Origin: Ilex aquifolium
Lineage: Eukaryota > Streptophyta > Magnoliopsida > Aquifoliales > Aquifoliaceae
DNA: 64,000 nt
Reading direction: 5' to 3'
NCBI GenBank assembly: GCA_951799425.1
Contig: OX637393.1
Location: 16,945,744 to 17,009,743, forward strand
Shown: piece after piece, positions 1 to 64,000 of the stretch
Layout of the letters: each line of letters opens with the position of its first letter
Position numbering within the stretch: position 1 is the first letter of the stretch
Translations under genes and position numbers: made by a program
Notes under the pieces: generated by a model
What the model was told of the DNA's origin: nothing
The model's input: only the letters and a program-made list of their open reading frames with translations
Database searches by the model: none

Positions 1-2321
1 AATCAATAATATTGAATCGATCTGAGCCGTGAAAAGTTCAAGACAAATTAAGCTAGCTACTTTATTACATAGATTGTTGAAATTTTGTTTGTTACGACAA
101 TTATTTGGATTTGAGAGGTATAAAATTGTAATATATACCATGTTAAATGTGAATTGGGCTATTACTTCTTTTATTTTTGTTACATAATGTCTTTAAGTAC
201 GGATAATTTTTAATCTATATAATAAAATAGAACTGTTTTTGAATCTAAAGATAAAAAAGAGTTCAGATCATTTCAAATAAAATAAAATATCTTCTGACGG
301 ACTACGTTATCCTAATTTATCATAAATTATTACCGTTTCAAATTATTTCAAAATTATTGGTCCCCAAAAATTTTATCCCACACCCAAAATGCCAAGTTTT
401 GACTACTCTCTATATCAGACCCTAATCTTAAGCTTTTGACCTCTCTTACGCCCTCACACTCTCTTCTCCCCAAATCCCCTGACTCTCTCTTCTCAAATCC
501 GCCCCATGTCTCTCCCCAAATCCCCTCGTTCCGTAGAACGATATCATACCATACGATATCGTTTTGATTAACAACACGCGGTTAAAAACTAACTGCACAG
601 GAGCCGACCCTCCCCATCCTCCGTCCGCCATCTCTCTTTCTACTTCCGCCTCCCCCATCTCTCTTCTCCATTAGACACCTCTGCTGCCCAGACGTCGTAG
701 CTGCCGACACCAACCACAACGACACAACTCTCAGGTAACTCTCTTTCTATCTCCCACTCTCCTCTGATTCTTCACTCTCTCACCATCGACATCCACACCA
801 CGCATGCCATCCACCACCACCACCGTACCACCGTTTGTCGCCGCCCCATAGTCACACACTCCCCCTCTCTGATTATTCTCTCTTTCACCCACCGCCATCC
901 ACCACCACAGTCTGCCAACAACCATAGGGCGAACCCTAGATTTTAAGGGAAACCCTACATTTAAGAAAAAAACTTTGGGATTTGAAGAGAATCCTTATAT
1001 GGACCATAGGATTATAATGAATTCAGTAGATTCAAAAAGTGACTCAATTGTTTTTTGGGGATAGGAATTCTGAATTTTTGTTTGTCGACAGTCTTACTCG
1101 CTGCCATCTTTGTTGAATTTTTTGGTCTAAAGTTCACTCGCTTTGTGTTTTTTTTTTTTCAGTTTTACCTTTGGCAATTCATTAGTTGATTTCTACAAAC
1201 GTATATATGTGCTCTGGGTTTACTGGATCTAAAGCAAATTAGAAGCAGCCCCAAAGAAAGAAGGAGCACTAGAAGCAGTCCTGTGTAGAAATTGTGAAGG
1301 TAAAACTCTAAATTTTTCTTTGTATGTCCTATTTTTGTGGATGAGTCGGCTTTGTGGTTCTTTTAATAAGATTTTAATTATTGAAATGAGTTCTTGGAAG
1401 TTGATAAGCTTTAGATGCATACCCTTGTCGATTTTATCAGTGTTAGTTCAGTTTTCAACCTTTTTATGTTTATTTTGCCTTTTTTTTTGTGAGCAATTAA
1501 GGACCAAAACTTCTGTTTATTTCGAGATTTGTGCTCTTATTAAGCTGATTCTTGGTCTTTCTTTGTCTCTCTCTCTCTCTCTCTCTCTGAATTTGGCTTA
1601 GCTATGTATGTATTTACTGTGTGTGATATAGATTGAGTGGGGCAAGCGTATTTGGACCTTTTTGTATATTTATGAGGCTTATGTATTCACAACTTTTTTG
1701 CATATTCATGAGGCTTGGCTATTTATGGACTGATTCAAACATTTATTAAAATTTTTTGTATCAGCAATTGCAATTTATTTTACATTATAGGAGGTTAATG
1801 AGACATGGGTAGGCTTGGGTTACTATAGAAAGGTGTGGGTTATACAAGAGAGGTCAGCTCTCTTTTCAATCCTTCCTAGTTGCTTGCTTCATTTTACTGC
1901 AATTCCAAATTGGAATGTTGGATTATTGTGTATGCATGTGGTATAGATAGGTAGGTTAAAGACATTCACTTCAAATTGGACATGTGTTTTTGAGATGAGT
2001 ATATAAAGTTTGGGTTTTGAGGTGAGTTTCTTCTGGAAACTAAAACTGGTACAACTAGTAATGAAAGTTAATTCTAAAGTTTGGCTTTTAAAGTTCCTTT
2101 CTTTTTTATGCTTTAGTAAGTTTAATTAGTTTTTTTTGCCTTCTTGGCAAACATATAAAGGCTCGAGTTTTCCTACAAAGTTAATTCTATTTTTAATTTT
2201 AGTGTAATTATATTATGGGTTTTGCTTGGATTGTGTGTTTATGTGTGTGAGAGAGAGTTGCCATTGTCCATATAATCAAATTTCCAGATAGTCAATATGC
2301 TATTAGCTTTTTATAATAAGG
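1..2321. other. Intergenic spacer, no supportable gene
   Basis: AT-rich sequence with no open frame that resembles a known protein. From about 395 to 960 it is rich in CT and CCA/CCG runs, like a plant 5' leader, and near 1295 there is a GAAG/GTAAAA junction that could be a splice donor. I see no coding exon following it, so a non-coding or relic 5' exon is possible but unsupported. Confidence 0.4.
1566..1588. repeat. (CT)n microsatellite
   Basis: About eleven uninterrupted CT units. It produces a spurious Ser/Leu open frame on the plus strand. Confidence 0.9.
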
Positions 2322-4234
2322 TTGCGTTTGGCAACCACTTGTTTTTGTTTTTTTTTTTCTGTTTTTGTTATTAGTTTTTATCAAAATAAAAAATAAAAAT
2401 GCGCTTTGGATGTGTTTTCATTTTTTTTAAGTTGCTGTGTTTTGAAAACAAGGTCCAAAAATGCAAACAGAAAAAAAGGTGTTTCATAAACACCTAAAAA
2501 CACAAACAGGCGTGCTAGGGGTCTCCCCTTTAATGAGATCCGGATTTCAAATCTTGTTAGTAGCAAAAAATAGCATTTTTTTTTGCCTAGACTAGAAACC
2601 CTCATTTTATCTTTTCTTTCTTCTCTCCGCAAATGTTAGAGTCGCCTCCATCGTCTCTCTCGCCTTTCGTCTCCATTTTCTCTTGCCTTTTAGATCTTCT
2701 ACTCAGATCTAGTGGGTTGTTCATCGATTTTGCATCTCAGATCTGTTGTGTTTGTGGATTTGTGTGCGTGCGTTTGTGTGTAAGTGTGTGTTTTTGTTTG
2801 TGTAGGTCTATCATGTTTGTGGAGCTCTGTGTGTGTGTGGTTCTATGTGTGTGTATGGTTCATAGTTATCAAATCGCGTATCGGAAGGTGTATTGTTTTT
2901 TAAAAATAGTGTATCGTATCGTATCGTGTGTCGTAAGATACGGCGTAATTTTAAATAATTAATAATAAAATATATATGCTTTTGAAAAAAAATCATAGAC
3001 TCATAAAAACATAACATTTCATTAATATTCCACTTACTATTCAAGTCACCAATATAATTTACTAATATTAAAAAAATAATAAAGGGTATCAAATTGAATT
3101 AATGATACTTATGTATACTTAAAAGTAAAAAGTTATAATGTAAGGGGTATTAAATGTAATTCTTCATTCTTATAACAAAAAACAAACAGTCGTGAGTCTA
3201 CCCACGACTCACGAACGAGCACAGAGAGCCAGAGGCAAGAGGCGATGCCGGAGAGAGAGAGAGAGAGGAGGAAGAAGAAGAACAGTGGTACCTCGTGGTC
3301 GCAGCTCACAGCGATGAAGAGAGAGATCGTGAGACAAAGAGATAGAGATCGTGAGACACGGAGAGAGAGATCGTGAGACCTAGGGTTCATCCGAAATTTA
3401 CAGGTTAGTGTTGCTATTTTTTTCAATTTCAGAAATTTGTTTGATTTGCTTTTGCTTGGGTGTTTTTGCTGATTTGTTGCCTGGTAATTCTTGTCTTCTT
3501 CATCTCTGTTGTCTTTTTTTTTGGCATTTTCTCTATTCTCTGATTTGTGGGCTTTGGTGTATTCATCTTTGTTGGCTTCGGTGTCTTCATCTCTGTTGCG
3601 AATCAAGCTGTAAAAAAAAAAAAAAAAAATTAAATAGTGACTTCGCGTTTCGTGCGTATCGTACCGATACGTATTGTATCGTAAAAACGTATCGTGTATC
3701 GGATGATACAATGTAAAAACGATACATAGCTATGATCCGTATCGGTTTAGGGCTGTATCGTGACGTATCGTACGATACGTATCGCGTATCGTACGATACT
3801 AACAACTATTGTATGGATCTATAATGTGTGGGTATGTCTGTGTGTATTGGTCTGTGTGTGTGGGTTTGGATTTCTTTTTTTAATTTTTATTTTCAATTTA
3901 ATTTTTTCTTGTAAAGTTGCTATTTTGTTGTTTAGAGGTGGTTATGAATTTCAGGTTAACTTGCAATTGCATTCTAAATTGATTGTTATGCATGTTGTTA
4001 CATAGAGATGGTTTGAACAATGGTATGTTGAACAACGGATGTATTGCTATGTTGTAACAATGGGATTTTGAGTTGGTTACCAAGCATGTTTTTTTTTTTT
4101 ATATTTTATAATTTGTTAAACATAAATGACTACCCAAACATATTTTTTGTTTTCAGTTTTTACCATAGAAAAAACAAAAATTGTTGTTTTTCCTTTTTTC
4201 GAAAACATGAAAACAAAAACGGTACCAAACGCAA
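2322..4234. mobile_element. Candidate non-autonomous TIR DNA transposon
   Basis: The left end begins TTGCGTTTGG and the right end finishes CCAAACGCAA, an exact 10-bp inverted repeat. The similarity continues inwards as T-rich (left) and A-rich (right) arms containing TTTTTGTTTT and AAAACAAAAA. No transposase is visible. The interior holds leader-like CT-rich DNA (about 2600-2760) and a second inserted element (2862-3810). I could not find a convincing target duplication at the ends, so the superfamily is unassigned. Confidence 0.35.
2862..3810. mobile_element. Candidate non-autonomous Mutator-like element
   Basis: The ends form an imperfect inverted repeat (ATAGTTATCA on the left; AATAGTTGTTAG on the complement of the right end). 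They are flanked by GTATGGTTC (2853-2861) and GTATGGATC (3811-3819), an 8-of-9 match. A 9-bp duplication is typical of Mutator-like elements. Both ends are packed with CGTATCG/CGATACG words. The centre (about 3180-3400) is GC-richer and ends CCTAGGGTTCATCCG...ACAG/GTTAGT, like a 5' leader exon plus splice donor, which suggests captured gene sequence. No transposase is encoded. Confidence 0.55.
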
Positions 4235-5570
4235 ATTGTTGTTTTTTAATTTGATTATATGTTTCATATTGTAATACACACATTGTTTTTTTGTCCTGAA
4301 CTATGATGTAGGCCTTTGTTGGGTAATAAACTTGGAAATTTAGGCTGTTAGGTCGTATTTTGAATTTTTTCTCATCGAGCATTGTTAGAGTCGTGGTGAG
4401 TTATCCTTGGCCCCATTTATCCCATTCTGCAAAACTTCTATTGAGAGAGAGAGAGAGAGAGAGGGGTAATGTATTTGTGATAGTGAGTGAGGGGCTTGTG
4501 GGTGAGTTAGAGCTTGCTCTATAAATTTTTGTATGACTCGGATGTTATTTTAAGATTTTTCAAATTATCAATTTGTATTTTACTTATAGGATATTTGAAA
4601 TGTTTTGAATTTATTGATTCATTGCTCACCTTCGCTTAGTGCATTATTTTATTGTTGTTGCAAATCGTAAGTTCATTAATCCTCGTGGTTTCTTAAACAA
4701 GGTAAGAGAATCCTCTGTCACCACCTTTGAATTTTGTGCCTTGATTAGAGGATTTGACATTCTAATTTGCTCATTACAGATCCAGTCACTCATAGCAATT
4801 GCAAACTATTCACATTTGTTGTGGCATCTTGCCTTGATACTGGGATGATTTTGGACGAAGTGATCCACATGCCCAACAATATTGTGTTTTTGTGAACACA
4901 TTTAGTCCCCTTTTTGTTCAATTTAGTCATTTTACCTTATTCATTGTCATGTGCTTTGTATATGATGGACAAAGTGTTTTTAGATTTACTTTTATTTTTG
5001 AACCAGTTTTTAGATTTACTTCAATGACAAGAATTCAAACTAGGATTCGACACTGGTAATACACTAGGTTAGGGAGATTTTGAGAAGTAACTGTTTATAA
5101 GGTTCTATGCTTAATGTTACTTTTCTTTGTTTATCCTTTAGGCTTTATTTTTAATGTGCCAAAAGCATAATGTCTAGTTTGAATACTAGAATGCTTAGAC
5201 ACAGCTTATTAGCTTTAGGGATGAAGTATGTTTATGTTTGGAATGTCTTAGGGGAAGTGATTTGTATATATTTGGAATGGTGAAAATTAAAGATATGTGT
5301 CCATTTTGTGGCAGGATGCTTTAGTTTTTGGAATGTAATTGCAACTATAAGTTAATAAATAATATAAATTGTGTATACATGTTGAAACTTTTTTGGGATT
5401 ATCTTTTGTAGTTGAAAGTCTACATTTTATTGAATTTATTTGGCCCCAAAAATGAAATATATATCAGATTAAAACTTAAATTTTCAAAGAATTTAATTGT
5501 ATATTTTCCTGTCTCTAGATGAGTATTTGTAAATAATCGTTTTGTTAATTGGTAATTTTTTTGTGTGATA
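4235..5570. other. Spacer with (GA)n tract, no gene seen
   Basis: AT-rich, short frames only. A (GA)n tract lies near 4444-4463. Nothing else could be assigned. Confidence 0.4.
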
Positions 5571-6560
5571 CATAGTGCCAGGCACATGTATTAGTTAGCA
5601 TATAAATATATATATATTTGGATGTATTAATGTTTATATATTTTTTAGGTATACTAGTGTATGTGATAGTGTATTAGCGTATGTGTGTATTTTGATGTAT
5701 CATTGTGTGTTTTTCAGCGCATTAGTATGTTTTTTGAGATTATTTTGTGCGTGTATGTGTGGTTTGGTGTAATAGTCTGTATGTGCATTAACACAATGTG
5801 TGTGTGTATTTTTGTATATTAGTGTGTGTGTGTGTGTGTTTTTTATGTATTAATATGTCTAATTTTTTGGTGTATTAGTATGCTTATTTATTTTTTGTGC
5901 ATTGGTGTATGTATTTGGTAACAAAGTGTGTATATTTTGGTGTATTTGTGTGTGTTCTTTTTTGGTATATTAGTATGTATTTTTTTGGTGCATTAGTATG
6001 TGTGTTGTGAGGGAATTTATTGATTCCAATCACAGAAAATACGAAGGAAGTGATCTTTTCGTTAAACTAGAAATCACTTAAAACACACAGAATTTCAATT
6101 CTTCCTCATTGTCGTACTCTCTAGGATTTTGTGTGTTGAATGAATAAGAGAAGAGCCCTATTTATAGAGTTTCTACTGCCTTTTCATTGCACCTTTTCCT
6201 TGAGTCATGTCCCTTCACACATCTTTTCATTGATCAAGTCCATTCATAAAGGTAATGTGCCTTCTTGTCTTCTGGGAAATACCTTTTCACCTCCTACGAA
6301 GAACCTGTTTATAAAAAGTCAAGCGTTTCAACAGTGTCATTACACTTTTTGGGAAAAGGTCACCATTATAATTAACAATTTGTCCATAAATACCAACATG
6401 TTTTGGTATGTATTTGATACTTTGCGCATTAGTGTGTCTGTGAACATTGTGCATGTGTATTTTTTGTTGTTATTGTGAGTGTATTGGTGTGAATATTGCG
6501 TGTGTTTTTTGTGTAAATGTTTTGTTGTATTAGTGTGTTTTTGTGTATACGGTATATCGG
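5571..6560. repeat. Degenerate GTGTATTAG low-complexity tract
   Basis: Loose repetition of words such as TGTATTAGT, GTGTGTATTTTGGTG and CATTAGTATGTG on the plus strand, broken between about 6003 and 6398 by a different sequence. A short related piece recurs near 10360-10425. It looks like an expanded, decayed (TG)n/TATTAG minisatellite and has no coding content. Confidence 0.6.
6003..6398. mobile_element. LTR-like insertion in the low-complexity tract
   Basis: A 396-bp block unlike its surroundings begins TGTTGTGAGG and ends ATACCAACA, so TGTTG and CAACA are inverted termini as in LTRs. It contains a TATA-like CCTATTTATAGAG near 6160. Flanking repetition resumes on both sides. A clean 5-bp duplication is not visible, so this may be a solo LTR or TRIM fragment. 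Confidence 0.35.
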
Positions 6561-9141
6561 TTGATACACACGTGCTTTGCACGTGAATTGTTACTTATTT
6601 AGGTGTCAATTTCTTAGTTATGCATTCTGTATTGATCAACATTTACCCAAATAAAATTTGAGAGTCAAGGAGCAAAAATCAAGCTCAATAATTCTCAAAA
6701 AAAAAAAGAAAAAAAGAAAAAAGGCTTGCCACTTCATTGCAACTGCTTAAACATATATTCTCTCTCCCCTCCCCGTTAGCACTTCTTTCTCAAATCATTT
6801 GAATTTACTGTGATTGCGTGTTCATAATAACATAGCATGTTCGTTAACTCAAACCAAATGAATGCTTCGAAACCATAAACTGATACAAAAATGAGTAATT
6901 GCTTTCCCACTTAGGAACTGGGTGTTTCTTTGTGCACCCACTATTTACGTTTTACATTTCCATTCCTGATATTGGCCTTAAGTTGCAACGAAAATTTAAC
7001 CAATGAAATAAATGAAAACAACAAGTATATTGCTGCTTCATGGGCAAGAAGGACATCATTAGATATTTTCGTTATCCAATCAGAAAACCATGATCCCTTT
7101 TTTGTTGCAAACCAAAAATGAACATCTACTTTAGAAGTCCTATGGTGAGGTGCAAGAAACATGTTTGTCACTGTACTTACTTTTGGGGATCTTTTGTTTT
7201 TCACATTTGAGTTATATATGCTTTCTTTAAATCTTGTTCTAATCATTCCTGATATATGAAAATAGCTGCCCGGACCACATGTAATAGGCTAATAGTCCAA
7301 ACTCAACCGATCCAAAAATAGCAAAGTAATCCACAAACAATCTAGGGCATTCCTTAGTGGAATAGCTTCAAACACATTGATAGATTGATGACCAAGTTTC
7401 AAGACATCCTAAAGTTACTTGGCACATTCTTAGCATTTCTTAAGGTGGGGAAAAAGTGGCCACTCCACTGTCATCGGTTTTACACACTTGTGGTTTGTTT
7501 GGATAGATTTTTGGGAAGGGTTTGGTTCGTTTGGATTGACTTCCCCAAACCCTTCCAAACCCAAACCCCTCCTAACAAAGATGGAATTTAGTGTTGAATC
7601 TAGTCCATACCCAAGTTTGGTATGCAATACATACACATGTAAGACCCACGGATATATAACAATTATTAACAACCATTTGTCCTGTAATTGACTGTTTTGC
7701 CCCTTGGTCAATTCAATTCATACCCATGTTTATTTACGTACATTTTCTTGTGTCCTTTTGAATATCATATTTGATTTTTTTTCCTTCCTAACTAATGAAA
7801 TAAAGCATGAATATTGATAAAATATAACTATAATTCATAACCATAATAAAACGCAATAAAACATTAACCATACAAGACATTGTTACGGTAAGAGGACAAG
7901 CGTCCTCCATTTCCCTAGACATTTGTCTTTCGCAGAGATTGGGGTGAGATACGGTAAATAGGATTTTAAGGGGTACAATTGTCTTTTCGCCATTCTTAAC
8001 TCGTTAATCCTCTTTCGAAACCTCTCCCGGTTTGACGAAACCCATGTTCATGAGGTTCAGTCTCGGTAACTCAAACTTGAAAATTAAACCTAAACATGGG
8101 GTTTGAGGGTCCTTTGGACTATTTTTTCCAAACCCTGGACACCAATCCCTGCAAACCCACAAAACACATATGCTATTGAGGTATTAGGAAAAAAAATCTA
8201 ACATTGCCGATATCAAGAATTATAAATGCAAAAAAGAAATTACGGGTGACCGTCTTTTTGCATATACAGATATTGTTTTGCTTTCAAAAAATCAAATTCC
8301 AACCAAAAACTAAATTCTATTTATAATGAATCTTGTGGTTGGATCAAAAACCAAAGACGAAAAAGAAAAGGAGTAAAGAAAAATGAAAAAAGGGCCACAC
8401 AACTACAATCAAATTTTTGTGACTGGAAACTCGAATTGTACCAGGACAATGAAATATTATTAATATTTTTGCACCTTTTCAGTCAACTTGTCTTCTAGGT
8501 CAGAGTGACCTTGTATATAGTTAAAAGGATAAATTATAATTTATGCCCTTAAAGTATGCACCTAATTTTTATTTGGTTCTTGAAGTTCCAATTGCAATAA
8601 TAAAATCTTTAGAATTTTAATTTTGTTTCAATTTAGTCGTTGCATCAAAATTCTTCGATTTATTTTGACGGAATAACCTTTCGTGACCAATACGATACTT
8701 GGGTAAAAGGGTGTACGTGTAGGTTATAGAATCTTACTTTATTTCATTTGCTTTGGAGAAAAATAAGATAACAAACCCGAAAGAAAAACGATACAGAGGA
8801 AGAATTTGAGAGATACTGTGAAACAGAGTGGTATTTGAGAGAGATAACTTTTGCTAGAGAAATATACCCTTAATAGGCAACTCCTATAACGTTTTTCTAT
8901 TGGAACAAATTAATGTATTTGGATGTAAGGATTGGATTGAAACTTAGTGAACACCTTAAGAGTTTAAGTGTTTAAAAGTTTATCGAATCTACATACCTTT
9001 CGGATTGTCCCACCGAAACAACAAAATTTTCAAATTGAAATTAGAAATGACATGAATTCATTCAATAAATGTTCACACCATATATATCTCTATTGCTCTA
9101 TATAAATGCATATCTGTGTGTATATATATGTATATACACAT

Positions 9142-9143
<2 letters not shown>
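6561..9143. other. Spacer; one short hairpin repeat
   Basis: No coding region could be supported. At about 7512-7557 GGGAAGGGTTTGG is followed by an inverted copy (CCAAACCCTTCC), forming a short hairpin that could be a MITE remnant. The rest is AT-rich spacer. Confidence 0.35.

Positions 9144-9202
<59 letters not shown>
9144..9202. repeat. (GA)n microsatellite
   Basis: About 29 nearly perfect GA units, preceded by a short TA/CA-rich stretch. It generates an artificial Ser-Leu frame on the minus strand. Confidence 0.95.
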
Positions 9203-9204
<2 letters not shown>

Positions 9205-11388
9205 CTTATGTGATCTAAAAAAGAGGTGTAGAATGGTCCAATGTGAAATGTGTGTGTGAAACAACCAAGACTAAGAAAGGATTAATTCATTGCATCTTGA
9301 ATATTTACTCCAATTGCTAGGATCTAAAAGGTCAGTTAGTAGATGCATCTTCTAATGGGTTTTTGGTCACTGAGCAAGCACTGGTATAACTTGTGAAATT
9401 GTTTTCTACAATAAGTTGATATTTGTGCAACACATAGGGGTAATTGGTGAATATTCATTAGATCGAAAAGACATCATATGTATAGTACATGAAGTGAACA
9501 TTACTTGAAGTATGCTCCCCTGGAAGTTGAAATGCCGAAAAATCATTTCACCCGGTAAAAAGTAGCAATCCAAATTGACAATTACTTCATGCAACACATG
9601 GATGAAAAAAAAATACCATTGACATCCAAATTTCCCATCCAAACAACTTGCGAATGCATCATTAAGGCATAAAATTGTTTAAAACTAATATCTGCGTGGA
9701 TTCTATTGTGAAATTTATGAATAGCTGTAGAGGATAGAAGCAAAAAGACGTTTGTTTGCATAGCTGACCAAACACTGTAGAGAGGGGATTGCTGACATTA
9801 GTGAGGGCACCTACACATCGACATTCACGTACACAAATAATGTGCACCAAGTTCATGTTTGAAAATTGGAAATTCATCTTATCTATACAAAATTATATAT
9901 AGAAATGCATAAATTATATATATTTTTATGACTAAAGCATATATACAATAAAATTAACTTAAAAACGTCAAATGTATAAACTTAACATACCCAGAAAAGA
10001 TGGTGTGGAATGAGGAAAGAAATGAGTGTTCATGAGAGAGAAGAGAAATAGAATCTAGGAAGAAAAAGGATGGATGTCCAATAGACATGCGTAAAAGAAG
10101 AAAGAGATGTGGGAGATAGATAGTTCCCAAACCGAAGTTTATTAAGAAGTTGGGAGAGGTTGGGACATAATACTTGAAAGACGGTAAATATGGATTATTA
10201 CACTAAAAAAGCAGTAAGCTGAAATTTAGAAATAGCATAAAAGTACATTAAATAGAGGACATTGCTGTCTTTTTAAAAATCTTTAAGGGTAATTTAGACG
10301 ATCAAATGTTTACACCTCAAGTGACATTTAAAAGTAGTATAGTTATAGATATTTTCTTGTATTAGTATGTGTGTTAACACACCGTATATGTCTATATTTT
10401 TGGTACATTAGTGTATGTGCATTTAATAATTTATTAGGAATTGTAACACAAATAAGTATTTCTTTTATAATGTATTTTTGTTTAAGAACTTTTTTATTTT
10501 GAACATCCAAACAATGTTTATTTAATGAAAATGATTTACTTATAAAACATGCAGGATATCGCCACTATTTTAAGTGGGCCATTTCTCTAGGCCAAGACCA
10601 AAAAAATTAGGGAAAATTGGGAGGGGGTACACTCCAAGGAACTTATTTGTTTTAAAGTATATAGCTCAGACTTTTCAGTTAGTTAGTCTTTATTCTCCTA
10701 AATATTTTGTGAGTAGGTGCACATTTACAGTTTTCATATATTTGTATTACGTAATTGTCCATACCTTAATTCTTTTTTTTTTTTTTTGAACAAGTCCTTA
10801 CCTTAATTCATGCACTTTAGATTTGACAGTTTCTTTGTTTTTGAATTTCTTTTATTAGATAAAAGGTTTCCCTAAATAAGGGATTGAAAAACCGTTTAAA
10901 TTTGAAAAGATACTCCAAAAATTCTTGTCAGCCAATGACATTTTTCTCCGATCAGCCATTTGATGTTGATGCTGCCAAATCCCACTGCTGTGTTATTTAA
11001 TACACCCCAAGTCTAGGTTCATTCTGCCAAGATGATATAGACCTACTAGCATATGTCAGCGCTAATGGTTATTATTATAATCATCCTCTTGATGCTGTGC
11101 CGGTTAGAAATGACTACCATCAAAACAAACGTCTGGTAGCATCCAACCAGACCCATGAAGTCTGATGAAGACTGCGACAGTGAAGTTCCTTTAATTAGAT
11201 TTTTTTTTTGTTGCTAAATGTCATAATTGACTATTTCCCGAACCAGATATATACCGAAATAATTTGTTTTGTATGTTGAAAAACAAGAACTTTGTTGTAT
11301 GTTTCGAGTTTCCTTTAATTAGTTTTTATTTTTTTATTTTTTTAATAATTTAATTTTTTACTTATTCACTTTTTGCTCAAACCCTAGT
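9203..11388. other. Spacer upstream of the SF3A1 gene
   Basis: Short frames only. A fragment of the TATTAGTATGTGTG repeat lies near 10360-10425 and a poly-T run near 10769-10788. The SF3A1 promoter presumably lies towards the right end, but I see no unambiguous TATA box. Confidence 0.35.
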
Positions 11389-11794
11389 CCTACGTTGGGT
11401 CACGGACAAAAAGCTATGATACAAGAAATAAAAATCGGGGATGAAATTTTTCCTATTTTTTGCTAGGTTTGGGTTTTCAGATGTGGAAATTAAAACTCTA
11501 AATTCTTCTTTTTCATGTTTGCTTGCTGCGTTGCTGGTGCCTTTTGCATGCTATATCAAAACAGCCGAGTCCTTACTTTCCTTTATAGGGTTTATACTTG
11601 TACGGATACTAGCAATTGTTTTTTTTTTTTAATTTTTCGTTGATATTGCAGGTTGTGAATTTGTATTTTTTTTTTTTTTTGGTTTGTGGTTCTTCATATC
11701 GTTTAGTGTAGCTGTACTATATTGACAGTTGAATGTGATTTTAATTTCTAAGTAGTATTATTACTTCTAATTGTTGTTATTTGGACAGAAAAAA
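11389..11794 (+). other. Probable 5' leader and leader intron of SF3A1
   Basis: The start codon is preceded by TTATTTGGACAG, a plausible 3' splice site (AG at 11787-11788), so the coding exon probably begins at 11789 with the leader AAAAAA directly before ATG. The T-rich sequence upstream (runs near 11621-11631 and 11668-11681) fits a leader intron. The first exon cannot be delimited from sequence alone. Confidence 0.45.
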
Positions 11795-14359
11795 ATGCTA
11801 GGTGCGTTGCCCATATTGCCCCTTCCGGCACCACCGTCCGATGGGAATCTTGGTCCTTTACCACCTTCTCAGGTGCCGGAAGGATCCACGGACGAGAAAA
11901 TGCAAGAGGCCGAGGAGGATGAGAACGAAGCTGATAAACTCAACTCGGCTCCTTCATCGATTGCGACCCATACGAGAACTATTGGAATTATACACCCCCC
12001 TCCTGATATCAGAAACATTGTTGATAAAACAGCACAGTTTGTGGCGAAAAATGGAATCGAGTTTGAGAAAAGAATTATTGCTAACAATGCTGGGAATGCC
12101 AAGTTCAATTTCTTGAATGCTTCGGATCCATATCATGCGTATTATCAGCACCGTTTGTCTGAGTTTCGTGCCCAGACTCAAGCTTCTTCCCAACCGCAGG
12201 CTGAGAAGGCTTCAGATTCTTCTGCTCCTGAGTTGATCCCTTCTGCACCGGCTGCTGATGATTCAGCAGCAAAGTCTGACCCCTCTGCCCAGTTTAGGCC
12301 AGTAAAGAAGGTGCTTGAGCCTCCGGAGGCGGAGCAGTACACGGTGCGGCTTCCTGAGGGGATTACAGGAGAGGAATTGGATATAATTAAGCTGACTGCG
12401 CAGTTTGTGGCTCGGAATGGGAAGTCCTTTTTGACGGGTCTGACAAGTAGAGAGATGAATAATCCTCAATTTCATTTTCTGAAGCCGACACACAGTATGT
12501 TCATGTTCTTTACGTCGCTTGCAGATGCATATTCGAAGGTGTTGATGCCTCAAAAGGGGTTGACTGATAAGCTGTTGAAAAGTGTTACCGATATGACTAT
12601 TGTTCTTGAACGGTGCTTGCACAGGCTGGAGTGGGAGCGTTCGCAAGAGCAGGCGAGGCAGAAAGCTGAGGATGAGATAGAGCAGGAACGGTTACAGATG
12701 GCCATGATTGATTGGCATGATTTTGTTGTGGTCGAGACTATAGACTTTGCAGATGATGAGGATGAGGATTTACCCCCTCCAATGACCCTCGAGGAGGTTA
12801 TTAGGAGAAGCAGGATGTCTACTGCGGATGAAGCAGACATTGTTGAGCCTGGAAAGGAAGTGGAAATGGAGATGGATGAAGAGGAGGTGCAGCTTGTTGA
12901 AGAGGGTATGAGGGCTGCTAGTCTTGAAGAAAATGGTGAGAAGAATGAAGCCAAGGCAACTCCAGAGGAACAGGAACCACCGATGAGGATTGTGAAGAAT
13001 TGGAAGAGGCCTGAGGAGAGGATCCCTGCAGAAAGAGACCCGACTAAATATGTTGTTTCCCCAATAACTGGAGAGCTTATTCCCATTAATGAGATGTCTG
13101 AACATATGAGGATTTCTCTTATAGATCCCAAGTACAAAGAGCAAAAAGAGAGGATGTTTGCTAAGATTCGAGAAACTACTCTTGCTCAAGATGATGAGAT
13201 CTCCAGAAACATTGTGGGACTTGCGAGAACTCGTCCTGATATTTTTGGTACCACAGAGGAAGAAGTTTCTAATGCAGTCAAGGCAGAGATTGAGAAGAAG
13301 AAAGATGAGCAACCAAAGCAGGTCATATGGGATGGTCACACGGGGAGTATTGGACGCACTGCTAGTCAGGCCATGTCTCAAAACAATGGGGAGGATCAGA
13401 ATGATGTGGCCTACAATGATGCATGGAGTCTTCCTGGTCCTGCAGCTCCTCCTCCTCCTAGACCTGGTGTCCCCTCCATTCGGCCACTTCCTCCACCACC
13501 TGGACTAGCCCTGAATCTTCCTCGACCTCCGAATACAGTCCAGTACTCTGCTCCTACGAGTGCTGGGGTCCTTGCACCACCTCCACCCAGGCCACCAGTT
13601 GTCAACATGATTCCATCAGTTCGGCCTCCACATGCTCCAATGCCAATGATTCCTGGCCAGCAAGCTCTTATGATGAATCGACCCCCTATGCAACCGTCAA
13701 TTTCTGTGAATCCTCCTAGTATTCCTGTGCCACCGCCGCCTGGATCTCAGTTTACGCCTTTGGCACCACCTCGTCCTTTTGTCCCCCATCCCATGTCCCA
13801 GCCTGGCATGACTATGGTTCCACCACCCCCTATGCCTCAAGGAATGCCTCCACCACCTCCACCTGAAGAAGCTCCTCCTCCACTTCCCGATGAACCAGAG
13901 CCAAAGAGGCAAAGGCTTGAGGATTCTATGCTTATACCTGAAGACCAATTCCTGGCTCAACATCCAGTATGATTATATTTTTTTGATTACAGTTTGCATG
14001 TTGAACTCCGGAGTATTCTGATTTCTGTTTATACTAACATTTATAGCTCTCCTGATTCAGATTTATGATCATTTTGTTGTTTGCTGCAGGGACCTGTTCG
14101 CATCAATGTATCTGTGCCAAATGTTGATGAAGGAAATCTCAAGGGGCAACTTCTGGAGATTACCGTGCAATCCTTATCTGAAACCGTTGGCAGCCTGAAA
14201 GAGAAAATCGCAGGAGAGATCCAGCTTCCTGCAAACAAACAAAAACTGAGTGGAAAAGCTGGCTTCCTCAAGGACAATTTGTCTATTGCATTTTACAATG
14301 TTGCAGGAGGAGATACACTTACCCTTTCTTTGAGGGAACGTGGTGGCAGAAAGAGATGA
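11795..14359 (+). CDS. SF3A1: Splicing factor 3A subunit 1 homologue (SF3a120, PRP21 family)
   Basis: Join 11795-13966 and 14090-14359 gives about 813 aa, close to plant family length. The protein is part of SF3a in the U2 snRNP and helps form the pre-spliceosome in the nucleus. Two SURP domains are visible, near residues 72-122 (DIRNIVDKTAQFVAKNG) and 196-246 (DIIKLTAQFVARNG). A PRP21-type middle follows (about 250-480) with an acidic stretch after residue 318, then a proline-rich segment (about 548-703). Exon 2 encodes the C-terminal ubiquitin-like domain (from residue 725) ending RERGGRKR; in human SF3A1 this basic tail and domain bind U1 snRNA stem-loop 4. I chose the ATG at 11795 because the exon starts at 11789. 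The 123-bp intron falls in phase 0 between HP and GP with GT...AG ends. No damage is seen, and this is the only intact host gene in the window. Confidence 0.95.
13967..14089 (+). other. SF3A1 coding intron
   Basis: A 123-bp AT-rich intron with donor CCA/GTATGA and acceptor TTGCTGCAG/GGA. Splicing in phase 0 joins QHP to GPV; reading through it would terminate within two codons. Confidence 0.9.
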
Positions 14360-15835
14360 ACAGATTTACTTGACCAGGCCTTGAAGAGGTTCATATTGGA
14401 ACTGTCTCACTACCTTGAGAATTCTTCGAATGAAATTGTGGCGCACCATACAACCTTCTTGGATATTATTTCTGAAATTATGTTGGTCACGTGCTTTTAG
14501 TAACTTTTGAAACTTTATTTTCTTTCTCTTAAGCTGATGGTTTGGTATCCACTACAGATCTGGCGTCTTGGGGATCATCTCTTAAGGGTAAGAGGAAGTT
14601 GGCTATTTTGTATGTTATTAAACCCACTGAGTTGACAGTGACTCCTCTTATCTATATTGCTAATTTGGTTATAATGTTTACATTTGCAGTTGCTCCTTCA
14701 AAAATTTGTGCTCCGTACTTATATTCTTTTGATTTTTTTTTTTAACCACAAGTTCTCTCTTTGTAATGATGGCAATCTGAAGGTTCTTCTCGAGTTTAGG
14801 TTTTTTTAGGAGATGCGCTTATGTGGGACAGGAACTTGTTTTGCCAGTGCTGAGCATCTGGTAGCCTTATATGGTGCGTTCTGTTGGAGCTTATGGCCCA
14901 CTAGTCAAATTTCCATTTGACTGCATAACTTTCTTGATGAGCTAATTAGTGGGCAGTGATTTGGATTCTCTCATGCTTCACTTTTCTCAATACAGCAAAG
15001 CTCCCTAGTTTAAAAAGGTGTATGCTATCTGACAAATGTATCATGCTTTCTGTCTTAGCAGCAGAAGCAGGTAGGATTAATTTTTGGTTCCTTCTGCCTT
15101 TTATGCATTTTATCTGTTGTTATCAAAACTTTGATGGCAGTTGTTAAGACCTGCCATTTTTGTGCAGCACTGTCCTGGGCTGGTTGCTCTTCTGGATGGA
15201 GTGGAGATTGCAGATATCTTGCAGATCTATATTCTTTCTACACTCCTTAGGATTTTAAGTTGAGAATACCCTATTTTGCTATTTATGTTGCCCTGAGCAT
15301 TAAGCTGTCAGCAATATGGAAACTGACAGCTTAAGTAGTGAACAATATGTTGGTCTTCATATTCTGGCATTATTGAGAAAGTCCCCACTGCCAACCAGGC
15401 AGAGGAAAAAAATAGAAGAAAATTTGTGTAGGCCGCATGAATTTTGTGCAAGTTATGGTCGGTATTCTTGCTGTTATTAATTTTTCAATCACCAACTGAA
15501 GTTATATCCTTCCCTTATGTTCTTTAGTTAGGAAAGCTTTAACTGGCAACTTGGTTCTGCTACTTGCGAGGCACCCATTTTTGTTGGTAAGCCTCTCATA
15601 TGGCAGCGGAGAAGGAAGCATGAGAAGATGTTAGCAAGTCTTGTGGCATGATTAGATGGAAGTGATCTTAGCTGTTGTCACCATTAGTGGGTTGATGAGT
15701 AGTAGCCATATCATTGCACAAGGGTGGCATGGTCTTTGTAATGCATCTGTTGTTTTTTTTAAATGCAACTGGATATATCCTAATTTAAATTGTTTCTCTT
15801 CTTTCAGTTTTGGCCCTCTCTGTGCATGGGTTCGT
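14360..15835. other. SF3A1 3' UTR and downstream spacer
   Basis: The first few hundred bases presumably include the SF3A1 3' UTR; no canonical AATAAA is obvious. The remaining frames are short and unrecognised. Nothing else could be assigned. Confidence 0.4.
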
Positions 15836-15930
15836 ATGTGGGTGTGTGTGCATGCACTCTAGTGTGATGCATGCGCACTTGTACTTGCACATGTGCGTGT
15901 GTGCGTGCGTGCTTGCACGCTTGCATGTGA
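15836..15930. repeat. Alternating purine-pyrimidine TG/CG/CA tract
   Basis: About 95 bp of mostly alternating TG, CG, CA steps (for example GTGTGTGCATGCA, GTGCGTGTGTGCGTGCGTGC), the composition expected of Z-DNA-forming sequence. Confidence 0.7.
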
Positions 15931-18900
15931 TATCAATGTTCTGCCATGACAGTTTCATCCAATAAGAAGAGTCTTTTAGTTAAGTTGTGGCTGTGGTGTA
16001 CTCTTGGCTTTTATTTCAGTTGTGCAAATTGCACACCCAATATTTTAGGCTTGATGGGAATGATGTCTGAACCGAAAAATTGTGGAAGCATAATTAATGT
16101 CTGTGTTTGTCAATGTGGGTATTTGTTTGGGTGGGTGCTAACCACTCTTGGATGTGTTGGTGTACAGCTGCTCTTTTCATTGCAAAATGTATTGCAATTG
16201 TATACTGGACTAGATATTATGTGGCTCTAGCTCAAGAACTGTGGTCTGGACGAATTTTTGTAGAGTCATAAGTTTGTTATATTGTTTGTAGAATTTTAAG
16301 GCTTTGAGTAGTTGGGTTTGCTCTGCCGAAGTGCTAATTAAAAGGCTGCTAGTGGTTGGGTTTTTTTATCCGAATCAAAATCTTTTTAGCGGTGGTAGGT
16401 TTACTAGGTTTTTACTTTTCAAGTTAGGGATTGATGGTAGTATAGTTAGTAATGATCTGGTAATTTTTATGAGATTTCCTCCTTTATAAAAGATGGTTTT
16501 GCAGCTGGTTTGGTTATAGGGAAATGGTTCCCATTTTGTTGATACTATTGGATAGATATCTATTCTTTTGAGTTGGCTTCTAGTCCTTGGTCATGGCGAA
16601 TTGTTACTTGTGGTTTGCTAGGATCATAATGTTGAAAGGAAGTTTACGAGTGTTACTGGAATAAAGAGGGAGTAGATTTATGGCTGCCCATAATGCTATG
16701 TTTGGATACAATCTCGTGTGTTTATTGATAAGTCTAGCCTAAGGAGAAGGGGGTGAGAGCCACCAAGTGGTATGTGCATATCAAATTCATATTTTAGACT
16801 TTGGCAGCGACTTCGTTTTTTTTTTTTTTGATCCCTTAGTTGGCAAGTGAGTCCCTAGAAATCTGGAATCACCAGTCCTAATATTTTTTTTTCTCAATTT
16901 TTATTTTTGGTGGACCACCCATTATTAATGAGTGGTAGGTAATCTACCAAGAAAGAAATTAGAGAAATATATTGTTGCAATTGACTCTTATTCCAATGTT
17001 ATTTGCGAGGCAACTCACCAGGCAAGGCCACAAGCTGCAGCAAGACCACCAGACCAGCCCCTCAACAGAATCAGAACAACGTTCAACAAGTCGAAGCCAC
17101 ACAGGCGCCACCAGATTACAGGGCAGTTGCTCTACCGAATCAGAGGGCAGAGACCTTGGGGACCAAAAGGCGCTAATTCTCACAGCAAGTAATGGTGTGG
17201 GAGTAATTTTTGTCTGCTTAAAAAAAAAATAGCATAGCAATGAATTATTTGTTTATAATAGTCATAAAACCTGAGTGAGTAATGATACTAGGGTTTAATT
17301 TACTAACCTAATTAGTTGGTTTAATCTTTTGTTGTCAATGGATTGCCAATGATCTTCATATTTGGATGGGTCTATTGTTGATACACCAACAAAAATGAAT
17401 TAGACCAATAAATTAGGCACACATAACATTACAGAAATCCAAATTTTTTCCACTCATATGGAGCAAATTTACTTTTCAACTAAATAACATTTTTTCTTTA
17501 TTCAGTTTTCTAATATCCCTAGTGGTTGCTCGAATAAAAGTCTACTGCCACTCCTCCGTGACCAGAAATCTAAAGAGAAGTATCGACAGTTTATTAGTAA
17601 ATTATGAGTGGAAATAGTATAGTAATATTAGGGTTAAGAGAAAAGAGAGAAGAAAGAAAGAGAAAGAGAGGAAAGAGAGAATAATTAGGGTCTAGGTTAG
17701 ATTGCCCTATACTCTCTTATTTATATTTAATATTGCTCTACACTAATATGATCAAAGATGAAAATTTATTTTGAAAGCCCAAAATGTCGATTTGTAAGAA
17801 AACTAACTCAGTAATTGAATATTGTAATTCTTTTGTTTTGAGATATTTCGGCTAATGTTTCGAAAATAAATTTCTAATTTTTTAATTTTATTTGGCTTTT
17901 GAAATATCTTCAAATCACTTTCAAAACGTTTTTTATTTTTTACCTAATTACAATAAAATGAAGTTTTAATCCTTACTGTTGATTGAAAGCCAAATCCATA
18001 CGAAATTTGACTGTCGACATCTACCAGAGATATTAGTTGGCGTATTTTCAGATTGCTGGCATGCCAAAGTTCAATTAGACTTAAAATCCAAACACGTACG
18101 ACTTTACCTATTCGAATCGACATGAGGTCCTAAAATCGTGAATGTTCAGGCGATTGTAGCAAAGCGTAAGACTACCTCTGAGTTCTTTTCTATGCCTTGT
18201 GGTTCAATGTCTTTAAATAATTTCCCAATTAATAACGAAATGGATTGAAATGTAAGAAAGACCAACGGAATGCAATGCAGCAAGTAGGCTAAATTCAGAA
18301 GATGAATTAAATATTGTACTAAGCATTAAATGAAAGCAGTAAACCAATAGGCCTTTGGTCCAATAATACTCCTTACCTTGTGAAGACTTTACCTTCTTGA
18401 GGTCAAGGGTTCATATCCCCCTCCCCTTCTCCCCCCGTGATCATGGCCTTTACCCTCGAGATGCATGGACATGCGCTGAATCGTCTCCAACTGGAAGCTC
18501 ATGATGTCACGTCTTCTCGTTTTTCAGGATTGTTAGAGTCCTACTCTTCTAATCGTTCTGTCAATTGTGGACTCTCACAGACTCTTTCATAACCGTTGGA
18601 TCTTTGCGACGTGTAACCCTTTGATCTTGTTATTTTTGGGTGTAAACATCCCCCCCCCCCCCCAAAAAAAAAAAAAAGATGCGACTAACTATTCCATATT
18701 CGGGGCGTCGTTTTGGTTCTTTTGAATTTAAACTTTTGCTGCTACACATGCCCTGCTTGGCTATCATCCCGCTATTGGTTGTGAAGTTCAGGGATTGTGG
18801 CTAATCTTCCACATTTAGTCTCTCGGCTTATCTTTTGTCTTTCCAAATTTGCAAGAAACGGTTGGCACGTAATCCGTTCACATCTTTTCATCATTGTAGT

Positions 18901-18977
18901 GGCTTGTTCGTTGCGCCTATATAATCTGTCCTCAGATTTGTTGTTTTGTCATTATTTTGACTTTCTCTTTTTCTTCA
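15931..18977. other. Spacer, unassigned
   Basis: No recognisable gene. A 260-bp stretch at 16932-17192 is open in several frames at once, which reflects composition rather than coding. A C14 run followed by an A15 run lies at 18650-18678. The last few hundred bases may be the 5' region of the decayed gene that follows. Confidence 0.35.
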
Positions 18978-19686
18978 ATGGAGCCTTCTTGTACTGTTGC
19001 TCTTGAAGTGGCTCTTTTGCAGGTGCAAGTTACTCAATTCACTCTTCATGCTTTTAACCCGCTCTCTGAATCGTCTTCTTCAGAGATGGCTTTGGGCCTA
19101 CTTTCAAATAGATGCCTCCAGATGAAGTTCAACAAATCTACCCCGACTCTCATATATCTTTGCCTTTTAACTTCCAGGAGCCCCTTTAATGGGTGAACTG
19201 GCTCAGCAGCAACCCTGTCCGTGCATGCAAGGCTCCTTCCCCTAATTGGATATCCTGGGTTGCCCGTGTCAAAGCGGCCAAAAATACTTTGTGGCGTCGC
19301 CTCAACATCTATGATGCTATTGAGCTTAGCATTATCTCGATGCTTATTGACAATGCGCCACTCTCTTATTCTTGTCAATGGCAAAGAATGCCTTTCACTT
19401 TCGTTTCAGCATGATGGGCCCCACGGTGTATGATGTGTCTACTCTTCTCGGCCTTCCTTCATTCTGGGCCGAGGCTAATGCTTTGATTACCTATATTGAG
19501 GTGAGCTATACCTTTCCAACCGACTCGTAGAACAAGCTGATTACTGCCTATTCTTTTTTCATCGCGGCCTGTCGCGACTATGATGGCTCTTCGGTGTCAG
19601 ACTAGGAACATACTTTGTTCCTACTTTACTGGCTCAACCAGTTCTTCTTCTACACCTTGTCCTACAAGGTTACTAAGGAGTACATT
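18978..19686 (+). pseudogene. Decayed plant mobile domain (PMD / MAIN-like) gene
   Basis: A possible start at ATG 18978 opens a short frame. After a frame change the translation reads like a plant mobile domain: NWISWVARV, DAIELSIISMLID, then FHFRFSMMGPTVYDVSTLLGLP, and finally EHTLFLLYWLNQFFF. These match the family pattern (FxF...GMTPTLxDVxxLxGL, then EHxAFLLxWL). PMD proteins occur as host MAIN-type proteins and inside Mutator-like and Ty3 elements. At least two stop codons (after FPTDS and SSVSD) and one frameshift break it. It ends at KEYI, where an LTR beginning TGTCACACC is inserted at 19687. The identification rests on motif pattern only. Confidence 0.6.
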
Positions 19687-20416
19687 TGTCACACCTTGCC
19701 CCGAGAAATATAACATATTGTCTATATCCAGAGGGTGGTATAAAACTTTCCATAACTTAATTAACTTCCAAACATTCTTTCATACATACAACATCTTCGT
19801 CATACATTTATATAAAACCCACTTAATCCCTACCAAACGTTAAAAGCTTGACATCTAACAACTGTATATATTTACAAGTACAAAGCATTACAAAATATAA
19901 TATCAAGAATCCACTAAACTCCTCGACCCTCTAGGATTTAGCAGTGAACTTGAAGCTCCCATTGATTCACTGAAAAGCCACAAACTGTGGGGGAGGGGAG
20001 GGGGGTGAGCACAACATGCTCAATGAATGAATAATTTTAATAAACTGATAACAACGAAAACATACTCCACACATCATCACATAATATATGCTTCGTGGGC
20101 AAGAACCTAACACAGATAATAATATGAATCCTTTACCACTCATTAGTATATATCACATGTCATCAAATAAAATAGTTACAAAAACATAACAAAGCCACTT
20201 CAAACAAATATATATATGTTTGTCACTAAGGCTACTTATCTACCATTATGGTCATCTCACATTTAGTGAGTCCGAGTTTGCCATTTATGGCCATCTCCAA
20301 TATATCAATCCACCCTAACGGCTATAATGAGTCCACCTTTTATGGCAATCTCCCGCCACAAAGGTGCAAACATGCTACTATTGACTACTTACATTTGCCT
20401 TTAAGGCCATATCTAT
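19687..20416 (-). mobile_element. LTR fragment interrupting the PMD gene
   Basis: Starts TGTCACACCTTGCCCCG exactly where the PMD reading frame stops. On the minus strand this is an LTR end, GGGGCAAGGTGTGACA, much like the Tekay LTR end at 24128. It contains repeats of the type GAGTCCGAGTTTGCC...GGCCATCTCCA near 20265-20400. The other end is not visible because copia sequence begins near 20417. Confidence 0.5.
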
Positions 20417-20438
20417 TGGCCCAAAGTATAACCTAGGA

Positions 20439-20458
20439 GGGGGGGGGGGGGGGGGGGG
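20439..20458. repeat. Homopolymer G20
   Basis: Twenty consecutive G at the 3' end of the copia LTR, where SIRE-type LTRs usually have a shorter C-rich (minus strand) motif next to AATTCACC. Confidence 0.9.
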
Positions 20459-20610
20459 AGGGAGGGTGAATTAGGTTTAGAAGACAAATGTCCAATTAAA
20501 AATTCAATTTCACTAATCGTAAAATTGGTTAACCGATATAATAGATGTCAATGAGATGAGTTTGACATTGTGTATGTGTATGAGTTAACAAGAACAATAT
20601 AAAATAAAGT

Positions 20611-20613
<3 letters not shown>

Positions 20614-20667
<54 letters not shown>
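20614..20667. repeat. (GA)n microsatellite in copia LTR
   Basis: About 27 uninterrupted GA units. Confidence 0.95.
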
Positions 20668-20668
<1 letters not shown>

Positions 20669-21043
20669 AAACACAATGATATATAAAAGTTCGGCCCAAA
20701 CACTTTGGCCTATGTCCTCTCTTCCTTCTCCCCTTGGAGGTTCTCTTTCTCTTTCTTGAATCTCTTCAATAGGTGAGATTCCAACACCTCTACAACTTGT
20801 TCTTCCTTGAGTACAATAAAAATGATTCTCTCTCAAAAGACTCACTCAAGAAGAATACAATATCACTCTCTCTTGCTTCTCAAGAATATTCTCTCCAATC
20901 AAAAGATGAAGACAAGAACAACGATCTTAAAGGTTTACAACAACTCAATCCTCTTTCTCAATAAATAATACAATCTCTTTTTGGATGCTAGCTTATAAGT
21001 TCACTTATGCAAGAAGAAGACCAAAAATGCCTTCAAGACCTCT

Positions 21044-21051
21044 ATTTATAG
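21044..21051 (-). promoter_or_regulatory. TATA box of the copia LTR
   Basis: Minus strand reads CACTATAAATAGAGG. It lies about 80 bp downstream of the promoter-proximal palindrome of the LTR array. Confidence 0.6.
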
Positions 21052-21127
21052 TGGAGGTCAAGGAGAATTCAAAAAGCAAAAGTTAAGCACTTTTGAATAT
21101 TTTGCCGTTGGCTTACAACGGCTACAT

Positions 21128-21372
21128 TTGGTATATCGGTTCGCTTGTCCAGTGTACTGGTTTGTCAGACACTTCTTCCTTGGCCAAGTACTGGAGGCTT
21201 CCGAGGTTTGCCAGTTCACCAACCAGTATGCCGGTTTGTCAGCAGAGCTTTGCCGGTTCATCAAAGGACTTAGGATGCAAAGTACTGGGAGCTTTCGAGG
21301 TTTACCAGTTCAGAGTCCGGTATGTCGGTTCATCCATCCGGTATACCGGTTCACTCATCTGGTATTACCGGA
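21128..21372 (-). promoter_or_regulatory. Copia LTR palindrome array (CCGGTATACCGG core)
   Basis: About ten imperfect copies of a dyad with consensus AACCGGTATACCGGTT, for example ATCCGGTATACCGGTTC near 21337, GTCCGGTATGTCGG near 21315, ACCAGTATGCCGG near 21221, CCAGTGTACTGG at 21149 and TGGTATATCGGTT at 21129. The two promoter-proximal copies are 21 bp apart centre to centre. The array sits upstream of the TATA box. Role unknown; binding sites for a dimeric protein are one reading. Confidence 0.75.
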
Positions 21373-22136
21373 CACTCTATTTTTGCAGACAGAGTTCTCA
21401 TGTTTTCTTTTGCATTCTTTCTTCTTTGATCTTGCCTTTTTGCCACCAATCATAATCTGACAAACACACATCTAATCCACAAATTAAATCATGTTTAGAT
21501 GTTTATCAACACTAGAATAATGCTTAATCAAGCATTAGGTCAATATTCTCTCCCTTTTTTTATGATGAAAAGCATCTCAAACGAACAGTGAATGAAAACC
21601 ATAAACATTTAACCCAAAAATGCTCCCCTTGAGAATAAGCATATGTTTTAGTAGCATTTTTTTTCAAAAAATAAGACTCCCCCTTAATTTGTGCACATAT
21701 CAAACATGCTACAAGGACAACTTATTTTTAGAATTGTAATTGTTGGTGAGTTTCTATATGTATGTGGTATCTCCTTTGAATGCTTTAAATATATTGTTAT
21801 ACACCTACATAGATTTCTCCTCCTTTGGCATCACAAAAAAATATAGAACCAATGTCAATCACTTGCCAAATGTAGGAGGAGACAACTTAGATCATGCATA
21901 GTGCTCAATAATCATAGTGTTTCAACATTAGGTTTTCTCATAAGCATGCATGTCATAAGGAAAGAGAACCATTACCAATCATTCAAAACACATTATGAAA
22001 CAAAACTTCCACATTATCATATATTTGTGTTTCAACGCACAAGTCAAAATTACAACAATGTGATCACAAAACAAAAACATTCTTACACTCACAGATTTTA
22101 AGAATCTTTAGAGTGGTAAACATCAAATAAAAATAT

Positions 22137-23254
22137 CTAAAATTGCATGAAAGCATCATCGTCTTGAGGATCTTGTGATTGATACACAAAAGGTGGAGGA
22201 GGAGGAAGTGGGCCAAACTTGGCTTGGAAAAAGTCCATTACACCATCCACTTTGGTGTGAAGACTTTCCATACTTGTGGTGAGGCCTTCCACGGACCAAT
22301 TAACTTGATTTAAGTCTTTTATTGTGGCATAGATTGGCCTTGATATTCCTTCATCTCCTTCACCTTGCTCATCAACATTCAACTCTTGAGTGTGGGAAAG
22401 ATTTTCTTCTTGTTCTCTTTTATCACCAACATACATAGGCCTTGATGTTCCATCTCCTCCCACATCTTCTACTCTTTCTCTTTTCTTCTCCATTTTCTCC
22501 ATGGTTTCAATTCCCATATTTTTAAGTGATGTGCTTCCAAATAATGTTTTTACGGGAACACTCTCTTCATGTTAAGGTCAATGTCAAAGGCTTTAAACAC
22601 TTTAGTGAGAGTCATGCCATAAGGAAGCCATGCATTTCAGTTTTCCAGTTGTTACTTGTACTTCATCATGATACAAGGCAAATTTAATTTCCTACCAATC
22701 ATAATGCATACAATGATAAAAACTTGAAATTAGGTCACTTCATTGTAGTGCCCACCCTTTGGAATCACACTCTTAGTGAGAATCTTGTTGATTACTCTAG
22801 GAATTTCAAGCATATTTTTCACATCCATTTTTTGGTTTTTTTCATAATTTTCTCCAAACACCATATTCATACTCCCATTCACATTAGTTACATAGTCTTG
22901 CATGCTCCCCCTTTCCCAAAATAAAATTTCTTCATCCTCATCTTGTATGCCTAGGATTTGTGCAAGTTTCATTTGGGAGAGGTTGATAGCTATTCCTTTT
23001 ACTATGGACTTTATTGTGCTCAATGTCATAAAATGAAGATTGGCATAGAAACGACATACAAGTGCCCAGTAGTAGGGTTCATCTAAGACCATGAAAAGCA
23101 TCCAACCCATTTCACTTATCATGGTGTCTATACTTAAATGATAAAGTTGGTGAGGGATAAGAGGTTGACTATCCACAAAAGCCCTATTCTTATGCCTTGG
23201 CCATCTTGCTCTACACTCTTCATTGAGAAAGGAGAGATCTAGATTCTTCTTCAT
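22137..23254 (-). pseudogene. Copia third ORF (plant transposon-protein domain)
   Basis: Starts at ATG 23254 (MKKNLDLSFLNEECRARW) and ends DDDAFMQF at 22137. The N-terminal part contains YYWALVCRFYANLHF and IVKGIAINLSQMKLAQILGI, matching the pattern (FYxN...VxGxxIxxSxxxI) of the domain often annotated 'putative plant transposon protein' (PF20167 as I recall it). The C-terminal part (22517-22137) has an acidic Glu/Lys-rich linker, a heptad-like MESLHTKVDGVMDFF, then GPLPPPPPF and an acidic tail. The frame is broken between about 22730 and 22517. No signal peptide or membrane helix is visible, so an envelope role is unlikely. It lies after pol and has its own upstream array and TATA box. Function unknown. 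Confidence 0.6.
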
Positions 23255-23430
23255 TCTTCTCTCTTCTATTCCACCTGTAGTTCCCCTTTCTTTTTTCTTT
23301 ACCTCCTCTTGTCTTTGATGAAGCTATTTGAAGAGTTTTTGGGAAGAAGGTGAATAGTACTTAGGGTTAGGGTTTTTAAGAAAAATGGAAGACAATGGTT
23401 TGTAGTGATGAGAAATGGGTAGAGAAGAGG

Positions 23431-23438
23431 TTTAAATA
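23431..23438 (-). promoter_or_regulatory. TATA box upstream of copia ORF3
   Basis: Minus strand reads ATCTCTATTTAAACCTC, about 95 bp downstream of the nearest palindrome and about 180 bp before the ORF3 start codon. It suggests a separate transcript for ORF3. Confidence 0.5.
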
Positions 23439-23526
23439 GAGATGAATCGATAAGTGAAGAGTTATGAAGGTGGATTTACATTTTTATTCTTGAAAAGTCA
23501 TGACTTTTTGATTTTTGCTGAGGTGA

Positions 23527-23604
23527 ACTAGTATACTGGTTTGTCATTCCGATATACTGGTTGGCCTTTATGGTATACCAGATAGGAAAATCAGTATGCC
23601 GGAT
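23527..23604 (-). promoter_or_regulatory. Internal copia palindrome array upstream of ORF3
   Basis: Four copies of the LTR-type dyad: CTAGTATACTGG (23528), CCGATATACTGG (23549), TGGTATACCAG (about 23571) and TCAGTATGCCGG (about 23591). The two nearest the TATA box are 21 bp apart, the same spacing as in the LTR array. It lies between the end of pol (23672) and ORF3. Confidence 0.7.
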
Positions 23605-23671
23605 GGGCTACAAATTTCTATTTTTGTTCTCCCAACCCTACTTGTTCATCCTTTTGACATCTATTGTTCTT

Positions 23672-24127
23672 CTACCATGGATCTATGATGCCTAACTCCC
23701 ACCTAATAGTGAAAAATCGATCTTCACTCAATGGTTTGGTAAATATATCCGCTAATTGATCTTTCGTTCTCACAAACTCAAGCTCAATATCACCATTTTG
23801 CACATGAGTTCTAATAAAATGATGTCTAATCTCAATGTGTTTGGTTCTTGAGTGTTGGATAGGGTTCTTAGTAAGATTTATGACACTAGTATTATCAGAT
23901 CTAAATGGAATGTGATCAAATTCTAAATTGAAGTCTTTCAATGTTTGTTTCATCCATAAGACTTGAGCATAACTACATCCGGCCGAAATGTACTCTGCTT
24001 TGGCTGTTGACAAGGCAACCAAGTTTTGAACCAAGAAACAAGTGAGTGTCCAACGAATTGACAAGTTTCACTTTTTCCTTTTCTATCGATTTTGCATCCG
24101 AAAAAATCCGCATCAGAGTAGCTAATA
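23672..24127 (-). pseudogene. Copia pol, RNase H end (broken)
   Basis: The minus strand from 24127 reads ISYSDADFFGCKIDRK, then after a frameshift VALSTAKAEYISAGCSYAQVLW, DNTSVINLTKNPIQHSRTKH and a terminal ELGIID. These are the RNase H motifs of Ty1/copia pol (YSDADWAG...STSG, ALSTAEAEYIA, DNTSAI...HSRTKHI). The family's usual ADWAG is ADFFG here. The rest of pol is removed by the LTR inserted at 24128, whose left duplication would be TAATA (24123-24127). Confidence 0.85.
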
Positions 24128-25365
24128 TGTGACGCCCCAAAATCTGGGGGTCTTTTCTCAACTCATTGATCACCTATAAACCCGCGAAAATACCCATGAG
24201 TGCTGTATAACTCGATACCACGTCGTTTCACCCCTTTCACCAGGATCATAACCAAAATGGAATTTGGGCAATGTCTCCTTTGTACGGGAGCTCTACCTAA
24301 TACATAACCTGTGCATACAATAATCATAAGACCATTCCAAGGTCCACATCCCAAAATATAGGCTTAATATTCAACAAATTATATTATTCAAAGGTAAGGG
24401 CTCAAGAGGTGGAGGCTTAGCAAAGTTAATTTAAAATTTCAGTTTTTGTGAAGAGGTATTGTTACCTCGGGTATGTGGTACTGGTACCTGAGTCCTCTGG
24501 TTTCCAGGTGCCGGTACCTGTAAGTCGTGGTACCGGCACCTGGGCCCTCGATAGAGTGGTCCTAGTACCTGTGAACCTAGGTACCGGTACCTGAGCCCAC
24601 TGTCTTCAGGGTACCGGTACCTATGTGCCTAGGTACCGGTACATGAGCTCTTTAGATGCCAAGTACCACAGGTACCGGTACTTAGAGCCCAGATTTCGCC
24701 CAAACATCCCAAAATTCAACTTTTAACCATTCAATGTATACCACACTCATTCCTTTTACAAAAGAATAATGTTCCATTACATGCCTTAGTCAAAATACAA
24801 GGTTTGTACATGATTTATACAAGATCAAAAAAAAAAAATTAGATAAATGATTACAAATGTAATTTAAGAGCCACAACCCGGCTCTTCCTTCAACATGGGC
24901 CCAAGTGAGGGCCATCTGCCGAAGCTTGTTCAATACTTGAAATATGTCTCCATAAAGGGTAAGCCACGCTCAATAGGGTATCTCATAAGGAGGCTACTCC
25001 CCAACCCAGATGCATATGAAATGTCACATGCAAATCATCAAATCAAACATTCATTCAAGGTGAAATCCACGCATGCAATCCAACTCGGAGCCCTCCATCG
25101 ACTCCCATAACACATGTCATGCCATGCGTATGCATCCAGACACTCTAAGCCCCCACAATTGATGTTAGATATCCAATGACCATTTTATAAAATCTTGTGT
25201 CTTTCTTGCGGTGGGTATTTATGGACTTCCACCAATGGGTACCCAACTGACACAACATCTATAGACTTTCACTAACGGTTTCGTGTATATCAACACACTT
25301 TTTTGACTTAATATCAACGGGAGTGCGTATAAGAAATTTCCGGGTCTTGCATCCAAGGGAGAATC
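24128..25365 (-). mobile_element. Tekay-type 3' LTR, part 3 (3' end)
   Basis: Minus-strand LTR end GGGGCGTCACA at 24128, the terminus expected for chromovirus LTRs. The sequence continues leftwards from 38619 once Athila-1 is removed; the duplication of Athila-1 is GAATC (25361-25365) and GAATT (38619-38623). It contains the GGTACCGGTACC array. Together the three LTR parts sum to about 2.4 kb. Confidence 0.7.
24452..24684 (-). promoter_or_regulatory. Tekay LTR palindrome array (AGGTACCGGTACCT core)
   Basis: About nine dyads, including perfect AGGTACCGGTACCT (24579) and variants GGGTACCGGTACCT (24609), AGGTGCCGGTACCT (24506), TGGTACCGGCACCT (24528) and GAGGTATTGTTACCTC (24452). It sits in the 3' part of the LTR, downstream of the likely TATA box (complement of 39393-39400), unlike the other arrays here. 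Confidence 0.75.
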
Positions 25366-25568
25366 TAATGCATAGTTAAAAGTTACATCTTATTATGCCT
25401 TTATGAGATTAATTATGCTTTAATTGTGTTTAAATAATAATATTTCAGGATAAAGAAAGTACAAGGGCTTAAAGGCAATAACATCAATCTTTCAAGCAGT
25501 ACACATGTGTTTTAAAAGAGAACTCAAGAAGGAGGAAACAAGTTGCATGACAAAGTGGACTTTACTTC

Positions 25569-25771
25569 CACGTTCGAACGCCACTTTCACATTCGAACGC
25601 CACATTGAAATCATTCAAGATCTCCATGAGGCTATTAGGGAGATGACACGAGGCTAGTTACTGTGGATGACAAGACTACATTAGCAACCACGCTTGAACT
25701 CCAACAGCGTTTGAACGCATTTCAAAGAAGAAATGCTTTAACATTCGAACGTCAAGTACCGTTCGAACGTC
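25569..25771 (+). promoter_or_regulatory. Athila-1 LTR palindrome array (ACGTTCGAACGT core)
   Basis: Six dyads: CACGTTCGAACGCC, CACATTCGAACGCC, CACGCTTGAACTCC, CAGCGTTTGAACGC, ACATTCGAACGTC and ACCGTTCGAACGTC. The promoter-proximal pair is 18 bp apart (centres 25746 and 25764). The TATA box follows about 106 bp later. Confidence 0.8.
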
Positions 25772-25869
25772 AATCCTTGATAGAATGCATGTAGATTAGA
25801 TTTCCACCCAGATTTTCTAGCATATGCTTGGACTTTAAGCACCTAGGTCTGTCTTTTACCTCCCTTGTC

Positions 25870-25877
25870 TATAAATA
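25870..25877 (+). promoter_or_regulatory. TATA box of Athila-1 5' LTR
   Basis: TTGTCTATAAATACC; the same box is at 37556-37563 in the 3' LTR. Confidence 0.7.
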
Positions 25878-26938
25878 CCATCCCTTGGAACTTGCTGAAA
25901 GATATCTTTTGGAAGTGGGAAAACCCTCCAAAAGTAACTAGTTTTCTTCAACTTTCATCATTAGTTTCATTACCTTCCATTGTAAAGCTTCTTTCTTCAC
26001 TTGGAGGATTAAATCTCTCTCACCTTTCTAGCTCTCTTGTAGCTTTGAAGGGTGGGTAGTGTTTCACTCATTCTTTGTTGGAGATAAGCATATTGTTTTG
26101 GGTAAACGTTAACTTGTAATTATAACTTCCTCTACTTGGAGGGATGAGATTCATTCACTTTTCTAACTTTCTCAAATCCATGAAGAGTGAGTAGTTTCTC
26201 ATTCACTCTTTAGTGAGAGGTGATGAACATGTATATTATTATTCGAAAGTTATATTTGTGCATTTTATTTATGCTTAATGATTTATCTTTCCATTGCTTA
26301 TTAAATGATTGAATGCATCTAGCAAAACTAAAATTACTTTGTACAATCATGAATCTCTTATAGACAAGTTAATTCTTGACATAAGAGAATTCATTGGTTC
26401 TTTGCAAGTACTCAAGCTAGGTCTTTATGACAAATTTTTAATTTTCATTGTCATTATGCTTTAACTAAGAATGGGATAACTTTACAGTTGCTGGATGATT
26501 TGTAGGATTGTTTGCTTGTTTGTAGACGGGTTAAGTCTCGGCACAAACAATTCTTGCAAATCTCTACAAAGATATCAGAGCCATGCTCTTGATTCACACA
26601 TTCCATCCTTATCCTCCAATTAACTTACTATTGACATAGGGGTTAATTGAGTTGTTTACAAAACAAAAATATAACAACCGGATGAATAAATACATGTCCA
26701 GATCCTCGAGCTAAAGGGTGACTTTTTCATTTAAGAGAATCGTGTATTTTGTTTAGAAAATTCTATAATCATCATAAATTCAAATCTCAAGGGTTCCAGT
26801 CACTTTGGTCTTTATCACTTATAACTTCCAAATACCAACATTAGTTCCCTATGGATTCGACTCCGGACTTAATCGGATTACAAGTATAACTTGACCACCT
26901 GCACTTGAGTGTACACATTTCAGATAAAGTCAAGTTTT

Positions 26939-26957
26939 TGGCGCCGTTGCCGGGGAA
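26939..26957 (+). promoter_or_regulatory. Athila-1 primer-binding site
   Basis: TGGCGCCGTTGCCGGGGAA, six bases after the LTR end. This is the primer site characteristic of Athila/Tat elements, complementary to a tRNA 3' end (tRNA-Asp in the literature as I recall). Confidence 0.9.
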
Positions 26958-27040
26958 TCTAACGGTGTTTTAAAGTAAAAAGTGAAAATACATTTATTTG
27001 TGGTATATATTTTTGATTTATTGTATATAATTTTTATTTT

Positions 27041-28480
27041 ATGTCTGAGGACGATCCTCGCTTTCAAAATTTGCCAGAAGAATTTGTTGGGTCTGTAAAT
27101 CAATCTGAACCTTTCTCACCTCGATTAGTAGCAGACTCCTTTGATAATAGCATGACCAATAATGAGAGAGAAGGGTAAATTCCTAATATTCGAACTCTAA
27201 GGTATTATTTGCATCCCACACGAAACAGTGTCCCTTCTTGTTTTGTGTTTCCTAAAAATGCGCCCAACTTTAATGTCATGTCGGGAACAATGCAATGGCT
27301 ACCTCAATTTCATGGAGTCGAATAAAAAAACCCATATTTACATATTAAAGAATTTGAGGAGGTATGTGGGACATTCCAAAATAATTCTGAACTTTTTCCT
27401 TTCTCTTTAAAGGAAAAAGTTAAACAATGGCTAAATTCTTTGAAAGCCCATTCGATACCAAACTGGCAGGCATTACAAAATTAGTTTTTTAGGAAATTTT
27501 TCCCTTTACACCATACCAATACATTTAAAAGGCAAATCATGAAATTTTTGGTTAAAGAGGGAGAGACATTTTACCAATATTGGGAGAGATTCAAGGATCT
27601 TCTCCAAGCCTGCCCACACCATGCTTTTGAGAGTTGGATTTTGGCAGGATTTTTCTATGATTCTCTGCCCACTCGACTACATCAGTTTTTTGAAATGATG
27701 GCTCAAGGGGAGTTCATGGGAAAAATTCCAGAGGAGGCATTTGAATTTTTTGATACCATATCCGAAAGTTCCCAGATGTGGGACTCAGCCTCTCCCGTCA
27801 CTGTTGAAGCAAACCATCTACTTCCCAAGGGGGAAAATATGTTTTAAAAGAAGATGATGACCTGAGGACAAAAATAACTACCTTCTCTCGAAAGCTTGAA
27901 GCTCTAGAGATGAAGAAGGTAAATCAGGTTGCTGTTGGCCCTCTCACAGAACAAATGTGTGTGATTTGTGCATTGATAGGACACCCTACTAGGGAATGTC
28001 CTACCATTCCTGCATTTAAGGAAGTTTTGTTAGAACATACCAATGCAATTTCTAATTTTAGCAAGCCCTATTCCAACCCTTATTCCGAAACTTATAATTC
28101 AGGGTGGTGGAATCACCCGAATTTCAGCTGGAGGAACACACAACAACCTCCCATAAATCCACAACAAGGTTCACAACCACCACCTCAATGGCCTCTTGCG
28201 TATCAACTATACCAACCACCACACAAGAGAAGTCTTGAGGACACATTGAATCAATTCATGCAAAGCCAAATGAACTACAACAATCATTCCACTCAGGCTT
28301 TCAATGACTTCAAAACCCAAACCCATCAGTTGTTTGAGGATCTGAAAAGTCATATCTAGAAGTTGACCCAATCAATGACCACACATGAGAAGGCAAGTTT
28401 TCTGCCCAACCTAAACAACCACAAGGTCAATATCATATGGGTAATCCTTCATCCATGGAATCTCCACAAGATTAAGTTCA
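27041..28480 (+). pseudogene. Athila-1 gag (broken)
   Basis: Starts at ATG 27041 (MSEDDPRFQNLPEEFVG). The capsid region includes LHIKEFEEV, FPFSLKEKVKQWLNSL and FYQYWERFKDLLQACPHH, the Athila gag pattern. A CCHC zinc knuckle CVICALIGHPTREC (CX2CX4HX4C) lies near 27960-28000 and binds the RNA genome. A Gln/Pro-rich linker (NPQQGSQPPPQWP) follows. At least four stop codons and one frameshift interrupt it. Confidence 0.85.
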
Positions 28481-28556
28481 AGTCATCACCACTCTAAGAA
28501 GTGGTAAAGTCATTGATAAAACCATCAAACCATCACCACTCAATGAGACCACACCT

Positions 28557-31500
28557 GTGCTGCAACCTACACAACTCTCTCCAGGTGAGACTGAGTCTAG
28601 AGAAGATAAGGATTCACGACCACTATATCTCATTCCTACTCATTTTCCTCAAAGACTCAAGAAAACACAGAAGTTGAACAACCATGCAGAAATTTACGAG
28701 CTTTTTAAGCAAGTAAAAATCAATATACCACTTCTGGACGCCATCAAGCAAGTTCCTTCTTATGCCAAGTTTCTAAAAGACATATGCATAATCAAATAAG
28801 TCAAAATGTTCAGAAAATGGCTTTCTTAACTGAACAAGCCTGTGCCATACTCCAACACAAAACCCCTCCAAACTACAAGAATCCGTGGTTTCCCACAGTG
28901 TCATGTGTCATCGGGATTTTCAAGATAGAACAAGTATTGCTTGATCTTGGAGCCAGTGTCAACTTACACCTTTCTTAGTCTACCAACAATTAGGTTTGGG
29001 TGAAATCAAACCCACATGTATCACATTACAGTTGACAGATAGGTCTATCAAAGTTTCGAGGGGTATTGTTGAGGATGTCCTTGTTCAAGTGGACAACTTC
29101 TTTTTTCCCGTCGTCTTCATTGTCTTGGATACTTAGCCAGCAATATATTCGGGAATCAAATTCCCATCATCCTTGGTCAACATTTCCTAGCAACTTTAAA
29201 TCCATTAATCAATTGCAAGAATGAGGCAATGAAATTAACTTTCGGGAATATGACTCTTGAGCTTAACATTTTCAACATTGCCAAGCACCCGGTGAGGAAA
29301 AAGAATTGAGAGAAGTGAATTTCATTGAGTCTTTGGCAAATGAAAATTTGAACAGAGAAAATTGTGAAAACTCCCCAGAATCTTGTTTACTAGAGTCTAT
29401 CACACCAGAGTTGGAAGATGACTGTCAGAGTCTAAAGAGTTGCCCAACTCATGCTGTCGGGACATGGGTACCCAAATTTAAAGAATTGACCTCAAGTGGT
29501 ACAAAGCCACTCTCATCCAGGGTTAAGCCACCAAAGCCTGAATTAAAACCCCTCCCATCTGACTTAAAATATGCATTTTTAGGGGAGGACGAGTTTTATC
29601 CAGTGGTCATTTTATCCAAGCTTGCAAATTTACAAGAGTCTAAGTAATAGAAGTCCTTAGACGTCATAAGAGTATCATTGGGTGGACCATTGCTGATTTA
29701 TAAGTTATAAGTCCATTAATTTGTAATCATGTTATATACCTCGAAGATGATGCAAAACCCTCTTGTCAAATGCAGCGACGGTTGAATCCCCACCTGAAGG
29801 AGGTTGTACGGACTGAGATGCTCAAACTATTAGATACATGAATCATCTTTCCCATCTCTGATAGTAAATGGGTCAGCCTAACCCAAGTCGTGCCCAAGAA
29901 GTCTGGGGTCATAGTGGTTAAAAATGATGCCAATGAGTTGGTACCAACTTGAGTTGTCACAGGATGAGGAATGTGCATAAACTACCGGAAACTAAATTCG
30001 GTGACTAGGAAGGACCACTTTCCTCTTCCCTTTCTCAATCAAATCTTAGAAAGAATTGCAGGTCATGCATTCTATTATTTCCTAGATGGGTATTCTAGGA
30101 GCAATCAAATCGAGATAGTACTTGATGACCAAGAGAAAACAACATTCACATGCCCATTCGATACTTTTGCATTTAAAAGGATGCCGTTTGGACTTTGTAA
30201 TGCTCTTGCAACATTTCAAAGATGCATGTTGAGTTTTAGTGACATGATTGAGAGATTTTTGGAAGTATTCATGGATGATTTTTCTGTGTATGAAGATTCA
30301 TTTGAATTATGTTTAACTAACCTGAAAAATGTTTTGATAAGATGTAAGGAGACCAATCTGGTGCTTAATCGGGAGAAATGTAATTTCATGGTAACACAAG
30401 ACATTATTTTGGGTCACATTGTGTCATTAGAAGGCATAAAAGTTGACAAAGCAAAAATAGATCTGATAGGCAATTTGCTTGCTCCTAAAACTGTTAAAGA
30501 TGTCTGATAATTTCTAGGGCATGCAGGGTTCTATAGGAGATTCATCAAAGATTTCAGTACCATATCAAAACCCACGTGTCATCTCCTAAGTCAGGATGTA
30601 ATTTTCGTATGGAATGAGGCATGCCAACAAGAATTTGATAAGCTTAAAGGTATGTTAATCTCCGCTCCAATAATGCAATCTCCTGATTGGATGTTGCCCT
30701 TTGAATTGAGGTGTGATGCAAGTGACTATGCTGTGGGAGTAGTGTTGGGTCAAAGGAAGGATAAAAAACCTTATGTGATCTATTATGCAAGCAAGACTCT
30801 GAATGATGCTCAAATGAATTATTCCATAACTAAAAAAGAATTGCTTGCTCTGGTTTTTGCTCTAGAAAAATTTTACTCTTATCTAGTTGGTGCATCTGTC
30901 ATTGTGTTTACCGATCATGCAATGTTGAAGTATTTGCTCACAAAAAAAGGATTCCAAGCCACGACTATTGAGATGGATACTCTTATTGCAAGAATTTGAC
31001 CTAATCATCAAGGAAAAAAAAGGGGTTAAAAATGTAGTGGCAGATCATCTATCAAGGCTGACATATGAATTCCTTGAGGACAAGTTACCAATCAATGAAA
31101 ATTTTCCTGATGAGCAACTGTTCACAATCTTGGAATTACTATGGTATGCTGATATTGCTAACTTCCTAGTCACTGGTACGTTCCCCCTTCTTTTACCATT
31201 ATGGATAAAAAGAAATTTTTAAGAGAAGTGCGTAATTTTTTTTGGGGGGATCCATACGTGTTTAAATACTGAAAGGATAAAATCATAAGATGTTGTGTAC
31301 CCAATCAAGAGATCAGACAGATAATTTCTTTTTGTCATTCTGAAGCATGTGGCGGCCATTTTTCGTCAAAAAAAAAAAAAAAACCGTTGCAAAAATCTTA
31401 CAGTGTGGATTTTATTAGCCCACAATTTTTAAGGATGTTCATGCCTTTTGTCTAACATGTGATAGATGCCAAAGGCTAGGGAGTATTTCTAAAAGAAACA

Positions 31501-32441
31501 TGATGCTCTTGAACCCCATACTGGTAATTGAAATTTTTTATTGTTGGGGCATCGATTTCATGAGACCATTTTCCCCTTCCATTGTCTATCTATATATCTT
31601 GGTGGCCGTCGATTATGTGTCCAAATGGGTTGAAGCAATTCCATGCCGAAATAATGATCACCGAATAGTAATTAAATTTTTAAAAGAAAATATCTTATCC
31701 TGGTTTGGAATTTCTAAATCCATCGTAAGTGATGGGGGTGCTTATTTTTGCAATCTTCCTTTTGGAAACTTGATGAAAAAATATTTGATTTCTCATAAGG
31801 TTGCAACCCCTTTTCATCCACAGACTAGTGGACAGACTAAATTGGCTAATCGAGAGATTAAAATGATTTTGGTAAAAACAGTAAACTCAGACCACAAAGA
31901 TTGGTCATTGTGACTAACTGTTGCGCTCTGGGCATATCGCACTGCCTTTAAAACAATTTTGGGTATGTCTCCTTATCGACTAGTTTATAGAAAGCCTTGT
32001 CACCTACCTGTTGAATTGGAACACAGAGCATACTTGGCTATTAAAACCATGAAATTTGACTTGGATAAGACAGGAATATCAACGAAACTTCAGATTAACG
32101 AGTTGGAAGAGTTGAGAAATAAGGCTTATGACAATGCTAAAATTGAAAAAGAAATAATGAAATTTTTTCACGACAAAAACATAGTGAGAAATTTTTTTGT
32201 TCCTTCCCAGAAAGTTCTCCTATTAAATTCAAGGCTCCGCCTGTTTCCTGGTAAGTTGAGGTCAAGGTGAACTGGGCCTTACATTGTAAGGCGAGTGTTT
32301 GGACATGGAGTATTGGAGGTAGAGAATCCTTCAAATCGTAATGTTTTTACTGTTAATGGTCAACGTCTAAAACCATTTCATGAAGGGTTTGTTAAGGATG
32401 TGGAATCCATTGTTCTAATGGATCTAGAATATCTTGAATAA
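28557..32441 (+). pseudogene. Athila-1 pol: protease, RT, RNase H, integrase (broken)
   Basis: The linker NIPLLDAIKQVPSYAKFLKD precedes the protease motif LLDLGASVNL (near 28938). RT covers about 29780-30530 with VFMDDFSV as the catalytic FMDD box. RNase H is near 30660-31060 (RCDASDYAVGVVLGQ, TKKELLALVFALEKF). Integrase shows the HHCC zinc motif ([11 protein letters not shown], then CLTCDRCQR, 31330-31475) and a DDE core: WGIDFM, IVSDGG and NREIK (31545-31860). The frame ends LEYLE* at 32439-32441. It is interrupted by many stops and frameshifts, one at an A-run near 31371-31383. The DDE residues and FMDD box are still present. Confidence 0.9.
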
Positions 32442-32896
32442 ATTTTTGGGGGTTCAAACACAGAGAAGGGTCGAGTCATGAGAATTTCCATCCCAAGGGC
32501 CCAACCCTACCCGAACAATGTCTTTATAAAAGCATCAAAACCCTAAATTCACATCACTTTTTCACACTTCACTTTGCCGCTCTTCTTCTTCTCCCTCTTT
32601 ACCTTTGATGCTCATCCTCTGCAAAGTCCATGACTTCACACTCAACAGATACCGTCCTTTATTTTATATTTTGTATTTTAATTCTTTATTTACTCATGGG
32701 TTTCGTTCTTATTTATGCATTTACGCATCAGGATCCCAATGTTGAACAAAACCCTAGTTTTTGTAAAGCTGAGTAAATGTAATAAAATTGTGTATTTTTT
32801 TTGTAGGACTTTTGTCTATGTGTAGATCTCTCTCTTTCAATTCTAAATGTACTTGTGCATACTGGTAAATTCGAAACATTGAGGACAATGTTGAGT

Positions 32897-32913
32897 TTAA
32901 ATTTGGGGGTGAG
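32897..32913 (+). promoter_or_regulatory. Internal polypurine-like tract after pol (Athila-1)
   Basis: TTTAAATTTGGGGGTGAG follows CATTGAGGACAATG. It resembles the terminal tract AAGTTGGGGGGTG before the 3' LTR and could prime a second plus strand. Confidence 0.5.
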
Positions 32914-33782
32914 AAATATTGATCGTATTTGTAGTATTTGTACAATCTTGTAGTCTTGATCGTATTTTTCACCACCATAAATATACATTTTAAAAAAAAT
33001 GATCGTCTTTAAAGGCAGCTTTAATCGTCTTTGTGACTGGAAGATGTTAATGAACCAGATAGAGTGTTTTAAGCCTAGCAAACATGGGTGTTAAGATTTT
33101 TTGGTTCAGTTTAGGTGTTTTACACACATTTTCATATGATGTACATTTTGTAATAATGAAAAAAGTAAGACTGGTAAGAAAAATTGAAATCCGAGAAGAG
33201 CAAGTGAAACCATTATGTGGAAGAAGTACTTAAGCTAAACTTCGCCGCGCCAAATGACTTGGTGCGTGTAATCAATGTGGCATGCTCTTTCATATGAGGG
33301 AATATAATCAATGTTCTAAACCAATTTTTGGTCGCGTACTCGATCATTTAGATTGAATAGTGTATGAGCAGAGTAAGGATTTTCCTGACATGCCATACTA
33401 TACCAGTCCTGTGCTTACACATTATGTGCGACAAAAAATTGGTAGAGTCACTGATTTTCAAACAAAATGCAGACAAGGAAAGACTCGGATTAGAAATCTT
33501 CTTTGACAAAGTTGGGATAAGTATATGTTTATGGGGAATGAAGGTCAATGGTCCAAACCACTTCTGTAAAAATGTATATTTTTTTTTGTTAAATTTACAA
33601 TTTTTTTGCTGAAATAAGATGTAGCCTGAGTAAGGAATGTCCTAAATTGCCAACGAAATTGTAGCGTGGGTAGAGACTTCTTCTGAGACGCCATACTTTT
33701 TCAAGTTTTATTTATGCATCTATTTTTCTAGTATTCATTTTTTTTATTTTATATATATATATATATATTGTGATTTTAGGTT

Positions 33783-33934
33783 GGCGTTTGAACATAAGGA
33801 GCTTACAGTATCTCAGGTTCTGTAGAGAACCAAAGTACTGGGAGTAACTTTAGTTCGAATGCCAGATCCACGTTCGAACACAATTTTAAAATTTCTTAAA
33901 CTTTAGTTTGAACATCAGTTACGTTCGAACGTTG
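33783..33934 (+). promoter_or_regulatory. Internal Athila-1 palindrome array upstream of ORF3
   Basis: Five dyads with the same core as the LTR: GGCGTTTGAACAT, TAGTTCGAATGCC, CACGTTCGAACAC, TAGTTTGAACATC and ACGTTCGAACGTT. The last two are 17 bp apart, close to the 18 bp of the LTR pair, and the TATA box starts 19 bp after the last centre. Confidence 0.75.
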
Positions 33935-33944
33935 GCTGTCAGGG

Positions 33945-33952
33945 TATAAAAA
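33945..33952 (+). promoter_or_regulatory. TATA box upstream of Athila-1 ORF3
   Basis: CAGGGTATAAAAAGCTGG, 207 bp before the probable ORF3 start codon and directly after the array. Confidence 0.65.
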
Positions 33953-34158
33953 GCTGGATCATCTTCTCCAGTTCAGATATCGTCCCAACCCCTTCAAAAC
34001 CCAAGCCCTAGGCAACCCCTTTAACTACCCAAGCCTCGAAAACTTCTCCCCCTTCAATTTTTCCTCAAAAATCATTCACCCAAACCATTTTCCTATCCAA
34101 TTTTTCACTTTTAATCGAACAAATTCAGCCTAACCCCTAAAAAACCGCCAAATCCAAG

Positions 34159-35238
34159 ATGCCTCCAAGAATGAAGATGCCCGCTTGACGAAATGTGAAT
34201 GTAGTAAGCCAAGAGCCGAATTTTGTGGAAGAAATCATCGAGGAAAGGCATGGAAGGCCAGCACTTGTCCATCAATATGATCGTACTCATTTTCCCAGCG
34301 TCCTCAAGGCCGATAGGTATGACACTTACTTTCAAAATCAACCCATTGTGTGTGAATGAACTATTGAATTACACCATTTTGCTGAGTTGGGTATTTTGGC
34401 GATAATGGAAGCAAGGGGTTGGGATAATTACTTGAGGAATGGAGGGGAATCAGTGAAGAAAATTGTTAGGGAGTTCTACTCCAATGCCGAGGTGGTGAAT
34501 GGGGCGATCAATACGTATGTGAGGGGGATTTACATCAATGTGAGTGAGAAAACTATTTTGGATGTAAGGTCGGTGCCACGGGTACCTAGGCCTAACTATC
34601 CTCCAAGGAAAGAAGTAAGTTTGGATGTGGTGGGAGTAGAATTGACCGAAATTGTGAACTTAAAGTTGGGGGGGGGGGGGGGTAAACGGTTTCTTAAGCA
34701 AGGAGAAGTGACCGACAAATACAAAATGCTTAAATTAATTGCCGTTTCAAATTTTGCTCCACTTGGGAAAAATAATGAAATTCTTCCAGACATGCCTCGA
34801 CTTTTGTATGCGATAGGAAAGAATCATAGCATTGACCTTCCCTATTTGATCTTGTCTAAGATGATCAAAGGTTGTGATGCTAAGAGAAATTCACTTTCCT
34901 TCGGAACGTTAGTAAAAGAGATTTGCATTGACTAGGGAGTGAAGATCAAACCAGAATGGGAAGTGCTTAAGCCAATGGGATTTTTGAACAAGGTTTCATT
35001 GCGGAGGAGCCAGGGCCACAGTGGAGGACAAGCAGCAAGGGAGGACATGCCGTCAGGACATGGCACCGATGAGGTGCAAGATACCTTGGATCCCGAAGAA
35101 GAGAGGGAGGTAGAATAGGCCCATGCTGAGATGGGTGACAAAAGGACTCTACGAGAGATTATGCTTAGCATCGAACCAAAGTAAGATGAGATTCTCCGTC
35201 GTTTGGGTGGTGGATTTGGTGGACCTTCAGGCACTTGA
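34159..35238 (+). pseudogene. Athila-1 ORF3 (plant transposon-protein domain)
   Basis: Reading from ATG 34159 (MPPRMKMPA) the frame continues through in-frame stops to GGPSGT* at 35238, about 359 codons. The core contains GWDNYL, VREFYSNAEVV, YVRGIYINVSEKTI and SFGTLVKEICID, the same pattern as the third ORFs of the copia element and Athila-2. The C-terminal part is acidic (DPEEEREVE) followed by a helix-like segment. In-frame stops include codon 10 (TGA, probably from CGA), codon 65 (TGA), one after EICID and two further on. A G15 run (34668-34682) encodes five glycines. No membrane segment or signal peptide is seen. Function unknown. Confidence 0.65.
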
Positions 35239-37039
35239 ATTGCTAGTGATTGTGTTCATTTCTGTTTCTTTGGTTTACTATGTGTTTTGTTTCTTTAGAT
35301 AATTTAAGTGTTTTTTTTTTGAATCATGGGACATTTTGAATGGGTTATGCTAGTCATTACATTTTGAATCATGGGACATTTTGAATGGGACATTTTAAAT
35401 TTTAGTCATTGCATTGTTATTTTTTGTTAATTGATAGAATTGATGTGATATTAAGCTTACGTGCTAAAGTGACTAAGCACAGGGTACTCTTGACACTTAA
35501 CCTAACAGTCCGAATTGAAAACCTCATTTCCTTGAAAAAAGGTATTTTCTCTATGCTTAAGTATCGAATGCACATTGGTATTTATTATTCTTAAGAAAGT
35601 GCAGAATAGCCAAGCTTGAAAATGGAATTGGGATATAACCTATATTTTTTGAAAACTTGACATAATCAGTTGAGATAATGAAGAATCATGTGGTAAGCTT
35701 TTGAGCTTTACGATGCTTTTGAGAGAAAATCAGCACTTACTAAAGTACGGTTTTTCACTTTCCATTTTTGCATAATCTCATTAAGTCTGTTTTGATTGAT
35801 GCAAATAGAGTAGTATATTGATGTATCCCACAAAGAATTTGTTCACACGAAAAATACATGTGCACAGGCCTGAGAAAGGATCTTAGGCCATTTTTGATTT
35901 TTCTTTGAGCCTTATCCATTTCTTTTGCAACAAAATCTCTTGTCAGCCATGATTGAGCCTGAAAATGATAACTCTTTTCTGTAAAGCCATGTTTTTTACG
36001 AAGCCAGTGGAAAAATACTTATTCCTACCTTGGTTATCTAATTTTCTTGCATATTCTCTTAAAGGCAGACTTTATGGAAATGAAAAAGGAAAGTAAGGGG
36101 GAAAAGGGAAAACAAAAGAGTAGGAGGAGATGAGCAAAGAAAGAAAGAAAGAAATGCAAAAGAAACCAATCTAGCAAATGAGTTGTGATTTGAAAGAAAA
36201 GGGGGACGAAATAACAGGAATGAGTATTTCAAAGATAAAATGAAGGAGAGAAGGAGAAAATGTGCAAAATTATAATGAAATTGGACAACCCTTTTTGAAC
36301 TCTTCTCATTTGTCATTTCATTCACCACTTACCTCTGGCCACATTATAACCTGGAAAAAGCCATATTTGATCTCAGTTCTAATGCATGTGTAGGAAGTCA
36401 ACTAAAATTTGGGGTATGTTAATAGCAATGCTTTATTTGTATCAAAATTCCTCCATGAGATTATGCCAAACGTGTTAATTTGTTTTTCCTGGATTCCACT
36501 CCCACAATTTTTGTGCATGTGAAAAAAAAAAAATTTGCGATTAACCTTCTAATCACATTCCTTTTTTAGAGAAAGTCACTAAAGTCGGAGGGAATTTTTG
36601 CTGAGGGCATTCTAAGAAAGGTTTGTGAAATCAAAGCTACCCGTGGAGGGTTGTAAAGAAGAATGTTTGTTATATGATGATTCTTGTCACTAGAATGATT
36701 ATTTTTCACATAGGGAATTTCAAATGCCAATGTAACAAGTGTTTATTTTTGCATAGAGTAGAGAAGTGTTGGGAAACAATTCGAAATTGAGGGTTGGGTG
36801 TCTCAATGATCATGTGTTAACTCACTCTGATAAGAAATCTTACATATACACATGTATTCAACTGAAGTTTGTGGGTAGCTTCACTGAAAATCCTCACGAG
36901 ACAACACTCGTCCACTAGGGGAAACCTAGAGGTTTAACCACTTGTTGCATATGCTAAATTCAACCGGGTGACCTACGAAAATGGCATTGTAAATATAATT
37001 TCATTCGGATGTTTATATTACTAGGGACTAGCAATATGC
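35239..37039 (+). other. Athila-1 non-coding region between ORF3 and 3' LTR
   Basis: About 1.8 kb, AT-rich, with no coherent reading frame. Part of it (36059-36330) is purine-rich. It probably serves as 3' untranslated sequence. Confidence 0.6.
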
Positions 37040-37052
37040 AAGTTGGGGGGTG
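37040..37052 (+). promoter_or_regulatory. Athila-1 terminal polypurine tract
   Basis: AAGTTGGGGGGTG directly before the 3' LTR start TGATGCATAG. Confidence 0.85.
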
Positions 37053-38618
37053 TGATGCATAGTTAAAAGTTCCATCTTATTATGCCTTTATGAGATTAAT
37101 TATGCTTTAATTGTGTTTAAATGATAATATTTCAGGATAAAGAAAGTACAAGGGCTTAAAGGCAATAATGTCACTCTTTCAAGCAACACACATGTGTCTT
37201 AAAAGAGAACACAAGAAGGAGGAAACAAGTTGCATGACAAAGTGGACTTTTCTTCCATGTTCAAACACCACTTTCACGTTCGAACGCCACATTGAAATCA
37301 TTCAAGATCTTCAGGAGGCTGCTAGGGAGATGACATGAGGCTATGTGGATGACAAGTCTGCATTAGCAACCACGTTCTAACTCCAACAGCGTTTGAACGC
37401 ACTTCAAAGAAGAAATGCTTTTACATTTGAACGCCAAGTACCATTCGAACATCAATCCCTGACAGAATGCATGCATATTAGATTTCCACCCGAATTTTCT
37501 GGCATAGGCTTGGACTTTAAGCACCAAGGTTTGTCTTTTACCTCCCTCCCTTGTCTATAAATACCATCCCTTGGAACTTGCTGAAAGATATATTTTGAAA
37601 GTGGAAAAACCCTCCAAAAGTAACTAGTTTTCTTCTACTTTCATCATTAGTTTCATTAGCTTCCATTGTAAAGCTTCTTTCTTTACTTAGAGGATTGGAC
37701 CTCTCTCACCTTTCTAGCTCTCTTGTAGGTTTGGAGGGTGGGTAATGTTTCACTCATTCTTTGTTAGAGATAAGCATATTATGTTTGGGTAAACTTTAAC
37801 TTGTAATTATAACTTCCTCTACTTGGAGGGATGAGATTCACTCACGTTTCTAGCTTTCTCAAAGCCATGAAGAGTGAGTAGTTTCTCATTCACTCTTTAG
37901 TGAGAAGTGATGGTCATGTATATTATTGTTCGAAAGTTATATTTGTGCATTTCATTTATGCTTAATGATTTATCTTTCCATTGACCATTGGATGATTGAA
38001 TGCATCTAGAAAAGCTAAAAGTACTTTCTACAATCATGAATCTCTTATAGACAAGTTAATTCTTGACATAGGAGAATTCATAGGTTCTTTTGCAAGTACT
38101 CAAGCTAGGTCTTCATGACAACTTTTCAATCTTCATTGTCATTATGCTTTAACTAAGAATGTGATAACTTAACAGTTGTTGGATGATTTGTAGGATTGCT
38201 AACTTGTTTGTAGACGGGTTAAGTCCCAGCACAAACAATTTTTGAAAATCTCTACAAAGACATCAGAGCCATGTTCTTGATTCACACATTCCATCTTTAT
38301 CCTCCAATTAACTTACTATTGACTTAGGGGTTAATTGAGTTGTTTAAAAAACACAAATATAACAACCGGATAAATAAATACATGTCCAGATCCTCAGCTA
38401 AAGGTTGACTTTTTCATTTAAGAGAATCGTGTATTTTTTAAGAAAATTCTATAATCATCATTACTTCAAATCTCAAGGGTTCCAGTCACTTTGGTCTCTA
38501 TCACTTATAACTTCAAAACACCAACATTAGTTCACTGTGGATTTGACTCCAGACTTAACCGGATTATAACTACAACTTGACCACCTGCACTTGGGTGTAC
38601 ACATTTCAGATAAAGTCA
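37053..38618 (+). repeat. Athila-1 3' LTR
   Basis: Begins TGATGCATAG and ends AGATAAAGTCA; 1566 bp against 1567 bp for the 5' copy. Its palindrome array (37255-37453) is more decayed than that of the 5' LTR, for example TGTTCAAACACC for CGTTCGAACGCC. TATA box at 37556-37563. Confidence 0.9.
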
Positions 38619-39645
38619 GAATTTATCCCTTCTTGTTAAACCCGACACATATTTTGAATGAAAAACCATGCAACTAGATTGAACCTAGGCCCAACTTTTT
38701 CGAGCTCACGCATCAACCCACTAAGGATGATGTTTGATCAAAAATCATGCACACATAGCCACACTCATGTCGAATGCCCATGAATGCGATGCTACCCGTA
38801 AAAATGCAAATGTCATGTACAATTATAATTCACAATATCATGGTCTTCATATCATGAGCATATAATGAACATATCCAATTCCCACAACATTCCTAATTTC
38901 TCAAATTTCAATTATATCATAAAGCATATAATAACATTTCCCAACACCACTAAGCATATTATAGCATTTTCCATTCAAATAACACACTTAATCATCCATA
39001 GGAATTTTGTCAAACACCTCCAAGGTACAAATGTAAACACACAGCCTGCTCAAACAACACATTGATCATGAAATCCATATCAAGTAATTTCATCAAACCA
39101 AATCATACAAGAATTGGTTTTAAAATATTTTTCTGCCAATTTTCCATATTTCAGCTACACTTGTAGAGTATATCTGTGTACTAGAAGCTCCAAGGATCCC
39201 AAATCAAGTTTTCAAGGCTTTATCCCAAAACTCTCATCTTTGAAAACTTGGTGAAACCCGCGATCTTTGGTATGGTTTTGTAGGCCTTGTCGCGTAGAAC
39301 GACTTTATCTCTTGGCCTGAAGCAATCCGGCAATCGGATCGTTGTAGATCGGAGGTAGAAGATGGTGGGAAAAAAAATCAAAATTTTCTCCCTTTTTATA
39401 CCCCTCATTTGCTTGGCTCTCCTTGCGCCACACGTCTCGGTCTTTCTGATATGATTTTATCCTTAATCAATTAGATGTAGTCTATGTTTAAGTTTAGTCC
39501 ATATTTATTGAACTAACTTTAAATTATTACTCGAGTTTCGCGAATAAAATTCGATCACGTTTATTTTATTCGCGCGACACTCGATTGCCTCATAAAGCCC
39601 GAAAAATTTGACTGTCATGAAATTCAACGAAATTTGGCTGGGTAG
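38619..39645 (-). mobile_element. Tekay-type 3' LTR, part 2 (promoter region)
   Basis: Middle part of the LTR split by Athila-1 and Athila-2. On the minus strand a TATA box (GGGGTATAAAAAGGGA, complement of 39391-39404) lies about 400 bp from the LTR start. The right end carries GGTAG (39641-39645), repeated at 55615-55619, the duplication of Athila-2. Confidence 0.7.
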
Positions 39646-40601
39646 TGCTTGATGGTTTCCCCTGTAGTATATCCTAAGCTCCGGACATCACCCTCAATGT
39701 ATGTATGGCGTATGTGTGAAGGGAGTGTCACTCTCCCTTGGGATGATGTCAAAAGAAAGGGCAACGGAAAGGTGGAATGAAATGTAACGTGAAATGAGTG
39801 CGTGTGTACAAAAATGCTTCCCAAGCGCAAGAAGACTTTTGTGTGTTGTGTTTTACTTGGAGAGTACTCCAAGGTCGTCTCCTCAGGGAAGGAGGTGAAT
39901 CATTTTGAAGGTGATTGTGGTAAAAATAAAGTGTAAAATCTTTTGTTGTTGAAGTTTGGTTTGTGAGTTGTATTGTGATGAAAATGAAATGGGAAACAAG
40001 GGTTGGCTAATCCAAAAGGTTCACTCCAATGGGAATTCCAAGTCAACTCGAAACCTTCCTCTAATGGTGCATAGATGAACGATTGATTCGTGGGAAGCTC
40101 GGGACAAGATGGAAGTGAGAATCCAAGCATAACCCGTGACAAGTCTACGGGATATCAAAGACTCACAACCGTGTCCACACTCAACCCAGTCAAACCGAAC
40201 CATTGTACACCGAGGGGAGGAAAGAAGATGAGTTGAAATGACATACCCAAGAGGAGGTCTCCCTTGGATTAGCCAACTTAAAAACTTAGCTACTCATGCT
40301 TAAAGGAAAGACACTAATGTAATGGAAAGACATTGTGGAGCAATGAAGAATTTAACTTAGTTAATGCAAGAAAACATAAACTAAAAGAGAATGCATTTAA
40401 TACCCATTTTAAAACTAAGAAAATGAAGAACATGAATGCATTAATGGTGAAAGCTTGAATATAAGATGAAACTTAAAAGCAACTTGAAATAAATGGCATT
40501 CAAGACTTCAAACAAAGCTTAGAAAGGTCTTACAATGGATTACAAGGCAATGTATGGAAAGAAAATGGAAAAAACATTAACTTCTCTCTCTAGCACTATT
40601 C

Positions 40602-40648
<47 letters not shown>

Positions 40649-41433
40649 TACAATGTATCTTAGCTAATGCTGAATAATGGTGGTCAAGCTTGCCAAAAGC
40701 GTCCATGGAGCCCTCCCCAATGCTGTGTGATGTCATTCTCATCATGGGGGTTGAAAGGGATGGGATGGTGCAGGCTAGGACAAGCCTAGCCTTTCTCTCT
40801 TGCCATGCCTCTTCTCTTTCTTCCTCATTAATGCAAAAGCCATCCAAGTCCAAGTAGAGGTGAGGGGAGGCTCCTAGACGTGCAGGGGATGTCAGGGGAT
40901 CTGCTGGAGAAGTGTAAGTGGGACCCCAAATGGCAGAGCTTGAGTTGCAGGCTGTCTGGGCAAAACCTTCCGGAAGGTCGACAAAAACCTTCTGGAAGGT
41001 TTGTGCATGAATAGTTAAATGAAGCAGTCGACTGGATAAACCTTTCAGAAGGTTCATTCCAGTAGACAAAACCTTCTAGAAGGTTTCACTCCAGTAGGCA
41101 AAACCTTCTGGAAGGTTTTGGCAGTGAAAAAAAGAAATCCAAGGCAAAACCTTCCGGAAGGTTTTCAGCCCAACCTTCTAGAAGGTTTTCAACCAATTTG
41201 CATTTTCTTGATCTCTTCACCCTCCAAGCCTTCTTTTAAGCTACCCCTTCATCTTCATTGACTTCAATCACTTCAATGGGGGCTCATCTCAAGCTATTTA
41301 CATCATTTTTCCTGCATTTACACAAAACTCCATCAAAACGAAGTTGAAACAAATTTCTCCCCAACTTATGAAAAAAGCAAGTATTAAAACGGAATATTAG
41401 CATCCAAAATATGTCATGTTTTTGTGCTAATCA
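39646..41433 (-). repeat. Athila-2 3' LTR
   Basis: On the minus strand it begins TGATTAGCACAAAAAC and ends AACCATCAAGCA (39646). It contains the AAACCTTCCGGAAGGTTT array (40964-41188) and a (CT)n tract near 40604-40646. Length 1788 bp. Confidence 0.9.
40964..41188 (-). promoter_or_regulatory. Athila-2 3' LTR palindrome array (ACCTTCCGGAAGGT core)
   Basis: Seven dyads with centres near 40971, 40993, 41046, 41077, 41109, 41155 and 41179. Two are perfect (CCTTCCGGAAGG); the others differ mainly in the central CG (CTGG, CTAG, TCAG). The 5' LTR has six (55169-55363). I see no strong TATA box directly downstream. Confidence 0.8.
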
Positions 41434-41447
41434 CACCCCCCAACTTG
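41434..41447 (-). promoter_or_regulatory. Athila-2 terminal polypurine tract
   Basis: Minus strand CAAGTTGGGGGGTG immediately before the 3' LTR. Confidence 0.85.
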
Positions 41448-41756
41448 AGTTTTTCTAGTCCCTAGTAAACATTATTTCAAAGCATAAGCTATAAAATTAA
41501 AAGAAAATTCATTCATACCACCATACCATCCATAACATTCAAAATACACAAATCATATTACAATTGCAAAATTAGCTTTGGGCAATGATTTAAACAAAAG
41601 AGATGTGGTATTTCATTAATCATTTCAAAAAGTTCTTTACAATGGTTCAAGTTCCAAAACAAAACGGCCAAAACCTAATGACACTTCTACTGGCTGACAC
41701 AAGGAACCCTAACTGTGTACAACCAAAATTCAAAACAAAACAAAAGACAAGAATTC

Positions 41757-43028
41757 TCAGTCCGTATCAGTCCTCTTTCTAAATTCAAAAGCACCCCCGT
41801 CCTCAGGTTCGGACTCGGTCTCTATCTCCTCCTCATCATTGTCATCACCATCATCATCATCATCCATCTCCACAGTCACTGAGGGCACAGGAATAGAAAC
41901 TGTGGGTCCAGTTGAAGGCTGTGGGGGTGGTGGTGGTCCTCCAGGGTCAAACTCACCCGGGAAAGTATGCTCAAAGAGCCTTGTAATCATGGCAGACATC
42001 GCGTGGACAGTGGACTCCAATGTGTCCATACGCTGTGCCAAGGTATGGGTAGGAGCTGGTGGTGGTGCTGACGAAGAAGTCCCAGCATTTGACGGCTGTG
42101 CACCTGGAGCCCTAGCTCTCTCACCCCCAGTCCTGGCAACCCTCTTCAGACTGCTGGACTTGCATATGGCTCTAGAACCTGGAGGGAGCAGTGTATCATG
42201 TGCATCAAATTCTACATCGGCTAGTTCACAGAGACGGGTGACAAGACTGCCAAAGGGGAGATTTGCCTTTGGCTTTGCAAGCCGGGCAAACTCCCACATC
42301 TCCAACCAAATGAAGTATACCACGTCAATTGTAACTCCTGTCCTGAAAGCATGAAGCAACGCTAACTTCTCAACGTTCGGGCTCTTCTCCGAACCCCGGG
42401 GCGTCATGTTAGTGTGAAGAATCTTACTCATAACCCCATAATCGTGCTTGAGGCTCCCAACCAACATTGTTCCTGTGAACGTGGTCGGGTCCTCATAGGT
42501 GAGGGCTACGTACTCTTTGAGAGTCCTACCCCCTTCTACATTGTGTGAGTAGACCGGGGTGGTCGGGGGAGGCCTCTCATAGCCCATTGCTATGGCAATC
42601 GTAGTGGGGGTTACATCAAATGTTCTGCCCCTCACATTCGTCCTTAACTTACTCCCATTTTCTCCAAAAACCACCAGCTTCTGGTAAAACTCGCAACACC
42701 ACCCCAAGTGATACCCCTTGACCTCCTCAAACCACGACTTCAAACCTCGTTCTTCAATAATTTTCACTACCTCATTTGTAGCCCCGAGAGAAGTTTTATC
42801 CACCCATCGCTCACAAGTTACTCCTTTCTCCTCAATACGTTGCCTGCGGGCGTTGTGTCTTACTTTCATCCTCCGCTCCGCCCTATCTTGGGAGCTAGGA
42901 CCCTCCCTGGTCCTTTTCCTAGAAGCAGAGCCAGAGGGGGTGGAGGAGGACCGGTGCCGGCGTTCTTGGTTCAGGCCATGAGCATCAACAGTGCCCCAAC
43001 ACCAAGAACCATAAAAAACATCCGCCAT
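41757..43028 (-). CDS. Athila-2 ORF3, 423 aa, open (plant transposon-protein domain)
   Basis: The only uninterrupted third ORF in the window. ATG at 43028 is the first in frame; a TGA lies just upstream. Residues about 30-70 are basic (SRKRTREG, RRMKVRHNARRQRIEEKG), like a nuclear or nucleic-acid-binding segment. The core (about 75-280) has WFEEVKGYHLGWCCEFYQKL, VRGRTFDVTPTTIAIAMGY and NLPFGSLVTRLCELADV. The C-terminal part has a heptad-like LAQRMDTLESTVHAMSAMITRLFE, a proline run and an acidic tail (MDDDDDGDDNDEEEIE). There is no signal peptide or membrane helix, so it is not an envelope protein. It lies after pol, downstream of an array matching its own LTR. A chromatin- or DNA-binding regulator is an inference. 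Confidence 0.7.
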   Translation of the reverse strand: MADVFYGSWCWGTVDAHGLNQERRHRSSSTPSGSASRKRTREGPSSQDRAERRMKVRHNARRQRIEEKGVTCERWVDKTSLGATNEVVKIIEERGLKSWFEEVKGYHLGWCCEFYQKLVVFGENGSKLRTNVRGRTFDVTPTTIAIAMGYERPPPTTPVYSHNVEGGRTLKEYVALTYEDPTTFTGTMLVGSLKHDYGVMSKILHTNMTPRGSEKSPNVEKLALLHAFRTGVTIDVVYFIWLEMWEFARLAKPKANLPFGSLVTRLCELADVEFDAHDTLLPPGSRAICKSSSLKRVARTGGERARAPGAQPSNAGTSSSAPPPAPTHTLAQRMDTLESTVHAMSAMITRLFEHTFPGEFDPGGPPPPPQPSTGPTVSIPVPSVTVEMDDDDDGDDNDEEEIETESEPEDGGAFEFRKRTDTD

Positions 43029-43370
43029 ACGCTCTCCAATGGCTCAAAAACTTCTGAAGACATTCCATTCACACGAGCCATCACATAAGAGTAGAGGGGT
43101 TTGAGAAAGATCAAAGGAGAACTGAAAAAAAATGGGAAAGAATGAGGAACTAGGGTTTGTGTAGAAAGCTTGGTATTTTTTGGCTATAACCCTCTAAATC
43201 TCAACCCTAATCAAGAGAACTTAAGCAATTTGAGGTTTGGGGGAAGTAGTTTGAAGGTTAGAAGGGAGTAGGAGGAGAGGAAAGGGTTTGGAAGTAAGAA
43301 ATGGATTGGAAATGCGAAAGGTTTTTCGAAAGTTTCTAACTTGAAGCCCTCGTTTTTAGGTTTCTGGGCA

Positions 43371-43548
43371 AAACCTTCCGGAAGGTTGACAGAAACCTTC
43401 CGGAAGGTTTTGCTTACTGCCTGGGTTAAAAATTCCAGTAGAAAAAACCTTCCGAAAGGTCGATCAAAACCTTTCGGAAGGTTTTGCTCACTGGACAAAA
43501 CCTTTCGGAAGGTTTTGCTCACTGGACAAAACCTTTTAGAAGGTTTTG
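43371..43548 (-). promoter_or_regulatory. Internal Athila-2 palindrome array upstream of ORF3
   Basis: Six dyads (centres 43379, 43401, 43453, 43475, 43506, 43537) of the LTR type, for example AAACCTTCCGGAAGGTTTT. The pair nearest ORF3 is embedded in CTGGGCAAAACCTTCCGG, as is the pair nearest the promoter side of the LTR, and both pairs are 22 bp apart. ORF3 starts about 340 bp further on. Confidence 0.8.
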
Positions 43549-43599
43549 CCTTTGCTGCAAAACCAATCCTTTGTTCAAAAATTCTCATCCAATCCAAAT

Positions 43600-45646
43600 A
43601 TCCTCAATTCCAAAACATTTTTACACCCTTTCAAAGACATCAATCCTACCAAAAACTTGAACCACTGGTATAAACCACAATAGAATGATCATGCCCAAAG
43701 TCATTTCCGAAATTACAACATGATTTAAGGTTTTGATGTGTTCAAGGTATAAGACATGGAATTCTAATTTAACTACCAAAATGAATACCCAAAATATGAA
43801 ATAGGAATTCAAATAGCAATGGTATTCCTAAAACTTATCAAATATCAAAAGTTGATCAATATTCCCCCATCCTTAAAGCATAGGGCTACCTAACACGTCG
43901 TTCAACTGCCCGAACAAAGCACACATGAACATCATTATAGCCTTAAATACTAGTCTAAAATATGCACCTACACATTCATTTTCAAACTCGTGTGTGTGTG
44001 GATTGGACAAGTAATTTGAGCATTTACGCAACAGAATTCACATTAGAATGGCTAGCCAAATTCAACTTCAATGCAAAACTCACCAAAGATCACTCTTAAC
44101 AATGAAAAACACTCTAGTTATCCTGGCATGCACTCCGTGTGTACATGTGAGATAGAATCTTGTGTACAAAACAAAGTGTGCTCAGATGTAATCAAAAAAT
44201 GAAGTTCGTGTATGAAAATGAAACAACTTTGGCATAATCTCATGAAAAGAATGCTAGGGCATTAGGTAGCAAGACTAACTCATCATTTTCTTTTAAAATT
44301 ATGCATTTCCCATGCTTCTCTAGATCATTTAGGACTTCAAAGGTTATAATGGGGCCTTGGGGTGATATTTTAGGCAAAAGAAATGAGGGATATAGGATAA
44401 CAAAGAGGGTTGTTCCAAGTGAAAAACTTTTATTTCAAAAACACCTCCCTTTTCATGGGATTTTCGTTCCATTCTCACACCTTCACCACACTCTGTTTCT
44501 TTTCTTTATTTTCCTTAACATTTTCCTTTTCTTTTGATCATTCTTTCTTCTTCTCATCCCTTTTTCCTCCCTTTCTTGAATTCATTCTTTTTCCACTGAA
44601 CTCCTTGAGTTTCACTTCCATTCATCCCTTTTTGTTGAAGTCCCCACACCACACTTCCTTTTCTTTCATGATTGCTCATATTCAGCTTTAGGAACAACCA
44701 AGGTAAGGTAGATTTTTTTTTTCATTGGCTTTGTCAACTGTGTGGCATAGAAACGAATTTCAATTAAGGCTCAATCACGGCACTAGGGATAATATTTTCT
44801 CAAGAACAAGGCTAAGGCTCAAAATTTTAAAAATGGCCTAAGATCACTTCCAGGTAAGCATAAGAGAGCATTGCGCATTCAAGACAAGTCAATCAACTAC
44901 ATAAATGCACCTAACCGAAACAAGCATAATGAGACTATTGAACAAATTTGAAATTTAAGAATTGTTCCTTGAGTAATTGTAAGTTCCCTACAAAAAGGAT
45001 TGACACTAAAGCTCTCATGGGTTCTTACTCATCTCCACTATTTATGTCAAGCCTAAAATATGAATCCAATCCATAAATTGCTAAAATTACACATTCAAGG
45101 AGCACATATGGTTGAGTTCAAAAGCAGATATATATGTGATACTCACGCATAGGATTAACTTCTACAATATGCTCATGTGCTCAGGGTTCAAAATAACAAA
45201 CAACCTATCAACTGACCTAAGCATTCTTAATAAGGGAATACATATCAACATTCAGATATTTTTCACAAAAGTTTTTAAAATTTTCACATAATTTGCACTA
45301 TTGTGAACAAAAATCTGTATGTATGTGAAAGGTGAATGTTCACCACAAAATTTGGTATTATCCGCAAAAAATTCGAACACATTGGTGTATCATACAAATG
45401 GTGCACCTCACCCCCCAACTTGTTTCATGCATTGTCCTCAATGCAACAAAAAGATATGAAATGCAATGAAAGACTATAAAATAATGAGTAGGGTTAGAGA
45501 ACACCTCGCAGTTGAGCTTTTGCCAAAAACACCAATATCTGAAACTAAGAAATCAACAACACTATATGATAAAGAAATTGAGTAACATGAAATAAAAGTA
45601 AAGTCAGTAAATAAAAGCAACTGTACACTAAGAAGCATAAAAAAAT
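43600..45646 (-). other. Athila-2 non-coding region between pol and the internal array
   Basis: AT-rich with no coherent frame. It contains an internal polypurine-like tract on the minus strand, AACAAGTTGGGGGGTGAGG (about 45407-45424), following a GAGGACAATGCATG motif as in Athila-1. Confidence 0.6.
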
Positions 45647-48600
45647 TTACTCTTCCACCAAGTCCGGATACACTGGATCTGTCAAATCCTCCTCCACTCC
45701 TTGTCCCTCAAAGCCCTCAAAAAATGGCTTAAGTCTTTAGCCATTGACCTTGAATGTCTGGCCATTCTCGGGGACTTCTATAGCTCCATTAGGGTAGGCC
45801 ACCTTGACAAGATAGGGGCCATCCCAACGGGATCGGAGTTTGCCCTAGAAAATAGAGAGACGAGAGTTGTACAAGAGCACTTTTTGGCCGGACTCAAATG
45901 ACTTCCGTACAATGGATTTGTCATGAAAGATCTTAGTCCAATCTTTTGAAATTTTGGAGCTTTCATACGCATCTCTTCGAATCTCTTCCAATTCATTCAA
46001 TTCTAACTTCCTATGCTCTCCGGCCATTCTCAAATTGTAGTTCAAGGTATTTATGGACCAATAGGCCTTGTGTTCCATCTCAACTGGCAAGTGGCAAGCC
46101 TTTCCATAGACGAGGCGATAGGGAGACATGCCTAAAACAGTCTTGTTGGCGGTGCGGTAAGCCCATAGGACATCAATCAGTCTACCTGACCAATCTTTCC
46201 TATTTGGGTTAACCGTCTTCTCTAAGATATTCTTGATCTCCCTATTGGCCAACTCGGCTTGACCATTGGTCTGTGGATGGTATGCGGTGGATACCTTATG
46301 TGTGACACCATATTTGTGCATCAAAGACGCAAATGGTCTGTTGCAGAAATGTGATCCACCGTCACTTATCATTGCACGAGGCATCCCAAACCTCGAAAAA
46401 ATATTCTCCTTGAGAAACTTGACCATGACCCGGTGGTCATTGGTCTTGGTTGGGATAGACTCCACCCCCTTGGACACATAGTCCACTACTAGTAGAATGT
46501 ATAGATAGCCAAACGACATAGGGAAGGGACCCATGAAGTTGATGCCCCAACAATCAAATATTTCTATAACAAGTATAGGGGATAGGGGCATCATGTTCCT
46601 TCGGGTCACACTACCCAAACGTTGACATCTATCACATTCCTTACAAAATGAAAAACAATCTTTTATCAGAGAGGGCCAGTAGAAACCTGACTGTAGAATT
46701 TTTGATGAAGTTTTCTTGGCAGAAAAGTGGCCACCACATGCCTCTGAATGACAAAATGCAAGGACATCCCGCTGTTCATTCTCCGGTACGCATCTCCGCA
46801 TGACTTGGTCAGAGCAGTACTTGAACAGATACGAGTTGTCGAAGTAGAAGTACTTCACATCCGCCATAAATCTCCTTTGATCCTCCGGGCTCCACTGCGG
46901 TGGTATTTGTCCTGTTGCAAGGTAATTACATATGTCAGCATACCAAGGACACACAAAATAAATTGAAAGTAAATGTTCATCAGGGAAGAAATCTGGGATA
47001 TGAATGTGCTCATCGGCCTCGTGCACCACCAGTCGAGATAAATGATCCGCCACCACGTTCTCCACTCCCTTCTTGTCTTTGATTGTCAAATTGAACTCTT
47101 GGAGTAGGAAGATCTACCTAATGAGTCTCAATTTGGCATCCTACTTAGACAAAAAATACTTCAAAACAGAGTGATCAGTATAGACTACTATCGGTGAACC
47201 AATGATGTTAGAACGGAATTTATCTAATGCAAATACTACCGCTAGCAGCTCCTTTTCTGTGGTAGTGTAATTTATTTGGGCTTCGTTGAGCGTCTTGCTA
47301 GCGTAGTATATGACATAAGGTCTATTATCCTCCCTTTGACCGAGCACTGCGCCGACTGCGTAATCACTCGCGTCGCACATAAGCTCAAAAGATAAATCCC
47401 ACTTGGGTGGTCACATAATTGGAGGTGTGATAAGCATGCTTTTGAGTTTTATAAAAGATGCCTGACAATCATCTGACCACTCAAATGGGACATCCTTAGA
47501 CAATAAGTTGGTTAACGGGCGGGCCAATGCTCTAATTTTTTTTATGAAACGATGGTAAAACCCAGCATGGCCTAGAAGCGACCTGATATCCTTAACGACT
47601 CTTGGCGTAGGGAGGTTGGAGATGGCCTCCACCTTTGATTTGTCAACTTCAATACCCTTTGCCGAAACTATATGGCCGAGAACAATTCCTTGTGTCACCA
47701 TGAAGTGACACTTCTCCCAATTCAAAACTAAGTTCTTCTCTTCACATCTCTCAAGGACTTTCTTCAAATTTTCCAAACACCCACTGAAAGAATCCCCAAA
47801 GACCGAGAAGTCATCCATAAACACCTCAACAATATTCTCCACCATGTCACTAAAGATCCCTATCATGCAACGTTAAAAGGTTCTAGGGGCATTACATAGC
47901 CCCAAAGGCATGCGACGGTAAGCAAAGGTACCGTAGGGACAAGTGAAGGTGGTATTCTCTTGGTCTTCCAATGCAATTTCTATTTGATTGTAGCCGGAGT
48001 ATCCATCCAAGAAGCAATAGAATAGATGCCCCTTTACTCGTTCCAACACTTGGTCGAGGAATGGCATTGGGAAGTGGTCTTTCCTTGTGCACAGGTTGAG
48101 CTTCCGGTAGTCAATACAAACTCTCTAACCTGTGATCATCCTTGTTGGAATAATCTCATTCTCTTCATTGTTCACAATCGTGACACCCGACTTCTTGGGT
48201 ACTACTTGTGTGGGACTAACCCACTTACCATCGGCAATCAAAAAAATGATGCCCACGTCAAGTAGTTTCAATACCTCGTCCCTCACCACATCTTTCATGA
48301 TTGGGTTCAACCTTCTTTGTGGTTGTCGAGACGGTTTGTTGTCCTCCTCAAGATAAATACGATGTGTGCAAATGATGGGACTTATCCATTTGATGTCAAC
48401 AATTGTCCATCCAATTGCCCCCTTATGCCTCCTCAATACCTCCAAGAGCTCTTCTTCTTGCTTTGCATCCAAGGTTGAGCTAATCACCACTGGAAATGTC
48501 TCATCTCCCCCAAGACAAGCATACTTCAAATGGGAAGGTAATGGCTTCAATTCCAAATTGGGATTTTGCTCATTTGATGGGAAAATCGTCTTGTCTTGGT

Positions 48601-50186
48601 GTGGGAGCTTCTCAAATGCAGGGATCCACTTTTCTACCCCTTTAAAACTCTCTGATTCCTCTTGTTCCTCAAACTCCACTAGATCAACATTCCCCTCTTC
48701 TTTCAACTTTAACATGCCCCATAATTCCAAGTGTTCTTCTGCCAAGGTGTCAATTCTATTGATTTCATGCACCTCCTCATCATCCCTCGGTTGCTTGGAC
48801 AAGTTGAACACGTTGAGATCCATAATCATGTTCGCAAATGCTAGATTCATAAGACTATTCCTGTAATTAATCACAACATTAGATGTGGCAAGAAAAGGTC
48901 TACCAAGTATTACGGGGATTTGGGAGCTAAGATTTGCAACTGGGTGAGTGTCAAGCACAATAAAATCAATAGGAAAGTAAAATTTATCGACTTGCACTAA
49001 AACATCCTCAACTACTCCCCTAGGTGTTTGGACACTACGGTTCGCCAGTTGAAGCGTGATTGGAGTAGGCTTCAATTCTTCTAGCTGAAGTTGTTGGTAC
49101 ACCGATGTAACGCCCTAAATACCACCCTGGACGGCATTACATTCTAAAACATTCATATCATGAGAGCACTAATATAATTCCATCAATAAGAAAATTTTTC
49201 CATTCATCATCCATAGAATTTACAAGATCATCCCAAAAGAATAAGCCAAGCTATGGCATTTACATCTCAAAAATTAATTAAAGTTGCACAGCGGAATAAA
49301 CAAAAGAAACTAGACTACACAATGTTCCAAAAGAATGTCCTAGTCTAGTAAAAAAGGGAAGGAGGTTGCTCTATGCGTCCACCTCGGGATCCACACTCCC
49401 GTCAAGTGGAGTCTCCCAAGTAGCGGGCTCCTCGACCCTTACGTCCTCCTCAAGCGGGTAATCTGAAAAATGTTAGCGGTAGGGGGTGAGCACGAAGCTC
49501 TGTAGAAAAATTCTCTCAAACCTATACAAGGTTTAGAAAAGCATTTAAAGCAAGTCGGTCTCATTTCACAAATATCATATATAACTTTTGAAGTAAAACC
49601 AGGACATTTATATAGATCTCAAGTTTAAGGAACAACAGTAATTGAATGAATAAGTGGGACCACTATACAATTAACAAACCATATCCAAATATAATCCAAT
49701 CCACCATACACTATTTCCACAAGTTCTCGCAGAATCCCATACTTCCCAAGACTCTTGTAGAAACCTTCTATGGTAGAGTGAACAATAACCAATATACAAT
49801 AGATAATCCATTCTACCATAAACCGTTTCCAACAAGTTCTCGCGGAATCCCATACTTCCGGAAACTCTTGTCGAAACCATTTCTGGTACAATGCACGATA
49901 ACCCACACCGTATGTCCGACACAACCCACGTTACTAATCCGTGATCATTAGTGATAGGAAAATTTCGTACCCACACGGCGTACAAAGACGTCTACCCACT
50001 CCATGTGGTAGGAAAAGTTCATACCCGCGTGGCATACAAAGACGTCTACCCACTACATGATACCCGGTCAATAGTAATCCATGATTTGTATCGTACAACC
50101 ATGCAAGAGATAAAATACCAACAAATATCTCACATAAACAACAATTACACAAGTCCCCAATTCACCCTCAAAGCCTTGCTTCTCAA

Positions 50187-50320
50187 GCATCCTTACAAGG
50201 AACCTCTTGAGAATGGGTGAGCATCCTTACAAGGAACCTCCCACCAAGCATTACATTGTTTCCGAAGCATCCTTACAAGGAACCTCTTGGGAAGGGGTGA
50301 GCATCCTTACAAGGAACCTC
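50187..50320. repeat. Tandem GCATCCTTACAAGGAACCTC repeats
   Basis: Four 20-bp copies starting at 50187, 50221, 50267 and 50301 (spacing 34, 46, 34), that is, two copies of an 80-bp unit, within the solo LTR. Two further duplications of about 110 bp and 60 bp are visible at 49730-49900 and 49960-50060. Confidence 0.8.
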
Positions 50321-50833
50321 CCACCAAGCATATTATTCCAAAATTTATGTCAATTTACAAGCATCTATCTAAAATCCCCAAAATATATCATGTAACTATT
50401 CCACAACCAACAAAGAAAATACATGAGATCACAATAACATCATTTTTCTACCCAACACAAAACACTACGGTTTCGAAATTCATAATAAAGAAATCAATTA
50501 AGAAGGAAATACATCACTCTCCCAAAAACTAGGGTTTTAAAACTAGAAAAGAGATTTCATGGGTATTAAACCCTAACTTTGTTCAAAACATGTAATCTTT
50601 GCAAAAAAAGCCTAAGAGATGATGATTCCATAGCATATACATACCATTGATAGCCAAAACATACATATATAAATACCCTAGCCTCAATGTAAGTGAGTGA
50701 GAGAAAACCCCTACGTTCTTCTTCCTTAGTGTTCTTGAAAAACTTGAAGTTTTGATCTTCTTCAAGGTGCAATTCCTCCTCTCTAAGTCTTCCTAGGGTT
50801 AGAAATGTTGAAATGAGGCAAAGAGAGGCGTCC

Positions 50834-50843
50834 TTATGTATTT
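50834..50843 (-). promoter_or_regulatory. TATA-like box of the Tekay-type solo LTR
   Basis: Minus strand CCACTTTAAATACATAAGG, about 60 bp downstream of the palindrome array. Confidence 0.4.
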
Positions 50844-50897
50844 AAAGTGGAAGAAATGGCCTCATGTGCGCGATTCTGAAGTTCAGAATTCGTAATT

Positions 50898-51049
50898 CAC
50901 GTTCGAACGTCATTGGCGTTCGAACGGTCGTTGCTCCTAGTACTTTTGTTTTTCCATCAGACAAGAGTACTGGAACGCACTTACGTTCGAACGTTTATTA
51001 ACGTTCGAACGTCGATTCACGTTCGAACGTCGAGTCACGTTCGAACGTA
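50898..51049 (-). promoter_or_regulatory. Solo-LTR palindrome array (ACGTTCGAACGT)
   Basis: Six dyads, five of them perfect ACGTTCGAACGT, with centres at 50904, 50921, 50988, 51006, 51024 and 51042; four are spaced by exactly 18 bp. They lie upstream of the TATA-like box. The core is the same as that of the unrelated Athila-1 element. Confidence 0.85.
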
Positions 51050-51395
51050 ATTCTTGTTTTTGCTGAAACTTCCAGTGAAGTTTTGGCCTATTTTGAGATT
51101 GATTTGGAAAATTTTCGTGAGATACACTTTTGTAGCCCTTTATGTCTACTATTTACTGTCCAAATTTCAGATCAATTGGACATAAGGATAAAAATTTATG
51201 ATCCAAACACTAAGGCAGTGTCTAAAATTCTTCTACCTAAAATATCTCTAAAATGCGATTTCACTCCAAAATACTTCCAACTTTCTACAACATACACTAT
51301 TACCTCCACTAACCCTTTATTTCTACTCTTATCATCTACGTAGCTCATGCATACATCATTACATATATATTAGCATTTCAAAAACATAATTACGT

Positions 51396-51398
<3 letters not shown>

Positions 51399-51480
<82 letters not shown>
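51399..51480. repeat. (TA)n microsatellite, about 41 units
   Basis: Nearly perfect TA repeat close to the start of the minus-strand solo LTR. It gives an artificial Ile-Tyr tail to the pol frame. Confidence 0.95.
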
Positions 51481-51485
<5 letters not shown>

Positions 51486-52105
51486 AAATGCGGGGTGTTA
51501 CAACCGAGTACGGAAGGAGGTTCACACTAGCACCCAAATCAAGCAATGCTTGCTCCACCCGACAATTCCCAATTTTTATGGCAATGGTGGGGCAACCGGG
51601 GTCTTTAAACTTCAGTGGAATGTTTGTCCGCAAGATTGAGCTCACTTGCTCGGTGAGGAATGCCTTCTTGTGGACATTGAGCCTCCTCTTTACCGTGCAT
51701 AAGTCTTTCAAGATCTTTGCACATGATGGGATTTGCTTTATGGCATCAAGGAGTGGAATGTTGATCTTCACCTGCTTAAACATTTCGAGTATATCAACAT
51801 AATTAGCCACCTTGACAGGTGGCTTCAAACGATTAGGAAAAGGAGCAAGAATAAGGGAAACATGCACATTTCCATCACTCAAGTTTTCTTTCTCAACCAC
51901 CTCATCACTCACCTCACCCCCCATCGGTGTCACATTTGGTCTCTTTTTCATTTGGCAATGTGACTTTGTGTGAGACCTTTGGCAGAATGGTCTTATCAAT
52001 TTCTTTGCCACTTCGAAGGGTGGTGATCGCCTTGAGTTGCTCACAACTCTCTCTTAAGGGCTCCGATGACTCGACGACATGCTGACCTCTAGGGTTCTCT
52101 TGGGG

Positions 52106-53715
52106 TTAAGCGGGGAATTTTCCTTTCTCTTGTTGTGATGCCCACATGGAGTTTGTCAACTTTGTGAGTTGGGTCCTAATGTCATTAAAAGCTGTGGCAT
52201 TTTGATTATTGATGGCGGTTTGATTTTGGTTGAAGGTAGTTTGGCTTTGAATGAAAACCTGAACCATATCCTCCAAATTCCTTTCGTGAGGAGGTTGGTA
52301 TGTGGAAGAATTGGATGGTCCTTGGGAAAAGTTTTGTGGGGGTGGACTTGGTGAAAAATTCTGTGGTGGTGGGTTTGATGAATACCCTTGCAAAGTGGTC
52401 CGGGGGTATTGGGAACTAGACGCTTGACCTTGAGATTGAAATTGATTTTGCCTAGGAGGCACGGTAGGTGAATAGGCATTTGAACCATGAGGAGTGGGAT
52501 TCTCATTTCTCCAACTAAAGTTCGGGTGATTACTCTAACCCGCATTGTAAGTTTTTGAGTGTGGAGAGAATGATTGCCTTGTTTGGTTAAAGGCATGAAC
52601 TTGCCCGTGGTACACTTCCTTAAGTGCCGGAATGTTCGGGCAATCCGATATGGAATGCTCCACACTCTCACAAATTGAGCAAAACTCCTCTATTTTTGAA
52701 ACATTTGACACCTCGTGTCTCCTTTTGACTTCAAGACTCTCAACCTTCCTAGACAATTTGACAATTTTGGAAAGCAAGTCTTCCCGGTCTCTCAAGTCAT
52801 AAATCCCTCCCCCATGAGTTTGACTACTCCCTTGAGGAGAAGACCTTGGTACATCGGTGGGATCCGTAATGTCCCATGATTGTGCATTCTGTGTCAATGT
52901 ATCAAAGTAATCTAAAGCCTCATCGGGGTCTTTGCTCAAAAACTCTCCATTACACATCATGTCGATGAACTGTCGATGGCCCGGTGTGATTCCTTCATAG
53001 AAGAAACTCACCAATTGCCATGGTTCAAAGCCATGGTGTGGAATGGATTGTAGCAATTCCTTGTACCGATCCCAACATTGGTAGAATTTCTCATTGGACT
53101 TCTCCGAAAAGTTTTGAATTTGTTTCTTTAGAGTGGTGGTTTTATGCACCGGGAAAAATTTGTTTAAAAACTCAGAGAGCATTTGGTTCCAAGATGTTAT
53201 GGATCGAGGTCTCAAGGAATTAAACCAAGTTTTTGCCTTATCTCTCAGGGAAAAGGGGAACAATTTCAGCCTAGCTATATCTTCCATACCATGATTGGTG
53301 AGGAAGGTCGCAACTATCTCCTCGAAATCCTTGATGTGCAAGTAGGGTTCTCCTTCTCAATTCTGTGGAATGTGCGAAGTAGTTGCAACATCCCTGGTTT
53401 AACTAGGAAGAGGTGAGCTTGGACCAGAAGGAGGATGCATGAGAGTGTGGTGCTTCGTGTGGGTTGAAGGAAATCCCTCATTGACCTTGCCGGAGGTTCA
53501 ATGTGGATGTTGTTTCCTTCATTAACGGGAGGGGGAAATTGCATTCGTGGATTGGGCATTCTAGGTTCTTGTACTCCCCCACCCCTTTGCATGTTTGGGT
53601 TTGTACCTACATTCTCAAAATTGTCACTTGCATCCTCGGGTGGGTCTTGGTCAATGTTCATATTGGGGCCCAATGGTTGTCTAACTAGTCGGATTTGTTT
53701 GTCCCGACCCCACAT
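52106..53715 (-). pseudogene. Athila-2 gag (frameshifted)
   Basis: Starts at ATG 53715 (MWGRDKQIRLVRQPLGPNMN). After a frameshift near 53340 the capsid continues: LHIKDFEEIVATF-like, LKLFPFSLRDKAKTWFNSLR, FYQCWDRYKELLQSIPHHGF. A CCHC knuckle CSICESVEHSISDC (CX2CX4HX4C) lies near 52680-52640. The C-terminal part is Gln/Asn/Pro-rich and ends EKGKFPA* at 52106. It packages the element RNA. Confidence 0.85.
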
Positions 53716-53852
53716 ATAACAAAACTATCTATTAATAAAAAAAATGTAAACAAATAAAAGTCTATACAAGGATCAACGTACCTCAGCCCATGATGAACAT
53801 CACGGGACTTACCTCCGTTGTCTGAAAATCATCTTCTTGATTCAACGTTTGC

Positions 53853-53870
53853 CTTCTCCGGCAACGGCGC
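53853..53870 (-). promoter_or_regulatory. Damaged Athila-2 primer-binding site
   Basis: Minus strand reads CTTAGCGCCGTTGCCGGAGA, where TGGCGCCGTTGCCGGGGA is expected. The first two bases of the site and the last 29 bp of the adjacent LTR are missing. Confidence 0.8.
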
Positions 53871-55614
53871 TAAGCTCCGGACATCACCCTCAATGTATGT
53901 ATGGCGTATGTGTGAAGGGAGTGTCACTCTCCCTTGGGATGATGTCAAAAGAAAGGGCAACAAAAAGGTGGAATGAAATGTAATGTGAAATGAGTGCGTG
54001 TGTACAAAAATGCTTCCCAAGCTCAAGAAGACTTTTGTGTGTCGTGTTTTACTTGGAGAGTATTCCAAGGTTGTCTCCTGAGGGAAGGAGGTGAATCGTT
54101 TTGAAGGTGATTATGGTAAAAACAAAGTGTAAAATCTTTTGTTGTTAAAGTTTGGTTGGTGAGTTGTATTGTGATGAAAATGAAATGGGAAACAAGGGTT
54201 GGCTAATCCAAAAGGTTCACTCCAATGGGAATGCCAAGTCAACTCGAAACCTTCCTCCAATGGTGCATAGATGAACGATTGATTCGTGGAAAGCTCGGGA
54301 CGAGATGGAAGTGAGAATCCAAGCATAACCCGTGACAAGTCTACGAGATATCAAAGACTCACAACCGTGTCCACACTCAACCCAGTCAAACCGAACCATC
54401 GTACACCGAGGGGAGGAAAGAAGATGAGTTGAAATGGCATACCCAAGAGGAGGTCTCCCTTGGATTAGCCAACTTAAAAACTTAGCTACTCATGCTTAAA
54501 GGAAAGACACTAATGTAATGGAAATACATTGTGGAGCAATGAAGAATTTAACTAAGTTAATGCAAGAAAACATAAACTAAAAGAGAATGCATTTAAGACC
54601 CATTTTAAAACTAAGAAAATGAAGAACATGAATGCATTAATGGTGAAAGCTTGAATAGAAGATTAAACTTAAAAGCAACTTGAAATAAATGACATTCAAG
54701 ACTTCAAACAAAGCTTAGAAAGGTCTTATAATGGATTACAAGGCAATGTATGGAAAGAAAACGGAAAAAACATTAACTTCTCTCTCTAGCACTATTCATC
54801 TACTTTCTTGCATTCTCTCTCTGTCTCTCTCTCTCTCTATATTACAATGTATCTTAGCTAATGCTGAATAATGGTGGTCAAGTTTGCCAAAAATGTCCAT
54901 GGAGCCCTCCCCAATGCTGTGTGATGTCATTCTCATCATGGGGGGTTGAAAGGGATGGGATGGTGCAGGCTAGGACAAGCCTAGCCTTTCTCTCTTGTCA
55001 TGCCTCTTCTCTCTCTTCCTCATTAATGCAAAAGCCATCCAAGTCCAAGTAGAGGTGAGGGGAAGCTCCTAGACGTGCAGGGGATTTCAGGGGATCTGTT
55101 GGAGAAGTGTAAGTGGGACCCCCAAATGGCAGAGCTTGAGTTGTAGGCTGTCTGGGCAATCTGGGCAAAACCTTCCGGAAGGTCGACAAAAACCTTCCAG
55201 AAGGTTTGTGCATGAACAGTTAAATGAAGCAGTCGACAGAAAAAACCTTCCAGAAGGTTCATTCCAGTAGACAAAACCTTCCTGAAGGTTTCACTCCAGT
55301 AGGCAAAACCTTCCAGAAGGTTTTGGCAGTGAAAAAAAGAAATCCAAGGCAAAATCTTCCGGAAGGTTTTCAACCAATTTGCATTTTCTTGATCTCTTCA
55401 CCCTCCAAGCCTTCCTTTAAGCTACCCGTACATCTTCATTGACTTCAACCACTTCAATGGGGGCTCAACTCAAGCTATTTACATCATTTTTCCTGCATTT
55501 ACACAAAACTCCATCAAAACGAAGTTGAAACGAATTTCTCCCCAACTTATGACAAAAACAAGTATTAAAACGGAATATTAGCATCCAAAATATGTCATGT
55601 TTTTGTGCTAATCA
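53871..55614 (-). repeat. Athila-2 5' LTR (3' end deleted)
   Basis: Matches the 3' LTR from TGATTAGCACAAAAAC (55614) down to GGAGCTTA (53871), but lacks the 29 bp that correspond to 39646-39674. Its palindrome array (55169-55363) has six units against seven in the 3' LTR. Confidence 0.85.
55169..55363 (-). promoter_or_regulatory. Athila-2 5' LTR palindrome array
   Basis: Six dyads of the AAACCTTCCGGAAGGTTT type. Decayed centres here are mainly CCAG, where the 3' LTR has CTGG or CTAG at the equivalent units. Confidence 0.8.
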
Positions 55615-55761
55615 GGTAGTTAGATTTCGCGATACGAATCCAATAGGGAGGTCCATTTCATCATCCGAGTTTAAAAAAAAATTGGGTTTTCAACCTGTAT
55701 CGTAACGACTAATTACCGTTTTGCCTTTTTTAATAAAATTTTAAATTTTCTGGGTTTTATA
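55615..55761 (-). mobile_element. Tekay-type 3' LTR, part 1 (LTR start)
   Basis: On the minus strand the purine tract TTTAAGGGGGGAAGAA is followed by TATAAAACCCAGAAAATTT, the LTR start (TG changed to TA). The sequence continues at 39645 once Athila-2 is removed. Confidence 0.7.
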
Positions 55762-56319
55762 TTCTTCCCCCCTTAAAGGAATTTCGTCCCCGAAATTACA
55801 CACACATGCACATACAACAACATGCATATGCAACAAGTCATGTACTACTTTATGACTACAAGAAATATACTTTCATCCTCAAACAGGAATGAATAGGCAG
55901 CACGAATAGTGTCCTCACGCTCCCATGTTGCCTCATCTATACCACGGTGCTGCCATAGAGCTTCACCAGCCTCACAGTCTTGCCACACAAAACCTAATCT
56001 CTGTTGTCCATGATACGCACCGGTCCCTCCTCGAATGTCCCATCCGCATCAACAACCAACTCACTCCAATCCACCACATTTGTAAGATGTGGAGTGTACT
56101 TCCGGAGCATGGAGACATGGAACACCGCGTGAACACCAAATAAATTTGGTGGTAATGCCAACTGGTAAGCAACTATACTAACCTTCTCGAGTACCTCATA
56201 CCTCGGCGATAGCTTTCCCCCTTCCAAAACCTGACCACTCCTCTTTTAGGCATAATCTTCAAGAAGATATGATCCCCAACCTTGAACTCCAAAGGTCTCT
56301 ACTGTCTGTTGGCGTATAA
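55762..56319 (-). pseudogene. Tekay chromovirus integrase C-terminus and chromodomain end
   Basis: Minus strand from 56319: ANRQ*RPLEFKVGDH, MPKRGVVRFWKGGKLSPRY, VAYQLALPPNLFGVHAVFHV, SMLRKYTPHLTNVVDW and, after a frame change, RGIDEATWEREDTIRAAY. These are the integrase C-terminal (GKLSPRYIGPF...VFHVSMLRKY) and chromodomain (EATWE) motifs of Tekay/Del chromoviruses. It is followed by the typical 3' sequence TTTCGGGGACGAAATTCC and the purine tract. Stops and a frameshift make it a relic. It is cut upstream by Athila-3. Confidence 0.9.
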
Positions 56320-57998
56320 TGAGTATCAAATATTGCATATTTTGTATCTTTTTTGCATCTTCATGTGCTTGTTTTTGTGGTGGAAATTGGGGGAAATGTG
56401 TTTAATCTAACATTTAATGGAGTTTTGTGTGTTTGTAGGTAAAGAGTAGGTAAGGGCGTGCATTAAACCTCCCATCAAGTGCTTGAAGGCAATGTTGAAG
56501 AAGAGATGGCTTAACGGATAGCCCGGAACACAAAGAAGCCAAGGAAATTCTAAGAAAGGAGAAAACCTACCTGTAGAAGTGCAGCAAAACCTACCGGTAG
56601 GAGTTCAGCAAAACCTGTTGGTAGCAGTCCTAAAACCTATCGATAGGAAAAGTGCACTGGAAAATTCCTACCTCAGCACCTACCTCAAAACCTACTGGTA
56701 GAAATTCACTACTGGACAAAACCTACCAGCAGGTTTTTCCTAGATTTGCCAACTGCCTGCCACACTACTCCACCTTATCTATGGGCCTAGCTCTGCTAAT
56801 CCAGACTACGTCCTGACACATTTTACATTGCAAGATGCTCTCCTTGCCCCAAGATATTAGATTGAAAATGAGAGAAGAGGGAAAGAGAAGAGAGAGCAGA
56901 TGAGTGGTTGGGGGAAGCATGGAAGAGGCAATGATGGGCTTGTGGTTGCTTGTAGCAATACCCATATCCCTTCAAATCATAGCAAGTTAGATCTCACAGA
57001 CCAAGAGAGGGTTATGGATGAATTTTGACATGCTCTTGCCAATTATTCAGTTTTTACACAAGTTAGAGAGAGAAGCTCCAAGGAAGAAGATGAAGTTTTA
57101 GAGGGAGAGAGTAAGGTTTTTGCATTTCCTCCACCATTTCAATTGTAGTAAGCTTTAAATCACTTGTAATCTTTACATCTTGCACTTTAATCTCATTTAT
57201 TTCAAGTGTAATCAAGTCTAACTTCATGTTCTTGTATTTCCATGTTCACATTTGGGTTTTTCTTTCCAAGCTTTGTATTTTGGGTATGAAATGAAATTGC
57301 TTTTGCAGTTTAACTTTTTCTTGCATCAATACATGTTTAATGCTTCATTTCATTACCATGTCTCTTTACATTGCGTTTGTTCTTCCTTTGAATATGAGTA
57401 GCTAAAATTTTAGTTGGCTAATCCAAGGGGAATTTCCTCTTGGGTATGTGAAATCAACTCTCTTCCATTCTTCCTCATAGTGTAAAGTGCTTGGTTTGAC
57501 TAGGTTCAGTGCGGATACACCGTAGACTTGTTACGGGGTATGCTTGAACCTCCACCTCCACATTAGTCCCTCACTTCCTACGAATCAATCAAACACCAAG
57601 ACACCATCGGTTGAATGAATTGAGCTGATTTGACATTTCCATTGGAATAACCTCTTTGGATTAGCCAACCTTACTTTCTTACATTTTTATCAAAACACCA
57701 CTTACTCAAAAGATTTTCTCATTTTCATTTCTTTACAAATCACCCTTCACAACAATTTGACCTACATTCCCTGAGGTGACGACCTTGAAATACCCATTCC
57801 AAGTAAAACATGATATTGCAAGTCTATCTTCACTTGGAGAGCACTTTTTTGTACACACACACGTTTTCATTCTCACACACACGATTTTTTCCATTTCTTG
57901 CATCGAACCTGAGGGAGAGTGACACTCACCTACTCGTATAATCCATATACACACAACCGGGATCATGTTTGGAGATTAGGGTGAACTGGAATCAAGCA
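56320..57998 (+). repeat. Athila-3 5' LTR
   Basis: Begins TGAGTATCAAATATTGC and ends GGAATCAAGCA, the same terminus as the Athila-2 LTR (CATCAAGCA). It carries the AACCTACCGGTAGGTT array and shares a segment around TTGGCTAATCCAAGG (about 57414-57430) with the Athila-2 LTR. Confidence 0.85.
56562..56736 (+). promoter_or_regulatory. Athila-3 LTR palindrome array (AACCTACCGGTAGGTT core)
   Basis: Six degenerate dyads: AAACCTACCTGTAG, AAACCTACCGGTAGG, AAACCTGTTGGTAG, AAACCTATCGATAGG, AAACCTACTGGTAG and AAACCTACCAGCAGGTT. No clear TATA box directly follows. Confidence 0.7.
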
Positions 57999-58001
57999 TT
58001 T

Positions 58002-58020
58002 TGGCGCTGTTGCCGGGGAA
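58002..58020 (+). promoter_or_regulatory. Athila-3 primer-binding site
   Basis: TGGCGCTGTTGCCGGGGAA, three bases after the LTR end; one change (GCT for GCC) from Athila-1. Confidence 0.9.
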
Positions 58021-58154
58021 GGCTAAGCGTTGAATTAGAAGGTGATTCGGACAACAAAGGTAAGTCCCGTGATTCTCATCACGGGCCAAGGTACGTTGCT
58101 CCTTTGTATATATTGTGTATATTTTTTCCTTTCATTTGTAGATAGTGTTTTTGT

Positions 58155-61100
58155 ATGTGGGGACGGGACGATCAAAATAGATTAGTGAGACGTGCCCTAG
58201 GACCAAACATGAATCTAGACCAAGACCCACCCGCAGATGCCGAAGACAACTTCAGGGATGATGGTGCTAATATTCCAAGGGGCATGAGAATGCAAAAACC
58301 TAGAATGCCAAACCCCCGAATGCAATTTCCCCCTCCAAGAAATGAGGGAAATAATATCCCAATTGATCATCCGGCGAGGTCAATGAAGGATTATCTCCAA
58401 CCAACCCGAAGCACCACCCCTCGTGCATACTTCTACTGGTCCAAGCCCATGGCTTCCTTGTGAAACAGGGAATGTTACAACTATTTCCTCAATTCCATGG
58501 AATTGAAGAGAAAATCCTTATTTGCACATTAAGGAATTTGTTGCAACATTCATCACAAATCATGTCATGGAAGACATAGCACACATGAAATTATTTCCCT
58601 TCTCCCTCAAAGACAAATTCAAAACTTGATTGAACTCATTGAAACCCCGATCGATAAGTTTTTGGGCACAAATGCTTTCCGAATTTTTAAACAAATTTTT
58701 TCCGGTGCCCTAGACCACTGCTCTTAGGAAACAAATTCAAACTTTTTCAGAAAAATCCAATGAGCAGTTTTATCAATGTTGGGATCAATACAAGGAATTG
58801 CTACAATCCATTCCACATCATGGATTCGAACCATGGCAATTGGTGAGTTTCTTCTATGAAGGAATTACACCGGGCCATCGACAATTCATAGACATGATGT
58901 GCAATGGAGAGTTTCTAAACAAGGATCCCGATGAGGCCCTTGAGTACTTCAATACATTGGCATAAAATACTCAATCATGGGATATCACGGATCCCGCCGA
59001 TGTGCCAAGGTGCTCTCTGAGTAGTCAACCAAGTGGGGGAGGGATGTATAATTTGCGTGACCAAGAAGACTTGCTTGCCAAAATCACAAAATTGTCCCGC
59101 AAGGTGGAGAGTCTAGAGGTGAATAGGTGGCATAAGGTGTCTAACATTGCCAAGGCCGGGAGTATTGCTCTATATGTGAAAGTGTTGAGCATTCTATCTC
59201 GGAGTGCCCAAACATTCTGACACTCAAAGTGGTTTATCATGAGCAAGTGAATACTTGCTTGCTCGATACCGTTGTAGTATATCCTAACCTCCGAACATCA
59301 TCCCTCAATGCGTATAGTCTATGTGTGGAGGGGAGTGTCACTCTCCCTTGGAATGATGTCAAAAGAAAGGGCAACGAAATGGTGGAATGAATGAAATGTG
59401 TGTGTGTGTGTGTGAACAAAAGTGCATCCCAAGCGCAAGAAGACTTTTGTGTGTCGTGTTTTACTTGGAACCATATTCCAAGGTCGTCTCCTCAGGGAAG
59501 GAGGTGAATTGTGTAGAAGGTAATTTTGGTGAAAGAAAAGTGTAAAATCTTTTGTTTGAAGTTGGTTTGTGATTTGTGTTGTGATAAAATTGAAATGGGA
59601 AACAAGTGTTGGCTAATCCGAAGGGTTCACTCCAATGGGAATGCCAAGTCGACTCGAACCCTTCCTCCAATGGTGCATAGATGAACGATTGATTCGTGGG
59701 AAGCGAGGGACGAGATGGAAGTGAGGATCCTAGAATAACCCGTGACAAGTCTACGGGATATCAAAGACTCACACCATGTCCTTACTCAACTCAGTTAAAC
59801 CGAACCATCGTACACCGAGGGGAGGAAAGAAGATGAGTTGAAATGGCATACCCAAGAGGAGGTCTCCCTTGGATTAGCCAACTTAAAGACTTAGCTACTC
59901 ATTCTTAAGGTAAAGACAACAATGTAATGAGAAGACATTATGAAGAAATGAAGATTGGAGCTAAGCATAAACGAAATGCACCAATATAAGTTCCGGATAA
60001 TTTATACATGTCCATCACCTCTTGCTAAAGAGTGAATGAGAAACTACTCACTCTTCATGGCTTTGGTAAAGCTAGAAAAGTGGGTGATGCTCATCCCTCC
60101 AAGTAGAGGAGTTACAAGGTAAAAACATATTACACAAGGAGCCGATCTTTGACAAAGAATGAGTGAATCACATTCCACCCTTCACGGCTTTGGTAAAGCT
60201 CTAGAAAAGTGGCTCAAACAATGAAAGTAAAAGAAAACAATAATACAATAAAAGAAAGCAATACTTAAATTAGAAGAAATCAATTAAAAGAAAGCAATAA
60301 TACAATAAAAGAAAGCAATTACTTTTGGAGGGTTTTCCACAACCAAAAAGATGATCTTTACAAGCCCCCAAGGGGTGATATTTATAGGCAACCAAAAGAT
60401 GTCCTTTACAAGCCCCAAAAGATGCCCTTTACAAGCCCCAAAAAGAGCTTGAATTACGCTTCGATCCCCCTTTATTTTGAGCTTTAATAATTGGCACCAT
60501 ATAATTTGTAGCTTTGATAATTGGCTCCCCAGTAATTTGTAACTTTGACACAATTGGCTCCCCAGTAATTTTGACGCACAAAACCCTGAAAAGAACAACA
60601 ATTAATGCATTATTCCTAATTCACACACTAACCCTAATTTGACTTACTTTGAGTAGTTTAACTTTGTTTTACTAACACAATTGACCTATTAACTTAATTA
60701 AATTATGCATTAATTAGGGTTAATCAATACTTTCAACCAAAGTAGGCAATCATTCTCTCTACATTCCAATACATATAATCTGGGTTGGAGCAATCACCTG
60801 AACTTTAGTTGGAAGAATGACTACCTTACTCCTCATGGGTCTAGCTCATTGTCGCCTCCCATTCCACCCAAGCAAAACCAATCATACTATGGTCATGGTC
60901 CCTCGTCTAGCTCCCAATACCCACGGTCCAATCAACAAGGGTTTTTCCAAAACCCATCTCAACAAGGGTTTGGTCAACAAGGACCATCCAACTCACCCAC
61001 CTACCAACCTCCTCACAAAAGGAATTTGGAGGATGTCGTGTACTAATTCATTCAAAGCCAAACAACAGTCAACAACCAAACCGTCGCCGCTTTTAATGAT

Positions 61101-61175
61101 ATCCAGACTCAAATCACTAAATTGACCAATGTCATAGGGTCGTCCCAACAAGAGAAAGAGAAATTTCCCGCTTAA
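58155..61175 (+). pseudogene. Athila-3 gag, split by a solo LTR
   Basis: Starts at ATG 58155 (MWGRDDQNRLVRRALGPNMN), closely similar to Athila-2 gag. The capsid continues with KLFPFSLKDKFKT, FYQCWDQYKELLQSIPHHGF and FIDMMCNGEFLNKDPDEALE, with several in-frame stops. The zinc knuckle CSICESVEHSISEC is present but shifted out of frame near 59163-59210. The reading stops at EQVNT where the solo LTR is inserted (59256-60726) and resumes FNQSRQSFSLHSNTYN at about 60732. It ends KFPA* at 61175. Confidence 0.85.
59256..60726 (-). mobile_element. Mosaic Athila-type solo LTR in Athila-3 gag
   Basis: 1471 bp between perfect ATACT duplications (59251-59255, 60727-60731). On the minus strand it begins TGATTAACCC and ends CGAGCAAGCA. 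Its 3' half (59280-59930) resembles the Athila-2 LTR; its middle (around 60020-60060) resembles the Athila-1 LTR (AAGAGTGAGTAGTTTCTCAT). A TATA box lies at 60379-60386 (minus strand). Upstream of it are direct repeats of about 34 bp containing AATTGGCTCCCCAGTAATTT (60480-60575). Confidence 0.85.
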
Positions 61176-61206
61176 CCCCAAGAAAACCCAAGGGGTCAGC
61201 ATGTGA

Positions 61207-63741
61207 TTGAGTTGTCCGAGTCCACCAAGGAGAGTTGTGAGTAACTCAAGGTGGTTACCACCCTTAGGAGTGACAAACAAATCAATAAAACCATTTTTCC
61301 AAAAGTCTCACCCAAAGCCACTTTGGCACATGATAAAGAGACTAAGGGCAAACTCCGAGAAGGGTGAGACACTTGAAAAGTTTTTTTTTTTTTATTTGAA
61401 TGTGCATGATTGTCCTATTTCGGCCCCTTTTCTCCAATGTTTGAAGCCATTGGCTAAACTTGCTAGCTATTCAGATATCATTGAAATTTTTAAGCAAGTG
61501 AAGATAAACATTCTGCTCCTTGATGCCATCAAGCAAATACCTTCATGTGCAAAGATTTTGAAAGACTTGTGTACTGTGAAGAGGAAGATGAATGTGCATA
61601 AGAAGACATTTCTCACGGGGCAAGTGAGTTCCATTTTGAGGACCAACACACCACCTAAGTTCAAAGATCCTGGCTGCCCTACCATTGCTATAACCATAAG
61701 GAATTGTTGGGTGGAGCAAAAACTTCTAGACTTGGAAGCAAGTGTCAACCTCCTACCCTTTTCGGTGTACCAACAATTGCAACTTGAAGAGTTGAAACCA
61801 ACTCCAATCACTCTTCAATTGGTGAATCAAAGTGTTAGAACACCAAGGGGAGTAGTTGAGGATGTTTTAGTTCAAGTAGACAACTTCTATTTTTCCGTTT
61901 ATTTTATTGTACTTGATACTCATCCGGTTTCTAATCCAAGTTCACAGATTCCTATCATACTAGGTAGGCCTTTCCTTGCTACATCTAATGCTATGATAAA
62001 TTGCAAGAACAGACTAATGAAGCTTACCTTTGGGAACATGATGATAGATCTTAATGTGTTCAACTTGTGCAAGCAACCAGGTGATGATGAGGAAGTGCAC
62101 GAGGTCAATCGGATTGACACATTGGTGGAGGACCATATGGAGCTACTTTGCAATTCAAAGTTGGAGGAGGAAGAGTTTATTGATGATAAGGAGTCAGAAA
62201 CTATGCAAGGGATAGGAAATTGGGTCCCGACATTTGAGAAACTTGCACAACAAGAGAAGAAAGTTTTCCCATCAACCATACAAACACCAATCTTGGAGTT
62301 GAAGCCACTATCTTCTACACTCAAGTACGCATTTCTAGGGGAGCACAAGACATATCCGGCGGTGATAAGCTCTTCCTTGGAGCCGAGGTAAGAAGAGGAT
62401 TTATTGCAAGTGTTGAGGAGGCATAAGGGAGCAATCGGTTGGACAATTGCCGATATCAAGGGGATTAACCCCCTTATTTGCACTCAACGAATCTATTTAG
62501 AGGAAGACTCCAATCCGTCTCGACAACCACAAAAGAGGCTAAATCCTATCATGAAGGACGTGGTAAGAGATGAAGTGCTCAAACTACTTGATGTGGGCAT
62601 TATATTTGCAATTGCCGATAGTAAATGGGTTAGTCCCACTCAAGTAGTGCCAAAGAAGTTAGGGGTCACTGTCGTAGCAAATGAGGAGAATGAGTTGATT
62701 CCGACAAGGGTGGTCACCAGTTGAAGAGTTTGTATCAACTATCGAAAACTCAACTCATGTACAAGAAAATATCATTTCCCCTTGCCATTCCTTGACCAAG
62801 TGTTGGAGAGAGTTGTCGGTCATCTTTTTTATTGCTTCTTGGATGGCTACTTCGGCTATAACCAAATAGAGATTGCAGTGGAGGACCAAGAGAAGACAAC
62901 ATTCACGTGCCCTTTCGGTACCTTTGCCTATCGCCAAATGCCATCCGGGTTGTGTAATGCCTCGAGAACTTTTCAGAGATGCATGATGAGAATTTTTAGC
63001 GATATGGTGAAAAAAATTGTGGAAGTATTCATGGATGAATTTTTAGTGTTTGGAGACTCATTCGAGGGTTGTTTGAAAAATTTGGAGCGAGTGCTAGAAA
63101 GATGTGAAGAAAAGAACTTGGTGCTAAATTGGGAGAAGTGCCACTTCATGGTGACCCAAGGGATTGTGCTTAGGCACATCGTGTCCGCGGAGGGGATTGA
63201 AGTAGACAAATCCAAGGTGGAAGCGATTTTCAACCTCCCCACTCCGAAGGTCGTCAAGGATATCAGGTCATTTCTTGGCCATGCCAGTTTTTATCGTAGA
63301 TTCATGAAAGATTTTAGTGCATTGGCAAGACCCTTGACTAATTTTCTAGCAAAGGATGTTCCCTTTGTGTGGTCGGATGGTTGTGAGACATCTTTTAAAA
63401 AACTAAAAAGCATGCTCACTTCACCTCCAATCGTGTGACCTCCCAAATGAGAACTACCATTTGAGCTCATGTGCGACGCGAGTGATTACGCGGTTGGCGT
63501 AGTGCTTGGTCAAAGGGAATAAAAAGGTCATATGTAATATACTATGCTAGCAAGACTCTAAATGTAGCACAAATGAATTACACTACCACCGAAAAAGAGT
63601 TGCTAGCCGTAGTATTTGCACTGGAAAAATTTAGGTCTTACATCATTGGTTCGCCTATTGTAGTCTACACTAATCACTCTGCATTGAATTATTTGTGGTC
63701 TAAGCAGGACGTGAAACCGAGACTCATTAGGTGGATCCTCT
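61207..63741 (+). pseudogene. Athila-3 pol: protease, RT, RNase H start
   Basis: The linker VKINILLLDAIKQIPSCAKI leads to protease LLDLEASVNLLPF (near 61725-61765), in which the DLGA active-site box reads DLEA. RT runs from about 62500 (VVRDEVLKLLDVGIIFAIAD) through FLDGYFGYNQIEIA to the catalytic box near 63030, which reads FMDEF rather than FMDDF. RNase H (MCDASDYAVGVVLGQ, TTEKELLAVVFALEKF) is cut near 63741 by another LTR. Stops occur after EPR near 62391, after VVTS near 62724 and after SPPIV near 63438. Confidence 0.9.
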
Positions 63742-64000
63742 GATTGATTGAAAACGGTGTTATCCCCAACCCCTAAACATCACCATTTGACATGTGTATA
63801 TGACTTATGTGTGAAAGGGAGTGTCACTCTCCCTTGGGGTGATGCAAGAGATTAGTCAACAACAGATTGGTGGAAAATGGAATGAACAAAATGTGAAATG
63901 AAATGTGGGTGTGTGAACAAAAGTGCTCCCCAATCGCAAAGAGTCTTTTGTGTGTCGATGTTTTACTTGGAAGAGTATTCCAAGGTCGTCTCCTCAGGGA
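63742..64000 (-). mobile_element. Athila-type LTR inserted in Athila-3 RNase H (partial)
   Basis: After GTGGATCCTC the sequence changes to TGATTGATTGAAAACGGTG, then GGAGTGTCACTCTCCCTTGG as in the Athila-2 LTR (39720-39740). On the minus strand this is the 3' end of an LTR. It runs off the window. Confidence 0.7.

Follow-up and report, generated by a model that had tools for sequence, protein, structure and literature searches.

Three LTR retrotransposons in a 64,000-nucleotide window of the Ilex aquifolium genome, a Sirevirus-like copia element, Athila-1 and Athila-2, carry the palindrome array of their LTR again 0.2-0.35 kb upstream of ORF3. These paired arrays are confirmed as a real observation (Table 1): all array coordinates originally predicted for the three elements were reproduced, and their description as three independent elements is correct as to the three LTR/internal pairs, the copia case having a published precedent which the original prediction did not cite. 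Three further arrays, not predicted, were found in a chromovirus-like LTR, a solo LTR and Athila-3. We consider it fairly probable that the arrays are paired promoter modules of the LTR and ORF3 under one dimeric protein, with sites drifting as a set. The copia half is already known from Sireviruses (Bousios et al. 2010, PMC2829016), and the Athila (Ty3/gypsy) arrays extend a pattern which the available text of that study describes as Sirevirus-specific to a second, distant group; no report of such arrays in Athila was found within the accessible portions of the open-licence literature. New are the helical phase in copia and Athila-2, the core conservation between LTR and internal array in Athila-2, and the mirror-image site change between Athila-2 and Athila-3.

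Table 1. Coordinates of LTRs, palindrome arrays and open reading frames in the window
Feature	Position	Strand	Remarks
copia LTR array	21128..21372	-	CCRGTATRCYGG-type sites; TATAAATA 78 bp downstream
copia ORF3 open segment	22730..23323	-	Transposase_32, E 7.7e-08, 32.9 bits, under curated cut-off 45
copia internal array, upstream of ORF3	23527..23604	-	four sites, spacing exactly 21 bp
copia pol end	23672..24067	-	no Pfam match at E 0.01
Chromovirus-like LTR array	24455..24690	-	GGTACCGGTACC sites; spacings 22, 30, 22, 29, 22, 30, 22, 39
Athila-1 5' LTR	25368..26932	+	92.0% identity to 3' LTR
Athila-1 5' LTR array	25569..25771	+	ACGTTCGAACGT-type; TATAAATA 99 bp downstream
Athila-1 internal array, upstream of ORF3	33783..33934	+	TATAAAAA 11 bp downstream
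Athila-1 ORF3 open segment	34360..34935	+	Transposase_32, E 5.3e-18
Athila-1 3' LTR	37055..38618	+	array 37255-37453
Athila-2 3' LTR	39674..41433	-	array 40964-41188
Athila-2 ORF3	41757..43043	-	428-aa open frame; Transposase_32, E 9.8e-23
Athila-2 internal array, upstream of ORF3	43371..43548	-	spacings 22, 52, 22, 31, 31
Solo LTR	49106..51502	-	5-bp target duplication ACCGA; ends TGTAACACCCC...GGGCGTTACA
Solo-LTR array	50899..51048	-	CGTTCGAACG at six sites; shares its core and a long spacer with Athila-1 internal array
Athila-2 5' LTR	53870..55614	-	94.3% identity to 39674-41433; array 55169-55363
Athila-3 LTR array	56566..56735	+	CCTACCGGTAGG-type; position homologous to Athila-2 LTR array

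Core matching within and between elements

The copia pol end we take, by its motifs, to be copia RNase H. Athila-1 and Athila-2 possess a Ty3/gypsy gag-pol and an additional 3' ORF, as in the Athila lineage, to which these elements presumably belong by their primer site. In Athila-2 gag and integrase were found, with a pol 77% identical to that of Athila-3, and in Athila-1 the reverse transcriptase lies upstream of the integrase, so both fall outside the Ty1/copia Sirevirus lineage. The pre-ORF3 region of Athila-3 would fall beyond position 64000, and this element is read by its part within the window; of the chromovirus-like element, whose LTR has its outer end near 24130, the window holds about 0.5 kb of internal region. 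For Athila-1 and Athila-2, the Transposase_32 similarity published for a sunflower Athila (PMC11728184) also points to the Athila lineage.

Cores were compared by a blind ranking of 992 10-bp palindromes, AT-only words being excluded because AT repeats topped the Athila-1 pre-ORF3 interval in an earlier ranking against shuffles. The top palindromes of the copia LTR (CGGTATACCG) and the Athila-1 LTR (CGTTCGAACG) each held rank 1 in their own pre-ORF3 interval and had 0 sites in the other two; that of the Athila-2 LTR (CTTCGCGAAG) held only rank 16 in its own (2 sites), and CTTCCGGAAG was second in both the LTR and the pre-ORF3 list of Athila-2. Of 123 random 800-bp windows free of arrays, none contained three or more sites of any of the three LTR-top palindromes. 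Profiles built from the LTRs found sites in the pre-ORF3 interval of the same element (3, 3 and 6) and none in any of the six foreign pairings, counts which exclude weak matches outside the arrays (four in either LTR of Athila-1 and, in that of Athila-3, two, at 56473 and 57770). Separate motif searches in the LTRs and pre-ORF3 intervals thus matched cores within each element, with no cross-matches among the three.

The predicted agreement of cores within elements and difference between them holds for the three pairs and fails at the solo LTR, which has the Athila-1 core, so that "element-specific" is not strict. Its array resembles the Athila-1 internal array with a similarity z of 11.4 (60 shuffles), and its ends are near those printed for Retrosat2 and RIRE8, by which it is apparently chromovirus-like and of another clade than Athila-1. 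One core with its long spacer therefore serves different element types, which favors the explanation that host transcription factors bind the arrays, the families having recruited different factors and ORF3 being a passenger gene; we hold this possible, at somewhat less than even chances. The same finding suggests that an LTR module may have moved between clades, for which the RLG_Quinta LTR motif, of proposed Copia origin, is a precedent, although that module (PMC11302176) is tied to nucleosome positioning and is no palindrome array. Among the U3 regions examined, the solo LTR at about 59263-60735 is a counter-example, with no clear array and a weak group of three GACAATTGTC sites (z 4.8 versus a shuffle maximum of 4.1).

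Conservation, spacing and promoter context

In Athila-2 the internal array can be aligned to that of the LTR over about 170-190 bp, gaps allowed and spacers included, which makes it a diverged duplicate and the match not one of cores alone. Such an alignment is expected of neutral duplication, in which a piece of the LTR was copied upstream of ORF3 and both drifted without function. However, cores differ less (12/72) than spacers (44/117) between LTR and internal array, the reverse of the comparison of the two LTRs, where cores differ more (8/72) than spacers (5/143); the contrast has a Fisher p of 0.007 (0.014 when the second LTR serves as reference), read with the pairing of LTR and internal sites partly arbitrary because the arrays are repetitive. 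The choice of sites on core likeness favors the core where core and flank are compared. On these counts the Athila-2 cores are shown to decay after insertion, yet to be kept between the two kinds of array. For the two Athila-1 LTRs the excess core decay (8/60 in cores versus 52/767, p 0.07) was not significant. Neutral duplication is in our estimate very improbable; the recurrence of this layout in published Sireviruses and in three elements whose cores are unrelated also argues against it.

Athila-2 and Athila-3 have homologous LTRs with different sites. Position 4 is T in 13/13 Athila-2 sites and A or G in 6/6 Athila-3 array sites, and position 9 shows the mirror change, with A in 13/13 and with five T and one C, respectively, the 13 sites being seven from the LTR array at 40964-41188 and six internal ones, the six of the other LTR left out. 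In this one comparison the arrays of two related elements differ as a set, as in VANC-like systems, and a mirror change that separates sister families at every site counted exceeds what a stable host factor would need.

Spacing was tested with one LTR per element. The copia spacings (five of 21 bp, one of 74 and one of 94) fit whole helical turns of 10.5 bp (Rayleigh p 0.001), and those of Athila-2, mostly 22, 31 and 52-53, are also in helical phase (p 0.004). The Athila-1 spacings (17-19, 34, 67, 101) had no helical phase (R 0.35, p 0.33), those of the solo LTR are half a turn out of phase, and the chromovirus-like and Athila-3 arrays reached only p 0.07 and 0.08. Pooled, the test gave p 1e-6 for four families, chosen afterwards, and p 0.005 for all six. 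Neither the helical phase of the copia and Athila-2 sites nor a place just upstream of promoters has a reason in RNA, which argues against the palindromes being hairpins of the genomic RNA (a small-RNA source or decoy, or packaging signals) rather than DNA sites. Seven of eight array stretches fold at z <= -2.0 versus dinucleotide shuffles, with z -10 for the Athila-2 internal array, but this test is not specific because any row of palindromes folds, and the Athila-1 5' LTR stretch folds unremarkably (z -1.1). A small-RNA excess is reported on maize Sirevirus palindrome clusters (Bousios et al. 2016, as cited in the available text of PMC10760457); we nevertheless regard RNA hairpins as improbable.

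Both arrays of copia and Athila-1 had been predicted to precede a TATA box. This applies to the copia LTR and to all three Athila-1 arrays (two in LTRs, one internal), which are followed by TATA scores expected 0.02-0.03 times per 150 bp; at the copia internal array the best score, expected 0.39 times, is within chance. No TATA-like site above chance was found downstream of either Athila-2 array, Athila-3 or the solo LTR, nor, on either strand, of the chromovirus-like array, which, at about 1.5 kb beyond a TATA near 39400 (by eye), is by position not a U3 enhancer. CpG observed/expected exceeds both 400-bp flanks in 8/11 arrays, the other three being the chromovirus-like, Athila-2 5' LTR and Athila-3 arrays.

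Published systems and proposed mechanism

According to the available text of Bousios et al. (2010, PMC2829016), Sirevirus LTRs contain element-specific palindromic "repeated motifs", with copies before ENV in 9/9 ENV-bearing elements with the motif and none in the linker of 4/4 ENV-less ones, while at least six ENV-containing Sireviruses are without it. Our copia element has both traits, an LTR array followed by a TATA and copies before the ENV-like ORF, and is, of the five core types here, the only one with the published CGG...CCG order; GGGG(G)AG tracts seen by eye near 21625-21690 (minus) may correspond to the multiple polypurine tracts which Sireviruses have before the 3' LTR. The arrays here in general resemble the published boxes in the many LTR palindromes shortly upstream of TATA, their return before an ENV-like gene and the CpG-bearing cores, but Sirevirus motifs belong to Ty1/copia, whereas here two Athila families have internal copies and three further LTRs have arrays. 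Athila-1 and Athila-2 work like the Sirevirus system and are not members of it. The VANC motifs of VANDAL elements (Hosaka et al. 2017, PMC5735166, available text) are likewise short non-coding arrays changing as a set, with an additional protein encoded by the element; VANDALs, however, are a kind of DNA transposon, their VANC21 motif, YAGTATTAY, is non-palindromic and arrayed one way, and binding is demonstrated for VANC and putative for the arrays here. Tekay chromoviruses also encode extra proteins with predicted nuclear signals, but in the available text of PMC11728184 these ORFs are 5' and without similarity to known domains, and none was seen in the window.

The original interpretation stands in part: the predicted co-evolution of LTR and ORF3 promoter arrays is supported by the positions, the cores, Athila-2 core conservation, helical spacing in two elements and the Sirevirus pattern. 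In the mechanism we propose, each array would be a row of putative sites for a sequence-specific dimeric protein and the LTR array a U3 enhancer of the genomic-RNA promoter; the duplicated array upstream of ORF3, maintained by selection, would form a second, internal promoter, from which the same factor would drive ORF3; and when its specificity shifts, every site of the element would follow. This shared factor may be a transcription factor of the host or ORF3 itself, which would then form an autoregulatory, VANC-like loop.

Candidate binding proteins

The Athila-2 cores contain TTCNNGAA, presumably as in heat-shock elements, and the Athila-3 half-sites contain ACCTACC, which we take to be as in MYB AC elements; both would favor a host factor. 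No one known site fits every core, however, and neither the Athila-1 nor the copia cores are of heat-shock type. Heat-shock factor as a common binder was rejected, since TTCNNGAA fits Athila-2 only, one of five core types. Published points for a host factor, as far as the available texts go, are that Sirevirus motifs gave mainly stress-related factor sites in PLACE, that LTR arrays are retained in four ENV-less Sireviruses (both PMC2829016), and that Helitron structured regions have the maize Copia palindrome as their top motif too (PMC10760457).

The role and expression of the extra 3' gene in plant retrotransposons are a long-standing question, which matched arrays in two superfamilies make directly testable; if ORF3 binds, VANC-like self-recognition would exist in plant LTR retrotransposons. 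Transposase_32 (PF20167, Pfam) matches all three ORF3s, the copia one under the cut-off. The chromovirus-like LTR has an array, and its clade is not known to carry Transposase_32, which speaks against ORF3 as the binder, as does the Athila-1 core in a solo LTR of apparently another clade; the comparison covers three ORF3s. An array precedes ORF3 in 3/3 elements here and, in the available text of PMC2829016, in 9/9 motif-bearing ENV elements, and a nuclear localisation signal is predicted for a sunflower Athila protein that partly resembles Transposase_32 (PMC11728184). Further, Table 3 of PMC2829016, re-read, lists the core CGGAC-N-GTCCG of ENV-bearing HOPIE in ENV-less OPIE-2 and PREM-2, all from maize, and CGGTC-N-GACCG of ENV-bearing Osr10 in ENV-less Osr8, both from rice, as expected of parasites on a partner's protein. 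Against this, the same source gives near-identical cores in distant hosts (Osr10, Osr8, Vitis, Inga), an array in ENV-less Tnd-1 with no listed partner, and the ENV-containing elements without motif. ORF3 as the binder, in the manner of VANC an activator or anti-silencing factor which the element encodes together with arrays of its sites, is a tentative explanation, somewhat doubtful on balance. Its fullest form we think rather unlikely: ORF3 with Transposase_32 would be a self-recognising DNA-binding regulator and not an envelope, binding its own LTR and pre-ORF3 arrays in a positive loop and a self/non-self code, and ENV-less or chromovirus-like LTRs sharing a partner's array would be regulatory parasites.

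Two structure models of ORF3 were unusable (mean pLDDT 43 and 38) and no solved-structure relative was found by sequence, which also weighs against ORF3 as the binder. Among viral contigs, ORF3, integrase and reverse transcriptase had no relatives and a two-site pattern had no match, and the protein search gave one relative, P0001, at 46% identity and 75% query coverage, besides a fragment, P0002.

Paired palindrome arrays in the LTR and ahead of ORF3

The original prediction had placed arrays of one palindrome both in the LTR and ahead of ORF3 (the extra 3' gene) in the copia element, Athila-1 and Athila-2, and we confirmed the coordinates of all these arrays. For copia and Athila-1, a blind ranking of 992 palindromes put the same palindrome first in the LTR and in the element's pre-ORF3 interval. 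The support from Athila-2 was weaker, with CTTCCGGAAG second in both rankings and the top LTR palindrome only 16th internally. Profiles built from the LTRs (threshold, three matches per 61,615 array-free bases) matched their own pre-ORF3 interval 3, 3 and 6 times and gave 0 matches in the six foreign pre-ORF3 combinations; the cores (palindromic sites) agree within each of these three elements and differ between them, as had been proposed. All three ORF3s matched Pfam Transposase_32 (E = 7.7e-08 in copia, 5.3e-18 in Athila-1, 9.8e-23 in Athila-2), the copia match of 32.9 bits lying under the cut-off of 45.

The excerpts of Bousios et al. (2010, PMC2829016) describe element-specific LTR palindromes ahead of the TATA box in 13 Sireviruses, further copies ahead of the ENV-like gene in 9/9 motif-bearing ENV Sireviruses, no linker copies in the 4/4 motif-bearing elements lacking ENV, and at least six other ENV-containing Sireviruses without the motif. 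These authors regarded an internal promoter for ENV as supported and termed the motif Sirevirus-specific; their PLACE look-up returned mainly stress-related sites, and they were unable to identify a common factor. Therefore, the copia half of our finding is already known. Our searches of open-licence papers, mostly at the level of listings, turned up no report of Athila palindrome arrays; a 2026 sunflower paper (PMC12844716), in its accessible part, cites the transposon protein VANC and leaves open whether Athila codes for such proteins and whether they influence methylation.

Nested elements and additional arrays

The region consists of plant LTR retrotransposons nested in one another. The copia pol end, which we take to be such from RNase H motifs, had no match in a Pfam search. 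Reading of the flanks indicates that a chromovirus-like element (minus strand, with a Tf2-1-like SH3 domain) was inserted into the copia element, and its LTR seems to have been split in turn by Athila-1 and Athila-2. The lineage names are putative, drawn from Ty3-type domains, Transposase_32 similarity and, for Athila, partly a presumed primer site. Such similarity has been published for a sunflower Athila protein (excerpts of PMC11728184). Three arrays beyond those predicted were located in the chromovirus-like LTR, a solo LTR and the Athila-3 LTR.

Features of the nested region (window coordinates)
Feature	Position	Strand	Details
Host gene segment	11771-13972		PRP21/SF3A1-like splicing factor (Surp and PRP21_like_P domains)
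Copia element		minus	retains pol end (23672-24067), ORF3 segment, one LTR
GGTACCGGTACC array	24455-24690		chromovirus-like LTR
Athila-1	25368-38618	plus	LTR pair 92.0% identical
Athila-2	39674-55614	minus	LTR pair 94.3% identical
Solo LTR	49106-51502		2397 bp, 5-bp target duplication ACCGA, inside Athila-2
CGTTCGAACG x6 array	50899-51048		solo LTR
SH3 domain, Tf2-1-like	55994-56245	minus	chromovirus-like element
Athila-3	start near 56310	plus
CCTACCGGTAGG array	56566-56735		Athila-3 LTR
Mosaic solo LTR	~59263-60735		inside Athila-3 gag

At its ends the array-bearing solo LTR is similar to the published termini of Retrosat2 and RIRE8 (TGTCACACCC-GGGCGTGACA, excerpts of PMC3485330), so that it is probably a chromovirus LTR, the internal region of the element having been lost. 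This solo LTR also contains a long (TA)n tract close to its 5' end. The chromovirus-like array lies near the LTR 3' end, unlike the U3 arrays, about 1.5 kb past a by-eye TATA near 39400 (minus), and must therefore have a different role or serve a downstream start. The mosaic LTR has Athila-1-like stretches mid-LTR and a 3' part 88% Athila-2-like, which suggests recombination between Athila LTRs; a palindrome search of it gave no clear array.

Core divergence and the candidate binder

The two LTRs of one insertion are identical when inserted. Between the Athila-2 LTRs the cores had changed more than the spacers (8/72 vs 5/143), as expected since the sites bear CpG, and core decay was also faster over the whole LTR (9/84 vs 56/1650, p = 0.003), with the same lean in the Athila-1 pair (8/60 vs 52/767, p = 0.07, not significant). 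Between the Athila-2 LTR and internal arrays, which diverged within the active lineage, the cores had changed less (12/72 vs 44/117, array repeats being alignable in more than one way). The two patterns are opposite (Fisher p = 0.007; p = 0.014 when the second LTR serves as reference), and this contrast disfavours neutral duplication, since the cores are conserved from LTR to internal array although they decay faster from LTR to LTR. In an alignment-free comparison of every LTR site with every internal site, cores were more alike than flanks in all three elements (core/flank identities of 0.70/0.36, 0.71/0.29 and 0.86/0.50), a comparison biased in favour because sites were chosen by their cores. 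Our own sequence evidence comes from a single 64-kb window with three paired elements, and includes one comparison between sister families.

The best supported reading is that of promoter modules that come in pairs and are controlled by a single dimeric factor, in which the LTR array would drive genomic RNA and the internal array ORF3. Possibly the palindromes act instead as RNA hairpins: 7/8 array stretches fold better than shuffles (z of -2.0 or below), but any row of palindromes would.

The LTRs of Athila-2 and Athila-3 share homology through U3, with the array at the same place; at positions 4 and 9, 13/13 Athila-2 sites (seven from a single LTR plus six internal) have T and A, respectively, and 6/6 Athila-3 sites have A/G and T/C. 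Such an array-wide mirror-image change is what altered specificity of a dimeric binder would leave, and concerted repeat turnover alone could also have spread it. If cores co-vary, a pre-ORF3 array of Athila-3, if present, is expected to be CCTACCGGTAGG-type (A at 4, T at 9), not CCTTCCGGAAGG. VANC motifs likewise change in concert; there, by contrast, binding is demonstrated and the arrays run in one orientation (excerpts of Hosaka et al. 2017, PMC5735166).

Array sharing and site spacing

The binder may be ORF3 itself or host factors, which we consider about equally probable. About 98 bp of the solo-LTR array, spacer included, can be aligned with the Athila-1 internal array (z = 11.4, 60 shuffles), a better match than that between the LTR and internal arrays of Athila-1 itself (z = 7.2 and 2.8); an array can therefore be common to elements of apparently different kinds, through exchange or a shared origin. 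Such sharing speaks against a strict rule of one core per element, and is compatible with a host factor as well as with an element exploiting another's factor. In Table 3 of Bousios et al. (PMC2829016, excerpts), two ENV-less maize elements have the same core as the ENV-bearing HOPIE, and the rice element Osr8, which lacks ENV, has that of Osr10; this is a hint only, as nearly the same cores are found in distant hosts too. The stretch between sites 67 bp apart forms an imperfect hairpin in both shared arrays (33789-33856, Athila-1 internal; 50921-50988, solo LTR), and GTACTGG-like words lie inside both stretches. The window contains two copies of CAAAGTACTGGGAG, one at 21278 within the copia LTR array and one at 33831 within the Athila-1 internal array.

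Site spacing and CpG content are further signs that the arrays may be functional. Neighbouring copia sites are separated by 21, 74 or 94 bp, distances that equal whole turns of the helix (p = 0.001), and Athila-2 spacings, mostly 22, 31 and 52-53 bp, are in helical phase (p = 0.004). The chromovirus-like array alternates 22 and 29-30 bp (p = 0.07), Athila-3 resembles it (p = 0.08), and the test found no phase in Athila-1 and the solo LTR (step about 17). Pooled over all six arrays, p was 0.005, successive spacings being non-independent. CpG observed/expected exceeded both flanks in 8/11 arrays. GTATCGTACGATAC-like palindromes also cluster at 3660-3800, where we made no tie to LTR elements.
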